Shown here piece by piece: positions 1 to 64,000 of a DNA stretch of 64,000 nt. Origin of the DNA: an uncultured Microbacterium sp. (GTDB lineage Bacteria > Actinomycetota > Actinomycetes > Actinomycetales > Microbacteriaceae). A program made the translations under genes and the position numbers. The first letter of the stretch is position 1. Every line of letters starts with the position of its first letter. Location of the stretch: positions 1 through 64,000 of the forward strand of contig CAJYHN010000002.1 of NCBI GenBank assembly GCA_913774665.1. Direction: 5' to 3'. The notes below the pieces were generated by a model that saw only the letters and a list, made by a program, of their open reading frames with translations, was not told the origin of the DNA and made no database searches.

Positions 1-27
1 GGAGAGTAGGACACCGCCGGACTTCTT
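1..27 (+). rRNA. rrf: 5S ribosomal RNA, 3' end only
   Basis: The first bases, GGAGAGTAGGACACCGCCGG, match the conserved 3' end of actinobacterial 5S rRNA. The rest of the gene lies outside the window. A strong hairpin follows, as expected at the end of an rRNA operon. The exact 3' end (25 to 28) is estimated. Confidence 0.85.
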
Positions 28-34
28 TTCACCG

Positions 35-64
35 AAATGGCCACCCAAAGTTGGGTGGCCATTT
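35..64 (+). terminator. rRNA operon terminator hairpin
   Basis: A perfect 12-bp inverted repeat (35-46 with 53-64) with a 6-base loop sits right after the 5S rRNA. There is no long T-run, as is common in actinobacteria. Confidence 0.85.
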
Positions 65-205
65 CGCATTCACGGGCACAATCCCCCCGTGGTGATCGAC
101 GTCGGTCGAACCAGGGGGAGACGTTTCAGCGCCGGTGCACACACCCCACCCCGGACAGGGAGGGTGTGAGCACCGGCGCTTCGCCGTCCCCGCGCCGCTG
201 ATCGG

Positions 206-211
206 TAGGCT
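206..211 (+). promoter_or_regulatory. -10 element TAGGCT of a probably leaderless MFS mRNA
   Basis: TAGGCT lies exactly 7 bases before the GTG at 219 and no Shine-Dalgarno is present, so transcription would start at or next to the start codon. The same layout recurs elsewhere in the window. Confidence 0.55.
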
Positions 212-218
212 CGAGGAC

Positions 219-1433
219 GTGAGCGAGTTCTCGGGCCATCTTCCCGGGAGTCGCGACTACCGTCGCCTGCTGGTCGGCCTCTTCTTCGGTGGCGTGGCGA
301 CCTTCGCCCAGCTCTACGCGACGCAGGCCGTCCTTCCGGCGATCGCCGACGATCTCTCGGCGGGCCCTGCAGGGGCAGCGCTGACGGTGTCGGCATCCAC
401 TCTCGGCTTGGCGATGGCGGTCATCCCGTGGTCGCTGGTGGCCGATCGCATCGGTCGTGTGCCCGCCATGGCCATCGGCTTGATCGTGGCGACTGTTCTC
501 GGCGCCGTCACGCCCTTCGCCGGCGACCTCGGCCTGCTGTTGACGCTGCGCCTTCTCGAGGGGGCGGCGCTCGGCGCCGTTCCGGCGGTTGCCCTCGCAT
601 ACCTGAGCGAGGAGGTGTCGCCCCGGTATGTGGCGGCCGCCGCCGGCTCCTACATCGCCGGGACGACCGTGGGCGGTCTCTCCGGACGCGTCGCTTCGGG
701 CTTCGTCGCCGAACTGGCCGGATGGCGGTTGGGGGTGGCATCCGTCGTCCTTCTCTGCGTGGTCGCGGCGGTGGTCTTCTTGGGGCTCGTGCCGGCGGCG
801 CGCGGATTCGTTCCCGGTCGGTCCCGGAGCGTGAGGGGACCGTCGGTGAGGCGACGTCTGGCGCTCAACCTCCGCTCTCCGGTGCAGCTCGCTCTCTATG
901 CCCAAGCCTTCCTGCTGATGGGCGCCTTCGTCGCTGTTTACAACTATCTCGGCTTCCACGTGGCGGCGCCGCCGTTCGCGCTGCCGCCGGCGGTGGTGAC
1001 GCTGCTGTTCCTCGCGTACCTCGCCGGGACGGTCTCGTCTCCGCGCGCGGGTGCGCTGGCCGTGAGGTACGGCAGGCTTCCCCTCCTGCTCGGCAGCACC
1101 GGACTCATGGCGGCGGGAGTGGTCGTGATGTTCCTCCCGTTCATCGCCGCGGTGATCGTGGGGCTTCTCGCCTTCACCGCGGGCTTCTTCGGGGCGCACG
1201 CGGTGGCCTCGGGCTGGACTCCGGTCGCCGCCGATCCCGAGGCCCGCGCGCAGGCGTCGTCGCTGTACTACCTCGGGTACTACGCGGGCTCGAGCCTGTT
1301 CGGATGGCTGCTGGGGCTGGTCTTCGCGTCCGCCGGGTGGGCGGTGTTCCTCACCGCGGTGCTCGGAATGTGCCTGGTCGCGCTGGTGATCGCCTGGTCG
1401 GCCCTGCGCGCAGCTCCCTCTCGTCCGCGGTGA
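219..1433 (+). CDS. MFS transporter, drug/metabolite efflux type
   Basis: A major facilitator superfamily protein of about 404 residues with around 12 hydrophobic segments. The loop between segments 2 and 3 carries an MFS motif-A-like stretch (VADRIGR). Overall similarity is to the YnfM/AraJ-like exporters, so it probably expels a small molecule by proton antiport; the substrate cannot be inferred. The reading frame is open back to a GTG at 135, but I prefer GTG 219: the extra 28 residues are polar and unlike the family, and a -10 sits 7 bases upstream of 219. It stands alone after the rRNA operon. Confidence 0.8.
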   Translation: MSEFSGHLPGSRDYRRLLVGLFFGGVATFAQLYATQAVLPAIADDLSAGPAGAALTVSASTLGLAMAVIPWSLVADRIGRVPAMAIGLIVATVLGAVTPFAGDLGLLLTLRLLEGAALGAVPAVALAYLSEEVSPRYVAAAAGSYIAGTTVGGLSGRVASGFVAELAGWRLGVASVVLLCVVAAVVFLGLVPAARGFVPGRSRSVRGPSVRRRLALNLRSPVQLALYAQAFLLMGAFVAVYNYLGFHVAAPPFALPPAVVTLLFLAYLAGTVSSPRAGALAVRYGRLPLLLGSTGLMAAGVVVMFLPFIAAVIVGLLAFTAGFFGAHAVASGWTPVAADPEARAQASSLYYLGYYAGSSLFGWLLGLVFASAGWAVFLTAVLGMCLVALVIAWSALRAAPSRPR

Positions 1434-1549
1434 GATCGGAGGGCAGCCCGGACGGCGGATCTGGCGACACTCGGCGGGTCGAGGTCAATGCCCGAGGTCG
1501 ATGTCGGTGGAAGCGACTAGCGTCGGTGGTGATGTGAGGGAGGTCGGCA

Positions 1550-3850
1550 GTGGACGACGCCGATGAGCGCGCTGTGATGGACGATGAGATGGTCGATGCC
1601 GGTCGGAACGACGCGGATGATCTCGACGCCGAAGAGACGGTCGAGACGACGACCGAGATCAGTTACGACGAGCAGCGGTATCCGGCGCGACCCCGTCGGC
1701 TGCGCCCCCGCGATCAGTTCCGCGGTGGCACTCTCCGTCGATTCCTCACCGATCCTCGCAACGCGAACGGAGGCAACCCCTCCTACGTGGAGTGGCTCGT
1801 CCGTCAGTCGATGCTCAAGGACGCCGATGTGTTGAGCAGGCAGCTGTCCGGTCAGCCCTCGATGTGGCGTAATCCCTACGCGCGTCCGGACGCGCGCCGG
1901 GCCATCGAATCGACCGACGTCTGGTTCACCGCCTATCCGATCTCGCTCATCACCCGCCCGGGGGAGTCGTTCCTCGAGGCGCTGGGTGATGAGGCGTTGT
2001 GGGAGGCCTTCGAGTGGGTGGGGATCAACGGCATCCACACCGGTCCCGTCAAAAGAGCCGGAGGCATCACCGGCTGGCAGGAGACCCCGAGCGTCGACGG
2101 TCACTTCGATCGCATCAGCACGCAGATCGACCCCGAGTTCGGCGACGAGAACGCGTTCCGCCGCGTCGCCGATGTGGCGGAGTCGCACGGCGGCAGCGTC
2201 ATCGACGACATCGTTCCGGGTCACACGGGTAAGGGCGCGGATTTCCGGCTCGCCGAGATGGCCTACAAGGACTATCCGGGCATCTACCACATGGTCGAGA
2301 TCCCCCGTGAGGACTGGGATCTGCTTCCCGAGGTGCCGGCCGGGCGCGACTCGGTCAACCTCGACGCCGAGACCGAGCGCGAGCTGAGCGCACGCGGCTA
2401 CATCATCGGCGAGCTGCAGCGCGTCATCTTCTACACCCCGGGGGTGAAGGAGACGAACTGGAGCACGACCGCCCCGGTCGTCGGGACCGACGGTCTCGAA
2501 CGACGCTGGGTCTATCTCCACTACTTCAAGGAGGGGCAGCCGTCGATCAACTGGCTCGACCCCACCTTCGCGGGGATGCGGCTCGTGATCGGGGACGCCC
2601 TGCACTCCCTCGGAGACCTCGGGACGAGCGCGCTGCGACTCGACGCGAACGGCTTCCTCGGCGTGGAGAAGAGCGCAGAGGGCCTGCCCGCGTGGTCGGA
2701 GGGGCACCCGCTGTCGCACGCGGCGAACCACATCATCGCCGGGATGGTCCGAAAGGTCGGCGGGTTCACGTTCCAGGAGCTGAACCTGACGATGGAGGAC
2801 ATCCGCGACACGAGTGCGGTCGGCGCCGACCTGTCGTACGACTTCGTCACGCGGCCCGGGTACCACCACGCCCTCGCGACGGCGAACACGGAGTTCCTGC
2901 GGCTCGCGCTGACGACGGCGCTCGAGACCGGCGTCGAGCCCGTCCAGCTCGTGCACGGCATGCAGAACCACGACGAGCTGACCTACGAGCTCGTGCACTG
3001 GGCCACGACCCACCGCGACACCGTCTACCCCTTCCGGCACGACGAGCACACCGGGGGAGAGATCGCCGAGATGGTGCGCGCAGAGCTCACCGAGAAGCTC
3101 ACCGTCGACGCCGATTACAACCTCGTCTTCACGCAGAACGGGATCGCCTGCACGTCGGCATCCCTCATCGCCGCGACGCAGGGCAAGGCGACGCTGGAGG
3201 AGATCACCGACGAGGACATCCCGGCCATCCGCGACGCCCACCTGCTGCTCGCGAAGTACAACTCCTGGCAGCCGGGGGTCTTCGCCCTCTCGGGCTGGGA
3301 TCTCACCGGCTCGCTCACGCTCCCGGCCGACGATGTGCGACACCTCATCTCGACCGGCGACACGCGCTGGATCGAGCGGGGAGCGCACGACCTGCTCGAC
3401 GTGGCCCCCGATGCGGCATCGTCGATGTCGGGCGTTCCGCGCGCGCGCTCGCTCTACGGCTCGTTGGGGCGGCAGCAGAAGGACCCCGAATCCTTCCTGG
3501 CCGGGCTGAAGGAGATCCTGCGGATTCGCGGTGACCACGGCATCGCCATCGCCTCGCAGGTCGACATCCCGCAGGTCGGGCATCCGAGCATGCTCGTGAT
3601 GGTCCATCGTCTCGACGGTGGCGACCGACGGGATGAGACAGCACCCCTGCAGATCACGGTGCTGAACTTCTCGAGCGAGACGATCGAGGGAACGGTCCGC
3701 TCGGAATGGCTGGTGCCGCAGAGCACCGCGATCGACGCGGCGACCGGTGAGGCCGTCGGCCGCGTGGACGAGCTGCAGAGCTTCTCTCTCGAGCTCGGGC
3801 CGTACGCCGGTCTGTTCCTCGTGCTGGAGGCGCCGGCCGCCGACGACTGA
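1550..3850 (+). CDS. GH13 family protein, trehalose-synthase-like
   Basis: A 766-residue alpha-amylase superfamily (GH13) enzyme. The catalytic signatures are visible in order: a GTSALRLDANGF stretch with the nucleophile Asp, FTFQELN with the acid/base Glu, and QNHDEL with the transition-state Asp. A C-terminal beta domain follows. The first 45 residues are acidic and low complexity. The pattern resembles the actinobacterial trehalose-synthase-like GH13 group that interconverts maltose and trehalose, but the activity is inferred. The GTG start follows a GGGAGG ribosome-binding site; an in-frame ATG lies 27 bases downstream. No other trehalose or glycogen genes are nearby. Confidence 0.75.
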   Translation: MDDADERAVMDDEMVDAGRNDADDLDAEETVETTTEISYDEQRYPARPRRLRPRDQFRGGTLRRFLTDPRNANGGNPSYVEWLVRQSMLKDADVLSRQLSGQPSMWRNPYARPDARRAIESTDVWFTAYPISLITRPGESFLEALGDEALWEAFEWVGINGIHTGPVKRAGGITGWQETPSVDGHFDRISTQIDPEFGDENAFRRVADVAESHGGSVIDDIVPGHTGKGADFRLAEMAYKDYPGIYHMVEIPREDWDLLPEVPAGRDSVNLDAETERELSARGYIIGELQRVIFYTPGVKETNWSTTAPVVGTDGLERRWVYLHYFKEGQPSINWLDPTFAGMRLVIGDALHSLGDLGTSALRLDANGFLGVEKSAEGLPAWSEGHPLSHAANHIIAGMVRKVGGFTFQELNLTMEDIRDTSAVGADLSYDFVTRPGYHHALATANTEFLRLALTTALETGVEPVQLVHGMQNHDELTYELVHWATTHRDTVYPFRHDEHTGGEIAEMVRAELTEKLTVDADYNLVFTQNGIACTSASLIAATQGKATLEEITDEDIPAIRDAHLLLAKYNSWQPGVFALSGWDLTGSLTLPADDVRHLISTGDTRWIERGAHDLLDVAPDAASSMSGVPRARSLYGSLGRQQKDPESFLAGLKEILRIRGDHGIAIASQVDIPQVGHPSMLVMVHRLDGGDRRDETAPLQITVLNFSSETIEGTVRSEWLVPQSTAIDAATGEAVGRVDELQSFSLELGPYAGLFLVLEAPAADD

Positions 3851-3911
3851 CGCTCGCGGGCGGCGCCACCGGTGACGGATGGTGCCCGCCCGCGATGTCG
3901 GGGGCCGCGCG

Positions 3912-3917
3912 TACGCT
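3912..3917 (+). promoter_or_regulatory. -10 element TACGCT, leaderless type
   Basis: TACGCT ends 6 bases before GTG 3924. There is no ribosome-binding site, and this spacing decides the start over the in-frame ATG at 3879. Confidence 0.5.
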
Positions 3918-3923
3918 GACGCC

Positions 3924-4478
3924 GTGCCGCCCTCTCCTCCGTGTCTCGTCGTCAGCTGCGTCGGCGTCGCAGAGCCTGACGCGCCCATCGCCCTGTGCGC
4001 GTGGCACCTCGCGGTGAGCGCCGACTGGTCGGCTGCCCACGAGGGCGTCACGGACGTCCTGCCCGCGCCGTGCCTCGTGTGCGGATCACGTCTCGGCGTC
4101 CGTTGGCCGTCGGGATGGCTGTGCGCGGTGTGCGAGTGGCGGCACGGAGAACCGCTCGACGACGAACTCCCCTCACCGCGGGTCGACGTCGTCTACTACC
4201 TGCGCTTCGACGACCGCGTGAAGATCGGAACGACGGCGCATCCACGCCAGCGGCTCGCGGCGATCTGGCACGACGAGCTCCTCGCGTTCGAGCCGGGGGA
4301 CCGGCTCGTCGAACGTCGGCGCCACGCGCTCTTCGCCGACGAGCGCTTCGGCCGGACCGAGTGGTTCCGTCGCAGTCCCGCGCTCGACGCGCACATCGCG
4401 AACCTCGCCGCCGGCGTCGACGACCCGTGGGCGCGGTACGCGCGATGGGTGAGCGAGGCCATCGCTCGGCGCGGATGA
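3924..4478 (+). CDS. Cys-rich N-terminus plus GIY-YIG/T5orf172-like domain
   Basis: A 184-residue protein. The N-terminal half has eight possible zinc ligands (C7, C12, C25, H28, C50, C53, C67, C70), the last four as two CxxC pairs. From about residue 88 a VVYYLRF...VKIGTT...R...R pattern and a downstream EWF resemble the GIY-YIG nuclease superfamily, specifically the T5orf172/MUG113 group. Function is unknown; DNA binding or cleavage is an inference. It is monocistronic and probably leaderless. The frame is open back to ATG 3879, but the -10 spacing favours GTG 3924. Confidence 0.65.
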   Translation: MPPSPPCLVVSCVGVAEPDAPIALCAWHLAVSADWSAAHEGVTDVLPAPCLVCGSRLGVRWPSGWLCAVCEWRHGEPLDDELPSPRVDVVYYLRFDDRVKIGTTAHPRQRLAAIWHDELLAFEPGDRLVERRRHALFADERFGRTEWFRRSPALDAHIANLAAGVDDPWARYARWVSEAIARRG

Positions 4479-4554
4479 GGGTTCGGACGCAAGCCCTCTC
4501 TCGGCCGTGTCCCTGCCCGTAGCGTGGGTGTACCCCCGCAGAAAGGCGACCAGC

Positions 4555-5307
4555 ATGGGCTTCCTCGATCGACTCTTCGGTTCCGGTGACGAGTCCCGAC
4601 GCGCCGACATCCCTCCCGCGCCCCGCGGGACCGCGAGCGAACTGCGCGACACCGACGGTCGGTATGCGCCGCCACCCCCGCCGCAGGCTCGGACCGCGCA
4701 GGGCGCCGCGTCGGCGGCATCCGGATCGTCCGACGATCAGCGGGCGATCGAGCGATACCGTTATCTGCTGCGCACAGCTCCGCCCGAGACCGTCGAGCAG
4801 GTGCACGCCGAGGCGTTCGGGAAGCTCTCTCCGGAGCAGCGCCAGCAGGTGCTTCAGGAACTGTCGTCGGGGCTCGACCCCGCGGAGCGACCCCGCACCG
4901 ACGACCCCGACGCGCTGGCGCGAGCCGCGACCCGGGCCGAATACCGGCAGCCGGGTTTCATGGAGCGCACGTTCGGCGGCCGTTCGTTCTCGAACGGCCC
5001 CGGGTTCGGGTCGATGCTCGGGGCGTCGATGCTCGGCACCATCGGCGGGTACGTCGTGGGCTCCGCGCTGGTCGGAGCCCTCTTCGACCCTGGCTACGAC
5101 GCCGGCTATGCCGACGGTGCCGAAGCCGACGACGCCGCGGGCGACCCGGGAGCGGTCGATGCCGCGGCGACGGACGGCGGGGGAGCGGATGCCGGTGGCG
5201 ACATCGGCGCCGGGTTCGGCGGCGACGCCGGGGGCGGATTCGGCGGTGGCTTCGGCGGTGGTGATTTCGGCGGTGGTGATTTCGGCGGCGGCGACTTCGG
5301 GTTCTGA
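4555..5307 (+). CDS. conserved actinobacterial protein with Gly-rich tail
   Basis: A 250-residue protein of unknown function beginning MGFLDRLFGSG. The middle carries an IERYRYLLRTAPPE motif followed by LSPEQRQQVLQEL, a pattern I know from a widespread actinobacterial family sometimes labelled, without support, as a cation-transporting ATPase; no ATPase motif is present. Around residues 142-180 is a Gly/Ser-rich hydrophobic stretch that may be one membrane segment. The C-terminus is almost pure Gly/Asp/Phe with three GGGDF repeats. The start is set by AGAAAGG 8 bases upstream of ATG; a longer frame from 4507 lacks support. Confidence 0.7.
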   Translation: MGFLDRLFGSGDESRRADIPPAPRGTASELRDTDGRYAPPPPPQARTAQGAASAASGSSDDQRAIERYRYLLRTAPPETVEQVHAEAFGKLSPEQRQQVLQELSSGLDPAERPRTDDPDALARAATRAEYRQPGFMERTFGGRSFSNGPGFGSMLGASMLGTIGGYVVGSALVGALFDPGYDAGYADGAEADDAAGDPGAVDAAATDGGGADAGGDIGAGFGGDAGGGFGGGFGGGDFGGGDFGGGDFGF

Positions 5308-5390
5308 GCCGGCCGGCCCGAGCGCGCGCCTCGCCGGGCGGCCCGCGCGAGACACCCTCCCACCTCCCGCGGCAGCGCCTGGGGGAACGC

Positions 5391-5396
5391 TATGGT
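5391..5396 (+). promoter_or_regulatory. -10 element TATGGT, leaderless type
   Basis: TATGGT ends 7 bases before ATG 5404 and no ribosome-binding site is present. The in-frame ATG at 5392 lies inside the hexamer and is not preferred. Confidence 0.45.
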
Positions 5397-5403
5397 CGAG
5401 GCC

Positions 5404-7023
5404 ATGGCGCTCTCCAACCCGAGCGAAGGTCTCGGCCTGCGGCGCAGCATCGTCTCGAACCAATCGCTGCTCGCGGCCGCCGCCACGATCGGGGTGATCG
5501 TGTCGATCGTTCTCGGTCAGGTGCGCGACCCGTCGACGTTCTTCCTCGGTGCCGCCGCTGTCTACGTCGGGACGATCGCGGCTGTTCTCGTGCCGTGGGA
5601 TGCGGTGCCGCGCTGGACGCTCGCCCTCCTCCCCGCCATCGACGTCGTCGTCATCGCGGTGATGCGGGAGAGCGCCCCCACCGCCGGTCTCGGCCTGCTG
5701 TGGGCTTTCCCGGCGTTGTGGGTCGGGGGCACGTTCGGCCTCCGAGGCGTCGTGGCGGTCTCGTCGGTCATCAGCATCCTGCTTCTGCACCAGACCATCA
5801 CCGACACCGAGCAGCGCTTCGCGTCGTCGACGCTCGTGCTGCCGTTCATCATCGCTTCGCTGTCGTCGATGGCCCACCTGACCGCGCGCCGGGCGCGGGC
5901 GCAGCGGGCTCTGCTCGAGAAGCAGTCGGCCGAACTCCGTCGCGCGCTCGAGCGCGCGCAGCGCCAGGAAGATCTCGTGACCGAGGTGCTCGACGCCGTC
6001 GACTTCGGCGTGACGCGCATCACGGCGACGGGGGAGTTCGCGGTGACGAACACCGCCCACGGGCTGCTGCTCGACACCACCGATGCGTTCGGACACGAGA
6101 TCGCGGTGTTCGCGGCGGACGGCTCGACGCCCATCACGTCCTCGGCCAGTCCCCTCGCGCGTGCCCGCGCCGGCGAGGTGTTCGAGAGCGAGATGGTCTG
6201 GTACGGGCTTCCCGGCGAGGACCGCCGCGCGCTCAGCGTCACCGCCCGCCGCCTCCCGGCTCCCGACGGGGTGGACGCCGGCGGAGTGGTCGTCTCCCGC
6301 GACGTCACGGTCGAGGAGCAGGCCCGTCGCGCGCGCGAAGACCTCGTCGCGAGCGTCTCGCACGAACTGCGCACCCCGCTGACCTCGATCATCGGCTACC
6401 TCGATCTGGTGCTCGACGACGACGCGCTCGACGACGGCGCGCGCGATCGCCTCGAGATCGCGGAGCGCAACGCCTCCCGGCTGCTCGAGCTGGTCGCCGA
6501 CATCCTCTCGCAGTCCACCGCCTCGGGCGCAGGGAGCGCCGTCGAACTCGACCGTCGTCCCGCCGACATCGCAGCGCTCGTCCGCGCCGCGATCGAGTCG
6601 ATCGAACCGCGTGCTCGAGACCACGGCATCCGGATCATCACGGGCGAGATCGCCCCGGTGCGAGCCGTCGTCGACGCCCGGCGCGTGCGTCAGATCGTCG
6701 ACAACCTGCTGTCGAACGCCGTGAAGTACATCCCCCGCGGCGCCTCGATCACCGTGGGGGTGATCACCGATGTGCAGTCGCTGTCGATCGTGGTCTCCGA
6801 TGACGGTCCGGGCATCTCGCCGAGCGAGCAGGCGCGCTTGTTCGAGAGGTTCTTCCGCGGAGACGCTGTGCGCAAGACCTCGACCCACGGCAGCGGCCTC
6901 GGGCTGGCCATCAGCCGCGACCTCGCCCGCGCGCACGGCGGGGAGATCACCGTACGGACCGCGCCCGGCGAGGGTGCCACATTCACCGTGCGGTTGCCGC
7001 GCGACCCGAAGGGGGACGGATGA
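5404..7023 (+). CDS. membrane sensor histidine kinase
   Basis: A 539-residue kinase. The first ~165 residues contain about five membrane segments with little extracytoplasmic sequence. A coiled-coil linker and a PAS-like region follow. The HisKA box is VSHELRTPLTSI with the phospho-acceptor His320; the N box (DNLLSNAVKY), the DDGPGIS box and the GSGLGLAI box of the ATP-binding domain are intact, so it should be active. It overlaps the next gene by 4 bases (ATGA). The partner is probably the lone receiver on the opposite strand at 8182, although that lacks an output domain. Confidence 0.85.
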   Translation: MALSNPSEGLGLRRSIVSNQSLLAAAATIGVIVSIVLGQVRDPSTFFLGAAAVYVGTIAAVLVPWDAVPRWTLALLPAIDVVVIAVMRESAPTAGLGLLWAFPALWVGGTFGLRGVVAVSSVISILLLHQTITDTEQRFASSTLVLPFIIASLSSMAHLTARRARAQRALLEKQSAELRRALERAQRQEDLVTEVLDAVDFGVTRITATGEFAVTNTAHGLLLDTTDAFGHEIAVFAADGSTPITSSASPLARARAGEVFESEMVWYGLPGEDRRALSVTARRLPAPDGVDAGGVVVSRDVTVEEQARRAREDLVASVSHELRTPLTSIIGYLDLVLDDDALDDGARDRLEIAERNASRLLELVADILSQSTASGAGSAVELDRRPADIAALVRAAIESIEPRARDHGIRIITGEIAPVRAVVDARRVRQIVDNLLSNAVKYIPRGASITVGVITDVQSLSIVVSDDGPGISPSEQARLFERFFRGDAVRKTSTHGSGLGLAISRDLARAHGGEITVRTAPGEGATFTVRLPRDPKGDG

Positions 7024-8177
7024 GCCTCGACCTGCTCAGTCTGCAGACCGCCGCGTCGGTGGTCATCGTCATCTCGACCGTGATGTATCTGCTCGACACG
7101 CTCATGCTGAAGGACGGCCTGCCCGGCCGCATCTGGGCGAGCGCGTACCTGGCGGGCACGTTCTCGGCCCTGTGCTACCTGGGCTGGCTCCTGCTGCCGG
7201 ACGTCTATCTCGCGATCGCCCTCGGAAACGGCGCCTTCGTCGCGGCGACGGGGCTCATCTGGCTCGGGTGCGTCGCGTTCAACGGCCGGTCGGCGCGAGT
7301 GCCGTCGGTGGTCCTCGCGGCCGTGATCCTCGTCGTGATCATCTCGGCGCTGGCAGCCGGGCCCGAGGGCGGTGACTGGGCGGGAGCGGTGGCGCTGTTC
7401 CTCGGCAACGCGGCCCTCGCCGTGGCCGGAGCGATCGAGACGCGACGCGGGGCCATCCGCCGCCGATGGAGCGCGACCGGGCTGACGCTCGTGCTGGGGA
7501 TCGAGGCGGTGTGGTTCGTCGCCCGCACCGTCGTCTTCGTCGGCGTGGGTCCCGACAGCGAGCTGTTCCGGACCGCGTTCGACACGCGGGTGTCGTCCCT
7601 GCTCACGATCACGCTGGTGATCGCGGCCGTCGTGGTGACCTCTGCTCTGCGGGCCGACGAGTCGGCGCTGAGGGGAACGGGCGCGTCGAAGTCGTTGTCG
7701 GTGGATGCCGACGGCGTGCTGTTCCGCGAATCGTTCGAGGCGACGATGGCCATCGTGTGCGCGCGCGCCGAGGTGGCCGGAGAGGGGGTGGGGCTGATCT
7801 GCGTCCGCGTCGACGACCTGCGGAGGGTCGCCGTCGCGTTCGGACCCGACGAGGCGGAGTCCATCGCGCGCGAGTTCCGGGCGTCGGTGCGTCGTCACGC
7901 GCCGACGATGGCGCTGGTGGGTGCCCTGGATCCCGCCGGCGTCGCCGTGGCGTTCACCACCACCGCGACCACAGACGTGAAGAGGGTCACGCGCATCCTG
8001 CACGAGCGGGTCGTCTCCGACCTGGGGCGCCTCGGGCCGTCGGCCCTTCCGGTGGTGGGAATCGGAATGGCGCTCACCGCCGATCACGGGTTCGACGCCG
8101 CGGCCCTCGTCGCGCGGGCAGACGAAGCGGCCGCGCATGCTGCCGTGACCGGTACGCAGCCGTTCGGGCTGGTCTGA
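7020..8177 (+). CDS. membrane protein with degenerate GGDEF-like domain
   Basis: A 385-residue protein with about six to seven membrane segments in the first ~215 residues, then a soluble domain of ~160 residues. The soluble part has the outline of a diguanylate cyclase fold (a VRVDDLRRVAVAFG stretch, a later VGIGMALTADHGFD and a RADEAAAHAAV helix). Where GGDEF should stand there is VGALDPAGV, so metal and GTP ligands are missing. I read it as a catalytically dead GGDEF-like sensor or effector; this is inference from pattern. Translation is coupled to the histidine kinase by ATGA. It ends 4 bases from the convergent receiver gene. Confidence 0.6.
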   Translation: MSLDLLSLQTAASVVIVISTVMYLLDTLMLKDGLPGRIWASAYLAGTFSALCYLGWLLLPDVYLAIALGNGAFVAATGLIWLGCVAFNGRSARVPSVVLAAVILVVIISALAAGPEGGDWAGAVALFLGNAALAVAGAIETRRGAIRRRWSATGLTLVLGIEAVWFVARTVVFVGVGPDSELFRTAFDTRVSSLLTITLVIAAVVVTSALRADESALRGTGASKSLSVDADGVLFRESFEATMAIVCARAEVAGEGVGLICVRVDDLRRVAVAFGPDEAESIAREFRASVRRHAPTMALVGALDPAGVAVAFTTTATTDVKRVTRILHERVVSDLGRLGPSALPVVGIGMALTADHGFDAAALVARADEAAAHAAVTGTQPFGLV

Positions 8178-8181
8178 GCGA

Positions 8182-8553
8182 TCAGGTCGTGGCGTCGAGG
8201 AGAGACTCGACGCGCTGGCGCAGCTCGCGGGGGCGGAAGGGCTTCGTGAGGTAGTCGTCGGCGCCGGCGTCGCGTCCGGCGCGCTGCTCGGCGTCATCGG
8301 CGCGGGCGCTGACCATGAGGATGCGCGTCGCGCTGAACTCCCGGATGCGTCGTGCCGTCTCGAACCCGTCGATACCGGGCATGCTCACGTCGAGGGTGAC
8401 CACGGAGGGGGCGTAGCGACGCACCAATTCGATCCCGTCGAGCCCGGTCGCCGCGGCGTGCACGACGAACCCGGCTGCCTCGAGCACCGTCGACACGAGA
8501 AGACGGATGTCGAGGTCGTCCTCGATGACGACCGCGGTGCGGGTGGCGGGCAT
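8182..8553 (-). CDS. single-domain response regulator (receiver only)
   Basis: A 123-residue CheY-like receiver with all key residues: acidic pair D12/D13, phospho-acceptor D55 (VTLDVSMPG), Ser82 at the switch position and K104 in LTKPF. There is no DNA-binding output domain, so it acts by protein contact or passes the phosphate on. It converges tail to tail with the kinase/GGDEF-like pair with 4 bases between stops. A TAGTCT hexamer about 40 bases upstream of the ATG may be its -10. It is a shadow-free portion of a much longer open frame; the ATG at 8553 is where homology to receivers begins. Confidence 0.85.
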   Translation of the reverse strand: MPATRTAVVIEDDLDIRLLVSTVLEAAGFVVHAAATGLDGIELVRRYAPSVVTLDVSMPGIDGFETARRIREFSATRILMVSARADDAEQRAGRDAGADDYLTKPFRPRELRQRVESLLDATT

Positions 8554-8652
8554 GGCGGAGCTTTCAGAGACCGAGCGGGCGGCGGTCTTCTCGAAGACTA
8601 GACGACGCGGGGGATCATCGCTGGGGGGTGGCGGATGTGGCATCCTCTTCGG

Positions 8653-9252
8653 GTGCCTCTTCTCGCGCTGACCGGCGGCATCGCCTCGGGCAAGTCGACC
8701 ATCGCCGCCCTGCTCGCCGCACGCGGAGCCGTCGTCGTCGACGCCGACGCGATCGTGCGCGAGGTGCAGGCGCCGGGATCCCCGGTGCTCGCCGAGATCG
8801 AGCGCGAATTCGGGGCGGGGGTGATCCGCCCCGACGGCGCCTTGGATCGCCCCGCGCTCGGCGCGCTGGTGTTCGGTCACCCCGAGCGGCTCGCCGCGTT
8901 GAACGCCCTCGTGCATCCCGCGGTGCGCCGCGAGTCGGAGCGGCGGTTCGGTGAGGCGTTCGCGGCAGAGCCCACCGCGGTGGTCGTCTACGACGTCCCG
9001 CTGCTCGCGGAGGCTCGGGGCGGCGACGCGTGGGACCTCGTCGTCGTCGCACACGCCCCCGTCGAACAGCGGGTGCAGCGTCTCGTCCACGAGCGGGGGA
9101 TGACGGATGCCGAGGCTCGCGCCCGCATCGGATCGCAGGTCGGCGACGACGAGCGACTCGCGCTGGCCGACGTGGTGATCGACACGGCGACGACGATGGA
9201 CGAGACCCTCGCGCAGGTCGACCGGCTGTGGGAACGGGTCTCGGAGCGCTGA
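8653..9252 (+). CDS. coaE: dephospho-CoA kinase
   Basis: Catalyses the last step of coenzyme A synthesis, phosphorylating the 3'-OH of dephospho-CoA. The P-loop is LTGGIASGKST at residues 5-15, followed by a VVDADAIVREVQ stretch, VYDVPLLAE in the lid region and a conserved RIGSQ near the C-terminus. The GTG at 8653 gives the usual N-terminus (MPLLALTGG) and lies 6 bases after a CATCCT hexamer. An ATG at 8635 would add six residues and has a G-rich stretch upstream, so the start is uncertain. Length of about 199 residues is normal. It precedes uvrB, as in many actinobacteria. Confidence 0.9.
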   Translation: MPLLALTGGIASGKSTIAALLAARGAVVVDADAIVREVQAPGSPVLAEIEREFGAGVIRPDGALDRPALGALVFGHPERLAALNALVHPAVRRESERRFGEAFAAEPTAVVVYDVPLLAEARGGDAWDLVVVAHAPVEQRVQRLVHERGMTDAEARARIGSQVGDDERLALADVVIDTATTMDETLAQVDRLWERVSER

Positions 9253-9330
9253 AGCCGCTCGGACGGCCGTCCCGCCGTTCGCGCTCGCCCACGGCGAACG
9301 CAACCCGACCCCGATGTCGGAGGCCCCGCC

Positions 9331-9336
9331 TACGCT
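9331..9336 (+). promoter_or_regulatory. -10 element TACGCT of uvrB, leaderless type
   Basis: TACGCT ends exactly 6 bases before the uvrB ATG at 9343, with no ribosome-binding site. Confidence 0.6.
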
Positions 9337-9342
9337 GGAAGC

Positions 9343-11412
9343 ATGCAGGCCACGCGCTCCGTCCGTCCCTTCGAGGTCATCAGCGAGTACTCCCCCTCGG
9401 GCGACCAGCCACAGGCGATCGCCGATCTCGCGGGGCGCATCAACGCCGGTGAGACCGACGTCGTGCTGCTGGGTGCCACGGGTACCGGCAAGTCGGCGAC
9501 GACGGCCTGGCTCGTCGAGCAGGTCCAGCGCCCCACGCTCGTGCTCGCGCACAACAAGACGCTGGCGGCCCAGTTGGCGAACGAGTTCCGCGAGCTCATG
9601 CCCAACAACGCCGTCGAGTACTTCGTCTCGTACTACGACTACTACCAGCCCGAGGCCTACGTTCCGCAGACGGACACCTTCATCGAGAAGGACAGCTCGA
9701 TCAACGCCGAGGTGGAGCGTCTTCGACACTCGACGACCAACTCGCTGCTCTCGCGTCGCGACGTCGTGGTGGTGTCGACGGTCTCGTGCATCTACGGCCT
9801 CGGCGCGCCGGAGGAGTACCTCCGCGCGATGGTGGCTCTGCAGGTGGGGGAGCGGTACGACCGCGACGCCCTCATCCGCAAGTTCATCTCGATGCAGTAC
9901 AACCGCAACGACGTCGACTTCTCGCGCGGAAACTTCCGCGTGCGCGGCGACACGATCGAGATCATCCCGGTGTACGAGGAGTACGCCATCCGCATCGAGA
10001 TGTTCGGCGACGAGATCGAGGCCCTGTACCTTCTCCACCCCCTGACGGGCGATGTGATCGAGAAGATGGACTCCGTGCCGATCTTCCCCGCGTCGCACTA
10101 CGTCGCCGGGACCGAGACGGTTCAGCGCGCGATCGGAACGATCGAGCACGAACTCGAAGAGCGTCTGAAGGAGTTCGAGGCGCAGGGCAAGCTGCTCGAG
10201 GCGCAGCGCCTGCGCATGCGCACCACCTTCGACCTCGAGATGCTGCAGCAGCTCGGGTTCTGCTCGGGCATCGAGAACTACTCCCGGCACATGGACGGCC
10301 GGATGCCGGGCGACCCGCCGCACACCCTGCTCGACTTCTTCCCCGATGACTTCTTGCTCGTCATCGACGAGTCCCACGTGACCGTCCCGCAGATCGGGGC
10401 GATGTACGAGGGCGACGCCTCGCGCAAGCGCACTCTGGTCGAGCACGGTTTCCGCCTGCCGAGCGCGATGGACAACCGCCCGCTGCGCTGGGACGAGTTC
10501 AAAGAGCGCGTCGGCCAGACGGTGTACCTGTCGGCGACGCCGGGCCGCTACGAGATGGGCATCGCCGACGGCGTGGTCGAGCAGATCATCCGTCCCACCG
10601 GTCTCGTCGACCCCGAGATCATCGTGAAGCCCTCGAAGGGGCAGATCGACGACCTGCTCGAAGAGATCCGCGTTCGCGTGGAGCGCGACGAGCGCGTGCT
10701 CGTCACCACCCTCACGAAGAAGATGGCGGAGGAGCTCACCGACTTCCTCGGCGAGCACGGGGTCCGCGTGCGGTATCTGCACTCCGATGTCGACACGCTG
10801 CGCCGCGTCGAGCTGCTCACCGAACTGCGGGCCGGCGTCTACGACGTGCTGGTGGGCATCAACCTGCTGCGCGAGGGTCTTGACCTTCCGGAGGTCTCGC
10901 TGGTGTCGATCCTCGATGCCGACAAGGAGGGGTTCCTGCGCAGCGGCACCTCGCTCATCCAGACCATCGGTCGCGCGGCGCGAAACGTCTCGGGCGAGGT
11001 GCACATGTACGCCGACAAGATGACCGACTCGATGACCAAGGCCATCGAAGAGACCGAGCGTCGTCGCGAGAAGCAGATCGCCTACAACCGCGAGCACGGT
11101 ATCGACCCGCAGCCGCTGCGCAAGAAGATCGCCGACATCACCGAGGTCCTCAACCGCGAGGCGTCCGACACGAAGAACCTGCTGGCGCGCAACGACAAAT
11201 CCGGCAAGGGCAAGTCGCCCACGCCGTCCCTGCGCCGCACCGGTATCGCGGCTGAGGGCGCGGATCAGCTCGAGTCCACGATCGCGGATCTCACGCAGCA
11301 GATGCTCGCGGCCGCGGCCGAGCTCAAGTTCGAGCTCGCCGGGCGCCTGCGCGACGAGGTTCAGGACATGAAGAAGGAGTTGCGCGCCATGGAGCGCGCC
11401 GGTCACGCCTGA
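9343..11412 (+). CDS. uvrB: UvrABC excinuclease subunit B
   Basis: The damage-verifying helicase-like subunit of nucleotide excision repair, loaded by UvrA and partnered by UvrC for incision. 689 residues, normal length. The Walker A motif GATGTGKS is at residues 44-51. The beta-hairpin region with [10 protein letters not shown], the DESH box and the C-terminal helicase motifs ([19 protein letters not shown]) are all present. The UVR domain that binds UvrC is at the extreme C-terminus ([12 protein letters not shown]). uvrA and uvrC lie about 1 kb downstream, separated by the ohrR locus. Confidence 0.97.
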
Positions 11413-11490
11413 GCCCGATGGGGCCGCGGTGTGGGACGGGGTGACGCTCGCCGACGACTCCTGGGGTCGCGGATGCCGGGGGCCGGGGCG

Positions 11491-11550
11491 GAGGTCGGGG
11501 TGAACCCGGGGAGGTCGCGGTGAACCCGGCAAGGTCACGTGATGACCGGG
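11491..11550. repeat. 20-bp tandem array A, three units
   Basis: Units start at 11491, 11511 and 11531. The first two (GAGGTCGGGGTGAACCCGGG type) differ at two positions; the third is degenerate. The array is in the gap between uvrB and the convergent small gene, and leads into a second 20-bp array. Confidence 0.8.
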
Positions 11551-11560
11551 AGAGGCCGGT

Positions 11561-11656
11561 GCTCTACGAAGGAGGCGCGTGCTCTACGAAGGACGCGCGT
11601 GCTCTACAAAGGACGCGCGTGCTCTACGAAGGAGGCCCGTGCTCAACGAGAGACGC
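11561..11656. repeat. 20-bp tandem array B, about five units
   Basis: Units begin at 11561, 11581, 11601, 11621 and 11641. The consensus is GCTCTACGAAGGACGCGCGT; units 1-4 differ at one or two positions and unit 5 is degenerate. The period of 20 is shared with array A just upstream. There are no spacers, so this is not a CRISPR. Each unit holds an AAGGA-like stretch a few bases before GTG, which creates spurious short ORFs. Confidence 0.9.
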
Positions 11657-11672
11657 GGTTCCGCGCCGGAGA

Positions 11673-11909
11673 TCAGGGGCAGTGCAGGAGGGGCTTCGGT
11701 CCCGACCGGTCGACGGCGTGCTCGGACATCGCGTGACCGCACAGCGGACAGGGGCGCTCCGTGCGGACGGGCTCGGGGGTGTTCTCGTACGGGCCGACCG
11801 ACGCGGGGCCGGCGACGCGGATCAGACGCGTGTTGAGGTACTGGTACCAGCCGCCGGCGTCGCGGACGCGCTCGCGGAGAGGCGGGCGGTCGGCATCCCT
11901 TCGTGTCAT
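11673..11909 (-). CDS. small zinc-ribbon-like protein
   Basis: A 78-residue protein of unknown function. The C-terminal third has CPLCGHAMSEHAVDR and ends in HCP, giving a possible metal site of Cys/His residues. The middle has a WYQYLNTRLIRVAGPA stretch. I recognise the C-terminal pattern from short conserved actinobacterial proteins of unknown role. The ATG lies 5 bases from a palindromic operator shared with the divergent ohrR-type gene, so it is probably under that regulator. The open frame continues upstream into ohrR; ATG 11909 is chosen because it precedes the conserved part and lies next to the operator. Confidence 0.7.
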   Translation of the reverse strand: MTRRDADRPPLRERVRDAGGWYQYLNTRLIRVAGPASVGPYENTPEPVRTERPCPLCGHAMSEHAVDRSGPKPLLHCP

Positions 11910-11913
11910 GATA

Positions 11914-11927
11914 GTTAGTGTACTAAC
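11914..11927. promoter_or_regulatory. MarR/OhrR-type operator palindrome
   Basis: GTTAGTGTACTAAC is a perfect 6-bp inverted repeat with a 2-base centre, AT-rich in an otherwise GC-rich region. It sits between the divergent starts at 11909 and 11946. This size and spacing fit MarR-family sites, so the OhrR-like protein probably represses both genes from here. Confidence 0.75.
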
Positions 11928-11945
11928 GAATCGAGAGGTGCGCAC

Positions 11946-12374
11946 GTGGACGACCCCCTGAAGCTCGAGAATCAAGTGTGCTTCGCGCTGGTCACGGCCG
12001 CCCGGAACGTGGTGTCGATCTACCGTCCCGTCCTCGAGCCGCTCGGCCTGACGCACCCGCAGTACCTGGTGATGCTCGCGCTCTGGGAAGAGGCACCGCG
12101 CTCTCTCGGCGCTCTCGCCGTCGAACTCGCGATGGAGCCCGCCACGCTGTCACCGCTCGTCAAGCGCCTCGAGGCCCAGGGGAGGGTGGCACGTTCGCGG
12201 CGGGCCGACGACGAGCGCGTGCTCGACATCGCGCTGACGGATGAGGGTCGCGCTCTGCGCGCGGCCGCGCTCGAGGTTCCGGGCAAGATCATGGAGCGGG
12301 TCGGGGTCGACCTCGACGCGCTCCTGGCGCTGCGCGACGGTCTGGCCCCCTTCGCGGGGCCGATGCGCGACTGA
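11946..12374 (+). CDS. ohrR: OhrR-type MarR family regulator
   Basis: A 142-residue winged-helix regulator. The N-terminus LKLENQVCF aligns with the peroxide-sensing Cys15 region of Bacillus OhrR, placing the reactive Cys at residue 12. Of the tyrosines that stabilise the reduced Cys in Bacillus, the equivalent of Tyr29 is kept (Y26), Tyr40 is His37 and Tyr19 is Val16. The recognition helix region (MEPATLSPLVKRLEAQG) and the wing (SRRADDERVLDIALT) are typical. In the known family, organic peroxide oxidises the Cys and releases DNA. No ohr peroxidase gene is adjacent. The GTG start is supported by GAGAGG upstream and by the start of homology. Confidence 0.85.
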   Translation: MDDPLKLENQVCFALVTAARNVVSIYRPVLEPLGLTHPQYLVMLALWEEAPRSLGALAVELAMEPATLSPLVKRLEAQGRVARSRRADDERVLDIALTDEGRALRAAALEVPGKIMERVGVDLDALLALRDGLAPFAGPMRD

Positions 12375-12487
12375 CGTCCGGTCCCGGGCGATCGTCCGAA
12401 GCATCCGGGGCGCGACGCCACGGGGCCTGCACTTTCGCACATCCGTGCGCCCCGGGCGAACCCGGGGCCGATGTCGGAGGTCCGACC

Positions 12488-12493
12488 TAGACT
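12488..12493 (+). promoter_or_regulatory. -10 element TAGACT of uvrA, leaderless type
   Basis: TAGACT ends 6 bases before the uvrA GTG at 12500 and there is no ribosome-binding site. Confidence 0.6.
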
Positions 12494-12499
12494 TAACAG

Positions 12500-15469
<2,970 letters not shown>

Positions 15470-15471
15470 GC

Positions 15472-17415
15472 ATGGCATCCCGCGAACGGGTGTCGCACCT
15501 CGCGTACCGCCCCAAGGCCGGTGAGATCCCCACCAATCCGGGGGTCTACCGGTTCCGGGACGCCGAGGGGCGCGTGCTGTACGTCGGCAAGGCGAAGAAC
15601 CTGCGCGCGCGCCTGTCGAACTACTTCGCTCCGCTGCACTCGCTGCACGAGCGCACGCGTCGCATGGTCACGACGGCGGCGAGCGTGGAGTGGACGGTCG
15701 TGCCCAGCGACATCGACTCACTGCAGCTCGAGTACATGTGGATCAAGGAGTTCGATCCGCCCTTCAACGTCCGCTACAAGGACGACAAGTCCTATCCCTT
15801 CATGGCGATCACCCTCGCCGACGAGGCGCCGCGGGTGATCGTCACGCGCAACCCGAAGATCCGCGGCGCGAAGTACTTCGGGCCGTATCCCAAGGTGTGG
15901 GCGGTGCACGACACGATCGACCTGATGATCAAGGTCTTCCCGATCCGCACGTGCAGCGACTCGTCGTACAAGAAGGCGATGGCATCCGGGCGTCCCTGCT
16001 TCCCCGGTCAGATCGGGCGCTGCGGCGGTCCCTGCTCGATGAAGGTGACGATCGAGGAGCACCGCGCGATCGTCAACGACTTCGTCGCCTTCATGTCGGG
16101 CGGCGACCAGCGCTTTGCGCGCGAACTGACGTCTCGCATGAAAGAGGCGTCGGCGGCGATGGACTACGAGTCGGCCGCGCACTACCGCGACCGCCTGCAG
16201 GCCATCGACGCCGTGCTCGGCAAGAGCGCCCTCGTGCTGGCCTCCGACACAGATGCCGATCTCTTCGGCATCGCCGAAGACGAGCTCGCCGCGACCGTCC
16301 AGCACTTCGTGGTGCGCGGCGGACGCGTGCGCGGAGTCCGCGCCACCACCATCGAGAAAGAGATCGACATCTCCGGAGCCGATCTCGTCGACCAGGTGCT
16401 GCAGCGCACCTACGGAGACGCGGATGCCACCGACATCCCGCGTCAGGTGCTCGTGCCCGAGCTGCCCGACGACGCCGAACAGCTCGAGGACTGGCTGCGC
16501 GAGCGCCGGGGCCGCCCGGTGACCCTGCAGGTGGCCCAGCGGGGCCGCAAGGCCGACCTGCTGAAGACCGCGACGCTCAACGCGCAACAGGCCCTCATGT
16601 TGCACAAGACGCGCCGCACGAGCGACTACGTCGCCCGGTCGCAGGCCCTCACCGACCTGCAAGAGGCGCTCGGCATGACCGAGGCGCCCTTGCGCATCGA
16701 GTGTTTCGACATCTCGCACCTGTCGGGCACCAACGTGGTGGCATCCATGGTCGTGTTCGAGGACGGTCTTCCGCGCAAAGACCAGTACCGCTCCTTCGGC
16801 GTCGCCGAGACGACCGACGACACCGATTCGATGTACCAGGTGCTCAGTCGTCGGCTGGCGTACCTCGATCGGCCCGACGAGATCGAGCCCGAGACCATCG
16901 ACGGGGCGATCGTGGCCGATCCCGATTCCGAGGAGGCGACGGCCGACGGCGAGGTCGTCACGGCTCGCAAGAGGCCGCGCTTCGCCTACCGCCCGCAGCT
17001 GCTCGTGGTCGACGGCGGTCAACCCCAGGTCGCCGCCGCGGCCCGTGCCCTCGCCGACGCGGGGCACGAGGAGATCGCGCTGTGCGGCATCGCCAAGCGT
17101 CTCGAGGAGGTGTGGCTGCCGGGGGAGGAGTACCCGGTGATCCTCCCGCGCACCTCGGAGGCGCTGTACCTGCTGCAACGTCTGCGCGACGAGGCCCACC
17201 GCTTCGCGATCGTCCACCAGCGCAAGCGCCGCAAGCGCGACATCACGAGCGTGCTCACCGAGGTCCCCGGCCTCGGCGACACGCGCATCAAGGCGCTGCT
17301 GCGGCATTTCGGGTCGGTCTCGGCGTTGAAGAACGCCACGCCCGAAGAGATCATGGAGCTCCCCGGCATCGGGCCGACCCTCGCCGAGAACATCCACAGC
17401 CATCTAGCTCGGTAG
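15472..17415 (+). CDS. uvrC: UvrABC excinuclease subunit C
   Basis: The dual-incision nuclease of nucleotide excision repair, 647 residues. The N-terminal GIY-YIG domain (NPGVYRFRD...[10 protein letters not shown]) makes the 3' cut. A UVR domain ([20 protein letters not shown]) binds UvrB. The C-terminal RNase H-like domain ([12 protein letters not shown]) makes the 5' cut, followed by helix-hairpin-helix motifs ([18 protein letters not shown]). It starts 2 bases after the uvrA stop. Its TAG stop is the first half of a TAGGCT hexamer that may drive rapZ. Confidence 0.97.
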
Positions 17416-17418
17416 GCT
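17413..17418 (+). promoter_or_regulatory. -10-like TAGGCT overlapping the uvrC stop codon
   Basis: The uvrC stop TAG is the first half of TAGGCT, which lies 28 bases before the rapZ ATG. A GGGAGG ribosome-binding site lies between, so this would be a leadered transcript. Confidence 0.4.
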
Positions 17419-17446
17419 GGACCGACACGACGGGAGGCGATCGCCC

Positions 17447-18328
17447 ATGGAACCGGCACGCGACGACGAGCCAGGCGAGGTGCTGATCGTCACGGGCATG
17501 TCGGGCGCCGGGCGATCCACGGTCGCCAACGCCCTCGAGGACCTCGATTGGTACGTGGTCGACAACCTCCCCCCGCGCATGCTGCGACCGCTTCTCGAAC
17601 TCACGGAGCTCGCCGGTGGGGCGGTTCCGCGCGTCGCGGTCGTGGTCGACGTCCGCGGCCGATCGCTCTTCGGCGACCTCCCCGAGGCCATGCGCACCCT
17701 GCAGGCGAACCGGCAGGTGCGGGTGGTGTTCCTGGATGCCAGTGACGCGGTGCTCGTGCGCAGGTTCGAGGCGGTGCGCCGGCCGCACCCCCTGCAGCAC
17801 GACGGCACGATCCTGGACGGCATCCGTCGCGAGCGGGAGAGGCTGGCTCGCGTCCGCGAGGCCGCCGATGTCGTGATCGACACCTCCGCCCTGAACGTCC
17901 ACCAGTTGTCGTTGCGCGCGGTCGAATTGTTCGGCGAAGAGGGTGCCGCGCGCCACACCGTCACGCTGATGAGTTTCGGGTTCAAGTACGGCCTGCCGCC
18001 GGACGTCGATCTCGTCGCGGACATGCGCTTCCTGCCGAACCCGTTCTGGAACGACGATCTGCGCGCGCTCACCGGTGAAGATTCCCGCGTGCGGGAATAC
18101 GTGCTGGGTCAGCAGGGCGCGGCGGAGTTCCTCGACGCGTACGCGGCAGCGCTGGGCCCTGTGATGGAGGGGTATCAGCGCGAGAACAAGCGGCATTCCG
18201 TCGTGGCTGTGGGCTGCACGGGGGGCAAGCATCGATCGGTGGTGATGGCCCGGGAGTTGGCTGCACGTCTGTCCGATGTGCCCGGGGTGGCCGTCCGTGT
18301 GGCTCACCGCGACCTCGGTCGCGAGTAG
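17447..18328 (+). CDS. rapZ: RapZ family nucleotide-binding protein
   Basis: A 293-residue P-loop protein. The Walker A is GMSGAGRST, with Arg where many families have Lys; I recall the same variant in other actinobacterial members. The YVVDNLPP signature, the [24 protein letters not shown] core and the C-terminal [10 protein letters not shown] loop are all characteristic. In Escherichia coli RapZ is an RNase adaptor for a glmS-regulating small RNA; in actinobacteria the role is less clear, and links to cell-wall precursor control are inference. It sits between uvrC and whiA as usual, but the YvcK/CuvA gene normally found between rapZ and whiA is absent. Confidence 0.93.
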
Positions 18329-18331
18329 GCT
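18326..18331 (+). promoter_or_regulatory. -10-like TAGGCT overlapping the rapZ stop codon
   Basis: The rapZ TAG stop is the first half of TAGGCT. It lies 37 bases upstream of the whiA GTG, which has its own GAGGAGA ribosome-binding site. Confidence 0.4.
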
Positions 18332-18368
18332 GTACCGTCGTCCCCGCAGCCCCCACCCGAGGAGAACC

Positions 18369-19346
18369 GTGCCGCTGACCGCCGACGTGAAGGCCGAACT
18401 CATCACCGTTCGCGACCCGCGCCCGACCGCGCGCGTCGCCGAGCTGACGGCCCTCCTGCGCTTCTCCGGCGGTCTGCACTCCATCGCCAACCGCGTCGCG
18501 GTCGAAGCCGAACTCGACTCCGACATCCTCGCGCGCCGCGTGGCCCGCGACCTCATGGAGCTGTACGGCGTCCGTCCTGAACTGCACCACGTGCAGGGCT
18601 CCGGTGGGCGCGCGGGCGGCCTCTACGCGGTGCGCGTGATCGAGGCGGGCGAGACCCTCGCGCGGCAGACGGGACTCCTCGACCAGCGCCGTCGGCCCGT
18701 GCGTGGGCTGCCGAACAAGCTCACCACCGGTTCGCGTCCCGACCTGAGCGCCATCTGGCGCGGAGCGTTCCTGGCCGCCGGAACCCTGAGCGACCCCGGT
18801 CGTTCCGCGGCCCTCGAGATCTCGTGCCCCTCGTCGGAGGCGGCGATGGCGCTCGTGGGCGCGGGCCACCGCATCGGCATCCCCGCCAAGGCCCGCGAGG
18901 TGCGCGGAGTGCCGCGCGTCGTCGTCCGCGACGGCGAGGCGATCCGCGGAGCCCTGTACGAGATGGGCGCCCGCCGCACCGCGGGGGAGTGGGACCAGAT
19001 GCGCCAGCGCCGCGAGGTGCGGGCCGGGGTCAACCGTCTCGTGAACTTCGACGACGCGAACCTCCGCCGCTCCGCTCAGGCCGCCGTCGCCGCGTGCGCG
19101 CGCGTCGAGCGCGCTCTCGAGATCCTCGGCGACGAGGTTCCCGCGCACCTTCAGCAGGCGGGCGAGCTGCGCTTGGCGCACCGCGACGCCAGCCTCGACG
19201 AGCTCGGCCACCACGCCGACCCGCCCCTCACCAAGGACGCCGTCGCCGGCCGGATCCGGCGCCTCCTCGCCATGGCCGACAAGAAGGCCGACGTCGAGGG
19301 CATCCCGGGGACCGAGGCTGCTGTTCCCGTGGGCGCCGAGGACTGA
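18369..19346 (+). CDS. whiA: WhiA family DNA-binding regulator
   Basis: A 325-residue WhiA. The N-terminal LAGLIDADG-like homing-endonuclease fold lacks nuclease residues, as in the family. The C-terminal helix-turn-helix is seen as [14 protein letters not shown]...[17 protein letters not shown]. In Streptomyces WhiA works with WhiB on sporulation septation genes; in non-sporulating actinobacteria and Firmicutes it affects cell division and chromosome segregation. GTG 18369 is chosen because GAGGAGA lies 5-10 bases upstream and homology starts there; the frame extends to 18276 inside rapZ. Confidence 0.93.
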
Positions 19347-19635
19347 GTCCGGGTGGGATGCCGACATCGGCGGCGTCCCTGAGCCCACTGTCGGTCCTCT
19401 GGATCCCCCGAGCCGCAGAGACCTTCACGGGCGTCGCTCCTCGGGACCGCGCGCGTCACGGCATCCATCGCCCTCCGACGCGCCCGGGCGTTTATCTTCC
19501 GTCATTCGGGGAAGCAACCCCGGTGCGCCGTGGTTACCCGTCAGTAGGATGACATCGTCACCCTCGCTGCTCGATTCCTCGGCACGTCGTCTCGGCGAAG
19601 AGGTTTCGGCAGCGCCCGATTCGGAAGTTGAGATC
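19347..19635 (+). other. 289-base gap between whiA and sodA
   Basis: No convincing gene or hairpin is present. A TAGGAT hexamer at 19545-19550 is a candidate -10 for sodA and would give a leader of about 80 bases. Two copies of the GGATGCC/GGCATCC word occur here. The ORF that extends upstream of sodA from 19549 has no conserved residues. Confidence 0.5.
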
Positions 19636-20262
19636 ATGGCGAAGTACACGCTGCCCGAACTGCCCTACGACTACTCCGCGCTGGAGCCGCACATCAGCGC
19701 GACCATCATGGAGCTGCACCACAGCAAGCACCACCAGACGTACGTCAACGGGGCGAACACGACCCTCGACCTGCTCGCCGAAGCGCGCGAGAAGGGCGAT
19801 TTCGCCAACATCAACCGCCTGCAGAAGGACCTCGCGTTCAACCTCGGCGGTCACACGAACCACTCGATCTTCTGGACGAACCTCTCGCCCAACGGCGGCG
19901 ACAAGCCCACCGGCGACCTCGAGTCCGCGATCGACGACCAGTTCGGCTCGTTCGACGCCTTCCGCGCGCAGTTCACCGCCGCCGCCCTCGGCGTGCAGGG
20001 CTCTGGCTGGGCGGGTCTGTTCTGGGACTCGATCGGTGAGAACCTCGTCATCCAGCAGTTCTTCGACCAGCAGGGTCAGATCGTCGCGGGCACCGTTCCG
20101 CTGCTGCTCCTCGACGTCTGGGAGCACGCGTACTACCTCGACTACAAGAACGTGCGCGCCGACTACGTGAAGGCGTTCTGGAACATCGCCAACTGGGCCG
20201 ACGCCCAGGACCGCTTCGCCGCCGCCCGAGAGAAGACCTCGGGTCTGCTGGTACTGTCGTAA
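19636..20262 (+). CDS. sodA: superoxide dismutase, Mn/Fe type
   Basis: A 208-residue iron/manganese superoxide dismutase converting superoxide to peroxide and oxygen. Metal ligands are recognisable as H28 ([13 protein letters not shown]), the second His of [10 protein letters not shown], and the Asp and His of DVWEHAYY. The GGH glycine and a Gln-rich FFDQQGQ outer-sphere position lean towards Mn or cambialistic use, which cannot be settled by eye. ATG 19636 gives the usual [14 protein letters not shown]-terminus; the 29 residues upstream in frame are not conserved. It is monocistronic and closed by a 15-bp hairpin. Confidence 0.93.
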
Positions 20263-20269
20263 ACGGTGC

Positions 20270-20301
20270 GGCGTCCCGGTGGGGCACCCCACCGGGACGC
20301 C
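20270..20301 (+). terminator. sodA terminator hairpin
   Basis: A 15-bp perfect inverted repeat (20270-20284 with 20287-20301), so the innermost pairs probably open as the loop. A weak GTTGT tail follows. Confidence 0.85.
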
Positions 20302-20350
20302 GTTGTCCGCCAGCGAACACCGCAATCACGCGCTTCTCGCGCACAACTGA

Positions 20351-21376
<1,026 letters not shown>

Positions 21377-21382
21377 CCCTCC

Positions 21383-22597
21383 ATGGCTCTGCGCACCCTC
21401 GATTCGCTGGGGTCGCTGGCCGGCACGCGCGTCATCGTCCGTTGTGATCTCAACGTTCCTCTCAAGGACGGGATCATCACGGACGATGGCCGCGTGCGCG
21501 CGTCGCTGCCGACCCTCAACGCACTGATCAACGCCGGCGCGCGTGTGATCGTGTGCTCGCACCTGGGCCGCCCCGACGGGGCCCCCGACCCGAAGTACTC
21601 CCTCGAGCCGGTCGCGCAGCGCCTGTCCGAGCTCCTCGGCCAGCCGGTTGCGTTCGCGCGCGACACGGTCGGAGAGTCCGCTCAGGATGCCGTCGCCTCG
21701 CTCGAGAACGGTGAGGTCGCGGTCATCGAGAACCTCCGCTTCAACGCGGGCGAGACCTCGAAGGACGAGTCCGAGCGCCAGGCGTTCGCCCGGGAGCTCG
21801 CCGGTCTCGGCGACGCCCTCGTGTCGGACGGCTTCGGCGTCGTGCATCGCAAGCAGGCGAGCGTCTACGACCTCGCTCAGCTCGTGCCCTCGGCCGCCGG
21901 CCTTCTCATCCAGAAGGAGCTCGAGGTCCTCGACCGTCTCACCGAGAACCCCGAGCGCCCCTACACGGTCGTTCTCGGCGGTTCCAAGGTCAGCGACAAG
22001 CTCGGCGTCATCGAGCACCTGCTGCCGCGCGTGGACAAGCTCCTCGTCGGTGGCGGCATGATGTTCACCTTCCTCGTCGCCGAGGGGCACAAGGTCGGCT
22101 CGAGCCTGCTCGAGCAGGACCAGATCGACACCGTGAAGGGCTACCTCGCCACGGCGAAGGAGCGCGGCGTCGAGATCGTGCTGCCGGTGGATGCGGTCGT
22201 CGCCGCCTCGTTCTCGGCGGACGCCGACCACGTGGTCGCCGACGCGGACGCCCTCGAAGACACCGCTTTCGGTGCGTCCGGTCTCGGCCTCGACATCGGA
22301 CCCCGCACGGCGGAGCTGTTCGCCGACGCCGTCCGCGGCTCGCGCACCGTCTTCTGGAACGGCCCGATGGGCGTGTTCGAGATGAAGGCGTTCGAGTCCG
22401 GCACCAGGACCGTCGCCCAGGCTCTCACCGAGGTCGACGGCCTCAGCGTCGTCGGCGGTGGCGACTCCGCCGCGGCCGTGCGTCAGCTCGGCTTCGACGA
22501 CGAGGCGTTCGGCCACATCTCCACGGGTGGCGGCGCCAGCCTGGAGTTCCTCGAAGGTAAGAAGCTCCCCGGACTGGAGGTCCTCGGATGGCAGTGA
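21383..22597 (+). CDS. pgk: phosphoglycerate kinase
   Basis: Transfers the acyl phosphate of 1,3-bisphosphoglycerate to ADP. 404 residues. The substrate-binding RCDLNVPL loop, the VVLGGSKVSDKL segment, the GGGMMFTFL motif and the C-terminal GGGDSAAAV nucleotide loop are all in place. It overlaps tpiA by 10 bases. Confidence 0.97.
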   Translation: MALRTLDSLGSLAGTRVIVRCDLNVPLKDGIITDDGRVRASLPTLNALINAGARVIVCSHLGRPDGAPDPKYSLEPVAQRLSELLGQPVAFARDTVGESAQDAVASLENGEVAVIENLRFNAGETSKDESERQAFARELAGLGDALVSDGFGVVHRKQASVYDLAQLVPSAAGLLIQKELEVLDRLTENPERPYTVVLGGSKVSDKLGVIEHLLPRVDKLLVGGGMMFTFLVAEGHKVGSSLLEQDQIDTVKGYLATAKERGVEIVLPVDAVVAASFSADADHVVADADALEDTAFGASGLGLDIGPRTAELFADAVRGSRTVFWNGPMGVFEMKAFESGTRTVAQALTEVDGLSVVGGGDSAAAVRQLGFDDEAFGHISTGGGASLEFLEGKKLPGLEVLGWQ

Positions 22598-23376
22598 CCA
22601 GAACCCCCCTCATCGCCGGCAACTGGAAGATGAACCTCGACCACCTGCAGGCGGTCGCGTTCGTTCAGAAGCTGCACTGGACGTTGAAGGAAGCCAAGCA
22701 CGAGGCCGGAAGCGTCGAGGTCGCGGTCTTCCCGCCGTTCACCGATCTGCGCACCGTGCAGACGCTGCTCGACGCCGACAAGATCGACTTCTCCCTCGGC
22801 GGTCAGGACCTCTCGGCCCACGACTCCGGCGCGTACACCGGCGAGATCTCGGGTCAGTTCCTGGCCAAGCTCGACGCGAAGTACGTGATCATCGGGCACT
22901 CGGAGCGTCGTCAGTTCCACAACGAGACCGACGAGGTCGTCGCGGCGAAGACCCAGGCCGCTCTGCGCCACGGTCTCGCCCCGGTGATCTGCGTCGGCGA
23001 GACCTCGGAGGACCTCGAGAAGTTCGGCGCCAGCGCCGTTCCGGTCGGCCAGCTCGAGGTCGCGCTCGAGGGCGTGGCGGCGGACGCCGACATCGTCGTG
23101 GCCTACGAGCCGGTGTGGGCCATCGGTTCGGGTCAGGCGGCGACGCCCGACCAGGCCCAGGAGGTCTGCGCCAAGCTCCGTGCGGTCGTCGCCGACAAGC
23201 TGGGCGCCGATGCGGCTGCGCGAACGCGCGTCCTCTACGGCGGCTCGGTGAAGTCGGGGAACATCGCCGGGTTCATGCGCGAGCCCGACGTGGACGGCGC
23301 CCTGGTGGGTGGCGCGAGCCTCGTCGTGGACGAGTTCGCCGCGATCGTCCGCTTCCAGAAGCACGTCGGCGTCTGA
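22588..23376 (+). CDS. tpiA: triose-phosphate isomerase
   Basis: Interconverts dihydroxyacetone phosphate and glyceraldehyde 3-phosphate. 262 residues. The signatures GNWKMN, the catalytic His in IIGHSERRQ, the catalytic Glu in VVAYEPVWAIGSG and the phosphate loop LYGGSVKSGN are intact. ATG 22588 overlaps the end of pgk; a GTG at 22594 would give a 4-base GTGA overlap and is the alternative. Confidence 0.97.
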   Translation: MAVTRTPLIAGNWKMNLDHLQAVAFVQKLHWTLKEAKHEAGSVEVAVFPPFTDLRTVQTLLDADKIDFSLGGQDLSAHDSGAYTGEISGQFLAKLDAKYVIIGHSERRQFHNETDEVVAAKTQAALRHGLAPVICVGETSEDLEKFGASAVPVGQLEVALEGVAADADIVVAYEPVWAIGSGQAATPDQAQEVCAKLRAVVADKLGADAAARTRVLYGGSVKSGNIAGFMREPDVDGALVGGASLVVDEFAAIVRFQKHVGV

Positions 23377-23382
23377 CGCCGA

Positions 23383-23419
23383 CACGGATGCCCGCGGCGC
23401 TCCGCCGCGGGCATCCGTG
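23383..23419 (+). terminator. terminator after tpiA
   Basis: A 16-bp perfect stem (23384-23399 with 23403-23418) with a 3-base loop. The stem contains GGATGCC on one arm and GGCATCC on the other. Confidence 0.85.
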
Positions 23420-23438
23420 CGTCCGGGGCGCCTCCCCG

Positions 23439-23444
23439 TATACT
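23439..23444 (+). promoter_or_regulatory. -10 element TATACT of secG-rbpA
   Basis: TATACT is a good -10 match in a GC-rich gap directly after the tpiA terminator. The predicted leader to the secG GTG is about 40 bases. Confidence 0.6.
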
Positions 23445-23489
23445 TGACGCTTGTGCGGTCGACCTGATCGCTACGAAAGGCTTCCGACT

Positions 23490-23738
23490 GTGCAGATTCT
23501 CGAGTTCGTCCTGCAGGTGCTCCTCGGCATCACCAGCCTCCTGCTGACCCTGCTCATCCTGCTCCACAAGGGTCGCGGTGGCGGTCTGTCCGACATGTTC
23601 GGCGGCGGCATGAGTTCCGCCCTCGGTTCGTCGGGCCTGGCCGAGCGCAACCTCAACCGTTTCACGATCGTGCTCGCGCTGGTGTGGTTCGTCACCATCG
23701 TGGGTCTCGGTCTCCTCACCAAGTTCGCGGAGATCTGA
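23490..23738 (+). CDS. secG: protein translocase subunit SecG
   Basis: Small accessory subunit of the SecYEG membrane channel. 82 residues with two membrane segments (about 1-22 and 53-76) joined by a Gly-rich loop (GRGGGLSDMFGGGM), the family hallmark. GTG 23490 gives the correct first membrane segment; the frame from 23451 adds a polar, non-conserved extension. Followed after 1 base by rbpA. Confidence 0.93.
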   Translation: MQILEFVLQVLLGITSLLLTLLILLHKGRGGGLSDMFGGGMSSALGSSGLAERNLNRFTIVLALVWFVTIVGLGLLTKFAEI

Positions 23739-23739
23739 C

Positions 23740-24093
23740 ATGGCCACTGGCGGCAATGCCATCCGTGGCTCGCGCGTCGGCGCGGGCCCCATGGGCGAGC
23801 AGGATCACGGCTTCCACGCCGACCGCGTCGCCGTTTCGTACTGGGACGCCCTCGGCAACGAGACCGTCCGGTATTTCGCCGCGGGAATCCCCGACGACGA
23901 GATCCCCGAGACGATCGACTCCCCGCACTCCGGGCTCCCCGCCGGGCGTGACAAGGCCAACCCGCCGGCTCTCGCCAAGGCGGAGCCCTACAAGACGCAC
24001 CTCGCCTACGTGAAGGAGCGCCGCAGCGACGAAGAAGCCGCGTCGCTCCTCGACGACGCTCTGCAGCAGCTGCGCGAGCGTCGCGGACAGTAA
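23740..24093 (+). CDS. rbpA: RNA polymerase-binding protein RbpA
   Basis: An actinobacteria-specific transcription factor that contacts sigma and promoter DNA and stabilises open complexes. 117 residues. The N-terminal GGNAIRGSRVGAGPMGE segment is the conserved basic linker region, and the middle YWDALGNETVRYFAAG is the core fold. The usual core zinc cysteines are not present. The C-terminal helix (THLAYVKERRSDEEA) is the sigma-interacting part. Co-transcribed with secG. Confidence 0.95.
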   Translation: MATGGNAIRGSRVGAGPMGEQDHGFHADRVAVSYWDALGNETVRYFAAGIPDDEIPETIDSPHSGLPAGRDKANPPALAKAEPYKTHLAYVKERRSDEEAASLLDDALQQLRERRGQ

Positions 24094-24115
24094 GTCCTCA
24101 CCGCGCGAACGAGAG

Positions 24116-24150
24116 AAGGGCCGGATGCCGTGGCATCCGGCCCTTCTTCC
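24116..24150 (+). terminator. rbpA terminator
   Basis: A 14-bp perfect stem (24116-24129 with 24132-24145) followed by a pyrimidine-rich tail (CTTCC). Both arms consist largely of the GGATGCC/GGCATCC word. Confidence 0.9.
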
Positions 24151-24233
24151 TTTCGGTGACCACGCGAGAGCGGACGGGCGCGCCCGGGCGAGGGGACGGG
24201 CATCCGCGCCGCGCGTCGGGGGTGGGCACCGGC

Positions 24234-24983
24234 TCAGCGGACCGGGGAGTCGGTGACGATCCTCGTCCAGGGGCCCGCGGGGACGTCGGCGTCGTCGACG
24301 AAGGCCCAATCGACGCGGTCGTCCTCTCCGTCGAGATCCGAGAAGCCCAGGCAGCCGTTGAGAGCGGGAGAGACGTCGAGGCCCGCGCCGTTGTAGCGCG
24401 CGTTCGCGGGACGACGATCGTCGGAGCCGAAAACGTAGGCGGCGTCGCGGTACTCGCCCGGCCCCGCGTCCTCGATCTGGCCGTAGCAGACGTGTCCGTC
24501 CTTGCGCAGGACCACCCACCTGTTCTTCATGAGGCTCTGCGAGGGGTCGTCGACGGCCGAGGAGTACGCCGGCTCTTCCGCCCACGGGATGACCGAGCCG
24601 CGCGTGGCGAAGCCCTGTTCGTCGTTGACGTCGTCGAAGGGCAGGTCGAGGTAGAACGGGTTCTCGAGCGGGGTCATGGCGGTGGGGAAATACCCGGTGT
24701 CGGCGGTACGGGCCTCGGTGCGGCAGGCGGTGCCGACGACGATCCCATCGCAACCGCCGTAGGAACCCAACCAGTCCGAGTCGTACGTCGAGAGGCGCTG
24801 GCTCCCGTCGGAGGCGTTCGGGTCGAACACCTCGCCCACCCAGAAGGTCGTCGCCACCACGCCGGTGTGCCACGGGTAGCCGGTCTCGGGTCGCGGTACG
24901 GCGGGCGGGGCGCACGCCGACAGGCCGACGGCGGCGACCACCACGAGGGTGATCGCCGCCGCCGGCCGCAGCGACAGCGTCAT
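24234..24983 (-). CDS. secreted lipoprotein of unknown function
   Basis: A 249-residue predicted lipoprotein. Residues 1-24 are a signal peptide ending in the lipobox LSAC. The mature part has several conserved-looking aromatic stretches (YPWHTGVV, NRWVVLRKDG) and pairs of cysteines (GGCDG...TACRT; HVCYGQ; NGCLGF). The C-terminal GAGLDVSPALNG pattern is reminiscent of double-psi beta-barrel proteins, but I would not assign it. Its ATG overlaps the stop of the polysaccharide deacetylase gene (ATGA), so the two are made together and it is likely to act on the same envelope polymer. Confidence 0.7.
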   Translation of the reverse strand: MTLSLRPAAAITLVVVAAVGLSACAPPAVPRPETGYPWHTGVVATTFWVGEVFDPNASDGSQRLSTYDSDWLGSYGGCDGIVVGTACRTEARTADTGYFPTAMTPLENPFYLDLPFDDVNDEQGFATRGSVIPWAEEPAYSSAVDDPSQSLMKNRWVVLRKDGHVCYGQIEDAGPGEYRDAAYVFGSDDRRPANARYNGAGLDVSPALNGCLGFSDLDGEDDRVDWAFVDDADVPAGPWTRIVTDSPVR

Positions 24984-26431
24984 CCGGTGACGTCGCTCTC
25001 GGTGGGGTGGACCTTCTCCACCGGGCCCTGGGGAGGTGTCGCGGTCATCGGGGCGAACGACGGGGCGGTCACGGTGGCGGGGGCCAGCGACGGGGCGCCG
25101 GCGCTGTCGTAGAGCTGCAGATCATCGGTGCGGAGGGTGCCGTTGCCGAAGATCGTCAGCGCGAAACTGATGCCGTTGTAGCCGGCGGGGATCGCGGACG
25201 TCGTCCAATCGGCCTGCGTCCAATCGGCCGCCGAGGCGAACCACGGGCTCGAGGTCCAGTACGACCACGAACCGCTCGTCGACCGGAGGTAGACCGCGAA
25301 CTGCGTCACCCCGCTCGACTGGTACCACTCGCGCAGCGTGTAGGTCTTGCCCGGTGTCACCGTGGGGGAGCACTGGCCGAGGTCGAACTGCGGGAGGAGC
25401 TTGGCATCGCCGTCCACGTACGCGGACATGACGATCCCGCTGGAGATGTTCCCCGTGTGCGCGGGGGAGCCCGTGCTGAACGCGGGGGAGTTGTTGCCGT
25501 AGCCGCCCCTCATCCAGCAGTCGGGGGCACCGGTCTCCATGCTCGGATTGACGATGCCGTTGGTCGACCCCGTCACGGCGGGCACCGAGGGGCCGTCGAC
25601 GGCGGGCTTGGCCGTGCCGCCGATGACGTCGCCGATCGTCTTGACCACCGTTCCCGCCGCCTGTCGCGTCTTCAACCACGAGGTGAACTGACCGAACAAC
25701 GACGTGGTCACCGCCAGGTCGCTGCACGCATTGTCGCAGACGTCGTGGAAGGTGTACTGCACCCACCCTCCGCCGTTCTGCTCGGCGTTCGTGACCCCGG
25801 CCTTGAGGTCGTCGAGCGTCCAGGTGGCGTCGACCTGGTCGAGAGCTTTGAGTGCGTACTTGTCGGCCGGGCGGGTGGACTCGGCGTAGGCGCAGTCGGG
25901 GCAGCCGAAGCGGCTTCGGATGTCGCCGAGGAGGCGCCCGCTCTGGTACCCGCAGTTCGCCACGGCCTTTTCGACGGTGGGGGTCGACGAGGCGAACGGG
26001 TACGCGAAGCTGCGCACGGTGAAGCCCCACGAGGTGAGGTTCTTGCGATCGGTGCAGATCTGGCGCGTGGCCTCGTCGACGCTGACCTGCGCGAGATCGG
26101 GGTGGTTGACGGTGTGCCCGCCGATCTCGTGCCCCGCATTCTTGAGGTTCGTCAGGTCGGTGCGGGTCATGTGCCCCGCCGCGCCGATGAATCCGGAGTT
26201 GATGTAGAACGTCCCCTTCATGCCGTTGGCCTGAAGGGCGGGGAGGGCGTTGAGCTGGTCGGAGTTGGCGTCGTCGAAGGTGAGGCTGACGATGGTGCGG
26301 GTCGCGGCCTGGGCCGGCGCCGCGGCGGGCGGTGCCGCGGCGATCAGCCCGCCCGCTCCGACGGCGACGGCGGCGAGGACCGCGAGGGCCCGGAGTCGCC
26401 GACGCCCGGGGGCGACGGGTCGGTGGATCAT
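24980..26431 (-). CDS. secreted polysaccharide deacetylase with carbohydrate-binding-like domain
   Basis: A 483-residue exported enzyme. The signal peptide spans about residues 1-43 (basic start, hydrophobic core, AQA end). The NodB-type carbohydrate esterase 4 domain has TFDD at 51-54 and the metal ligands H106 and H110 in GHTVNHP, then SFAYPF. The C-terminal ~160 residues (GIVNPSMETG...) look like a jelly-roll carbohydrate-binding module of the CBM4/9 type. It would remove N-acetyl groups from an extracellular polymer. ATG 26431 is supported by GAAAGGA upstream; the longer frame from 26515 is not. It lies downstream of glmS and is coupled to the lipoprotein gene. Confidence 0.85.
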   Translation of the reverse strand: MIHRPVAPGRRRLRALAVLAAVAVGAGGLIAAAPPAAAPAQAATRTIVSLTFDDANSDQLNALPALQANGMKGTFYINSGFIGAAGHMTRTDLTNLKNAGHEIGGHTVNHPDLAQVSVDEATRQICTDRKNLTSWGFTVRSFAYPFASSTPTVEKAVANCGYQSGRLLGDIRSRFGCPDCAYAESTRPADKYALKALDQVDATWTLDDLKAGVTNAEQNGGGWVQYTFHDVCDNACSDLAVTTSLFGQFTSWLKTRQAAGTVVKTIGDVIGGTAKPAVDGPSVPAVTGSTNGIVNPSMETGAPDCWMRGGYGNNSPAFSTGSPAHTGNISSGIVMSAYVDGDAKLLPQFDLGQCSPTVTPGKTYTLREWYQSSGVTQFAVYLRSTSGSWSYWTSSPWFASAADWTQADWTTSAIPAGYNGISFALTIFGNGTLRTDDLQLYDSAGAPSLAPATVTAPSFAPMTATPPQGPVEKVHPTESDVTG

Positions 26432-26511
26432 GGGGGCGTCCTTTCGGGTCAGGCGGGTCCGTCGGCGGATCCATGAGTCGTCGGGGCCGGTGGCCTCGGA
26501 GGCACGGCCGG

Positions 26512-28326
26512 TCACGAGACCGTCACCGACTTTGCGAGATTGCGCGGCTTGTCGACGTCGCGGCGCAAGCGCAGGGCGAGCTCGCGAGCGAACATCTGCA
26601 GGGGGACGACCGTTTCGAGAGGCCCCCAGGAGGGGCCCGTCCGCGGCAGGTGCAGGGGGATCCCGCCGACGGTCAGCACGCGTTCTCCCACGCGCAGCAC
26701 GCGGCCGCCGCGGGCCAGGATCTCGGCGACGTCGACGTCGAGCCGAGGATCGCCGTTGTCGACGACGAACACCGGGGTGCCGGCATCCACCAGGGCGAGA
26801 GGGCCGTGCTTCAGTTCGCCCGCCGGCTGGTGCTCAGTCCACCGGTACGACAGCTCCTTCAGCTTGAGCGCCCCCTCGGCGGCGTAGACGAGACCCGAGC
26901 CGCGCCCGATGAAGAGGAAGCCGGGGGCGTTGACGAACTCGGCGGCCATCTTCGCCGCGGGGCCGCGCCAGGTGTCGAGAGCGGCCGACAGTGCCTCCGG
27001 GGTCGCGGCGAGCGCGCGCAGGTCACCGTCGAGGGCCATCGCGTCGGCCCGCGACGAGACCGACAACCCCGAGAGGGCCAGGCAGGCGCCCGTGAGGACC
27101 TGCGCGACGAACGTCTTGGTCGCGGCGACTCCGATCTCGGGACCGGCGAGGCAATCGAGCGTCGCATCCGCGCGACGGGCCAGCGTCGACGACGGATTGT
27201 TCGTCAGGGCCAGCAGGGTGCGCCCGTTGGCCGGGAGGCCGTCGAGCGCCCGGAGGACGTCGGCCGTCTCACCCGACTGGCTCAGCGCGATCACCAGGGT
27301 TCGCGGCTCCCAGACCTCGTGCGCCGCTTCGCTCGCGACGAGCGTGCGGGTGGGGAGGCCGCCGAGGCGGGAGAACACCCCGGCCACCGCACGGCCGGCG
27401 TGCAGCGACGTTCCGCACCCGATGACCGTCACCCGATCGACGTCGTCGAGCGGGGGAAGGCCCGCCCCCCGCCACAGGGCGCCGTCGGCGATTCCGGGGG
27501 TGAGGACCTCGAGCACGCGGCGCGCCACGGCGGGCTGCTCGTCGATCTCGTTGCCCATGTGGTCACGGTGGCGTCCCTTGCTCGACAGGTACGCCGTCTG
27601 CGGGACGGGCCACAGTCCCCGCGGGCGGCAGCTGCCGCCCGCGCGGTGCCACCGCATGCCTCCCGCGTCCACCTCGACCACGTCGTCGTCCTCCAGCACG
27701 CGGAACGCCTCGACCACCGGGGCGATCGCGCCCACGTCGCTCGCGAAGTAGACCCCTTCTTCACCCGCGGCGACGATGAGCGGCGAACCGTGCGCCGTTC
27801 CCGCGAGCGATCCGGTTCGGGTGTCGAGGGCGACGATCGCCCACGACCCCTCGAGGCGCGTGACGGTGTCGGCGAGGGCGTCGCCGAGGCCCACTCCGGG
27901 GCGCAGCGCCTGCTCGAGCAGGTGGACGATCACCTCGCTGTCGACGTCGGTGGCGAAGCGGTGCCCGTCGGCGACGAGCTGCGCCCGCAGCAGGTCGGCG
28001 TTCTCGATGATCCCGTTGTGCACCAGGAACAACCGACCGCTGCAGTCCTCGATCGGGTGGGCGTTGCGCTCGTTGACCTCGCCGTGGGTGGCCCAGCGGG
28101 TGTGACCGATCGCCGAGGTCGTGGCATCCGTCCCCGATTCGCCCGAACGCACTGCGTCGGTGAGGGATGCCACGCCGTTCAGGGTGCGCACGTGCAGAGC
28201 CGTGCCGTCGACGTACCGCGCGGCGATGCCGGCGGAGTCGTAGCCCCGGTACTCCAGACGCTCGAGGGCGTTGCGGGCGCGCGAGGCGGCGGACGTCGGT
28301 CCGCGGTAGGCGGTGATGCCGCACAT
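26512..28326 (-). CDS. glmS: glutamine--fructose-6-phosphate aminotransferase
   Basis: Makes glucosamine 6-phosphate, the entry to UDP-GlcNAc. 604 residues. The N-terminal glutaminase begins MCGITAYRG with the catalytic Cys at position 2; the glutamine-binding HTRWATHG and HNGIIEN segments follow. Two SIS domains carry GCGTSLHAG and SQSGETADV, and the C-terminus has the family KSVTV end. The start shares one base with the upstream epimerase stop (TGATG), placing it in a polysaccharide operon rather than the usual housekeeping site, so it may be a dedicated second copy. Confidence 0.93.
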   Translation of the reverse strand: MCGITAYRGPTSAASRARNALERLEYRGYDSAGIAARYVDGTALHVRTLNGVASLTDAVRSGESGTDATTSAIGHTRWATHGEVNERNAHPIEDCSGRLFLVHNGIIENADLLRAQLVADGHRFATDVDSEVIVHLLEQALRPGVGLGDALADTVTRLEGSWAIVALDTRTGSLAGTAHGSPLIVAAGEEGVYFASDVGAIAPVVEAFRVLEDDDVVEVDAGGMRWHRAGGSCRPRGLWPVPQTAYLSSKGRHRDHMGNEIDEQPAVARRVLEVLTPGIADGALWRGAGLPPLDDVDRVTVIGCGTSLHAGRAVAGVFSRLGGLPTRTLVASEAAHEVWEPRTLVIALSQSGETADVLRALDGLPANGRTLLALTNNPSSTLARRADATLDCLAGPEIGVAATKTFVAQVLTGACLALSGLSVSSRADAMALDGDLRALAATPEALSAALDTWRGPAAKMAAEFVNAPGFLFIGRGSGLVYAAEGALKLKELSYRWTEHQPAGELKHGPLALVDAGTPVFVVDNGDPRLDVDVAEILARGGRVLRVGERVLTVGGIPLHLPRTGPSWGPLETVVPLQMFARELALRLRRDVDKPRNLAKSVTVS

Positions 28327-29390
28327 CAGAGGACCCCGCGGAAGGCGCCCGCGCCGGCGAGCGGCATGGCATCGGAGCCCAGGCGTTCGCGCGAGAGCAG
28401 GTCGGCGGCGACGCGCATGATCGTGGAGGTCAACGAGGTGTGCGGCTCGTAGCCGACGAGGTCGTGCGCCTTGGTGTTGTCGGGGACGCGGCGCCGCATG
28501 TCTTCGAAACCGGGGGCGTACGCCTGCTCGTAGGGGACGAGCTCGATCGTGCTCCGGCTGTCGAGGGTGCGGATGATCTCGGTCGCGAGTTCGAAGATCG
28601 AGATCTCGCGCGCCCCGCCCAGGTTGTAGGCCTGACCCCGAGCGCGCGGGTCCCTCTCGATGAGCACCATCGCGGGCACGACATCCTCGACCGCGGAGAA
28701 GCAACGCGTCTGCTGGCCGTCGCCGAACACGGTGAGGGGCGCGCCGCGCAGGGCCTGCCCCACGAGGTTCGGCAGCACCATGCCGTAGCGACCGGTCTGG
28801 CGGGGCCCGACGGTGTTGAACAGGCGGACGATCGAGACGTCGAGGCCCTCCTGATCGCAGTAGGCCTTGGCGAAGGCCTCGTCGATGCCCTTCGCCCCCG
28901 CGTAGGTCCAGCGGGAGAGCAGCGGGTCGCCGAGGACGCGGTCGGAGTCCTCGCGCAGGCGATCGGCGGTGTTCTTGCCGTACACCTCGCTCGTGGACAC
29001 CATCAGCACGGAGGCCTGGTGTTCGATGGCCGCCGTCAGCACGTTCTCGGTGCCGTGGATGTTGATGCGCAGACCCCGCAGGGGCTGCTCCACGATGAGC
29101 TTCACCCCCACGGCCGCGGCCAGGTGGAACACGCGGTCGCATCCCTGCATCGCCGCGCCCACCGTCTTGGTGTTGAGGATCGAGCCGTGGATCATCTCGA
29201 GCCGGGGGTTGTCGGCGACCCCCGCGAGGTTGCGGGCCGAGCCGGTCGAGAGATCGTCGAGGACGACGACCTCGTCGCCGAGGCTCAGCAGGTGCTCGAC
29301 GAGGTGGCTGCCGACGAACCCGGCGCCCCCGGTGACGAGCGTGCGCGTCCGGGGCGAGGCGGAGCCCGGGTAGACCGTGACGCCGCTCAC
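28326..29390 (-). CDS. NAD-dependent nucleotide-sugar epimerase/dehydratase
   Basis: A 354-residue extended short-chain dehydrogenase. The NAD loop is TGGAGFVGSH at about residues 20-29; a STSEVYGKN segment carries the active-site Ser, and YAGAK the Tyr-Lys pair. It resembles UDP-hexose 4-epimerases and related enzymes; which sugar it acts on cannot be told. GTG 29390 overlaps the stop of the upstream dehydrogenase (GTGA), and homology starts there; the frame extends upstream without conservation. Placed between a UDP-HexNAc-type dehydrogenase and glmS, it probably shapes an amino-sugar precursor. Confidence 0.8.
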   Translation of the reverse strand: MSGVTVYPGSASPRTRTLVTGGAGFVGSHLVEHLLSLGDEVVVLDDLSTGSARNLAGVADNPRLEMIHGSILNTKTVGAAMQGCDRVFHLAAAVGVKLIVEQPLRGLRINIHGTENVLTAAIEHQASVLMVSTSEVYGKNTADRLREDSDRVLGDPLLSRWTYAGAKGIDEAFAKAYCDQEGLDVSIVRLFNTVGPRQTGRYGMVLPNLVGQALRGAPLTVFGDGQQTRCFSAVEDVVPAMVLIERDPRARGQAYNLGGAREISIFELATEIIRTLDSRSTIELVPYEQAYAPGFEDMRRRVPDNTKAHDLVGYEPHTSLTSTIMRVAADLLSRERLGSDAMPLAGAGAFRGVL

Positions 29391-30718
29391 AGGAGCACCC
29401 GCCCCGCGATGTCGGCGCTGCGGTAGGTGCCGTCGACCACGACCGCGTCGCCGTCGAGCCACGCCAGGTCCGCGTCATGGTGGCGGGTGTGTACGAGCAC
29501 GATGTCGGGGTGGAACGCCGCCGGGTCGGGCAGCGAATCGCGTTCGCGCCCGGAGTCGAGGCGGATGTGCGGGGCGTGGGTGTCGACGTACTGCACCTCG
29601 GCGCCCACGTCGATCAGGTGGTCGATGATCTCGAGGGCGGGGGACTCGCGCAGGTCGGCGACGTCGGGTTTGTAGGTGACGCCGACGACGAGCACCCGGG
29701 CGCCGAGCGTGCCCTTGCCCGCGCGTCCGAGCACGTCGCGGATCCGGTCGACGACACGGCGCGGGCGGGCGGCGATGCGCGTCATGGCCTCGGTGATGAC
29801 GCCCGCGTCGACGTGCAGCGCCTTCAGCTGCCAGAGCAGGTAGTGCGGGTCGCACGGGATGCAGTGTCCGCCGACGCCGGGGCCGGGGTAGAACGCCATG
29901 AAGCCGTAGGGCTTCGTGCTCGCCGCCTCGATCACCTCGGTGACGGGGACGTCGAGGGCACCGCAGATGTCGGCGAACTCGTTGGCCAGGGCGATGTTGA
30001 CGGCGCGGAAGGTGTTCTCGAGCAGCTTCGTCATCTCGGCGGTTGCGAGGCTGGAGACCCGATGCACGCGCGCCGCGTAGCGGGCGAGCAGTCGCGCGCC
30101 CTCTTCTTCGCACTGCGCGGTGGCCCCGCCGACCACGCGGGGGACGACCTCCTGGGCGAAGCCCACGTTGCCGGGGTCGATGCGTTCGGCGCTGAAGGTG
30201 ACGAAGACGTCGCGTCCGATCTGCATCCCGCGCTCGCGGAGCGGCTTCTCGACGAGGTCGTGGGTGCAGCCGACGTAGGTGGTCGAGGTGAGCATGATGA
30301 GCTGCCCGGGCCGGACGGCCGCGACGACGGTGGCGCACGCCGCCCGGAGCGCGGTGAGGTCGGGGACCTGCTGGTGGTCGACGGGCGTGGGGACGCACAC
30401 GACGATCGCGGCCGCGCGGCTGAGCTCCGCGGTGTCGCTGGTGAGCCGGAAGTCCGCCGGCGCGTGCAGGGCGGTCTCGAGGCGCTCCCGGTCGGAGTCG
30501 ATGAGGTCGGCGCTGCGCGAGGCGATGTCGCGCAGGCGTCGCGGCGAGACGTCGAGGGCGAGAACGCGCGACCCGCTGGCGTGATAAGCCAGGGCGGTCG
30601 GCAGGCCCACGTACCCGAGTCCGACGATGGCGACGTCGAAGTCGAACGTCCGCGTCGGAGCGGGAGCCGGGGGCCGCGGCGTGGTCATGACGTCGGCTCG
30701 GACATCGAGAGTGGACAT
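29387..30718 (-). CDS. nucleotide-sugar dehydrogenase, UDP-HexNAc type
   Basis: A 443-residue two-step NAD-dependent dehydrogenase that oxidises C6 of a UDP-sugar to a uronic acid. The Rossmann motif GLGYVGLP is at 33-40. The catalytic Cys286 lies in GGHCIPCDPHYL, the signature of the UDP-GlcNAc/ManNAc branch (WbpA/WecC) rather than of UDP-glucose dehydrogenases. The product is therefore inferred to be a UDP-aminouronic acid. ATG 30718 is 6 bases after GGAGG; an ATG at 30724 directly abuts that site. A 13-bp hairpin lies 9 bases upstream of the ribosome-binding site. First gene of the five-gene operon. Confidence 0.88.
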   Translation of the reverse strand: MSTLDVRADVMTTPRPPAPAPTRTFDFDVAIVGLGYVGLPTALAYHASGSRVLALDVSPRRLRDIASRSADLIDSDRERLETALHAPADFRLTSDTAELSRAAAIVVCVPTPVDHQQVPDLTALRAACATVVAAVRPGQLIMLTSTTYVGCTHDLVEKPLRERGMQIGRDVFVTFSAERIDPGNVGFAQEVVPRVVGGATAQCEEEGARLLARYAARVHRVSSLATAEMTKLLENTFRAVNIALANEFADICGALDVPVTEVIEAASTKPYGFMAFYPGPGVGGHCIPCDPHYLLWQLKALHVDAGVITEAMTRIAARPRRVVDRIRDVLGRAGKGTLGARVLVVGVTYKPDVADLRESPALEIIDHLIDVGAEVQYVDTHAPHIRLDSGRERDSLPDPAAFHPDIVLVHTRHHDADLAWLDGDAVVVDGTYRSADIAGRVLL

Positions 30719-30737
30719 CTTCATCCTCCAAGGCAGG

Positions 30738-30778
30738 GTCCGAGGGGGCGGCGGGGGAAATGCAGCGCCCCCTCGGAC
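30738..30778 (-). promoter_or_regulatory. 13-bp inverted repeat in the leader of the polysaccharide operon
   Basis: A perfect inverted repeat (30738-30750 with 30766-30778) with a 15-base loop. It ends 9 bases upstream of the ribosome-binding site of the dehydrogenase gene. The loop on the minus strand contains a C-run that could also pair with the G-run of the 5' arm, so two alternative folds are possible. Operator, attenuator or translation control are all open. Confidence 0.7.
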
Positions 30779-30892
30779 GATTTCGGGTGGTGGGACGGCG
30801 TCCGATCGGGTATCGACGCTGATCCGGGGATCACAGTGCGTCGTGGGCGCGGGTCGGGTCAAGGAATCGTCGACGATCCTGCGGTGTCCCGC

Positions 30893-30916
30893 TTCCCGCA
30901 TCGCGTTCTGCGGGAA
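30893..30916. promoter_or_regulatory. 8-bp inverted repeat in the divergent promoter region
   Basis: TTCCCGCA and its exact complement (30893-30900 with 30909-30916) are separated by 8 bases. It lies midway between the divergent dehydrogenase and GT2 genes, a fitting place for a regulator site. The 16-base centre-to-centre spacing would put both halves on nearly one face of DNA. Confidence 0.5.
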
Positions 30917-31014
30917 ACCGCAACCGCAACTGCGGGTCGAGGCGGTGTCGATCAGCGTCGGCTCACGTACGGTCGCCTTCGACACGTCATCCGGTCGCCC
31001 GATCCGGAGGCGCG

Positions 31015-32394
31015 ATGCGAACCCTCGACCCGAAGAGGTGGGATGCCATGACCCCTGCACTCGTCGTGCTCGTCGCGGTGTGCACGATCGGTGTGTCGAC
31101 GCTCGTGTGGGGCACGGCGGCGATGTGCCGTCTCATCGCCGAGCGCCGACCGTCCGCCGCGCTGCTGAACCCGTCGATGTACTTCCGCAGCGCCGAGGTG
31201 GCGATCCTCATCGCCGCGCACGACGAGGAGCTCGTGATCGCCGAGGCCGTGCGTGCCGCGCGCCGGCTCGTGCCCGCGGGCAATGTGTTCGTCGTCTCGG
31301 ACGGCTCCCACGACGACACCGTCGAGCGGGCGCGGGCCGCGGGTGCCGAGGCCTGGGATCTCACGCCGAATCGGGGCAAGGCGGGCGCCATCAGGGCGGG
31401 CCTGCGTCACTTCCGGATCCCGGAGCGGTTCCCCCTGCTCCTCCTGCTCGACGCGGACTCCCGGCCTCGCCCCGACTATCTGCGCACCGCGCTTCCGCAG
31501 TTCACCGATGAGGGCGTCGTCGCGGTGGCAGGTCGGGCGACCACGTCGGCGGATGTTCCGCCCACGGGCGTGGGCCGCGTCCTCACCTCGTATCGCGAGC
31601 GCACCTACGTGTGCACGCAATACCTGCACAAGTTCGGGCAGGCGGCGCGGGGAGCGGATGCCGTGGCGATCGTGCCCGGGTTCGCCAGCCTCTATCGCAC
31701 CGATGTGCTGGACCGCATCGACATCGACGCCCCCGGGCTCTCGATCGAGGACTTCAACATGACCTTCGAGGTCCACGCCAAGAAGCTCGGGCGGATCGCC
31801 TTCCACCCCGAGTGCGCGGTCGCCGAGACCCAGGATCCCGCGGTGCTGCGCGACTACTCGGCGCAGGTCCGGCGCTGGAGCCTCGGATTCTGGCAGACGG
31901 TGCGCCGCCACGGGCTCCACCCGGGCCTCTTCTGGTCTTCGGTCGGCGTCTTCGCGGTCGAGACCGTCGTGTCCAGTCTGGTCCTCGTGGCGATGCTTCC
32001 GCTCCTGATCGTGGGAGCTCTGGCGGCGCTGGTCGCAGCGATGGCCGACGGCACCGTGGCCGCGACGGCGGCCGGGGTGGCCGCGGCGCTTCCCGTGCTT
32101 CCCCTGGCCGCCGGGTTTCTGATCGTCGACTTCGTCATGAGCGCCTTCACCTGTGCGGTTTCGCGCACGCGCCCGCATCCTCGGATGCTCGTGTTCCCCC
32201 TCCTCCGGGTGTGGGATGCGAGCCTGTGCCTGCGCGCTCTCGTCGCCGCGCTCGGGCGCCCGTCCGACGGACGCTGGCGCAGCCCCGATCGCCGGATGTC
32301 CGAGCGGTCGCCCGAACCGGCGGCCGTGCGGATGAACCCTCCGCTCAGCTCGCCGCTCCGCGAAGGTGGGCCACGAGCTGTACCCGCGAGGTGA
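31015..32394 (+). CDS. processive GT2 membrane glycosyltransferase (exopolysaccharide synthase type)
   Basis: A 459-residue family 2 glycosyltransferase. One membrane segment near residues 13-35 precedes the catalytic domain; three or more follow (about 315-395). The D, DxD, ED and QxxRW set is complete: VSDGSHDD, LLLLDADS, SIEDFN and QVRRW. That set marks polymerising synthases of the cellulose/hyaluronan/PNAG type, which build and export a chain at the membrane. ATG follows CGGAGG. The donor sugar is unknown; adjacent genes suggest an amino sugar or aminouronic acid. Its last 50 bases overlap the convergent LuxR-type gene. Confidence 0.85.
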   Translation: MRTLDPKRWDAMTPALVVLVAVCTIGVSTLVWGTAAMCRLIAERRPSAALLNPSMYFRSAEVAILIAAHDEELVIAEAVRAARRLVPAGNVFVVSDGSHDDTVERARAAGAEAWDLTPNRGKAGAIRAGLRHFRIPERFPLLLLLDADSRPRPDYLRTALPQFTDEGVVAVAGRATTSADVPPTGVGRVLTSYRERTYVCTQYLHKFGQAARGADAVAIVPGFASLYRTDVLDRIDIDAPGLSIEDFNMTFEVHAKKLGRIAFHPECAVAETQDPAVLRDYSAQVRRWSLGFWQTVRRHGLHPGLFWSSVGVFAVETVVSSLVLVAMLPLLIVGALAALVAAMADGTVAATAAGVAAALPVLPLAAGFLIVDFVMSAFTCAVSRTRPHPRMLVFPLLRVWDASLCLRALVAALGRPSDGRWRSPDRRMSERSPEPAAVRMNPPLSSPLREGGPRAVPAR

Positions 32395-34888
32395 TGCCGA
32401 GCTTGCGGTAGATGCCGGTCAGGCGGAGCTCGACCGTGCGGAGCGAGATGAACAGGGCCGCCGCGATCTCGCGGTTGCGCAGGCCGCGCTCGACGAGGGC
32501 GACGATCTCCCGTTCGTGGCTGGAGAGTTCTCGCGCGTTCCGACCCGGACGGGGGCCCGGGACGGCGTCGTCGCCGAGCGCGCGGACGGCCGACACGCGG
32601 ACGTCCGGTAGACAGCGTTCCTCTGCCCGGCGGAGGCGTTCCCACTCGAGAGGGGCGTCGTCGCCGCGGAAGAGCGCTTCCGCGTCACGGAAGGCGCCCG
32701 CGCCCTCGTGGCCCGACCGACAGACGGCCCGCGAGCGCGCGAGGGCGAGGTGGGTCCACCGCCTCGTCGAGTGGGCGGCCGCACGCTCGAGACGCTGAAG
32801 TTCGTCGCGGGCCTCGTCGTGCCGGCCGTCGAGCCAGAGGGCTTCGATGAGGTCGGCGTCGAGACGCATCACGGCGGGGTCGTCGTCGACGTGGAGGGAC
32901 CGGGCTTCGCGCAGGTGCAGGACGGCCTCGGCGTACCGGCCCTCGCCGAGGGCCAGGGCCCCCTCGATCGCCGTGAACCACGGCGTCAGGGTGCTTGCGC
33001 CCTCGCGGCGGGCCCGCTCCCGCCCCCGCTGCACGAGGTCGGCGGCCCCGGTCGGCGACTCGTGCATCGCCGCCTCGGCGGCGAGGATGAGCGTGCTGGC
33101 GGCGTCGGCGCTGCGTCCCGGGATCCACTCGTGCTGCCACGCGATGACGGCTTCGCGCGCGGCGACCGGGTCTCCGGCGCGGACCTCGACCGTGACGAGC
33201 TGGCGCAGAAGATGCTCGCGCCACATCGGCGCGTGTCGCGGGGAGCGGTCGAGCTCGGTACGGATGATCCGTCTGGCCGTGCTGTAGTCGTCGCGCAGCA
33301 GGATGAGGCCGGCGTACAGCAGGGCGTGGTCGATCGGGACGTCGGCGCCGACGTTCTCGAGACGGATGGGCGCCACGGCGCGGCAGCGCCCGCCCAGCTC
33401 CTCGGCGATACCGGCGAGCAGCGCCGTCTGGGTGGACGCGACGCCGAGCTCCACGGCGAGGGCGATGCGTTCGACGGCGAGGTCGACCTCCCCGCGGTGC
33501 AGGTGCAGGCGGGCGCTCTCGCAGAGAAGCCTCTCGGATGCCGCGGCCTCGGCCCCGACGAGCGGATCGACGTGGTCGAGCACGGCGTCGTCGACCAGGT
33601 GGTCCACTGACGCGACCGCGCGGAGATGGGCGATCGCTGCGCGCGTGCGGGTCGCGGGATCGGCGCTCACCCCGGCCCGCCGGAGGTAGTGCTGACCGAG
33701 GAGGTCGTGTCCGCCGAGCACGAGCGCCTCGCCGAGGTCCACGAGGAGCTCGCACCGACGTGTCTCGTCCATCTCCCCGCCCAACGCCCGCTCGGCGAAC
33801 TCCACGGCGGCGGCGGTCTCGGCGTTCCGAGCGAGCAGGATGGCACCGCCGAGAAGGGCGCTGCGATCCGCTGTCGGGTCGAGGAAGCTCTCGTGCCAGC
33901 GGCGCGTCGCCGGGTACGCGCCGGCGTGGTCGGCCGCTCCCCGCGCGTGCAGGGCGCGACGCTCCTCCGGACTCAGGTCGGCATGCAGGCGCAGCCGATG
34001 GGCCGGGTCGGCGATGCGAGCGAGACCGCCGTGAACCGACACGATGCCGTGGTCGAGCAGATCGTCGATGTCGACGTCGTGCTCGCGGGCGGTGGCGCGC
34101 AGACGATCGAGGCCGTACACGGGACCCACGGCGAGAAGGTCGAGCACGCGCGCCCACCTCGGGTCGAGGACGCGGTATTCGCGCTGCTGTCGTCGGGGCG
34201 GTCGCTGCTCGCGCACGCGCAACGGGACGTTGAGCGGCTCGTCGCCGTTCGCCTCGGCGGGGGTGAGGCGCAATCCCACCAGCACGCCGGGGTCGCCGGC
34301 GGCGAGTTCCGCGACGATCCGCAGCACGGCCCGGTCGGCGCCCGGCCCCAGGACGCTCCGGGCGAGATCGACGGACTCGTCGAACGACAACCGCTGGATG
34401 CGGGTCTGCAGCATGCCGGCGAAGTCGTGGCGTCCCTCGAACGAGCCGCTGGTGGCGATCACGCTGACGCCGGTGCCGCGGAGGCGTCCGAAGACGTACG
34501 ACAGCACGGTGATGCTCGCGCTGTCCATCTCATCGAGATCGTCGACCACCACCACGCAGGGTTCTGCTCGCAGCAGGTGAAGGGTGCGGCTGATCTCTTC
34601 GGCGAGCAGGTGCTCCGGCCAGTCGCCGCCGCGGGAGAGGACGCTGTCGACGGCATCCCGTCGCCCGTCGTCGAGCGCCGAGGCCACCGCGGTGACACCC
34701 GAGAGCGGCCACATGCGCTCGCTCGGACTGGCCGTGACCACCACGGCGTCGTGGCGCAGGGCGACCTCGTGCGCCAGGGCGGACTTGCCCGCCCCTCTTT
34801 CACCGACGAATAAGCCCGCGGAGCCTGTGCCCGAACCGATCAGGTTCGCGGCGACGTGCAACTCTCGCTCTCGACCGACAATTGGCAT
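32345..34888 (-). CDS. large ATP-binding LuxR-family regulator (LAL type)
   Basis: An 847-residue regulator. The Walker A GERGAGKS is at residues 29-36 and a VVVVDDLDEMD Walker B follows around 115-125, giving a STAND-type NTPase. The long middle is helical and TPR-like. The last ~60 residues form the LuxR helix-turn-helix (LSSHEREIVALVERGLRNREIA...ISLRTVELRL). ATG 34888 has GGGAG 7 bases upstream and matches the typical MPIVGRERE start; the frame continues to 34936. It overlaps the GT2 gene tail to tail by 50 bases and may control the polysaccharide locus. Confidence 0.87.
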   Translation of the reverse strand: MPIVGRERELHVAANLIGSGTGSAGLFVGERGAGKSALAHEVALRHDAVVVTASPSERMWPLSGVTAVASALDDGRRDAVDSVLSRGGDWPEHLLAEEISRTLHLLRAEPCVVVVDDLDEMDSASITVLSYVFGRLRGTGVSVIATSGSFEGRHDFAGMLQTRIQRLSFDESVDLARSVLGPGADRAVLRIVAELAAGDPGVLVGLRLTPAEANGDEPLNVPLRVREQRPPRRQQREYRVLDPRWARVLDLLAVGPVYGLDRLRATAREHDVDIDDLLDHGIVSVHGGLARIADPAHRLRLHADLSPEERRALHARGAADHAGAYPATRRWHESFLDPTADRSALLGGAILLARNAETAAAVEFAERALGGEMDETRRCELLVDLGEALVLGGHDLLGQHYLRRAGVSADPATRTRAAIAHLRAVASVDHLVDDAVLDHVDPLVGAEAAASERLLCESARLHLHRGEVDLAVERIALAVELGVASTQTALLAGIAEELGGRCRAVAPIRLENVGADVPIDHALLYAGLILLRDDYSTARRIIRTELDRSPRHAPMWREHLLRQLVTVEVRAGDPVAAREAVIAWQHEWIPGRSADAASTLILAAEAAMHESPTGAADLVQRGRERARREGASTLTPWFTAIEGALALGEGRYAEAVLHLREARSLHVDDDPAVMRLDADLIEALWLDGRHDEARDELQRLERAAAHSTRRWTHLALARSRAVCRSGHEGAGAFRDAEALFRGDDAPLEWERLRRAEERCLPDVRVSAVRALGDDAVPGPRPGRNARELSSHEREIVALVERGLRNREIAAALFISLRTVELRLTGIYRKLGITSRVQLVAHLRGAAS

Positions 34889-35040
34889 CCGAACGCTCCC
34901 TACTGCGTCGGCCGTTCGTCGCGGATCGACCCTCACGGATCGAGCCCCGCCGAACGGACCAGGATGCCCCCCACGAAGAGAGTAAATCGGCGTCCCGCGG
35001 AAGACAATGGGTGGAATTCCCCTAGAGACGTCCGCGCATA

Positions 35041-35084
35041 AACGCGGAGGACCGGATGCCGTGTGGCATCCGGTCCTCCGCGTT
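35041..35084 (-). terminator. terminator of the pentose-phosphate operon
   Basis: A 20-bp perfect stem (35041-35060 with 35065-35084) with a GTGT loop, about 58 bases after the pgl stop. The arms include GGATGCC and GGCATCC. Confidence 0.85.
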
Positions 35085-35141
35085 CATGCGCCCGGGCTCG
35101 CGGCCTGCGCGGGGCAGGGGGTCCTGTGGGGCTCCCGCTCC

Positions 35142-35933
35142 TCAGTACTCGCGGTCGATGAGCTGGGGCGGAACCTGATCGGCCGCGACCTCGTCGACGA
35201 AGAACGCCGTGCGACGGCGGCCCTTCGCCCCGGCCGCGGGCACGCTCTGATAGCTCGCACCCGCGAGGGCGAGACCCAGGGCGGCGGCCTTGTCGGCGCC
35301 CGCGACGACCATCCACACGCGCTTCGACGAGTTGATGACCGGCCGCGTCAGAGAGACGCGATCGCTCGGGGGCTTGGGGGAGTTGCGCACCGGCACGGTG
35401 GCGCGGTCGGTCACCGAGATCTCGGGGCGATCGGGGAACAGCGAGGCGATGTGCGCGTCGGGGCCGACCCCGAGGAAGCAGATGTCGAAAGCGGGCCAGG
35501 GTCCCGTCTCGCTGCGATCCGAGGGAGCGAACTGAGCCAGCTCGTCGGCGTAGGCGATCGCCGCGGCATCGAGGTCGAGACCGTCCTCGCTCGAGGCGAC
35601 GGTGTGGATGTTCTCGGCCGGGATGTCGAGGTGGTCGAGGAACGCCGCGCGCGCCTGCTTCTCGTTGCGGTCGTCCGAGTCGCGCGGAACGAACCGCTCG
35701 TCGCCGAACCAGAAGTGCACGAGCGACCAGTCGATGCGACCGATCCGCTCATCCTGCGCGGCCGTCCGTAACACCGCGCCGCCCATCGTGCCCCCGGTGA
35801 GGCACACGTGCATGCGCTTGCCCTCGGCGACCCGCTTGACGATGCGGTTCACGAAGCGCGTGGCGACGTACGAGGCGAGGGTCTCGGCATCCGGCTTGAT
35901 GATGACCTGTTTGACCGAGCCGTTGTCGGTCAT
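35142..35933 (-). CDS. pgl: 6-phosphogluconolactonase
   Basis: Hydrolyses 6-phosphogluconolactone, the second step of the oxidative pentose-phosphate pathway. 263 residues of the NagB/DevB fold with a TGGTMG loop, FWFGDERFVP and FLGVGPDAHIASLFP. ATG 35933 overlaps the opcA stop (ATGA). It is the last gene of the operon. Confidence 0.93.
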   Translation of the reverse strand: MTDNGSVKQVIIKPDAETLASYVATRFVNRIVKRVAEGKRMHVCLTGGTMGGAVLRTAAQDERIGRIDWSLVHFWFGDERFVPRDSDDRNEKQARAAFLDHLDIPAENIHTVASSEDGLDLDAAAIAYADELAQFAPSDRSETGPWPAFDICFLGVGPDAHIASLFPDRPEISVTDRATVPVRNSPKPPSDRVSLTRPVINSSKRVWMVVAGADKAAALGLALAGASYQSVPAAGAKGRRRTAFFVDEVAADQVPPQLIDREY

Positions 35934-36877
35934 GAGTCGCCCCGCTCGCTCGCGGCGATCAGCAGGTCGTGCCCCTCGGTGATCACGCGACCGTAGAGAA
36001 GGTCGGGGTCGAGGCGGCGCAGCTCCTCGGCAAGGCACTCGCGCAAGGTGCGGCGCGGGAACGCCAGGTCGTGGGTGGGCTGACCGGGCTGCGTCAGCAC
36101 CGCGACGCCCGCCTCGGGCCGCTCTAGCAATGTGTCGCCGCTCGGACGGGTGAGACGCACCGACTTGATGCCGCTCGCCCACTCCCCGGCCGGCAGGTAC
36201 GCGTAGTCGACGGGAGCCTCGAGCTTCATCCCCAGCCAGGCCGCCAGCAGGGCGGTGGAGGGGGAGTCGGCGGCGCCGCGGACCTCGATCGCGGTGACGG
36301 GCTCGTACGGGGGCTGATCGAGCACGGCGGCCAGCTGCTCGCGCCAGCGCGTCACACGGGTCCAGGCGAAGTCGGTGTCGCCGGGGGAGTAGTGCTCGCC
36401 GAGCCGGGCGACCCAGGCGGCCGGGTCGGCCTGCGACGACGCGTCGGTGATGCGACGCTGAGCGATCCGACCGATCGCGGAGTGCGAGGGGTCTTCGGGT
36501 GCGTCAGCCGGCCACCAGGCGACGACCGGGGCATCGGGGAGCAGCAGGCCGGTCACGAGGCTCTCGGCGTTCGAGCCCGCGGCGCCGTGGGCGCGGAGCA
36601 CCACGACCTCGCTCGCGCCCGCGTCGCCGCCCACGCGGATCTGGGCGTCGAGGCGGGGCTCGTCGTCGTCGTCGCCGAACAGCACGGCGATGACGCGCAT
36701 CGGGTGCTCGCGCGAGGCGTCGTTGGCCGCCTCGATGACCTCTTCTTCGGCACCGTGGTGCGTGACGATGATGAGCGTCAGCACGCGGCCGAGGGCGACG
36801 GCGCCGCCCTCTTCGCGCACGCTGACGAGCTTCTTCGAGATGGCGCTGACGGTGGTGTCGGGCAGATCGATGATCAC
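35930..36877 (-). CDS. opcA: glucose-6-phosphate dehydrogenase assembly protein OpcA
   Basis: A 315-residue OpcA, needed in cyanobacteria and actinobacteria for full assembly and activity of glucose-6-phosphate dehydrogenase. The N-terminus IIDLPDTTVSAISKKL and the central PDAPVVAWWP segment are family marks. GTG 36877 overlaps the zwf stop (GTGA), and the gene overlaps pgl by ATGA, so all three are translated in step. Confidence 0.93.
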   Translation of the reverse strand: MIIDLPDTTVSAISKKLVSVREEGGAVALGRVLTLIIVTHHGAEEEVIEAANDASREHPMRVIAVLFGDDDDEPRLDAQIRVGGDAGASEVVVLRAHGAAGSNAESLVTGLLLPDAPVVAWWPADAPEDPSHSAIGRIAQRRITDASSQADPAAWVARLGEHYSPGDTDFAWTRVTRWREQLAAVLDQPPYEPVTAIEVRGAADSPSTALLAAWLGMKLEAPVDYAYLPAGEWASGIKSVRLTRPSGDTLLERPEAGVAVLTQPGQPTHDLAFPRRTLRECLAEELRRLDPDLLYGRVITEGHDLLIAASERGDS

Positions 36878-38424
36878 GGGCGTCTCCAGGTGCGACCGTC
36901 GCGGGCGAGGAGTTCGTCGGCGGATGCCGGACCCCACGAACCGGGCGAATACTGTTCGAGCGGACCGCCCTGGGCGGACCAGAACTCCTCGATCGGGTCG
37001 AGGATCTTCCAGCTGAGCTCCACCTCTTCGTGCCGGGGGAACAGCGGCGGATCACCCAGCAGGACGTCGAGGATGAGGCGCTCGTAGGCCTCGGGGCTCG
37101 CCTCGGTGAAGGCGTGCCCGTAGCCGAAGTCCATCGTGACGTCGCGCACCTGGGTGCCGTCGCCGGGCACCTTCGACCCGAAGCGGATCGTCACGCCCTC
37201 GTCGGGCTGAACGCGGATGACGAGGGCGTTCTGCCCGAGCTCCTGCGTCTGACTCTGCGAGAACAGCTGCTGCGGCGCGCGCTTGAACACCACGGCGACC
37301 TCGGTCACGCGGCGACCCAGACGCTTGCCGCTGCGCACGTAGAAGGGGACCCCCGACCAGCGGCGCGTGTTGATCTCGAGCTTGATCGCCGCGTAGGTCT
37401 CGGTGACCGACTCGGGGTTCATGCCGTCTTCCTCGAGGAAGCCCAGCACCTGCTCGCCGCCCTGCCAGCCGCCGGCGTACTGACCGCGCGCGGTCGCCTC
37501 GGCCAGGTTCTCGGGCACGCGGACCGCGGCCAGGACCTTCTCCTTCTCGGCGCGCAGGTCGGCGGCGTTGAAGCTGATGGGCTCTTCCATCGCCGTGAGG
37601 GCGAGAAGCTGCAGCAGGTGGTTCTGGATGACGTCGCGCGCCGCGCCGATGCCGTCGTAATAACCGGCGCGACCACCGACGCCGATGTCCTCGGCCATGG
37701 TGATCTGCACGTGGTCGACGTAGTTGCGGTTCCAGATCGGCTCGTACAGCTCGTTCGCGAAGCGCAGCGCGAGGATGTTCTGCACCGTCTCTTTACCGAG
37801 GTAGTGGTCGATGCGGAAGATGGCGTCGGCGGGGAACGCGCTCTCGACGACCTCGTTCAGCTCGCGCGCCGAGGCGAGATCGTGACCGAACGGCTTCTCG
37901 ATCACCACGCGGCGCCAGCCGGAGGTCTTCGTCTCGTCGTCGCCCACGAGCCCCGATGCCTTCAGCTGGGTGGTGACCAGCGGGAAGGCCTTCGGCGGGA
38001 TCGAGAGGTAGTAGGCGTGGTTGCCCATCGTGCCGCGCTCGGTGTCGAGCTTGTCGACGGTCTCGCGCAGACGGCCAAACGCCTCGGGGTCGTCGAACTC
38101 GCCCTGGACGAAGCGGATGCCCTCGAGGAGCTCCTTCCACGTCTCCTCGCGGAACTCCGTCCGGGCGTACTTCTTGACCGACTCGTACACGACCTTCGCG
38201 AAGTCCTGGTCCTCCCAGTCGCGGCGCGCGAAGCCCACGAGCGCGAAGCCCGGGGGCAGCAGGCCGCGGTTGGCGAGGTCGTAGACCGCCGGCATGAGTT
38301 TCTTGCGCGAGAGGTCGCCGGTGACGCCGAAGATCACGAGGGCGCTGGGCCCCGCGATCCGGCTCAGACGGCGATCCTCGGGATCGCGCAACGGATTGTG
38401 ACCCGGGGTGATCTCTACGACCAT
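36874..38424 (-). CDS. zwf: glucose-6-phosphate 1-dehydrogenase
   Basis: First, NADPH-forming step of the oxidative pentose-phosphate pathway. 516 residues. The nucleotide loop is FGVTGDLSRKKLMPA near residue 32 and the active-site signature RIDHYLGKE holds the substrate-binding His and Lys. Starts 3 bases after the pgi stop. Confidence 0.96.
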   Translation of the reverse strand: MVVEITPGHNPLRDPEDRRLSRIAGPSALVIFGVTGDLSRKKLMPAVYDLANRGLLPPGFALVGFARRDWEDQDFAKVVYESVKKYARTEFREETWKELLEGIRFVQGEFDDPEAFGRLRETVDKLDTERGTMGNHAYYLSIPPKAFPLVTTQLKASGLVGDDETKTSGWRRVVIEKPFGHDLASARELNEVVESAFPADAIFRIDHYLGKETVQNILALRFANELYEPIWNRNYVDHVQITMAEDIGVGGRAGYYDGIGAARDVIQNHLLQLLALTAMEEPISFNAADLRAEKEKVLAAVRVPENLAEATARGQYAGGWQGGEQVLGFLEEDGMNPESVTETYAAIKLEINTRRWSGVPFYVRSGKRLGRRVTEVAVVFKRAPQQLFSQSQTQELGQNALVIRVQPDEGVTIRFGSKVPGDGTQVRDVTMDFGYGHAFTEASPEAYERLILDVLLGDPPLFPRHEEVELSWKILDPIEEFWSAQGGPLEQYSPGSWGPASADELLARDGRTWRRP

Positions 38425-38427
38425 GCT

Positions 38428-40053
38428 TTACTGCGCCGCCTCGAAGAGTGAGAGCACTTCGACCTGCGGGTCGGTCAGCGTCAGCGTGACGACGGGACGG
38501 CCGTGGCCCTCCGCCAGCACGCTCGCGTCTCCCGCGGCCTGTGCCTGGATGAGTTGTCCGAACGTGAACGGCCGACCGGGGATCTCGAGGTCGACGTCGG
38601 TGCGTTCGATGATCTGGAGGAACACGCCGGTGGCGGGTCCTCCCTTGTGGAACTGTCCGGTGGAGTGCAGGAACCGCGGTCCCCAGCCGAAGGTGGTGGG
38701 GCGACCCGAGTCGGCCGCCACGAGTTCGCGCAGACCCGCGAGCTGTGCCAGCTCGAGACGGTTCACGTACGCCTGAATGCTGACGTAGCCGTCGACCGGG
38801 ACCGTCCGCCACAGCGCTTCCAGGACACCCGTCACCGTGCCGCTCGCCGCGAGGGCGGGGTCGGACACGCGCACCTCGACGCCGCCGTCGACGAAGGCCG
38901 GGGCGGTGGGCGCGGGCTGCGCGTCGAGCAGGCCGCGCGTCGCCTCCTTGGCCGACTCGACGTCGGGCTGATCGAAGGGATCGATTCCGAGCAGCCGACC
39001 GGCGATCGCGGTGGCGTACTCCCAGACGACGAACTGCGCGCCGAGCGAACCGCTCATGAGCACTTCGCCGGTGTGCCGCTCGAACAGGTGAAACGCCTCG
39101 GCATCGTCGACGAATCGCACGACCTGGAGATCGTCGGGCTTCGTCTCGAGCTCGGGTGACACGGGGAGCAGGACGACGGGCAGGATGCCGGTGCCGTCCT
39201 TCCCGGTCGATTCGGCGACCAGCTGCTCGATCCAATCGGGCAGGCCGATGATGTGGCTTCCGTCGGTGACGAGGCCGAGCTTGTCGCGGCGGTGCGCCCC
39301 GCCACCCGCGATCGCCGCGGCGAGTACGAGGGCCGGGTTCTCGGGGGAGTCGATCGCGACCTCGAGCAGAGTGGCATCCGCCTCATCGAGGAGGTCCTCG
39401 ATGTCGACGCCGGCGAGGCCGGTGGGGACGAGCCCGAACGCCGTGAGAGCCGAGTAGCGTCCGCCCACGGTCGGATCGGCGGTGAACACCCGGTAGCCGT
39501 CGGCGCGAGCGGACTGCTCGAGCGGGGAGCCGGGATCGGTGACCACCACGATGCGACCGGCGGGGTCGATGCCGAGATCGCGGAAAGCGGCCTCGAAGGC
39601 CCGCTTGGCGGAGTCGGTCTCGATGGTCGAGCCCGACTTGCTCGAGACCACCAGCACGGTCTGCTCGAGACCGCCGGACTCGGCGTCGCCGTCGATCGCG
39701 GCGAGCACCTGCCCCGGAGCGGTCGAGTCGAGAATGACGAGCGGCACGCCCGCCGACTGCGCGATGACCTCGGGAGCGAGCGAGGATCCGCCCATTCCGG
39801 CGAGGACGACGCGGGTCACGCCCTGCGCGACGAGTTCGTCGCGCAGGGCCGTGATCTCGGCCACGAGCGGGCGCGAGACGGTGACCGCCCGCACCCACCC
39901 GAGTCGACGCGACGCCTCGTCCTCGGCCGCCGCGCCCCACAGGGTGGGGTCGGCCGCCGTGATCCCCGACGCGATGAGCGAGACGGTCAGACCGGGCAGC
40001 TCCGCGTCGACGACCGACTTGGCGTGGCCGGTGACCTTGACGGCGAGAGTCAC
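38428..40053 (-). CDS. pgi: glucose-6-phosphate isomerase
   Basis: Interconverts glucose 6-phosphate and fructose 6-phosphate. 541 residues with [26 protein letters not shown] (sugar-phosphate loop) and a C-terminal active-site region ([12 protein letters not shown]). It belongs to the divergent actinobacterial branch of the family that sits in pentose-phosphate operons. GTG 40053 overlaps the tal stop by GTGA; the longer frame to 40116 is not conserved. Confidence 0.92.
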
Positions 40054-41171
40054 TGCGCGGCCTGGGCGCTTCCGGCCTGCAGCGCGGTCTTCACGGTGTC
40101 CTGCAGTTCGTGCCACGAGGCGATGAACTTCTCGACGCCCTCGTCCTCGAGCACCTGCGTGGCGTCGGCGACGTCGACGCCGGCCGCGGCGAGCCGGTCG
40201 AAGACCTCGTGCGCCTCGGCGTAGGCGCCGGTGACGGTGTCACCCGTGATCACGCCGTGGTCGAAGGTCGCCTCGAGGGTCTTCTCGGGCATCGTGTTGA
40301 CGGTGCCGGGGGCGACGAGCTCGGTCACGTAGAGCGTGTCGGGCAGCGCGGGGTCCTTGACGCCGGTCGACGCCCAGAGCGGACGCTGCACCGTGGCACC
40401 GGCATCCAGCAGCTTCGTGGCGCGGTCCTCCGAGAACTTCTTCTCGTACAGCTCGTAGGCCAGGCGCGCGTTGGCGATCCCGGCCTTCCCCTTGAGGGCT
40501 GCGGCCTCGTCGGTGCCGATCGCGGCGAGGCGCTTGTCGATCTCGGTGTCGACGCGCGAGACGAAGAACGACGCCACCGACTGCAGGGTCGAGATGTCGT
40601 GACCGGCGGCGTGCGCCTTCTCGACACCGGCGAGGTAGGCGTCGATGACCTCTTCGTAGCGCTCGAGGCTGAAGATCAGCGTGACGTTGACCGAGATGCC
40701 CGCACCGATGACCTCGGTGATGGCGGGCAGGCCCGCCTTGGTCGCGGGGATCTTGATGAGGACGTTCTTGCGGTCGACGCGGGCCGACAGGTCCTTCGCC
40801 TGGGCGATCGTGCCCTCGGTGTCGTGGGCGAGGTCGGGGGAGACCTCGATCGACACGCGGCCGTCGACGCCGTTCGTGGCCTCGAAGACCGGCAGGAAGA
40901 TGTCGCACGCGTCGCGCACGTCGTCGGTGGTGATCGAGAAGATCGCCTCGTCGACGCTGGCGTCGGCGGCCGCGAGCTCCTTGACCTGACCCTCGTACGC
41001 CTCGCCTTTCGACAGAGCGCCGGCGAAGATGGTCGGGTTCGTGGTGACACCCGAGACGTCGCGCGACTCGATGAGCTCGGCGAGGTTGCCGGACTGGATG
41101 CGCTGACGAGACAGGTCGTCCAGCCAGATGCTGACGCCGGCGGCCGAGAGGTCTGCGGTGGGAGTGCTCAT
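40050..41171 (-). CDS. tal: transaldolase
   Basis: Transfers a three-carbon unit between sugar phosphates in the non-oxidative branch. 373 residues, the long actinobacterial type. The Schiff-base Lys lies in [11 protein letters not shown], and VTTNPTIF is near the N-terminus. It follows tkt by 19 bases. Confidence 0.96.
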
Positions 41172-41190
41172 TGTTCTGGTTCTCCTCTGA

Positions 41191-43290
<2,100 letters not shown>

Positions 43291-43479
43291 CTGGGTCGCC
43301 TTTCTCGATACTGAGCGCCCGGGTTCACTTCCGACGCCGCACTCACCACCGTAGGAGTGGGAGAGGGGTGGGGTGTCGGCGCGGGGCGCGCGTTCATCGC
43401 CAGCATAGCGAGAACGCCGCTGCAGGTTGCGGCGGGTGACGGGGGTCGACAGACGGCCGGTCGTGTGGTGGAGATGGCA

Positions 43480-43485
43480 TAGAAT
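43480..43485 (+). promoter_or_regulatory. -10 element TAGAAT of ctaB
   Basis: TAGAAT in the divergent tkt/ctaB gap, about 35 bases before ATG 43521. TAGAA is mirrored by TTCTA 9 bases further on, forming a small inverted repeat around the likely transcription start. Confidence 0.5.
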
Positions 43486-43520
43486 CGTCGAGGTTCTATA
43501 CGCGCTTACCCCGGGGGACG

Positions 43521-44447
43521 ATGGACATCTCGACGACGTCGCACGTCATTGCGACGACCGATCGCCGCTCCGTCGGACGCACCCTCCGGGCCTACGTCGC
43601 CCTGACGAAGCCCCGCGTCCTCGAGCTGCTGCTCGTGACCACCGTGCCGGTGATGATCCTGGCTCAGGGCGGTCTGCCGAACCTGTGGCTGATCCTGGCC
43701 ACCGTGATCGGCGGCTCGCTGAGCGCGGGCTCCGCGGCGGCGTTCAACATGTACCTGGATCGCGACATCGACGCGCACATGCAGCGCACGGTCAACCGGC
43801 CGCTCGTGACGGGCGAGGTCTCGCCCCGCGGCGCACTGGTCTTCGCGTGGACGCTGGCCGTCGTGTCGACGGTCTGGCTGTGGGCTTTCACCAACGTCCT
43901 GGCGGCGGGTCTGTCGGCCGCGGCGATCTTCTTCTACGTGGTGATCTACACGATCATCCTCAAGCGCCGCACCGAGCAGAACATCGTCTGGGGTGGGATC
44001 GCCGGGTGCTTCCCGGTCCTCATCGGCTGGTCGGCCGTGACGGGCTCTCTGTCGTGGACGCCGTTCATCCTCTTCGCGCTGGTCTTCCTGTGGACGCCCC
44101 CGCACTACTGGCCGCTGTCGATGAAGTATGCGGCGCAGTACGACGAGGTCGACGTGCCCATGCTGGGCGCCACGCGCAGCGGTTCGCAGGTGGGCCTGCA
44201 GGTCATCCTCTACGCGTGGGCGACGGTCTCGTGCTCCCTCCTGCTCATCCCGGTCGCCCCGATGGGTCTCGTCTACACCGTGTCGGCCCTCGTCTTCGGC
44301 GGCTGGTTCATCTACGAATCGCACCGCCTGTACTCGCGCGCCGTCCGCGGGGGCGAGCCCCGGCCGATGCGCGTGTTCCACGCGTCGATCACCTACCTGA
44401 CGCTGCTGTTCGTCGCGATCGCCGTCGACCCGCTGCTTCCGTTCTGA
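43521..44447 (+). CDS. ctaB: protohaem IX farnesyltransferase (haem O synthase)
   Basis: Adds a farnesyl group to haem B to make haem O for aa3-type cytochrome oxidase. 308 residues, UbiA family, about nine membrane segments. The prenyl-diphosphate motif [12 protein letters not shown] and the second Asp-rich YDEVDVPML segment are intact, as is WTPPHYWPL. The haem A synthase gene ctaA lies nearby on the other strand and a SURF1 gene further on. Confidence 0.95.
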
Positions 44448-44459
44448 TCGGATTCGACA

Positions 44460-44487
44460 GCGCCCGTCCCGTCTCCGGGACGGGCGC
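44460..44487 (+). terminator. ctaB terminator
   Basis: A 12-bp perfect stem with a TCTC loop, followed by a T-rich TTCGTCGTTTC tail. Confidence 0.88.
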
Positions 44488-44540
44488 TTCGTCGTTTCGG
44501 GATGCCGGCTCCCGGCGTCGCGGGAAGCGCGCGGTGACGG

Positions 44541-45095
44541 TCAGTCGGGGGAGGCGGAGCGGTCGGCGTCCGTGGTCAGGGGGAGACTCATCTCCACGAG
44601 TCCACCGTCGTCGGAGCGCGGCTCTCGTCCGCGCACCCGCAGCTCCTGCGTCCGTCCGGTGGGGGCGAAACCCCGGCGGGCGTAGAACCGTCGAGCGGGT
44701 ACCGAGACCTCAGCCACCCAGAGTCGCAGGGCGGACCCGCGCGAGTCGGCCCACCGCACGATGGAGTCGAGCAGGGCATCGGTGACGCCGTTCTCGCGTC
44801 CGCGCGCGTCGGGGGTCACGTAGACGCCCGTGAGGACGGGCTCGGGGCCGTGCTCGTCGCCGAGCTGCGCGTTCATCATGCCGAGCCAGCGGCCCGACTC
44901 ATCGTCGGTGGCGACGACGCTGGTCGTATCGGGATTCTCGCCGCGGCGCGCCCGCATCTTCCAGCCGTCATCGGGGATGAGCACTGTCTCCTCGACGGTC
45001 GCGGTCCACGAGACGGGGTTGTCGATGGCGTTCTCGATTCGGAACTCCCGCACGCGGGGCCAGTCTTCTTCCCGGGTTGTGCGCAAGGTGAACAT
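44541..45095 (-). CDS. GNAT family N-acetyltransferase
   Basis: A 184-residue acetyl-CoA-dependent acetyltransferase. The fold is seen as LRTTREEDWPRVREFRIENA, then GVYVTPDARGRENGV, where RGRENG is the pyrophosphate-binding loop, then ALRLWVAEVSVPARRFYARRGF. Substrate unknown. The mRNA is probably leaderless: TAGGCT ends 6 bases before the ATG. Confidence 0.88.
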   Translation of the reverse strand: MFTLRTTREEDWPRVREFRIENAIDNPVSWTATVEETVLIPDDGWKMRARRGENPDTTSVVATDDESGRWLGMMNAQLGDEHGPEPVLTGVYVTPDARGRENGVTDALLDSIVRWADSRGSALRLWVAEVSVPARRFYARRGFAPTGRTQELRVRGREPRSDDGGLVEMSLPLTTDADRSASPD

Positions 45096-45101
45096 TCGAC
45101 C

Positions 45102-45107
45102 AGCCTA
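45102..45107 (-). promoter_or_regulatory. -10 element TAGGCT of the GNAT gene, leaderless type
   Basis: On the minus strand TAGGCT is followed by 6 bases and the ATG at 45095; there is no ribosome-binding site. Confidence 0.6.
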
Positions 45108-45132
45108 GGCACCGTCTCGCGTCCCCACGCAC

Positions 45133-45168
45133 GAAGCGCCCGCCCCCGGGTGCGGGGGCGGGCGCTTC
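45133..45168 (-). terminator. terminator after the 45181 membrane protein gene
   Basis: A 15-bp perfect stem (45133-45147 with 45154-45168). It also separates the membrane protein gene from the GNAT promoter. Confidence 0.85.
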
Positions 45169-45180
45169 GAGGAGAGATGA

Positions 45181-45663
45181 TCAGCGGCGCGTCGTGTCGT
45201 CTCCGGCGTCGAGGCGGGGCTCGTCGTGGCTCGCGGACGCGCGGGCCTGCGGGGGAGCCGTGGCCGTCGAGGGCACCTCGACGTCGGCGTCCTCGACCGC
45301 GAGGGGGGTGGCCGTCGTCGCGGGGGCGAAGGGAGCGGCGCTCTGCGGAGCCGTCTCCTCGTCGCTGGACCAGTCGATCGTCTCGACCGACACGTCGGGG
45401 CGACGCACGAGGGCGGTCGCGGCGGCGAGCGCCAGGACCGCGACGATGCCGATGGCGCCGGCACCGAGCACGGCGGCGCCGACGACGACCCACGACTGGC
45501 CGACGTAGACCTGCACGACGGTGGCGTTGGGGTCGTTGAGCACCTGCTCCATCGCGTCGATCCCGTTCAGGACGATCGCGAGTCCGCCGGCGATGGCGGC
45601 CAGGGATGCCACGACGAGCACCCAGAACGGGATGCTGGTCACCAGGCGGGGACGAGTCTTCAT
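45181..45663 (-). CDS. small membrane protein, unknown function
   Basis: A 160-residue protein with two membrane segments (about residues 12-34 and 53-78) and a long Ala/Thr/Pro-rich, acidic C-terminal tail. No family recognised. ATG 45663 follows AAGGAG with 8-base spacing. It lies downstream of ctaA but has its own ~220-base upstream region. Confidence 0.7.
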   Translation of the reverse strand: MKTRPRLVTSIPFWVLVVASLAAIAGGLAIVLNGIDAMEQVLNDPNATVVQVYVGQSWVVVGAAVLGAGAIGIVAVLALAAATALVRRPDVSVETIDWSSDEETAPQSAAPFAPATTATPLAVEDADVEVPSTATAPPQARASASHDEPRLDAGDDTTRR

Positions 45664-45826
45664 GGGGAGTACTCCTTGTCGTTCCGACGGGGGGTGTCGG
45701 GCGGCGGGTCCCGAAGCGGGGGACGACGGGACGGTGGGCACGAAAGTGCCACGATCAACGATGGCCTACGAGGCGGTGCTGCATGTAGGGGTCGCCGATG
45801 AATCGTCTATGAGCGTATAAGGGGGT

Positions 45827-45846
45827 CACCCGGGCATCGCCGGGTG
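45827..45846 (-). terminator. possible ctaA terminator
   Basis: A 7-bp stem (CACCCGG with CCGGGTG) with a 6-base loop about 45 bases after the ctaA stop. Short, with no T-run, so only a candidate. Confidence 0.45.
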
Positions 45847-45890
45847 GGGCGTCATCCGTTCGGGAATCCCGATCGTGCGCCGTCGGTAGT

Positions 45891-46877
45891 TCAGCCGCGC
45901 GTCGACGCCGTCTCGCGCGGTGCACCGACACGGCCCGCGATCGCCGACACCTTGAGGCGCAGCACGACGACCGTCATGGTCGCGGCGGCCAGGGCGGCCA
46001 GGACCATGTGGGTACCGACGGCCCACTCGGGCAGGCCGTTGCGGGCCTGGTAGAGCCCCACGGCGATCTGCACCAGCTCGACGGCCAGCAGGGCGACGGC
46101 CCAGCGTCGTACCGGCAGGCGCAGGCGCCAGGACGCGATGACCACCACGAGCGTCAGGGCGAACAGGGCGTATCCCGGCCAGGAGTGCACGTGCTCCAGC
46201 ACCTCGGCATCGAAGCCGTTTCGTCCGGCCGCCGCGTCTCCCGAGTGCGGGCCGGCGCCGGTGGTGAGCACGCCGAAGACGATCGTGAGGGCGAGGACGC
46301 CGGTCGTCGCGTGGACGAGCCCAGCGAACCAGCGAGGGGCGGCGAGCAGGCGCGACCCGACCGGCTGGTTCATCCGCACGAGGAACGCCGCGCACACCGC
46401 CACGATGGACACCGACGCGATGTAGTGGAACCCGACGATGAAGGGGTTCAATCCGGTGAGCACCGTGACGCCGCCCACGATCGCCTGCGCGACGATCCCG
46501 ACGAGCACGACCAGCGAGAGCACGAACAGCACGCGGCGCTCGTGACGCATGCGCCACACCAGAACGACCACGGCGAGGGCCAGGATGCCGACGAGACCCG
46601 TCAGCGTGCGGTTGCCGAACTCGATGATGCCGTGGATGCCCATCTCGGGGGTGTTCACGAGGGAGTCGGGGGTGCAGCGCGGCCAGGTCGGGCAGCCCAG
46701 ACCCGAACCCGTCAGCCGGACGGCCCCGCCGGTGCCGATGATCAGCACCTCCGCGACGAACGACAGCCACGCGAAGACGCGCACGCGACGGTCGACATCG
46801 GTCGGGAGCCATTCCACGATCCGCCGCAGGGGTGCGGGGACGCGTGTCGAGACGGTGGGGGACGAGGCGGAGGGCAT
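45891..46877 (-). CDS. ctaA: haem A synthase
   Basis: Oxidises the C8 methyl of haem O to the formyl group of haem A. 328 residues, COX15/CtaA family, about eight membrane segments arranged as two four-helix halves. Conserved His regions are seen in IIEFGNRTLTG, GFHYIASVSI, LVHATTGVLAL and GTHMVLAAL. The CPTWPRC cysteine pair in the first extracytoplasmic loop is present. Divergent from the suf operon. Confidence 0.93.
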   Translation of the reverse strand: MPSASSPTVSTRVPAPLRRIVEWLPTDVDRRVRVFAWLSFVAEVLIIGTGGAVRLTGSGLGCPTWPRCTPDSLVNTPEMGIHGIIEFGNRTLTGLVGILALAVVVLVWRMRHERRVLFVLSLVVLVGIVAQAIVGGVTVLTGLNPFIVGFHYIASVSIVAVCAAFLVRMNQPVGSRLLAAPRWFAGLVHATTGVLALTIVFGVLTTGAGPHSGDAAAGRNGFDAEVLEHVHSWPGYALFALTLVVVIASWRLRLPVRRWAVALLAVELVQIAVGLYQARNGLPEWAVGTHMVLAALAAATMTVVVLRLKVSAIAGRVGAPRETASTRG

Positions 46878-46955
46878 ACGTACGGCTTCCTGGCGTCGAG
46901 GTGCTCCGGGCTGTCGGGAGAACGGACCTGCCATGCCGGGAGCGGGTGTTGCCTG

Positions 46956-46961
46956 TAGAAT
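46956..46961 (+). promoter_or_regulatory. -10 element TAGAAT upstream of the suf operon
   Basis: The best -10 match in the ctaA/sufB gap. It predicts a leader of about 160 bases. No binding site for a SufR-type repressor could be picked out by eye. Confidence 0.45.
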
Positions 46962-47126
46962 CGAAGGGTCCGGGCGCAGCGCTCGCGCGAACCGCACCCA
47001 CGACAGTCTAGGCGCGCAGCCAGCGCCTTCGAGCGGGCCCACCAGCGACCTTCCTGGGACTTCGACCGGAGTCCGGAATGTCGGGGCGGATGACACCGTT
47101 GTGGCCCGAGAAGGAGAGTGATCACC

Positions 47127-48545
47127 ATGTCCGATGTCCTCATCGACCGACCAGAGCTCGAAAGCCTGGGGCAATACGAATTCGGCTGGCACGACACGGA
47201 CGCTGCGGGCGCCATCGCGCAGCGCGGCATCAACGAGGACGTCGTCCGCGGCATCTCCTCGCTGAAGAACGAGCCGGAGTGGATGCTGAAGACCCGTCTG
47301 AAGGGGTACCAGCTCTTCGGCAAGAAGCCGATGCCGACGTGGGGCGCCGACCTGTCGGAGATCGACTTCGACAACATCAAGTACTTCGTGCGCTCGACCG
47401 AGAAGCAGGCCCAGACCTGGGAAGACCTGCCGGAAGAGATCCGCAACACCTACGAGAAGCTGGGCATCCCCGAGGCCGAGCGTCAGCGCCTCGTCGCCGG
47501 CGTCGCCGCCCAGTACGAGTCCGAGGTGGTCTACCACCAGATCCGCGAGGACCTCGAGCAGCAGGGTGTCATCTTCATGGACACCGACACGGCTCTGCGC
47601 GAGCACCCCGAGTTCTTCGAGGAGTACTTCGGCACCGTCATCCCCGCCGGCGACAACAAGTTCGCGGCGCTGAACACGGCTGTCTGGTCGGGCGGATCGT
47701 TCGTCTACGTCCCCAAGGGCGTGCACGTCGAGATCCCTCTCCAGGCGTACTTCCGCATCAACACCGAGAACATGGGTCAGTTCGAGCGGACGCTGATCAT
47801 CGCCGATGAGGACAGCTACGTCCACTACATCGAGGGCTGCACCGCTCCGATCTACAAGAGCGACTCGCTGCACTCGGCCGTCGTCGAGATCATCGTGAAG
47901 AAGAACGCCCGCGTGCGTTACACGACGATCCAGAACTGGTCGAACAACGTCTACAACCTCGTCACGAAGCGTGCCGTCGCCCACGAGGGCGCGACCATGG
48001 AGTGGGTCGACGGCAACATCGGCTCCAAGGTGACGATGAAGTACCCCTCCATCTACCTGATGGGCGAGCACGCCAAGGGCGAGACGCTCTCGGTCGCCTT
48101 CGCCGGTCCCGGTCAGCACCAGGACGCCGGCGCGAAGATGATCCACATGGCGCCCTACACGCAGTCGTCGATCGTCTCGAAGTCGATCGCTCGCGGCGGC
48201 GGTCGCGCCGGATACCGCGGCGAGGTACGGGTGGACGCCAACGCGCACCACTCCGCCAACACCGTGCGCTGCGACGCCCTGCTCGTCGACACCATCTCGC
48301 GCAGCGACACCTACCCCGCGATCGACATCCGCGTCGACGACGTGCAGCTCGGCCACGAGGCCACGGTCTCGAAGGTCAGCGAGGAACAGCTGTTCTACCT
48401 GCAGTCGCGCGGCATGCCCGAAGACGAGGCCATGGCCATGATCGTGCGCGGGTTCATCGAGCCCATCGCGCGGGAGCTCCCCATGGAGTACGCGCTCGAA
48501 CTCAACAAGCTCATCGAAATGGGCATGGAAGGATCCGTAGGCTAA
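47127..48545 (+). CDS. sufB: Fe-S cluster assembly protein SufB
   Basis: Scaffold subunit of the SufBCD complex that builds iron-sulfur clusters. 472 residues. The beta-helix core with [18 protein letters not shown] and the C-terminal [21 protein letters not shown] motif are typical. ATG 47127 is chosen because AAGGAGA lies 9 bases upstream; a GTG at 47118 touches that site. Followed at once by sufD. Confidence 0.96.
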
Positions 48546-49736
48546 ATGACGACTGCGACCGAATCACCCGCAGCCGCCGAGGGTCACATCGACCCGGCAG
48601 CCCTCGTGGCATCCGTCGTTCCGGTGCAGACGCGCTCGGAGCGTCTGACCTCGTTCGACCCGGCCGACTTCGGCACCCCCACGGGGCGCGAGGTCAACTG
48701 GAAGCTCAGCCCGATCGCGCGCCTGGCGCCGCTGTTCGTCGACGAGGCCGGTCCCACCGGCGTCATCACCGTCGACGTGCAGGCGCCGGACGCCGTGGAG
48801 CAGCTGCGCCTCGCCGCCGGCCACGCGCCGCGCGGTGAGCACTTCCGGCCCGAAGACCTGCCCGCGGCCCTCGCGTGGACCCACGAGACCGAGGCTCCGC
48901 TGCTGCGGATCCCCGCGAACGTCGAGCTCGACGAGCCCGTCGTGGTGCGCCTGACCGGCACGGGCGGCCTCGCGCACGCCCACGTCGTGATCGAAGCGCA
49001 GCCCAATTCGCGCGGCACCGTGGTGCTGCGTCACGAGGGCACCGCCCACCACGCCCAGAACGTCGAGATCATCGTGCGCGACGGCGCCGATCTCACCGTC
49101 GTGTCGGTGCAGCGCTGGAACGACGACGCCGTGCACGCGGCATCCCACCAGGCCCGTGTCGACCGCGACGCCAAGCTCACTCACGTCGTGGTCAGCTTCG
49201 GCGGCGGCGTCGTGCGCGTGAACCCCTCGGTGGAGCTCTCGGGCCCCGGCGCCGAGGGGCGCCTGTACGGCCTGTCGTTCTCCGACGCCGGTCAGCACCT
49301 CGAGTCGCAGGTCTACCTGCACCACAAGGGTCCGCACACCGTCGGCGACGTGCTCTACAAGGGCGCCCTGCAGGGTGAGAGCGCGCGCAGCGTCTGGATC
49401 GGCGACGTCCTCATCGGACCGGATGCCACGGGCACCGACTCCTACGAGGCCAACCGCAACCTCGTGCTCACCGACGGCGCCCGCGCCGACTCGATCCCGA
49501 ACCTCGAGATCGAGACCGGTGACATCCAGGGTGCCGGCCACGCCAGCGCCACGGGTCGTTTCGACGACGAGCAGCTGTTCTACCTGCAGGCTCGCGGCAT
49601 CGCCGAAGACGAGGCGCGTCGCCTGGTCGTGCTCGGCTTCCTCAGCGAGATCGTGCAGCGTATCGGCATCCCCGAGCTCGAGACCGAGCTCATCGAGGCC
49701 ATCGAGCACGAGCTGGCCGAGGGGGCTGCCGCGTGA
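48546..49736 (+). CDS. sufD: Fe-S cluster assembly protein SufD
   Basis: Partner of SufB in the SufBCD scaffold. 396 residues. The N-terminal region is variable; the C-terminal DEQLFYLQARGIAEDEARRLVVLGF parallels the SufB end. The ATG follows the sufB TAA with no gap, and the end overlaps the next gene by GTGA. Confidence 0.94.
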   Translation: MTTATESPAAAEGHIDPAALVASVVPVQTRSERLTSFDPADFGTPTGREVNWKLSPIARLAPLFVDEAGPTGVITVDVQAPDAVEQLRLAAGHAPRGEHFRPEDLPAALAWTHETEAPLLRIPANVELDEPVVVRLTGTGGLAHAHVVIEAQPNSRGTVVLRHEGTAHHAQNVEIIVRDGADLTVVSVQRWNDDAVHAASHQARVDRDAKLTHVVVSFGGGVVRVNPSVELSGPGAEGRLYGLSFSDAGQHLESQVYLHHKGPHTVGDVLYKGALQGESARSVWIGDVLIGPDATGTDSYEANRNLVLTDGARADSIPNLEIETGDIQGAGHASATGRFDDEQLFYLQARGIAEDEARRLVVLGFLSEIVQRIGIPELETELIEAIEHELAEGAAA

Positions 49737-50062
49737 GCGCCTCGCGCGCCTGCGCACTCAGCGAGCTGGTCCAGGACGAGGCGCGTCGCGTCGAGATCGA
49801 CGGCGTCGCGATGGCGGTCGTGCTCGACGGCAACGGCGAGGTCCACGCCATCGGCGACGTCTGCACCCACGGCGACATCTCGCTGTCGGACGGCTTCGTC
49901 GAGGGCGACACGTTGGAGTGCTGGGCCCACGGCTCGGCGTTCTCGCTGAAGACCGGACACCCCCTGAACCTCCCGGCCTACGAGCCGGTCCCCGTGTACG
50001 AGGTCGTGATCGACGGAGACGACGTGCTCATCGATCCCGCCGTCACCAAGGCGACGGCCTGA
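49733..50062 (+). CDS. Rieske-type [2Fe-2S] ferredoxin
   Basis: A 109-residue Rieske protein, annotated in relatives as a non-haem iron oxygenase ferredoxin. Cluster ligands are the Cys-His pairs CTHGD and CWAHGS. It sits between sufD and sufC and overlaps sufD by 4 bases, so it is part of the SUF machinery here, perhaps as electron donor; that role is inferred from position. Confidence 0.9.
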   Translation: MSASRACALSELVQDEARRVEIDGVAMAVVLDGNGEVHAIGDVCTHGDISLSDGFVEGDTLECWAHGSAFSLKTGHPLNLPAYEPVPVYEVVIDGDDVLIDPAVTKATA

Positions 50063-50102
50063 GCCGCGCCCACGACCTGAAGACTTACGAGTAAGGAACA
50101 CC

Positions 50103-50873
50103 ATGTCTGTCCTCGAGATCCGCGACCTCCACGTGACGGTCGAGACGGAGAACGGTACGACCCCGATCCTCAACGGCGTGACGCTGACCATGCGCACCGG
50201 TGAGACCCACGCCATCATGGGCCCCAACGGCTCCGGCAAGTCGACCCTGGCGTACACGATCGCCGGTCACCCCAAGTACACCGTCACGAGCGGTTCGATC
50301 ACCCTCGACGGTGAAGACGTGCTCGAGATGAGCGTCGACGAGCGCGCCCGCGCGGGCCTCTTCCTCGCGATGCAGTACCCGGTCGAGATCCCCGGCGTGA
50401 CGGTCACCAACTTCCTGCGCACGGCCAAGACGGCCATCGACGGCGAGGCTCCGGCCATCCGCTCGTGGACGAAGGACGTCAAGGGCGCGATGGAGAACCT
50501 CCGCATGGACGCGAAGTTCGCGTCGCGCAACGTCAACGAGGGCTTCTCGGGCGGCGAGAAGAAGCGCCACGAGATCCTCCAGCTCGAACTGCTCAAGCCG
50601 AAGATCGCCGTGCTCGATGAGACCGACTCCGGCCTCGACGTCGACGCGCTGAAGATCGTGTCGGAGGGCGTGAACCGCGCGAAGGAGCAGACCGACCTCG
50701 GTGTGCTGCTCATCACGCACTACACGCGCATCCTGCGCTACATCCGTCCCGACTTCGTGCACGTCGTCGTCAAGGGTCGCATCGTCGAAGAGGGCGGCCC
50801 CGAGCTCGCCGACCGACTCGAAGAAGAGGGTTACGACCGCTTCCTCGAGGCCGGTACGCCGATCGACGCGTAG
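50103..50873 (+). CDS. sufC: Fe-S cluster assembly ATPase SufC
   Basis: ABC-type ATPase that drives the SufBD scaffold. 256 residues: Walker A GPNGSGKSTL, Q-loop MQYPVEIPG, signature FSGGEKKR, Walker B VLDETDSGLD. Its TAG stop is the first half of a TAGGAT -10-like hexamer for sufT. Confidence 0.96.
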   Translation: MSVLEIRDLHVTVETENGTTPILNGVTLTMRTGETHAIMGPNGSGKSTLAYTIAGHPKYTVTSGSITLDGEDVLEMSVDERARAGLFLAMQYPVEIPGVTVTNFLRTAKTAIDGEAPAIRSWTKDVKGAMENLRMDAKFASRNVNEGFSGGEKKRHEILQLELLKPKIAVLDETDSGLDVDALKIVSEGVNRAKEQTDLGVLLITHYTRILRYIRPDFVHVVVKGRIVEEGGPELADRLEEEGYDRFLEAGTPIDA

Positions 50874-50876
50874 GAT
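50871..50876 (+). promoter_or_regulatory. -10-like TAGGAT overlapping the sufC stop codon
   Basis: TAGGAT ends 6 bases before the sufT ATG at 50883, the leaderless spacing, and its TAG is the sufC stop. sufT may be read both from the operon and from this site. Confidence 0.45.
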
Positions 50877-50882
50877 CGTTAC

Positions 50883-51212
50883 ATGACCGCAACCCTCGCT
50901 CCCGAGAAGTACGACGAGGTCACCGAGGCTCTCAAGGACGTCATGGACCCCGAACTGGGGATCAACGTCGTCGACCTCGGCCTCATCTACGATCTCGCGT
51001 GGGACGACGAGAACGACGCGCTCGTCATCCATATGACCCTCACCTCGGCCGGCTGCCCGCTGACCGACGTCCTCGAAGAGCAGACGGCCCAGGCCCTCGA
51101 CAACGTCGTGGACCGCTTCCGCATCAACTGGGTGTGGATGCCGCCGTGGGGCCCCGAGCGGATCACCGACGACGGCCGCGACATGATGCGCGCCCTCGGT
51201 TTCGCGATCTGA
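50883..51212 (+). CDS. sufT: SufT / MIP18-type Fe-S maturation factor
   Basis: A 109-residue DUF59 (MIP18) protein. The DPELGINVVDLGLIYD motif and the conserved Cys in TSAGCPLTD are present. Such proteins help in Fe-S cluster delivery. Last gene of the suf cluster; SufS and SufU genes are not found here. Confidence 0.92.
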   Translation: MTATLAPEKYDEVTEALKDVMDPELGINVVDLGLIYDLAWDDENDALVIHMTLTSAGCPLTDVLEEQTAQALDNVVDRFRINWVWMPPWGPERITDDGRDMMRALGFAI

Positions 51213-51228
51213 CCGCAGGATCCGTTCT

Positions 51229-51258
51229 GAACGCCCATCCCTTCGGGGGTGGGCGTTC
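51229..51258 (+). terminator. suf operon terminator
   Basis: A 12-bp stem with one G-T pair and a stable CTTCGG loop, 16 bases after the sufT stop. Confidence 0.88.
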
Positions 51259-51362
51259 GGCGTTCCGGCGAGGAGAACGGTGGCCCCGGTTCCGACCGGC
51301 GCCACTCTCGCGCCCGTGTGTCCTCCTCTGACGCGGCGGGTGCTGGCATCCGGGGTCCTCGT

Positions 51363-51368
51363 TAGGCT
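51363..51368 (+). promoter_or_regulatory. -10 element TAGGCT, leaderless type
   Basis: TAGGCT ends 6 bases before ATG 51375 and no ribosome-binding site is present. Confidence 0.6.
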
Positions 51369-51374
51369 TTTCGC

Positions 51375-52538
51375 ATGAGCGTTCCTCCGTTGCAGGCCTT
51401 GCCGCTCGAGCTCCTGCGTCAGCGCAGCAGCACGAAGTGGCGCTCCTACGACGACGACGTCATTCCGATGTTCGTGGCCGAGACCGACTTCCCGCTGGCG
51501 CCGGCCATCACCTCGGCGCTGCATCGTGCCGTCGAGATCGGCGACACGGGGTACACGCCCCCGCGTCCCGGCATCGACCTCGATTTCGCCGACTTCGCCG
51601 AGCGGCAGTGGGGGTGGCGCCCGGATCCGGCGCGCATCCGCTGGACGGGCGACGTGATGATGGGCGTCGTCGAGGTGCTGCGGGGGGTGACCTCGCGCGG
51701 CGATCGGGTGATCGTGACGCCCCCGGTCTATCCGCCGTTCTACGACACGGTCGAGGAGGCGGGGGCCGTCGTGGAGCGCGTCCCGCTGATCGACGACGGG
51801 GAGCGCTGGCGCCTCGACCTCGACGGCATCGAGGCGGCTCTGGCGGGCGGAGCGCGCGCCGTGCTGCTGTGCAACCCGCACAACCCCACCGGGACTGTCC
51901 ACTCCCGGGACTCCCTCGCCGCTCTCGCGCGCCTCGCGAAGCGGTACGGCGCCAGTGTGATCAGCGACGAGATCCACGCGCCGCTCACCCACGCTCCCGC
52001 GGTCTTCACCCCCTTCCTGGATGCCGGTGACGAGGCGGCCGCGGTCGGGTACATCGTGACGAGCGCGAGCAAGACCTACAACCTCGCCGGGCTGAAGTGC
52101 GCTCTCATCGTGACCGGCTCGGAGGAGACCGCGGCGGTCGTGCGTGCCCTGCCCTGGGAGGTCGAGTGGCGTGCCGGGCTGTTCGGGGTCATCGCGAACC
52201 GTGCGGCGTTCTCGGCCGAGAGCGACGACTGGCTGGCCTCCCTGCTCGTGGCCCTCGACGACAACCGTCGTCTGCTCGCCGAGCTGCTGGCGGAACACCT
52301 GCCGCTCGCGCGGTATCGCATCCCGGAGGCGGGCTTCCTCGCGTGGGTCGATGTCTCGTCCTACGGCTGGGGCGACAACCCCGCCCCGTTCATCCGGCGC
52401 GAGGCGCAGGTCGCCCTGCACCACGGCCCGCTCTTCGGGGTCGAGGGGATCGGGCACGTGCGCGTCAACGTGGGCTGCGCTCCCGAGGTGCTGCGCGAGG
52501 CGATCGAGAGGATCGGGAAGCTGGTCGATCGCGCGTAA
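51375..52538 (+). CDS. PLP-dependent aminotransferase/C-S lyase, PatB/MalY type
   Basis: A 387-residue fold-type I pyridoxal-phosphate enzyme. The early signature RSSTKWRSYDDDVIPMFVAETDF marks the MalY/PatB branch. CNPHNPTG, SDEIHAPL and the Schiff-base Lys in TSASKTYNLAGLK are intact. Likely a cystathionine beta-lyase-like C-S lyase; an aminotransferase role is possible. It is monocistronic, 70 bases before the siderophore gene. Confidence 0.88.
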   Translation: MSVPPLQALPLELLRQRSSTKWRSYDDDVIPMFVAETDFPLAPAITSALHRAVEIGDTGYTPPRPGIDLDFADFAERQWGWRPDPARIRWTGDVMMGVVEVLRGVTSRGDRVIVTPPVYPPFYDTVEEAGAVVERVPLIDDGERWRLDLDGIEAALAGGARAVLLCNPHNPTGTVHSRDSLAALARLAKRYGASVISDEIHAPLTHAPAVFTPFLDAGDEAAAVGYIVTSASKTYNLAGLKCALIVTGSEETAAVVRALPWEVEWRAGLFGVIANRAAFSAESDDWLASLLVALDDNRRLLAELLAEHLPLARYRIPEAGFLAWVDVSSYGWGDNPAPFIRREAQVALHHGPLFGVEGIGHVRVNVGCAPEVLREAIERIGKLVDRA

Positions 52539-52590
52539 CGGGCTCGGGTAGCTCGCCGTCGAGGCAGCGACGTGGCAACCGGAAGCAAGG

Positions 52591-52604
52591 TAAGGATATC
52601 CTTA
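52591..52604 (+). promoter_or_regulatory. DtxR/IdeR-like iron box overlapping the -10
   Basis: TAAGGATATCCTTA is a perfect 14-bp palindrome 4 bases upstream of GTG 52609. It fits the core of the DtxR/IdeR consensus and includes TATCCT (52597-52602), a -10 at the 6-base leaderless spacing. Iron-loaded repressor here would block RNA polymerase directly. Confidence 0.8.
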
Positions 52605-52608
52605 TCTC

Positions 52609-53538
52609 GTGATCACTGCCACGCGTCCCGCCTACCGCCCGTACGTTGCCGTGGTGAAGGCCGCGCGGCGCCTCTCGCCGCACTTCGTGCGCGTGACTCT
52701 CACCTCTCCCGACTTCGACGTCTTCGGCACGGACCGGCGCGATCAGCGCGTGAAGCTGGTGCTACCCGGCCGTGACGGCACCGTCTGCGACATCGGACAG
52801 GACGATCCGGATGCCATCGCGCGCGGCGAGTGGTACACGCGCTGGCGCGATCTTCCCGACGACGAGCGCATGCCGTTCCGCACCTACACCGTGCGCCGCA
52901 TCGACCCCGAGGCCCTCGAGCTCGACATCGACTTCGTCGTGCACCATGACGCCGGTCCGGCCGGTTCCTGGGCCGAAGCGGCGACGGTGGGGGACCACCT
53001 GGTGGTCGTCGGTCCCGACGCGCGCAGCGCCGACTCCGCACAGGGGATCGACTTCCACCCCGGGACCGCGCGTCGCATCCTGCTCGCCGGCGACGAGACA
53101 GCCGCCCCGGCGATCTGCGCCGTGCTGGAGGGCCTCGAGCCCGGCCTCGAGGTGGATGCGTTCATCGAGGTCCCCGATGTCGACGACGCCCTCCCGGTGC
53201 GCAGCGGAGACGCGCGCGTGCACTGGCTCGCGCGGGGCGAACGCCCGCACGGCGAGGTCCTGATCGACGCGATGGAGGCCTGGGCCGCGGCATCCGGTGA
53301 CGTTCTGAAGCGCGCGGCCGCGCCCCGTCCGCAGATTCTCGAAGAGATCGATCTCGACGTCGACCTGCTGTGGGACAGCCCGGGCGATGCCGAGGGCGAG
53401 TTCTACGCGTGGATCGCGGGGGAGTCGTCGACCGTCAAGCTCCTGCGGCGCATGCTCGTCTCGGGGTGCGGCGTCGACCGCGGCCGTGTCGCCTTCATGG
53501 GCTACTGGCGGGCCGGACAGGTCGAGCGCACGGCCTAG
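52609..53538 (+). CDS. siderophore-interacting protein (ferric-siderophore reductase)
   Basis: A 309-residue ViuB/SIP-type flavoprotein that reduces or releases iron from imported siderophore. The FAD motif is FRTYTVRR near residue 87; the NAD(P)H-binding half has [13 protein letters not shown] and the C-terminal [12 protein letters not shown] and GYWR segments. GTG start with no ribosome-binding site, directly behind the iron box. It converges on the siderophore ABC transporter genes. Confidence 0.9.
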
Positions 53539-53553
53539 ACCCCCGGCATGATG

Positions 53554-53591
53554 ACGACGGAAGCCCCGGCCAAGGCCGGGGCTTCCGTCGT
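53554..53591. terminator. bidirectional terminator between convergent siderophore genes
   Basis: An 18-bp perfect stem (53554-53571 with 53574-53591) in the 65-base gap between two convergent stops; it can serve both. Confidence 0.9.
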
Positions 53592-53603
53592 TCTCGCGAC
53601 CTC

Positions 53604-54437
53604 TCAGGCCGTCTGCGCCGGCGTCTGTTCGGGCTCGGACACGGTGTGGTGGCGGCCGATCGGGATCACCATCGGCCGGCCGGTCAGGGGGTCCGGTACG
53701 ACGCGACTGTCGAGGCCGAAGACGCGGCGGACGGTCTCTTCGGTGAGGACGTCGGAGGGATCGCCCGCCGCGATCACCTCGCCCCGGGCCATCGCCACGA
53801 GATGGTCGGCGTAGCGGGCGGCGAGGTTGAGGTCGTGCAGCACCATCGCCACGGTGGTGCCGCGGTCGCGATTGAGGTCGGTGAGCAGGTCGAGGACGTC
53901 GATCTGGTGGCTGATGTCGAGGAAGGTCGTCGGCTCGTCGAGCAGGAGCACGTCGGTCTCCTGGGCCAGGGCCATCGCAATCCACACGCGCTGGCGTTGA
54001 CCGCCGCTGAGCTCGTCGACGGGACGGTCGGCGAGGTGCGTGACGTCGGTGGCCTCGAGGGCGCGCGCGACCGCTACGTCGTCGGTGCTCGTCCAGCGCG
54101 AGAGGGCGCCCTGGTGCGGGTGGCGACCCCGGCTCACGAGGTCGCTGACGGCGATGCCGTCGGGGGCGATCGGCGACTGCGGGAGCAGCCCGAGAACGCG
54201 GGCGACCTGCTTGGTCGGCAGGCGATGGATCGACCTGCCGTCGAGCAGGACCTGGCCCGCCGATGGCGTCAGCAGACGGGCCATCGCCTTCAGCAGCGTC
54301 GACTTGCCGCAGGCATTCGCACCGACGATGGCGGTCACGCGGCCCGGAGGCACGGCGAGGTCCAGGGAGTCGACGATCGTCCGGTCGCCGTAGCCGAGCG
54401 TGACGCTCTCGGCGGTCAGGGTGCGCTCGACGGTCAT
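53604..54437 (-). CDS. siderophore ABC transporter, ATP-binding protein
   Basis: A 277-residue FepC/FhuC-type ATPase. Walker A is GANACGKSTL (Ala-Cys instead of the usual Gly-x), signature LSGGQRQR, Walker B LLLDEPTTFLD. It powers import of a ferric siderophore through the two FecCD-type permeases upstream. A 52-base gap separates it from the permease gene; last gene of the operon. Confidence 0.92.
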   Translation of the reverse strand: MTVERTLTAESVTLGYGDRTIVDSLDLAVPPGRVTAIVGANACGKSTLLKAMARLLTPSAGQVLLDGRSIHRLPTKQVARVLGLLPQSPIAPDGIAVSDLVSRGRHPHQGALSRWTSTDDVAVARALEATDVTHLADRPVDELSGGQRQRVWIAMALAQETDVLLLDEPTTFLDISHQIDVLDLLTDLNRDRGTTVAMVLHDLNLAARYADHLVAMARGEVIAAGDPSDVLTEETVRRVFGLDSRVVPDPLTGRPMVIPIGRHHTVSEPEQTPAQTA

Positions 54438-54489
54438 CGGGTGACTCCTCGGTGGTGGGGGACGGGGCGGACCGGCCTGCGGTCGGTGG

Positions 54490-55566
54490 TCATAGCGAAG
54501 TCCCTTCGGATCGGCTGCTGCGGATGAGCAGGAAGATGAGGTACGGCGCACCCAGCACGCCGGTGATGACACCGACGGGCAGGCGGGTGCCGAAGGCGTA
54601 CTGCGCGGCGAAGTCGGCGACCAGCACGAGCAGGGCTCCGACGAGGCCCGCGGGCAGGATCGGCGAGCCGACCGGGCCGAGCAGGCGCACAGCGATCGGT
54701 CCGGCGAGGAACGAGACGAACGCGATGGGACCGGCGGCGGCCGTACCGAAGGCGAGGAGGCCGACGGCCGCCACGATCAGCAGCAGGCGGCTCCGTTCGA
54801 CGGGGAGGCCGATGGCGGCGGCGGTGTCGTCTCCCATCCGGAGGATCTCGAGGCGCCCCGCCAGGGTCAGCAGCACCGGACCCAGGACGACGACCGCGAA
54901 GAGAACCGGCATCGCCCGATCCCAGGTGGCGTCGTTCAGGTTGCCGGTGATCCAGCGCATCGCGGCGGGGAGGTCGTACTGCGCGGCACGCGCGACGACG
55001 TACGAGACGACCGCCTGGCACATCGCGGCGACGCCGATGCCCACGAGGATGAGTCGCGCACCCGAACTCCCGTCGCGATACGAGAGCAGGTAGATCGCGA
55101 GCGCCGCGGCGAGGGCCGCCGCCATCGCGAGGAAGGACACGGCGGTCTCGCCCCAGCCGAGCACGACGATGCCGATGACGGCTGCCGCGCTCGCGCCGGT
55201 GTTGATGCCGATCACATCGGGGCTGGCGAGGGCGTTGCCCAGCATGGTCTGGAAGACGACCCCGCCCATGCCGAAGCAGAGTCCCGTCAGCAGGGCCGTC
55301 ATCGCGCGGGGCAGGCGCAGCTCGCCGACGGTGAACGAGGCTCCGGCGACGCGTTGTCCGGTGAGGACGCCCCACACGTCGGCGGGCGAGTAGAGGGTCT
55401 GACCCAGCATGAGCGAGAGGGCGAACGCGGCCACGACGGCCGTTGCCAGGGTCGCGGTGACGAGGGTCCACCGGCGGCGGCGACGACGGCGCCCGGCGAT
55501 GACGGATGCCAGGGCGTCCGGTGCCGTGCGGGGCGCGGCGGCCCGGGGGAAGACGTACGTGGTCAC
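54490..55566 (-). CDS. siderophore ABC transporter permease (FecCD type), second
   Basis: A 358-residue FecCD/BtuC-type permease with about nine to ten membrane segments. The N-terminus is extended and Arg-rich (residues 25-34). GNALASPDVIGINTGASA is the family signature. GTG 55566 overlaps the stop of the preceding permease by GTGA. Confidence 0.9.
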   Translation of the reverse strand: MTTYVFPRAAAPRTAPDALASVIAGRRRRRRRWTLVTATLATAVVAAFALSLMLGQTLYSPADVWGVLTGQRVAGASFTVGELRLPRAMTALLTGLCFGMGGVVFQTMLGNALASPDVIGINTGASAAAVIGIVVLGWGETAVSFLAMAAALAAALAIYLLSYRDGSSGARLILVGIGVAAMCQAVVSYVVARAAQYDLPAAMRWITGNLNDATWDRAMPVLFAVVVLGPVLLTLAGRLEILRMGDDTAAAIGLPVERSRLLLIVAAVGLLAFGTAAAGPIAFVSFLAGPIAVRLLGPVGSPILPAGLVGALLVLVADFAAQYAFGTRLPVGVITGVLGAPYLIFLLIRSSRSEGTSL

Positions 55567-56609
55567 AGGGCCCTCATCTTCTGACGGCGGACGAGGGCGA
55601 TGAAGAACGGGGCTCCGATGAGGGCGGTCACGATGCCGACCTCGATCTCTTCGGGACGGGCCACGACACGACCGACGACGTCGGCGAGGGTCAACAGGGT
55701 CGCGCCGCCGAGGGCCGAGACGGGAAGGAGCCATCGGTGGTCGACGCCCACGACGAGGCGGAGCATGTGGGGCACGATGAGGCCCACGAAGCCGATGGGG
55801 CCCGCGACGGCGGTCGCGGCTCCGCAGAGCACGACCGCGCCGAGGGTCGCGACGAGACGCGCGGTACGCACGCGGGCGCCCAGGCCCGCGGCGAGCTCGT
55901 CGCCGAGCGCGAGGGTGTTCAGTGCCGGAGCGCTCGCGAGGCAGATGATCAGGCCGGCGAGGAGGAAGGGGAGCACCTGGCCGATGGTCTCGACCGTGGC
56001 TCCGCCGACGCCGCCGATCTGCCAGAAACGGAAGACGTTCATCACGTCGGTCCGGGGGAGCAGGATCGCGCTCGTCAGCGAGCTGAACGCGACAGCGGTC
56101 ACCGCGCCAGCCAGGGCCAGGCGCAGGGGGGTTGCCCCGCCGCGGCCGAGTGAGCCGATCGTGTAGACGAGGACGGCCGCGGCTGCCGCGCCCAGCATGC
56201 CCGTCCAGATGTACATCGACGGCGAGCTCAGGCCGAAGAAGGCGATCCCCGTGACGATCGCGAGTCCCGCGCCGCCGTTGATGCCGAGGATCTGCGGGTC
56301 GGCCAGCGGGTTCCGCGTCGCCCCCTGGAGCACGGCGCCCGACACGGCCAGGGCGGCGCCCACGAGGATCGCGAGGATGGTGCGGGGGATGCGCTTGGCG
56401 ACGGCCGCGGCCGACGTCGTGTCGGTCGAGCCGGTGAGCCCCGCCCACACGTCCGCGGCGGTGACGTCGCGGGCGCCGAAGGTCACGGACAGCACCACGG
56501 CGACGACGAGAACGGCGACGAGGGCCGTGACCCCGACGACGCGTCGCCGCCCCCAGCGACGCGGGCGGGCGTCGCCGGGGGCGGTCGGGGCCTGCGCGAG
56601 AGCGGTCAT
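55563..56609 (-). CDS. siderophore ABC transporter permease (FecCD type), first
   Basis: A 348-residue FecCD-type permease, partner of the one downstream. The signature is RNPLADPQILGINGGAGLA, and GPIGFVGLIVPHMLR is in the later half. ATG 56609 overlaps by ATGA the stop of a 34-codon ORF that bridges the gap to the binding-protein gene. Confidence 0.9.
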   Translation of the reverse strand: MTALAQAPTAPGDARPRRWGRRRVVGVTALVAVLVVAVVLSVTFGARDVTAADVWAGLTGSTDTTSAAAVAKRIPRTILAILVGAALAVSGAVLQGATRNPLADPQILGINGGAGLAIVTGIAFFGLSSPSMYIWTGMLGAAAAAVLVYTIGSLGRGGATPLRLALAGAVTAVAFSSLTSAILLPRTDVMNVFRFWQIGGVGGATVETIGQVLPFLLAGLIICLASAPALNTLALGDELAAGLGARVRTARLVATLGAVVLCGAATAVAGPIGFVGLIVPHMLRLVVGVDHRWLLPVSALGGATLLTLADVVGRVVARPEEIEVGIVTALIGAPFFIALVRRQKMRAL

Positions 56610-56710
56610 CGCGCCCACGGACGAGGAGCGCGCGTGGGGACGAGCGGCGTCCGGACGAACCGCACCGAGGCCTTCGGCGTCGGGACGGCTCGTACCGGAA
56701 GCGCGTTCAT
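56606..56710 (-). CDS. possible 34-codon coupling ORF
   Basis: An ORF of 34 residues (MNALPVRAVPTPKASVRF...) that starts on the A of the binding-protein stop (TGATG) and ends overlapping the permease start (ATGA). Both junctions are classic coupling forms, so ribosomes could pass from one gene to the next through it. No family recognised; Arg/Pro/Val-rich. It may be only a coupling device, or chance. Confidence 0.35.
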   Translation of the reverse strand: MNALPVRAVPTPKASVRFVRTPLVPTRAPRPWAR

Positions 56711-57747
56711 CAGGACGCGGCCTTCTCGGCGGCCTTGCCCACGAGGGCGATGTAGTCGTCGCCGTAGGACGTGCCGATCGACAGCGGGCTGGGGTTGCCG
56801 GCCGCGGCCATGGTGGTGTTGTCGGGCAGGAAAGCCACGGCACCGTTCGCGATGGCGGGGATGCGGGACCACAGCGGGTCGGCCTGCAGCTGCGCGAGGG
56901 TCGCGTCGGTGCCGTAGCCGGTGAGGACCTGGACGTCCGAGAAGTTCTCGATCTTCTCGGTGCTCTCGGTGAACCAGAAGGTGTCACCGGTGGCGCTGGA
57001 GGCCTCGACGGCCGACGAGGGCACCAGGCCGAGCTCGTCGAGGTACGTCGCGCGGGGGTCCTTGGTCGAGTAGTAGCCGACGGTGCTGAGGTCGGTCGGG
57101 TCGATGTACGTGAACAGCGCCCTCTTGCCCGCCAGAGCGGGGTACTTCGCGGACTCGTCGGTCACGTGCTTCTCGAGGTCGGTCACCAGCTGCTCCGCCT
57201 GGTCCTCGCGGCCGAGGGCCTTGGCATCCGTCATCGTCATCTGCTGCCAGGTGGTGCCCCAGGCGATCTCGGGGAAGGCGACGACGGGGGCGATCTTGCT
57301 GAGCGTGTCGTACTGCTCCTGCGTCATGCCCGAGTACGCGCCCAGGATGACGTCGGGCTTCGCGTCGGCGATCGCCTCGTAGTCGAAACCGTTGGTCTCG
57401 TCCATCAGCGTGGGCGTCTGCGCGCCGAGCTCGTCGAGCTTGTCCTTGACCCAGGGGAGCATGCCGTCGCCGTCTTCGTCACCCCAGGTGACCTTCGGCA
57501 TGGCGACGGGCACGACGCCGAGCGCGAGCGCGGCCTCCTGGTTGCCCCAGCTGACCGTGACGACGCGCTTCGGCTCCGCCTCGATCGTGGTCTCGCCGAA
57601 GGCGTGGTCGATCGTGACGGGGAACGACCCCGTTGCCGACGTCGACGACCCTTCCTGCGCGCCGGGGGCGGCTGAGGTACCGGCACAGCCGGTGAGGACG
57701 AGGGCGGTACCGACGGCGAGTGCCGCCAGTGCGCGGAATCGGGACAC
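56710..57747 (-). CDS. siderophore ABC transporter substrate-binding lipoprotein
   Basis: A 345-residue periplasmic-binding-type lipoprotein. The signal peptide ends in the lipobox LTGC (Cys21). A Ser/Thr-rich linker is followed by the class III binding fold (RVVTVSWGNQEAALALGVVPV...KPDVILGAYSGM...). GTG start with AGGAGG 7 bases upstream, and an iron box just upstream of that. First gene of the operon. Confidence 0.92.
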   Translation of the reverse strand: MSRFRALAALAVGTALVLTGCAGTSAAPGAQEGSSTSATGSFPVTIDHAFGETTIEAEPKRVVTVSWGNQEAALALGVVPVAMPKVTWGDEDGDGMLPWVKDKLDELGAQTPTLMDETNGFDYEAIADAKPDVILGAYSGMTQEQYDTLSKIAPVVAFPEIAWGTTWQQMTMTDAKALGREDQAEQLVTDLEKHVTDESAKYPALAGKRALFTYIDPTDLSTVGYYSTKDPRATYLDELGLVPSSAVEASSATGDTFWFTESTEKIENFSDVQVLTGYGTDATLAQLQADPLWSRIPAIANGAVAFLPDNTTMAAAGNPSPLSIGTSYGDDYIALVGKAAEKAAS

Positions 57748-57764
57748 GAAGAGCCTCCTGCGTG

Positions 57765-57784
57765 TTAGGTAAGGATAGGCTTAG
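57765..57784 (-). promoter_or_regulatory. DtxR/IdeR-like iron box of the siderophore ABC operon
   Basis: TTAGGTAAGGATAGGCTTAG matches about 14 of 19 positions of the DtxR/IdeR consensus by my alignment. It is AT-rich in a GC-rich setting and covers a TATCCT hexamer on the minus strand upstream of the binding-protein gene. Confidence 0.75.
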
Positions 57785-57952
57785 TTTAGTTCAGGCCTCG
57801 GGTGAGAACGCAAACCGTGATGCCGGGAACCCGGGGCATCATCTCGGCGTCGAGGTAACGGCATCCGGCGTCGGCTTCTCGGCCGGCACGGGGTCGGCGG
57901 GCCTCGGGCCGCGGGAAATCCACGCTGTCGGCGGGCATGCAGGGGCGCGTCT

Positions 57953-57958
57953 TATACT
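57953..57958 (+). promoter_or_regulatory. -10 element TATACT of the ABC-F gene
   Basis: A strong -10 match about 50 bases before GTG 58013. Confidence 0.5.
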
Positions 57959-58012
57959 GGGTGGCTGGCCATGTCGGCCTGCTTCCCCATCCCCGAAGAA
58001 CGGACGTTCGCT

Positions 58013-59611
58013 GTGCTCGCCGTGCACGACCTCGAGATCCGCGTGGGTGCCCGCGTGCTCATGTCCGACGTGGACTTCCGCGTGTCCGACGGCGACAAGA
58101 TCGGCCTCGTCGGGCGCAACGGAGCCGGGAAGACCACCCTGACCAAGGTGCTCGCCGGCGATCTGCTGCCGTCCAACGGCGGCGTCGACCGTTCCGGAGA
58201 GCTCGGCTACCTGCCGCAGGACCCCCGCTCGGGCGACCCCGAGATGCTCGCGCGCACGCGCATCCTCGACGCGCGCGGTCTCGGCTCGCTCGCTCTCGGC
58301 ATGCACGAGGCGTCGATGGCGATGGGCGACGACGATCCCGCCGTCGCGGCGAAGGCGATGAAGAAGTACGGCCGCCTCACCGAGGAGTTCGAGTCGGCCG
58401 GCGGATACGCGGCCGAGGCCGAGGCGGCATCCATCGCCCACAACCTCTCTCTTCCCGACCGCATCCTCGATCAGCCGCTGAAGACCCTGTCGGGTGGTCA
58501 GCGTCGGCGCATCGAACTCGCGCGCATCCTGTTCTCGGACGCGCAGACGATGATCCTCGACGAGCCGACCAACCACCTCGACGCCGACAGCGTCGTGTGG
58601 CTGCGCGAGTTCCTCAAGGGGTACAAGGGCGGGCTCATCGTCATCTCGCACGACGTCGAGCTCGTGGGCGAGACGGTCAATCGCGTCTTCTACCTGGATG
58701 CCAATCGCCAGGTCATCGACGTCTACAACATGAACTGGAAGAACTACCTGCGCCAGCGGGTGGCCGACGAGGAGCGCCGCAAGAAGGAGCGCGCCAACGT
58801 CGAGAAGAAGGCCACCGCGCTGCAGCTGCAGGCCGCGCGCTTCGGCGCCAAGGCGTCCAAGGCTGCCGCCGCCCACCAGATGGTCGCGCGCGCCGAGAAG
58901 ATGCTCTCGGGCCTGGACGACGTGCGTCAGGACGAGCGCGTCGCCAAGCTCCGTTTTCCGAAGCCCGCGCCGTGCGGAAAGACGCCGCTCATGGCATCCG
59001 GTCTGTCGAAGTCGTACGGATCGCTCGAGATCTTCACCGACGTCGACCTCGCGATCGATCGCGGCTCGCGCGTGGTCATCCTGGGACTGAACGGTGCCGG
59101 AAAGACGACGCTGCTGCGCATCCTCGCCGGCGTCGATCAGCCCGACACCGGACAGCTCGAGCCCGGCCACGGTCTGAAGATCGGGTACTACGCCCAGGAG
59201 CACGAGAACCTCGACGTGAACCGCTCGGTGCTAGAGAACATGATGTCGTCGGCTCCGCACATCACCGCGACCGAGGCGCGAAAGGTGCTCGGTTCGTTCC
59301 TGTTCGTCGGCGACGATGTGCTCAAGCCCGCGGGGGTGCTCTCGGGTGGCGAGAAGACGCGCCTCTCGCTCGCGACGCTCGTGGTGTCGTCGGCGAACAT
59401 GCTGCTGCTCGACGAGCCCACGAACAACCTCGACCCCGCGTCGCGCGAGGAGATCCTCGGCGCCCTGTCGCACTACGAGGGTGCGGTCGTTCTCGTCTCG
59501 CACGACGAGGGGGCCGTCGAGGCGCTCAACCCCGAGCGCGTGCTGATCCTCCCCGACGGCGTCGAGGACATCTGGGGCCGCGATTACGCGGACCTGATCA
59601 CGCTGGCGTAG
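58013..59611 (+). CDS. ABC-F family ATPase
   Basis: A 532-residue soluble protein with two ABC cassettes and no membrane part. Walker A motifs are GRNGAGKTTL and GLNGAGKTTL; signatures LSGGQRRR and LSGGEKTR; Walker B LDEPTNHLD and LDEPTNNLD. Between them is the charged P-site-tRNA-interaction linker (EERRKKERANVEKK). ABC-F proteins act on the ribosome; the subgroup is uncertain and antibiotic protection is not implied. GTG 58013 gives the usual VLAVHDLEIRVG start; ATG 57971 would add 14 residues. The 3' end is partly duplicated downstream. Confidence 0.9.
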   Translation: MLAVHDLEIRVGARVLMSDVDFRVSDGDKIGLVGRNGAGKTTLTKVLAGDLLPSNGGVDRSGELGYLPQDPRSGDPEMLARTRILDARGLGSLALGMHEASMAMGDDDPAVAAKAMKKYGRLTEEFESAGGYAAEAEAASIAHNLSLPDRILDQPLKTLSGGQRRRIELARILFSDAQTMILDEPTNHLDADSVVWLREFLKGYKGGLIVISHDVELVGETVNRVFYLDANRQVIDVYNMNWKNYLRQRVADEERRKKERANVEKKATALQLQAARFGAKASKAAAAHQMVARAEKMLSGLDDVRQDERVAKLRFPKPAPCGKTPLMASGLSKSYGSLEIFTDVDLAIDRGSRVVILGLNGAGKTTLLRILAGVDQPDTGQLEPGHGLKIGYYAQEHENLDVNRSVLENMMSSAPHITATEARKVLGSFLFVGDDVLKPAGVLSGGEKTRLSLATLVVSSANMLLLDEPTNNLDPASREEILGALSHYEGAVVLVSHDEGAVEALNPERVLILPDGVEDIWGRDYADLITLA

Positions 59612-59692
59612 CCGGGGGTCTCCCCACGGTTGGTGCTGTTGAGGACATCTGGGGTCGCGATTACGCGGATATCCGGGGTCGCGGTCACGTGG
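59561..59692 (+). repeat. duplicated 3' end of the ABC-F gene
   Basis: Bases 59561-59593, inside the gene, recur at 59638-59670 with 30 of 33 identities. The copy encodes the same residues (VEDIWGRDYAD) but in another frame relative to the intact gene. It ends in its own TGGCGTAG, like the gene. Within the copy a 24-base period repeats once (59647-59668 and 59671-59692, four transitions). Confidence 0.85.
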
Positions 59693-59805
59693 GTCTGGTG
59701 CCGATGGCGTAGCCGCTCCGGCGTCGCTGGCGTGGGGCCCTCAACGCTGCGATCGAGACCGATCGCTCTGCGGGTGCGCGAGCTCCTCGGCATCCACTCC
59801 CGCGC

Positions 59806-60711
59806 TCATCGCGCGTCGAGCAGGGCGTCCTCGTCGTCGGCGTCGCGATCCTTCGGCCGCTTCCGCGCCCGGTGAAGGGCTACCGGATCGACACGACGCT
59901 TCTCGCCCGCGGCTCTCTCGGGTGCGGCGACGGGCTCGGGCAGCACGTCGTCGTCCTCGGCGTCGTCCTCGGCGTCCTCGCGGCGGAGCTTTCGCTCGCT
60001 CACGATGACGTAGGTGATGAACCCGAACCCCATCACGGCGAACAGGATCCACTGCACGGCGTAGGACAGGTACGGCCCGGGGTCGTTGCTCGGCGGGTCG
60101 ACGGTGTTGGGCGTGGTCGCCGGCGCCGGCGTCTCGGACATGAGCAGACCGTAGGCGCCCTGCTCGAGGGGTCCGGTCTGTTCCGCGACGAGGCCCAGGT
60201 TGATGGTCGGGACCTGACCCGCCTCGGCGGTACGCCCCGAGGTCGGTGCGGCCTCTTCGGGGCGCAGGCGCACCTCGACGGTCACCTGCCCCGTGGGCGG
60301 CGCGGGGATGTCGTCGGGTTCCGCTTGACGATTGCCCGGCGGCAGCCACCCGCGATCGACCAGGAAGGTCCGCCCGTCGACGAGTCGGAAGGGGACGAGC
60401 TGCTCGTAGGCCGCCGAACCGCCGTGCGCGCGGTTGCGGACGAGGAGCTGCTCGTCGGTGACGTACTGCCCCTCCAGGCGCACGGGGCGCCACTCGTCGC
60501 CGGGGTTCAGCTCGGCGCCCGGGGCGAGGAGTTCGCCGAGCGGGACGGGCGCGGCGTCGTAGTTATCGGCCACGAGCTGCAACTGCTCGCTGCGTTCGGC
60601 ATTGCGCGAGAACTGCCAGTTCGACAAGAACCCGCACGCGATCGCGAACAGGATCGCGATTCCGACGTAGACGGCCCAGCGACCAGCGGCCGGCATCTCG
60701 CGCGCGCTCAC
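59806..60711 (-). CDS. SURF1 family cytochrome oxidase assembly protein
   Basis: A 301-residue SURF1-like membrane protein with one membrane segment near residues 13-33 and another near 218-238, flanking an extracytoplasmic domain (VRLEGQYVTDEQLLVRNR, VDRGWLPPG). The family helps insert haem a into cytochrome oxidase, in keeping with ctaA and ctaB in the same window. The C-terminal ~60 residues are highly charged and not conserved. GTG 60711 overlaps the stop of a 26-codon ORF (GTGA). Confidence 0.9.
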   Translation of the reverse strand: MSAREMPAAGRWAVYVGIAILFAIACGFLSNWQFSRNAERSEQLQLVADNYDAAPVPLGELLAPGAELNPGDEWRPVRLEGQYVTDEQLLVRNRAHGGSAAYEQLVPFRLVDGRTFLVDRGWLPPGNRQAEPDDIPAPPTGQVTVEVRLRPEEAAPTSGRTAEAGQVPTINLGLVAEQTGPLEQGAYGLLMSETPAPATTPNTVDPPSNDPGPYLSYAVQWILFAVMGFGFITYVIVSERKLRREDAEDDAEDDDVLPEPVAAPERAAGEKRRVDPVALHRARKRPKDRDADDEDALLDAR

Positions 60712-60788
60712 GAGGCATCTCCGTTCGTCGCCGCGGAGCTCACGGGCGTGAGGCGACCACGCGCGAGCACTTCGACAGAGCTGACCAC
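60708..60788 (-). CDS. possible 26-codon leader ORF before SURF1
   Basis: A 26-residue ORF (MVSSVEVLARGRLTPV...) starting at GTG 60788, 7 bases after a TACCCT hexamer, and ending in a GTGA overlap with the SURF1 start. The SURF1 GTG itself has a poor ribosome-binding site, so coupling through this ORF is plausible. No homology recognised. Confidence 0.35.
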   Translation of the reverse strand: MVSSVEVLARGRLTPVSSAATNGDAS

Positions 60789-60795
60789 GTCTTCC

Positions 60796-60801
60796 AGGGT
60801 A
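60796..60801 (-). promoter_or_regulatory. -10-like TACCCT before the 26-codon ORF
   Basis: On the minus strand TACCCT is followed by 7 bases and GTG 60788, the leaderless arrangement seen elsewhere in the window. Confidence 0.35.
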
Positions 60802-60819
60802 CGTCGGTCGGCGTGAGCC

Positions 60820-61026
60820 TCACGCGCGATCTCTCGAAAGGGCTGACACCTCGACGGGGAAGTCGCGGGCGCTGAGGAACTCCCGCAGGTACGACACGTG
60901 TTCATCGCAGGCGACCCAGGTTTTGCGGCGGTCAGCGGTGTGAATGCGCGGATTGCGCCAGCGGATCGCCCAGGCGGCGGTGTCCCGGCATCCGGCCCGG
61001 GAGCACTCCACGGGCTGATCGCTCAC
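60820..61026 (-). CDS. small Cys/His-rich actinobacterial protein
   Basis: A 68-residue protein with CSRAGC near the N-terminus and CDEHVSYL later, a likely metal site. The AIRWRNPRIH segment is conserved in short actinobacterial proteins that I recall being next to SURF1 genes; some carry an unsupported acetone carboxylase label. Function unknown. GTG 61026 overlaps the stop of the DUF3099-like gene by GTGA. Confidence 0.75.
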   Translation of the reverse strand: MSDQPVECSRAGCRDTAAWAIRWRNPRIHTADRRKTWVACDEHVSYLREFLSARDFPVEVSALSRDRA

Positions 61027-61391
61027 GACGGGTCGCGCGGTGACTCGAGGCGCGGGGTCTCGGCGATACGGATGACGATCGGGCCATCGGCCGGGGCACC
61101 GGCGGCAGGAGTCGCCGCGGGGGCTTCGATCGCCCGTTCGGGATTGATCGCCTCGGTCGACCCCTGGTCGGCGCCGACGTTGGCGACGATGACCGCGAGG
61201 TACGGCAGGAAGATCGCCCCGGCGGCGAACACGAAGGTGTACCAGCCGTAGGGCGTGACCACGGCCATCGCGATGAAGCACGCGATACGGATGCCCATCA
61301 TCACCATGTATTTGGCGAAGCGGGAGTCGGCGTCCTCCCTCGGTGCCTTGGGGAGCGACGTCGCGGACTGGGCGGTGTGCGATGTCTTCAC
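61023..61391 (-). CDS. DUF3099-like membrane protein
   Basis: A 122-residue protein with two membrane segments (about residues 30-50 and 54-76) preceded by SLPKAPREDADSRFAKYMVM, which I associate with the actinobacterial DUF3099 family. A Pro/Ala-rich tail follows. GTG 61391 is chosen because conservation begins there; the frame continues to 61463. Function unknown; organised with the Cys/His-rich protein and SURF1. Confidence 0.75.
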   Translation of the reverse strand: MKTSHTAQSATSLPKAPREDADSRFAKYMVMMGIRIACFIAMAVVTPYGWYTFVFAAGAIFLPYLAVIVANVGADQGSTEAINPERAIEAPAATPAAGAPADGPIVIRIAETPRLESPRDPS

Positions 61392-61520
61392 AGTGGTATC
61401 AGGGTACGCCCGCGGCGGTGGGGCGGGGCGCGGCCGTGCGCGGACTGTTCGACGTCGTGACAAGCCGTCGAGCGCGGGTCGCCGGGCGCGCGGGGCGCCC
61501 GGCGGACCCGCCGCTGGGGA

Positions 61521-62186
61521 TCACGCGCCGTAGCGCGAGCCGCTGGTCCCTGCGCTGGTTGCGATGAGGATCGAGATCCCGATCACGAAGAGGATGACGA
61601 ACAGCAGAGTGACGTACCCGATGATGACGCCGGCGAGCGCCATGCCGCGGCCGCGCTCGCCCCGATCCTTGATCTGCTTGAGCGAGATGTGGCCCGTGAT
61701 CACACCGGCGATCGATCCGACCACCGGGAGGATGAGGACGAAACCGACGAGGGATGCCACGAGCGAGATGATCGCGAGGACGTTGGTGCGCGCGGGGGCG
61801 GAGTAGCCGCCGCCGTAGCCGTACCCCGCGTTCGGGGCGCCGTACGCGGGCTGCCCGTAGGTCGAGGTGGTGGACTGACCGGAGGCCGCGGCACCGTAGG
61901 TGGGTGCCTCGGGCGCGGGGGTGCCGTACGCCGGGGGTGCGGGGGTGCCGTATGCCGGGGGAGCCGGGGCGTCCGGTGCCGGGCTGCCGGAGGGGGCGGC
62001 GCCGCCGGTCGCGGCGCCCTCCGGCGCGGAGCCGTAGGGCGGAGCCGCCGGCGTCGCGGGGGAGTCGTACCCGGGGACGCCGTCGCTCTGCGGAGCGTAC
62101 GGGAACGACGACGTGTCGCCTCCCGACGTGCTGTCGGACCCGGTGTGGTCGGGATGCTGCGGGTCGGTGGTGCGGTCGTCGCTCAC
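61521..62186 (-). CDS. DUF4190-like membrane protein with Pro/Gly/Ala-rich N-terminus
   Basis: A 221-residue protein. Residues 1-130 are disordered, rich in Pro, Ala, Gly and Tyr, with an APPAYGTP element repeated twice. Two membrane segments follow (about 135-160 and 183-208) around a GHISLKQIKDRGERGRGMALAG loop, the hallmark of DUF4190. Function unknown. GTG start after GAAAGGGG. Confidence 0.8.
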   Translation of the reverse strand: MSDDRTTDPQHPDHTGSDSTSGGDTSSFPYAPQSDGVPGYDSPATPAAPPYGSAPEGAATGGAAPSGSPAPDAPAPPAYGTPAPPAYGTPAPEAPTYGAAASGQSTTSTYGQPAYGAPNAGYGYGGGYSAPARTNVLAIISLVASLVGFVLILPVVGSIAGVITGHISLKQIKDRGERGRGMALAGVIIGYVTLLFVILFVIGISILIATSAGTSGSRYGA

Positions 62187-62278
62187 GGGAGCCCCTTTCG
62201 TCGCGCGTCCTCCCAGCGTTCCAGCGCCGCTGACCCCGTGTCAAACCTCGATGCGCGAGGCGATCGGGGCGGCCTCGG

Positions 62279-62284
62279 TAGGCT
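62279..62284 (+). promoter_or_regulatory. -10 element TAGGCT of fabG
   Basis: TAGGCT lies 37 bases before ATG 62322 in the divergent gap. GCAGGAG before the start shows this transcript is leadered. Confidence 0.5.
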
Positions 62285-62321
62285 GGGCCGGTTCCGTCAT
62301 CGCAAGCGCAGGAGTCTCACC

Positions 62322-63032
62322 ATGTCCCAGGACCGCGTCGTCGTCGTCACCGGAGGAAACCGGGGCATCGGTCGAGCCATCGCCGAGCGTTTCGTCGCCG
62401 AGGGGTGGAAGGTCGCCGTGACGGCCCGCTCGGGTGAGGGTCCCGAGGGGACGCTGACCGTCCGTGCCGACGTGACCGACGCCGCCACCGTCGACGCCGC
62501 TTTCACTCAGGTCGAGGCCGAGCTCGGTCCGATCGCCGTGGTCGTGGCCAACGCCGGGGTGACGAAGGACACCCTGCTGCTGCGCATGACCGAAGACGAC
62601 TTCGACAGCGTGGTGAACACGAATCTCGGGGGCGCGTTCCGCGTGGTCAAGCGCGCCTCGAAGGGCATGCTCAAGGCCCGGTGGGGTCGCGTCATCCTCA
62701 TCTCCAGCGTCGTGGGCCTGTACGGCTCGGCCGGCCAGATCAACTACGCCGCCTCGAAGAGTGCTCTCGTCGGCTTCGCGCGCTCTCTGACCCGCGAGCT
62801 CGGAGGGCGCGGAATCACCGCGAACGTGGTGGCTCCGGGCTTCATCGAGACCGACATGACGGCCGAGCTCCCCGCTGACACTCAGGCGGAGTACAAGAAG
62901 AACATCCCCGCCGGGCGCTTCGCGTCGGCTGATGAGGTGGCGGGCGTCGTGACGTGGCTCGCCGGCGATGACGCGGCCTACATCTCGGGCGCCGTGATCC
63001 CCGTCGACGGCGGCCTGGGCATGGGCCACTGA
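62322..63032 (+). CDS. fabG: 3-oxoacyl-ACP reductase FabG-type short-chain dehydrogenase
   Basis: A 236-residue NADPH-dependent reductase of fatty-acid elongation. The cofactor loop is TGGNRGIGRAIAE at residues 10-22, NAG is present, and the active site is ISSVVGLYGSAGQINYAASK with Ser, Tyr and Lys. The short length and sequence match the actinobacterial FabG1 group. ATG 62322 follows GCAGGAG. A 30-bp repeat array follows the stop. Confidence 0.9.
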   Translation: MSQDRVVVVTGGNRGIGRAIAERFVAEGWKVAVTARSGEGPEGTLTVRADVTDAATVDAAFTQVEAELGPIAVVVANAGVTKDTLLLRMTEDDFDSVVNTNLGGAFRVVKRASKGMLKARWGRVILISSVVGLYGSAGQINYAASKSALVGFARSLTRELGGRGITANVVAPGFIETDMTAELPADTQAEYKKNIPAGRFASADEVAGVVTWLAGDDAAYISGAVIPVDGGLGMGH

Positions 63033-63060
63033 CCGCGAGACGCGTCGGCGCGCTCTCCGG

Positions 63061-63298
63061 CGTCTCGGGGTGCGCGCCTAGCCCGGCTGCCGTCTGAGGG
63101 CGCGCGCCTGGCCCGGCCGCCGTCTGGGGGCGCGCCTGGCCCGGCCGCCGTTTAAGGGTGTGCGTCTGGCTTGGCCGCCGTCTGGGGGTGCGCGTCCAGC
63201 CTGCCCGCCGTCTGAGGGTGCGTGCCTGCCCCCGCCGCCGTCTCCGAGTGCGCGCCTGGCCCCGCCGCCGTCTGGGGGTGCGCGTCCGGCCCCGCCAC
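63061..63298. repeat. 30-bp tandem array, eight units
   Basis: Units start at 63061, 63091, 63121, 63149, 63179, 63209, 63239 and 63269; seven are 30 bp and the third is 28 bp. Each begins CGTCT or a near variant and ends GCCGC or similar. It fills the gap between the convergent fabG and hydrolase genes. All reading frames through it give decapeptide repeats, but none joins a gene, so I treat it as non-coding. Confidence 0.92.
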
Positions 63299-63330
63299 CG
63301 CGAGACCGCTCCTGCGGGGTCGAGCCGGTC

Positions 63331-64000
63331 TCATCGCACGGCGGCGACGAGCGTCTCGGCGAACTTCTGGGGCTGAGAGAACTGCGGCCAGTGGCCGGAG
63401 TCGAGCGTGACGACCTCGACGCTCTCGATACGGTCGACCTCGTCGGCGTAGGCCCCCCAGTCCGCGAGGACGCGGCGGAGCGACTCGGCATCGAGCTGCC
63501 CCGACAGGATCGTGACGGGGATCGCGAACCGCCGCTCGTCGGTCAAGGTGATCGGCGATGTCGGAACGCGGCCGGGAACGTCGACGACCTGCTTTGCGGT
63601 CCGCCGGCGCGTCTCGTCGTCGAGGTCGGCGACGTCGTCTTCGTCGAAGAAGTCCCACCCGGGGAAGCACACGACACCGTCCTCGACGGGGAACTCCGAG
63701 ATCATCGCGCCCGGGGGCGGGGTGATCGTGTCGACGAGGATGACGCGCGCGATCTGCGCGGGTCGTCGATCCGCCGCGCCCCATACGACGTTGCCGCCAC
63801 CCGAGTGCCCGACGAGCACGACGTTCTCGACGAGACGGTCGATTTCGCCGACGACGGCGTCGACCCAGTCGTCGATGACGAGGTCGCCCAGCGCGGGCCC
63901 GGGCAGGGTCACGGGGTGCGGTCGATGACCAGCCGCCTCGAGGGCGGGGGTGACGTCGTCCCACGACGACGCGTCGAGCCAGAGACCGGGAACCAGGATG
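63331..64000 (-). CDS. alpha/beta hydrolase, N-terminus outside window
   Basis: At least 223 residues of an alpha/beta hydrolase; the frame is open to the window edge and the visible start LVPGLWLDASSWDDV is the usual first strand and oxyanion loop, so only a few residues are missing. The nucleophile is in VLVGHSGGGNV (GHSGG), and a catalytic His is near the C-terminus in LDSGHWPQFSQP. The inner GTG at 63912 is not the start. Substrate unknown. Confidence 0.85.
   Translation of the reverse strand, partial: ILVPGLWLDASSWDDVTPALEAAGHRPHPVTLPGPALGDLVIDDWVDAVVGEIDRLVENVVLVGHSGGGNVVWGAADRRPAQIARVILVDTITPPPGAMISEFPVEDGVVCFPGWDFFDEDDVADLDDETRRRTAKQVVDVPGRVPTSPITLTDERRFAIPVTILSGQLDAESLRRVLADWGAYADEVDRIESVEVVTLDSGHWPQFSQPQKFAETLVAAVR

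Follow-up and report, generated by a model that had tools for sequence, protein, structure and literature searches.

Genome-Wide Words in Bacteria

To our knowledge, genome-wide DNA words with lineage-specific spellings are known in two Gram-negative families, where they are associated with DNA uptake, and in cyanobacteria, where they are linked to methylation. For the DUS of Neisseria and the USS of Haemophilus, molecular drive has been proposed. We know of no sequence-specific DNA uptake in Gram-positive bacteria, nor of any candidate for a ComP-like DNA receptor in Actinobacteria. The DUS occurs in dialects (PMC3630211), and uptake is reported not to depend on the orientation of the USS (PMC1939737). 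Local strand alternation is not known to have been described for either word. Natural transformation by way of tad genes is described for Micrococcus luteus (PMC4322843). In some cyanobacterial genomes a different word stands in for the usual HIP, a matching methyltransferase has been reported in every such case, and GGGATCCC is one of these alternate HIPs (PMC4390886). Chi in E. coli is polarized on the leading strand (PMC8022716).

An Over-Represented Heptamer in Microbacterium

The window, a 64,000-nt stretch of Microbacterium DNA analyzed here in full, carries 79 exact copies of GGATGCC or its complement GGCATCC on its two strands, approximately one per 810 bp. The initial annotation had put the number at about 75 and the chance expectation at about 15; dinucleotide-preserving shuffles of the window gave a mean of 13.2 copies (sd 3.5, maximum 23), and none of 100 reached 79. 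Under a second-order Markov model GGATGCC is the top 7-mer of the window by z-score (79 vs. 14.1, z = 17). The ten sites cited as examples are all exact matches, four of them displaced by 1–3 bases; they lie on the forward strand at 7703–7709 (given as 7702), 9105–9111, 17734–17740 (given as 17736) and 52019–52025, and on the reverse strand at 737–743, 13174–13180 (given as 13172), 15474–15480, 16740–16746, 48608–48614 and 58993–58999 (given as 58990). Absence of enrichment genome-wide had been named as a refutation; instead, the window's 3.58-Mb genome (G000) holds 5,487 copies of GGATGCC, 2,725 forward and 2,762 reverse, compared to 375 of the reversed word. Over-use of GGATGCC is real and exceeds what had been claimed.

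Low-GC windows have about half the word density in three genomes, a difference that base composition explains in part. Of six Microbacterium phage sequences, five have 0.4–1.9 times the expected number of copies (pooled, 43 copies vs. 32.4), and phage Efeko is enriched (19 vs. 3.7 expected). Those five phages and the sparser low-GC windows look like DNA in which the word has not built up.

Lineage Spellings and Codon Constraints

Many genera of Microbacteriaceae are enriched in the word and others lack it, one example of the latter being the genus of G198 (229 copies vs. 245 for the control). In the more enriched Microbacterium genomes the density is about 1,500–2,200 sites per Mb. The form is GGATGCCR in most Microbacterium loci and in two genomes of the genus that were sampled; the M. 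proteolyticum type strain is among the GGATGCCR carriers. An eighth-base pyrimidine follows approximately 6% of copies in G000, where the figure beside one-mismatch neighbors of the word is approximately 38%; it follows 43% of copies in genus g94 and 58% in g44. The Microbacterium-type loci L009–L012 do not follow the eighth-base rule (purine fraction 0.59), and other genera differ as well. A discrete change of spelling occurs within Microbacterium itself: GGATCC reaches 1,600–2,200 sites per Mb in 6 of 119 genomes and at most about 500 per Mb in the other 113, and a midpoint-rooted tree groups four species enriched in GGATCC as a single supported clade, sister to L031 and surrounded by GGATGCC species. 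The two words share GGAT..CC, as expected for dialects of one reader. Separately, CGCATCC is a possible third spelling, with 34 copies vs. 8 in 20 kb of G054 and 26 vs. 5 in Gulosibacter macacae (L073). Between close species word copies are conserved above control 7-mers, while between distant clades their positions turn over and density stays high.

Could codon-pair preference, codon usage or mutational bias produce such a pattern with no protein reading the word? Some features are what such a bias would give: in frame 0, GGC-ATC-C is frequent regardless (104 observed vs. 70.8 expected in the G000 sample) and GGA-TGC-C is not in excess (2 vs. 1.5). The initial annotation had called for a codon-shuffled null, and when codons were shuffled synonymously within genes (60 rounds, 378-kb sample of G000) the enrichment persisted, with 172 copies observed vs. 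37.3 (sd 5.3), and 225 vs. 77.0 (sd 6.1), which rules out a codon effect as the full explanation. A codon-pair-preserving shuffle reproducing the count had been named as the other refutation, but since the word itself spans a codon pair, the outcome of such a shuffle would be largely predetermined. The annotation's impression that the word is spelled with rare codons was borne out in the same sample, the reading G|GCA|TCC of GGCATCC being found 112 times vs. 3.7 in shuffles and the reading G|GAT|GCC of GGATGCC 159 times vs. 28.8. Five of six frame-and-strand classes are in excess in G000, up to 30-fold where rare codons are forced, and the eighth base is a purine in 87–99% (G000) and 94–96% (G070) of copies in each of the three main classes. 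The word is also dense outside predicted genes, a compartment that makes up 23% of the sample and must include some uncalled genes. Bias without a reader is largely refuted by the codon null together with the discrete replacement of the word by GGATCC in one clade, and we regard it as extremely improbable.

A simple Vsr-like repair conversion was also considered and rejected: no one-mismatch neighbor is depleted in carriers only, which argues against conversion from a single neighbor. The lowest neighbors, GGATGCA and GCATGCC, are also low in non-carriers.

Arrangement of Copies on the Two Strands

Copies up to 200 bp apart avoid sharing an orientation (same:opposite 108:238), whereas control words do not. 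In G000 and G070 combined, same-orientation neighbors 25–200 bp apart occur at 0.55 of the Poisson expectation, compared to 1.27 for control words. Forward minus reverse counts per 20-kb stretch are under-dispersed, with variance/mean ratios of 0.59 in G000 (18 stretches), 0.45 in G070 (23) and 0.31 in G204 (9). The same avoidance is seen in genus g100 (36:58). It also recurs at further Microbacterium loci (13:28 and 20:47), although these are not independent evidence, being orthologs of a portion of the window. It is weak in g94 (59:72, 45% same vs. a control mean of 53%), and copies of the palindrome GGATCC show neither repulsion nor even spacing.

A non-palindromic word of 7–8 bp with regular spacing on each strand is what would be needed by a Chi-like system of strand-specific recombination or repair, in which a translocating end-processing enzyme reads one strand, and both the avoidance and the under-dispersion fit that reading. 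RecBCD/Chi itself was rejected, as no RecC match was found in 100 family genomes. Polarity is lacking too: in 23 stretches sampled around the G070 chromosome, 401 copies are forward and 411 reverse, near balance in each stretch, and splitting them by local GC skew gives 249:236 and 152:175 (origin not located). With the weak alternation in g94 and the absence of repulsion in GGATCC also counting against it, a Chi-like word seems improbable, though it is still a serious rival to the uptake reading favored below. A rather less probable possibility is that the copies give each strand an identity of its own. Each strand carries spaced copies, with same-orientation neighbors repelling and opposite ones attracting; these would be read or modified on one strand only and would let repair or recombination enzymes tell the old strand from the new. 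Spellings would swap with the evolution of the reader, and a single site of the palindromic form GGATCC would mark both strands. Mismatch repair in the phylum, as far as we know, relies on NucS, with no MutS/MutL and no known strand signal.

Opposite copies also form close inverted pairs. The three that had been described as terminator stems in the window were all found in place. The first (arms 23386–23392 and 23410–23416, forward strand) is a hairpin closely following a triosephosphate isomerase gene (22588–23376, Pfam TIM). The second hairpin (arms 24123–24129 and 24132–24138), with a T-rich tail on the forward strand, lies between rbpA (23740–24093, forward, Pfam RbpA) and a predicted convergent gene (24234–24983, reverse). 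The third (arms 35054–35060 and 35065–35071, reverse strand) lies immediately downstream of a 6-phosphogluconolactonase-family gene (35142–36182, reverse, Pfam Glucosamine_iso). Pair centers lie 24, 37 and 79 bp beyond the predicted stops of the TIM, RbpA and Glucosamine_iso genes. The G000 sample holds 14 close forward–reverse pairs. Twelve of them fall outside predicted genes, and 10 follow a predicted stop at a distance of no more than 150 bp; in G070, only 2 of 15 close pairs follow genes. Paired inverted copies and broad coverage of the genome could suit a nucleoid-protein or chromosome-folding site. We consider this very improbable: opposite pairs show no clear helical phasing, the strongest pair-distance peak, at 11.05 bp, concerning one pair type and matching period-3 signals in size (judged informally to be non-significant), and a change of spelling would be unexpected for an essential architectural protein. 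We know of no candidate nucleoid-protein reader.

Possible Readers of the Word

Methylation offers another account, in which a conserved solitary putative DNA methyltransferase would modify the word and methyl-directed repair or another reader would accumulate copies until every point had one within about 1 kb, as for HIP. Word density is near the cyanobacterial HIP range of 1,000–2,000 per Mb, GGATCC is palindromic and holds GATC, and modification of an asymmetric site on one strand would yield the observed same-strand avoidance. The commonest form of the word, however, is non-palindromic, and its near-misses differ from those of HIP1, which vary mainly at the two ends of the word: among one-mismatch neighbors in G000 and G070, changes at position 6 (C to T or A) rank with the most raised and the ends are unremarkable, while G204 also shows a raised last base (C to T). 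The word also spans many genera, whereas restriction methyltransferases tend to occur sporadically. On balance a HIP-like origin is less likely than uptake, yet a serious rival to it.

We favor, at a probability of roughly 40%, the reading that GGATGCC(R) is a genome-wide word bound by a protein and accumulated through uptake in natural transformation, uptake being the likeliest driver among several candidates. The specificity of the binding protein would drift between lineages, each of which would fill its own genome with its own spelling; word-bearing DNA would be preferentially taken up and recombined, a molecular drive, by machinery that may consist of ComEA/ComEC and a basal Tad (Flp) pilus. 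That the heptamer is a selected DNA word, as first suggested, is supported by its occurrence genome-wide, on both strands and against codon usage, its conservation among close species and its lineage spellings. The suggested likeness to a DUS fits the abundance of the word, its occurrence in either orientation, its dialects, the pairs that follow genes in G000 and the possession of competence genes; gene content, however, does not single out this reading. G000 itself carries ComEA, ComEC and a Tad ATPase. ComEC was matched in 98 of the 100 family genomes, and the HHH_3 domain, which ComEA has but not exclusively, likewise in 98. Both are near-universal in low-density genera as in high-density ones, and equally present in genera without the word such as that of G198, and so do not discriminate carriers from non-carriers.

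High-density G000, G009 and G070 (1,534–1,935 per Mb) have one strong Tad-type ATPase, and G043 and G045 have two; the second, stronger Tad locus was rejected as the reader, its absence from the first three showing that the word does not require it. Density correlates weakly with a TadE match (rho 0.40 across 68 genomes larger than 2.3 Mb, uncorrected for kinship), with clear exceptions that include G000. A narrow literature search on transformation and competence in the genus found no naturally transformable Microbacterium.

Relation to Known Systems

Nothing comparable in the family was known to the initial annotation, and our literature search likewise found no description of such a word in Microbacteriaceae. 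New here are the enrichment in many genera of the family and its absence from others, the GGATGCCR form, the replacement by GGATCC, the turnover of copies, the avoidance of same-orientation neighbors, and the pairs after genes in G000. A word this strong, shared by many genera of a large Gram-positive family and switching its spelling within one of them, offers a natural experiment for finding the protein that changed along with it. An uptake word would be, as far as we know, the first in Gram-positives and would predict gene-exchange partners; a repair or methylation word would bear on strand discrimination in Actinobacteria.

Among described systems, the DUS of Neisseriaceae and USS of Pasteurellaceae resemble the word in having hundreds to thousands of exact copies in both orientations, many within genes, with some inverted pairs and related spellings (dialects) in each lineage. 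Unlike these 9–12 bp sequences, the present word is 7–8 bp long, resides in a high-GC Gram-positive family, alternates locally between strands and has a candidate uptake role only. With HIP1 and the alternate HIPs it shares its density and its replacement by another word in some genomes, and GGATCC is contained in the alternate HIP GGGATCCC; it departs from HIP1 in that the main word is not a palindrome (the minority form is) and in its near-miss pattern. Chi, read by RecBCD or AddAB, is also an over-represented non-palindromic 7–8-mer with lineage variants. In contrast to Chi, the word has no chromosomal polarity, no RecC in the 100 genomes and a palindromic form in one lineage; its strand-specific spacing as GGATGCC would, as for Chi, suit a reader of one strand.

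Abundance of GGATGCC in the Genome and the Family

The initial annotation had described the heptamer GGATGCC (reverse complement GGCATCC) as over-used, and counting bears this out: the window holds 79 copies, against 13.2 in 100 rounds of dinucleotide-preserving shuffling (sd 3.5, largest 23), and the word ranks top among window 7-mers by z-score under a second-order Markov model. Genome-wide enrichment, a check named in that annotation, is present too. The surrounding genome (G000; 3,575,913 bp, 14 contigs) carries 5,487 copies (2,725 forward, 2,762 reverse) vs. 375 of the reversed control word (212 forward, 163 reverse).

Among the best 80 of 584 relatives, the nearest named ones by the RapZ gene and its surroundings were Microbacterium sp. 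SORGH_AS_1204, M. proteolyticum, M. testaceum and M. enclense, and we therefore place the organism in Microbacterium; on the basis of these named loci, genus g1 was taken to be Microbacterium and family f1 to be Microbacteriaceae. Word density had a median of 1,302 per Mb (range 246–1,942) in 89 Microbacterium genomes including its own, and a median of 564 per Mb (range 79–1,888) in 84 other genera of the family, each represented by one genome (84 of 293 other-genus genomes). In 59 genomes from other families of the order, word counts were about 1.1 to 3.9 times those of the control word. G198 (genus g88), sampled over 190 kb, had the word at 0.85 of expectation, with no other word as prominent (best z 13); in-gene GGCATCC numbered 2 vs. 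13.3 under synonymous shuffling there, as if the word were avoided. Two records among the Microbacteriaceae/Arthrobacter loci, titled Planococcus sp. APC 4015 (L012) and Vibrio cholerae 35D (L075), are probably mislabelled assemblies.

Codon Usage and Genomic Context

Codon usage does not account for the enrichment. The test used 378 kb of G000 (the window plus 16 stretches), with genes predicted over 77% of it by a simple script based on GC frame; 60 rounds of synonymous within-gene shuffling gave 37.3 (sd 5.3) sense GGATGCC and 77.0 (sd 6.1) GGCATCC, vs. 172 and 225 observed. The excess was seen in five of the six frame-and-strand classes, the GGA-TGC-C frame showing none (2 vs. 1.5), and it peaked where rare codons are the price: G|GCA|TCC occurred 112 times vs. 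3.7 expected, which upholds the earlier claim that the word is written with rare codons. Results were alike in a second Microbacterium, G070, and in another genus, g94 (G204). Density was 1.97/kb outside predicted genes vs. 1.35/kb within in G000, and lower outside than within in G070 and G204.

Fourteen close GGATGCC...GGCATCC pairs (7–27 bp) were found in the G000 sample, 12 of them outside predicted genes and 10 at most 150 bp after a stop; G070 had 15, eight outside predicted genes and two after stops. In the window's genome, then, the word appears to double as the arms of terminator-like hairpins, and hardly so in G070. Other words stood out as well: in the G000 sample ATAAACG and CGATAAACGC were rare yet strongly over-represented (20 and 14 strand-counts vs. 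0.5 and 0.1) and may mark a dispersed element, either regulatory or repetitive, and in the G070 sample TTTCACGTGAA, within a palindrome-like element (12 strand-counts vs. an expectation shown as 0.0), could be a repeat or a regulator site.

In G000, G070 and G210 (genus g100), 5-kb windows in the bottom GC decile carried the word roughly half as densely as the other windows, a drop that is partly base composition. Six Microbacterium phage sequences carried 62 copies vs. 36.1 expected; phage Efeko alone had 19 vs. 3.7, a fivefold excess that sets it apart from the remaining five phages (43 vs. 32.4). Efeko (L196, 1-17491; 17.5 kb) also holds 264 strand-counts of the HIP-like palindrome GCCGGC vs. 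90 expected, and GCCGGC is raised in phages Lynlen (144/67) and Albright (152/56).

Spellings of the Word

Flanking bases were compared with those beside the word's one-mismatch neighbours. The 8th base was A or G in 93% of copies in both G000 and G070, vs. 62% and 61% beside the neighbours, and in 87–99% and 94–96%, respectively, across the three main frame-and-strand classes. Other Microbacterium loci had purine shares of 0.78–0.90 (six closest species, 0.85), except L009–L012 (0.59); the rule is not universal in Microbacterium. It fails in G204, at 37–66% across the three classes. Genome-wide, pyrimidine-ending counts over all word counts were 326/5,487 in G000, 212/3,283 in G148 (g38), 423/4,628 in G210 (g100), 3,192/7,364 in G204 (g94), 2,372/4,405 in G226 (g116), 2,303/3,937 in G154 (g44) and 1,356/2,075 in G221 (g111).

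In G043, a Microbacterium poor in GGATGCC, the top word was GGATCC (640 strand-counts vs. 168). GGATCC sites number 3,875–8,244 (about 1,600–2,200/Mb) in six of 119 Microbacterium genomes, vs. 341–1,908 (no more than about 500/Mb) in the remaining 113. GGATGCC was counted in three of the six, which ranked first, second and fourth from the bottom of the 89 (246, 259 and 355/Mb). Outside the genus, GGATCC was also high in G181 (g71; 5,698 sites) and G151 (g41; 3,253). In a midpoint-rooted locus tree (the window and 33 relatives, 15,678 columns), four GGATCC-enriched species (L033–L036) formed one clade with support 1.0, nested among GGATGCC species; there GGATCC reached 1.8–2.8 times expectation and GGATGCC had fallen to 0.9–1.0 times, a pattern that, provided the rooting is correct, reads as a derived switch. 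Most other low-GGATGCC Microbacterium sampled (20 kb each) showed no replacement word. CGCATCC/GCATCC was among the leading words in L161 (genome G054; 34 vs. 8) and L073 (Gulosibacter macacae; 26 vs. 5), and GGATGCG may thus be a third spelling.

Turnover and Strand Alternation

Window positions 7447-28328 were aligned with 33 relatives, with other 7-mers having two A/T bases as controls matched to the word in base content, not in codon phase. Six close species kept 0.53–0.77 of word copies vs. 0.32–0.38 of control 7-mers (19–23 aligned copies each), while retention in 27 further species was 0–0.37 vs. 0.16–0.28, mostly near or under control. Of 284 distinct word columns in the 34 sequences, 190 were private to single species. 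The word is thus maintained as a density and not as fixed sites. None of its one-mismatch neighbours was depleted solely in carriers, making conversion that feeds on a single neighbour unlikely.

Copies also alternate between strands. Among word pairs 25–200 bp apart in G000 and G070, 108 shared orientation and 238 were opposite (31% same), vs. a mean of 57% same (sd 5.3%) for 126 similarly common 7-mers, the word itself excluded; the lowest of these (37%) overlaps the word, and the minimum among the 124 non-overlapping ones was 47%. Relative to Poisson, the word stood at 0.55 same and 1.20 opposite, controls at 1.27 and 0.97. Same:opposite counts were 13:28 in close relatives and 20:47 in other Microbacterium loci (both orthologous to part of the window), 36:58 in G210 (38% same vs. 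control 56%, sd 6.9%), and weakly skewed in G204 (59:72, 45% vs. 53%, sd 7.9%). Forward-minus-reverse counts were under-dispersed (variance/mean 0.59, 0.45 and 0.31 in G000, G070 and G204, from 18, 23 and 9 20-kb stretches), and over the 57 genomes above 1,200/Mb, (F-R)^2/(F+R) had mean 0.73 and median 0.26, the control word giving 1.76 and 1.02. Neighbouring copies of the palindrome GGATCC showed no repulsion in G043. We know of no report of strand alternation for uptake words.

Possible Function and Known Systems

In this Gram-positive family GGATGCC is a real and strong genome word whose spellings evolve. It is apparently undescribed: among the matches listed in open-licence literature, both for the word in either spelling and for uptake words or over-represented words in Actinobacteria, Microbacterium or Microbacteriaceae, we found no description of it. 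Our leading reading, at a probability of roughly 0.4, is an uptake word with a putative reader protein. Candidate machinery in the window's genome comprises ComEA-ComEC (C2, about 373-376 kb) and, on C4 at about 22-24 kb, a Tad ATPase accompanied by a short pilin-like gene; tad genes are required for transformation in Micrococcus luteus (PMC4322843). ComEC and the HHH_3 domain were each found in 98 of 100 family genomes, and neither these nor the Tad machinery tell word carriers from non-carriers. Of 118 Microbacterium genomes, 19 (incomplete in some cases) had one T2SSF match or none; 16 of the 17 such genomes with word counts exceed 1,200/Mb, vs. 57 of 89 overall, and the second Tad locus is thus not needed for the word.

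A methylation-linked word, of the kind of the cyanobacterial HIPs, may still be in contention: HIPs have a similar density and are likewise replaced by other words in places, with a matching methyltransferase each time (PMC4390886), but they are palindromes whose near-misses are patterned otherwise than those of GGATGCC. For a Chi-like repair word, the E. coli site is polarised, with RecBCD as the reader of Chi in Proteobacteria (PMC8022716), whereas no polarity was seen for GGATGCC in 23 stretches of G070, and RecC had no match in 100 family genomes. For uptake sequences, one study states that a general bias in orientation has not been observed (PMC2346458). Under the uptake reading, a receptor of changing specificity would yield a word selected for its density, with a spelling that drifts from clade to clade, and the dialects of the DUS are the nearest published parallel (PMC3630211).
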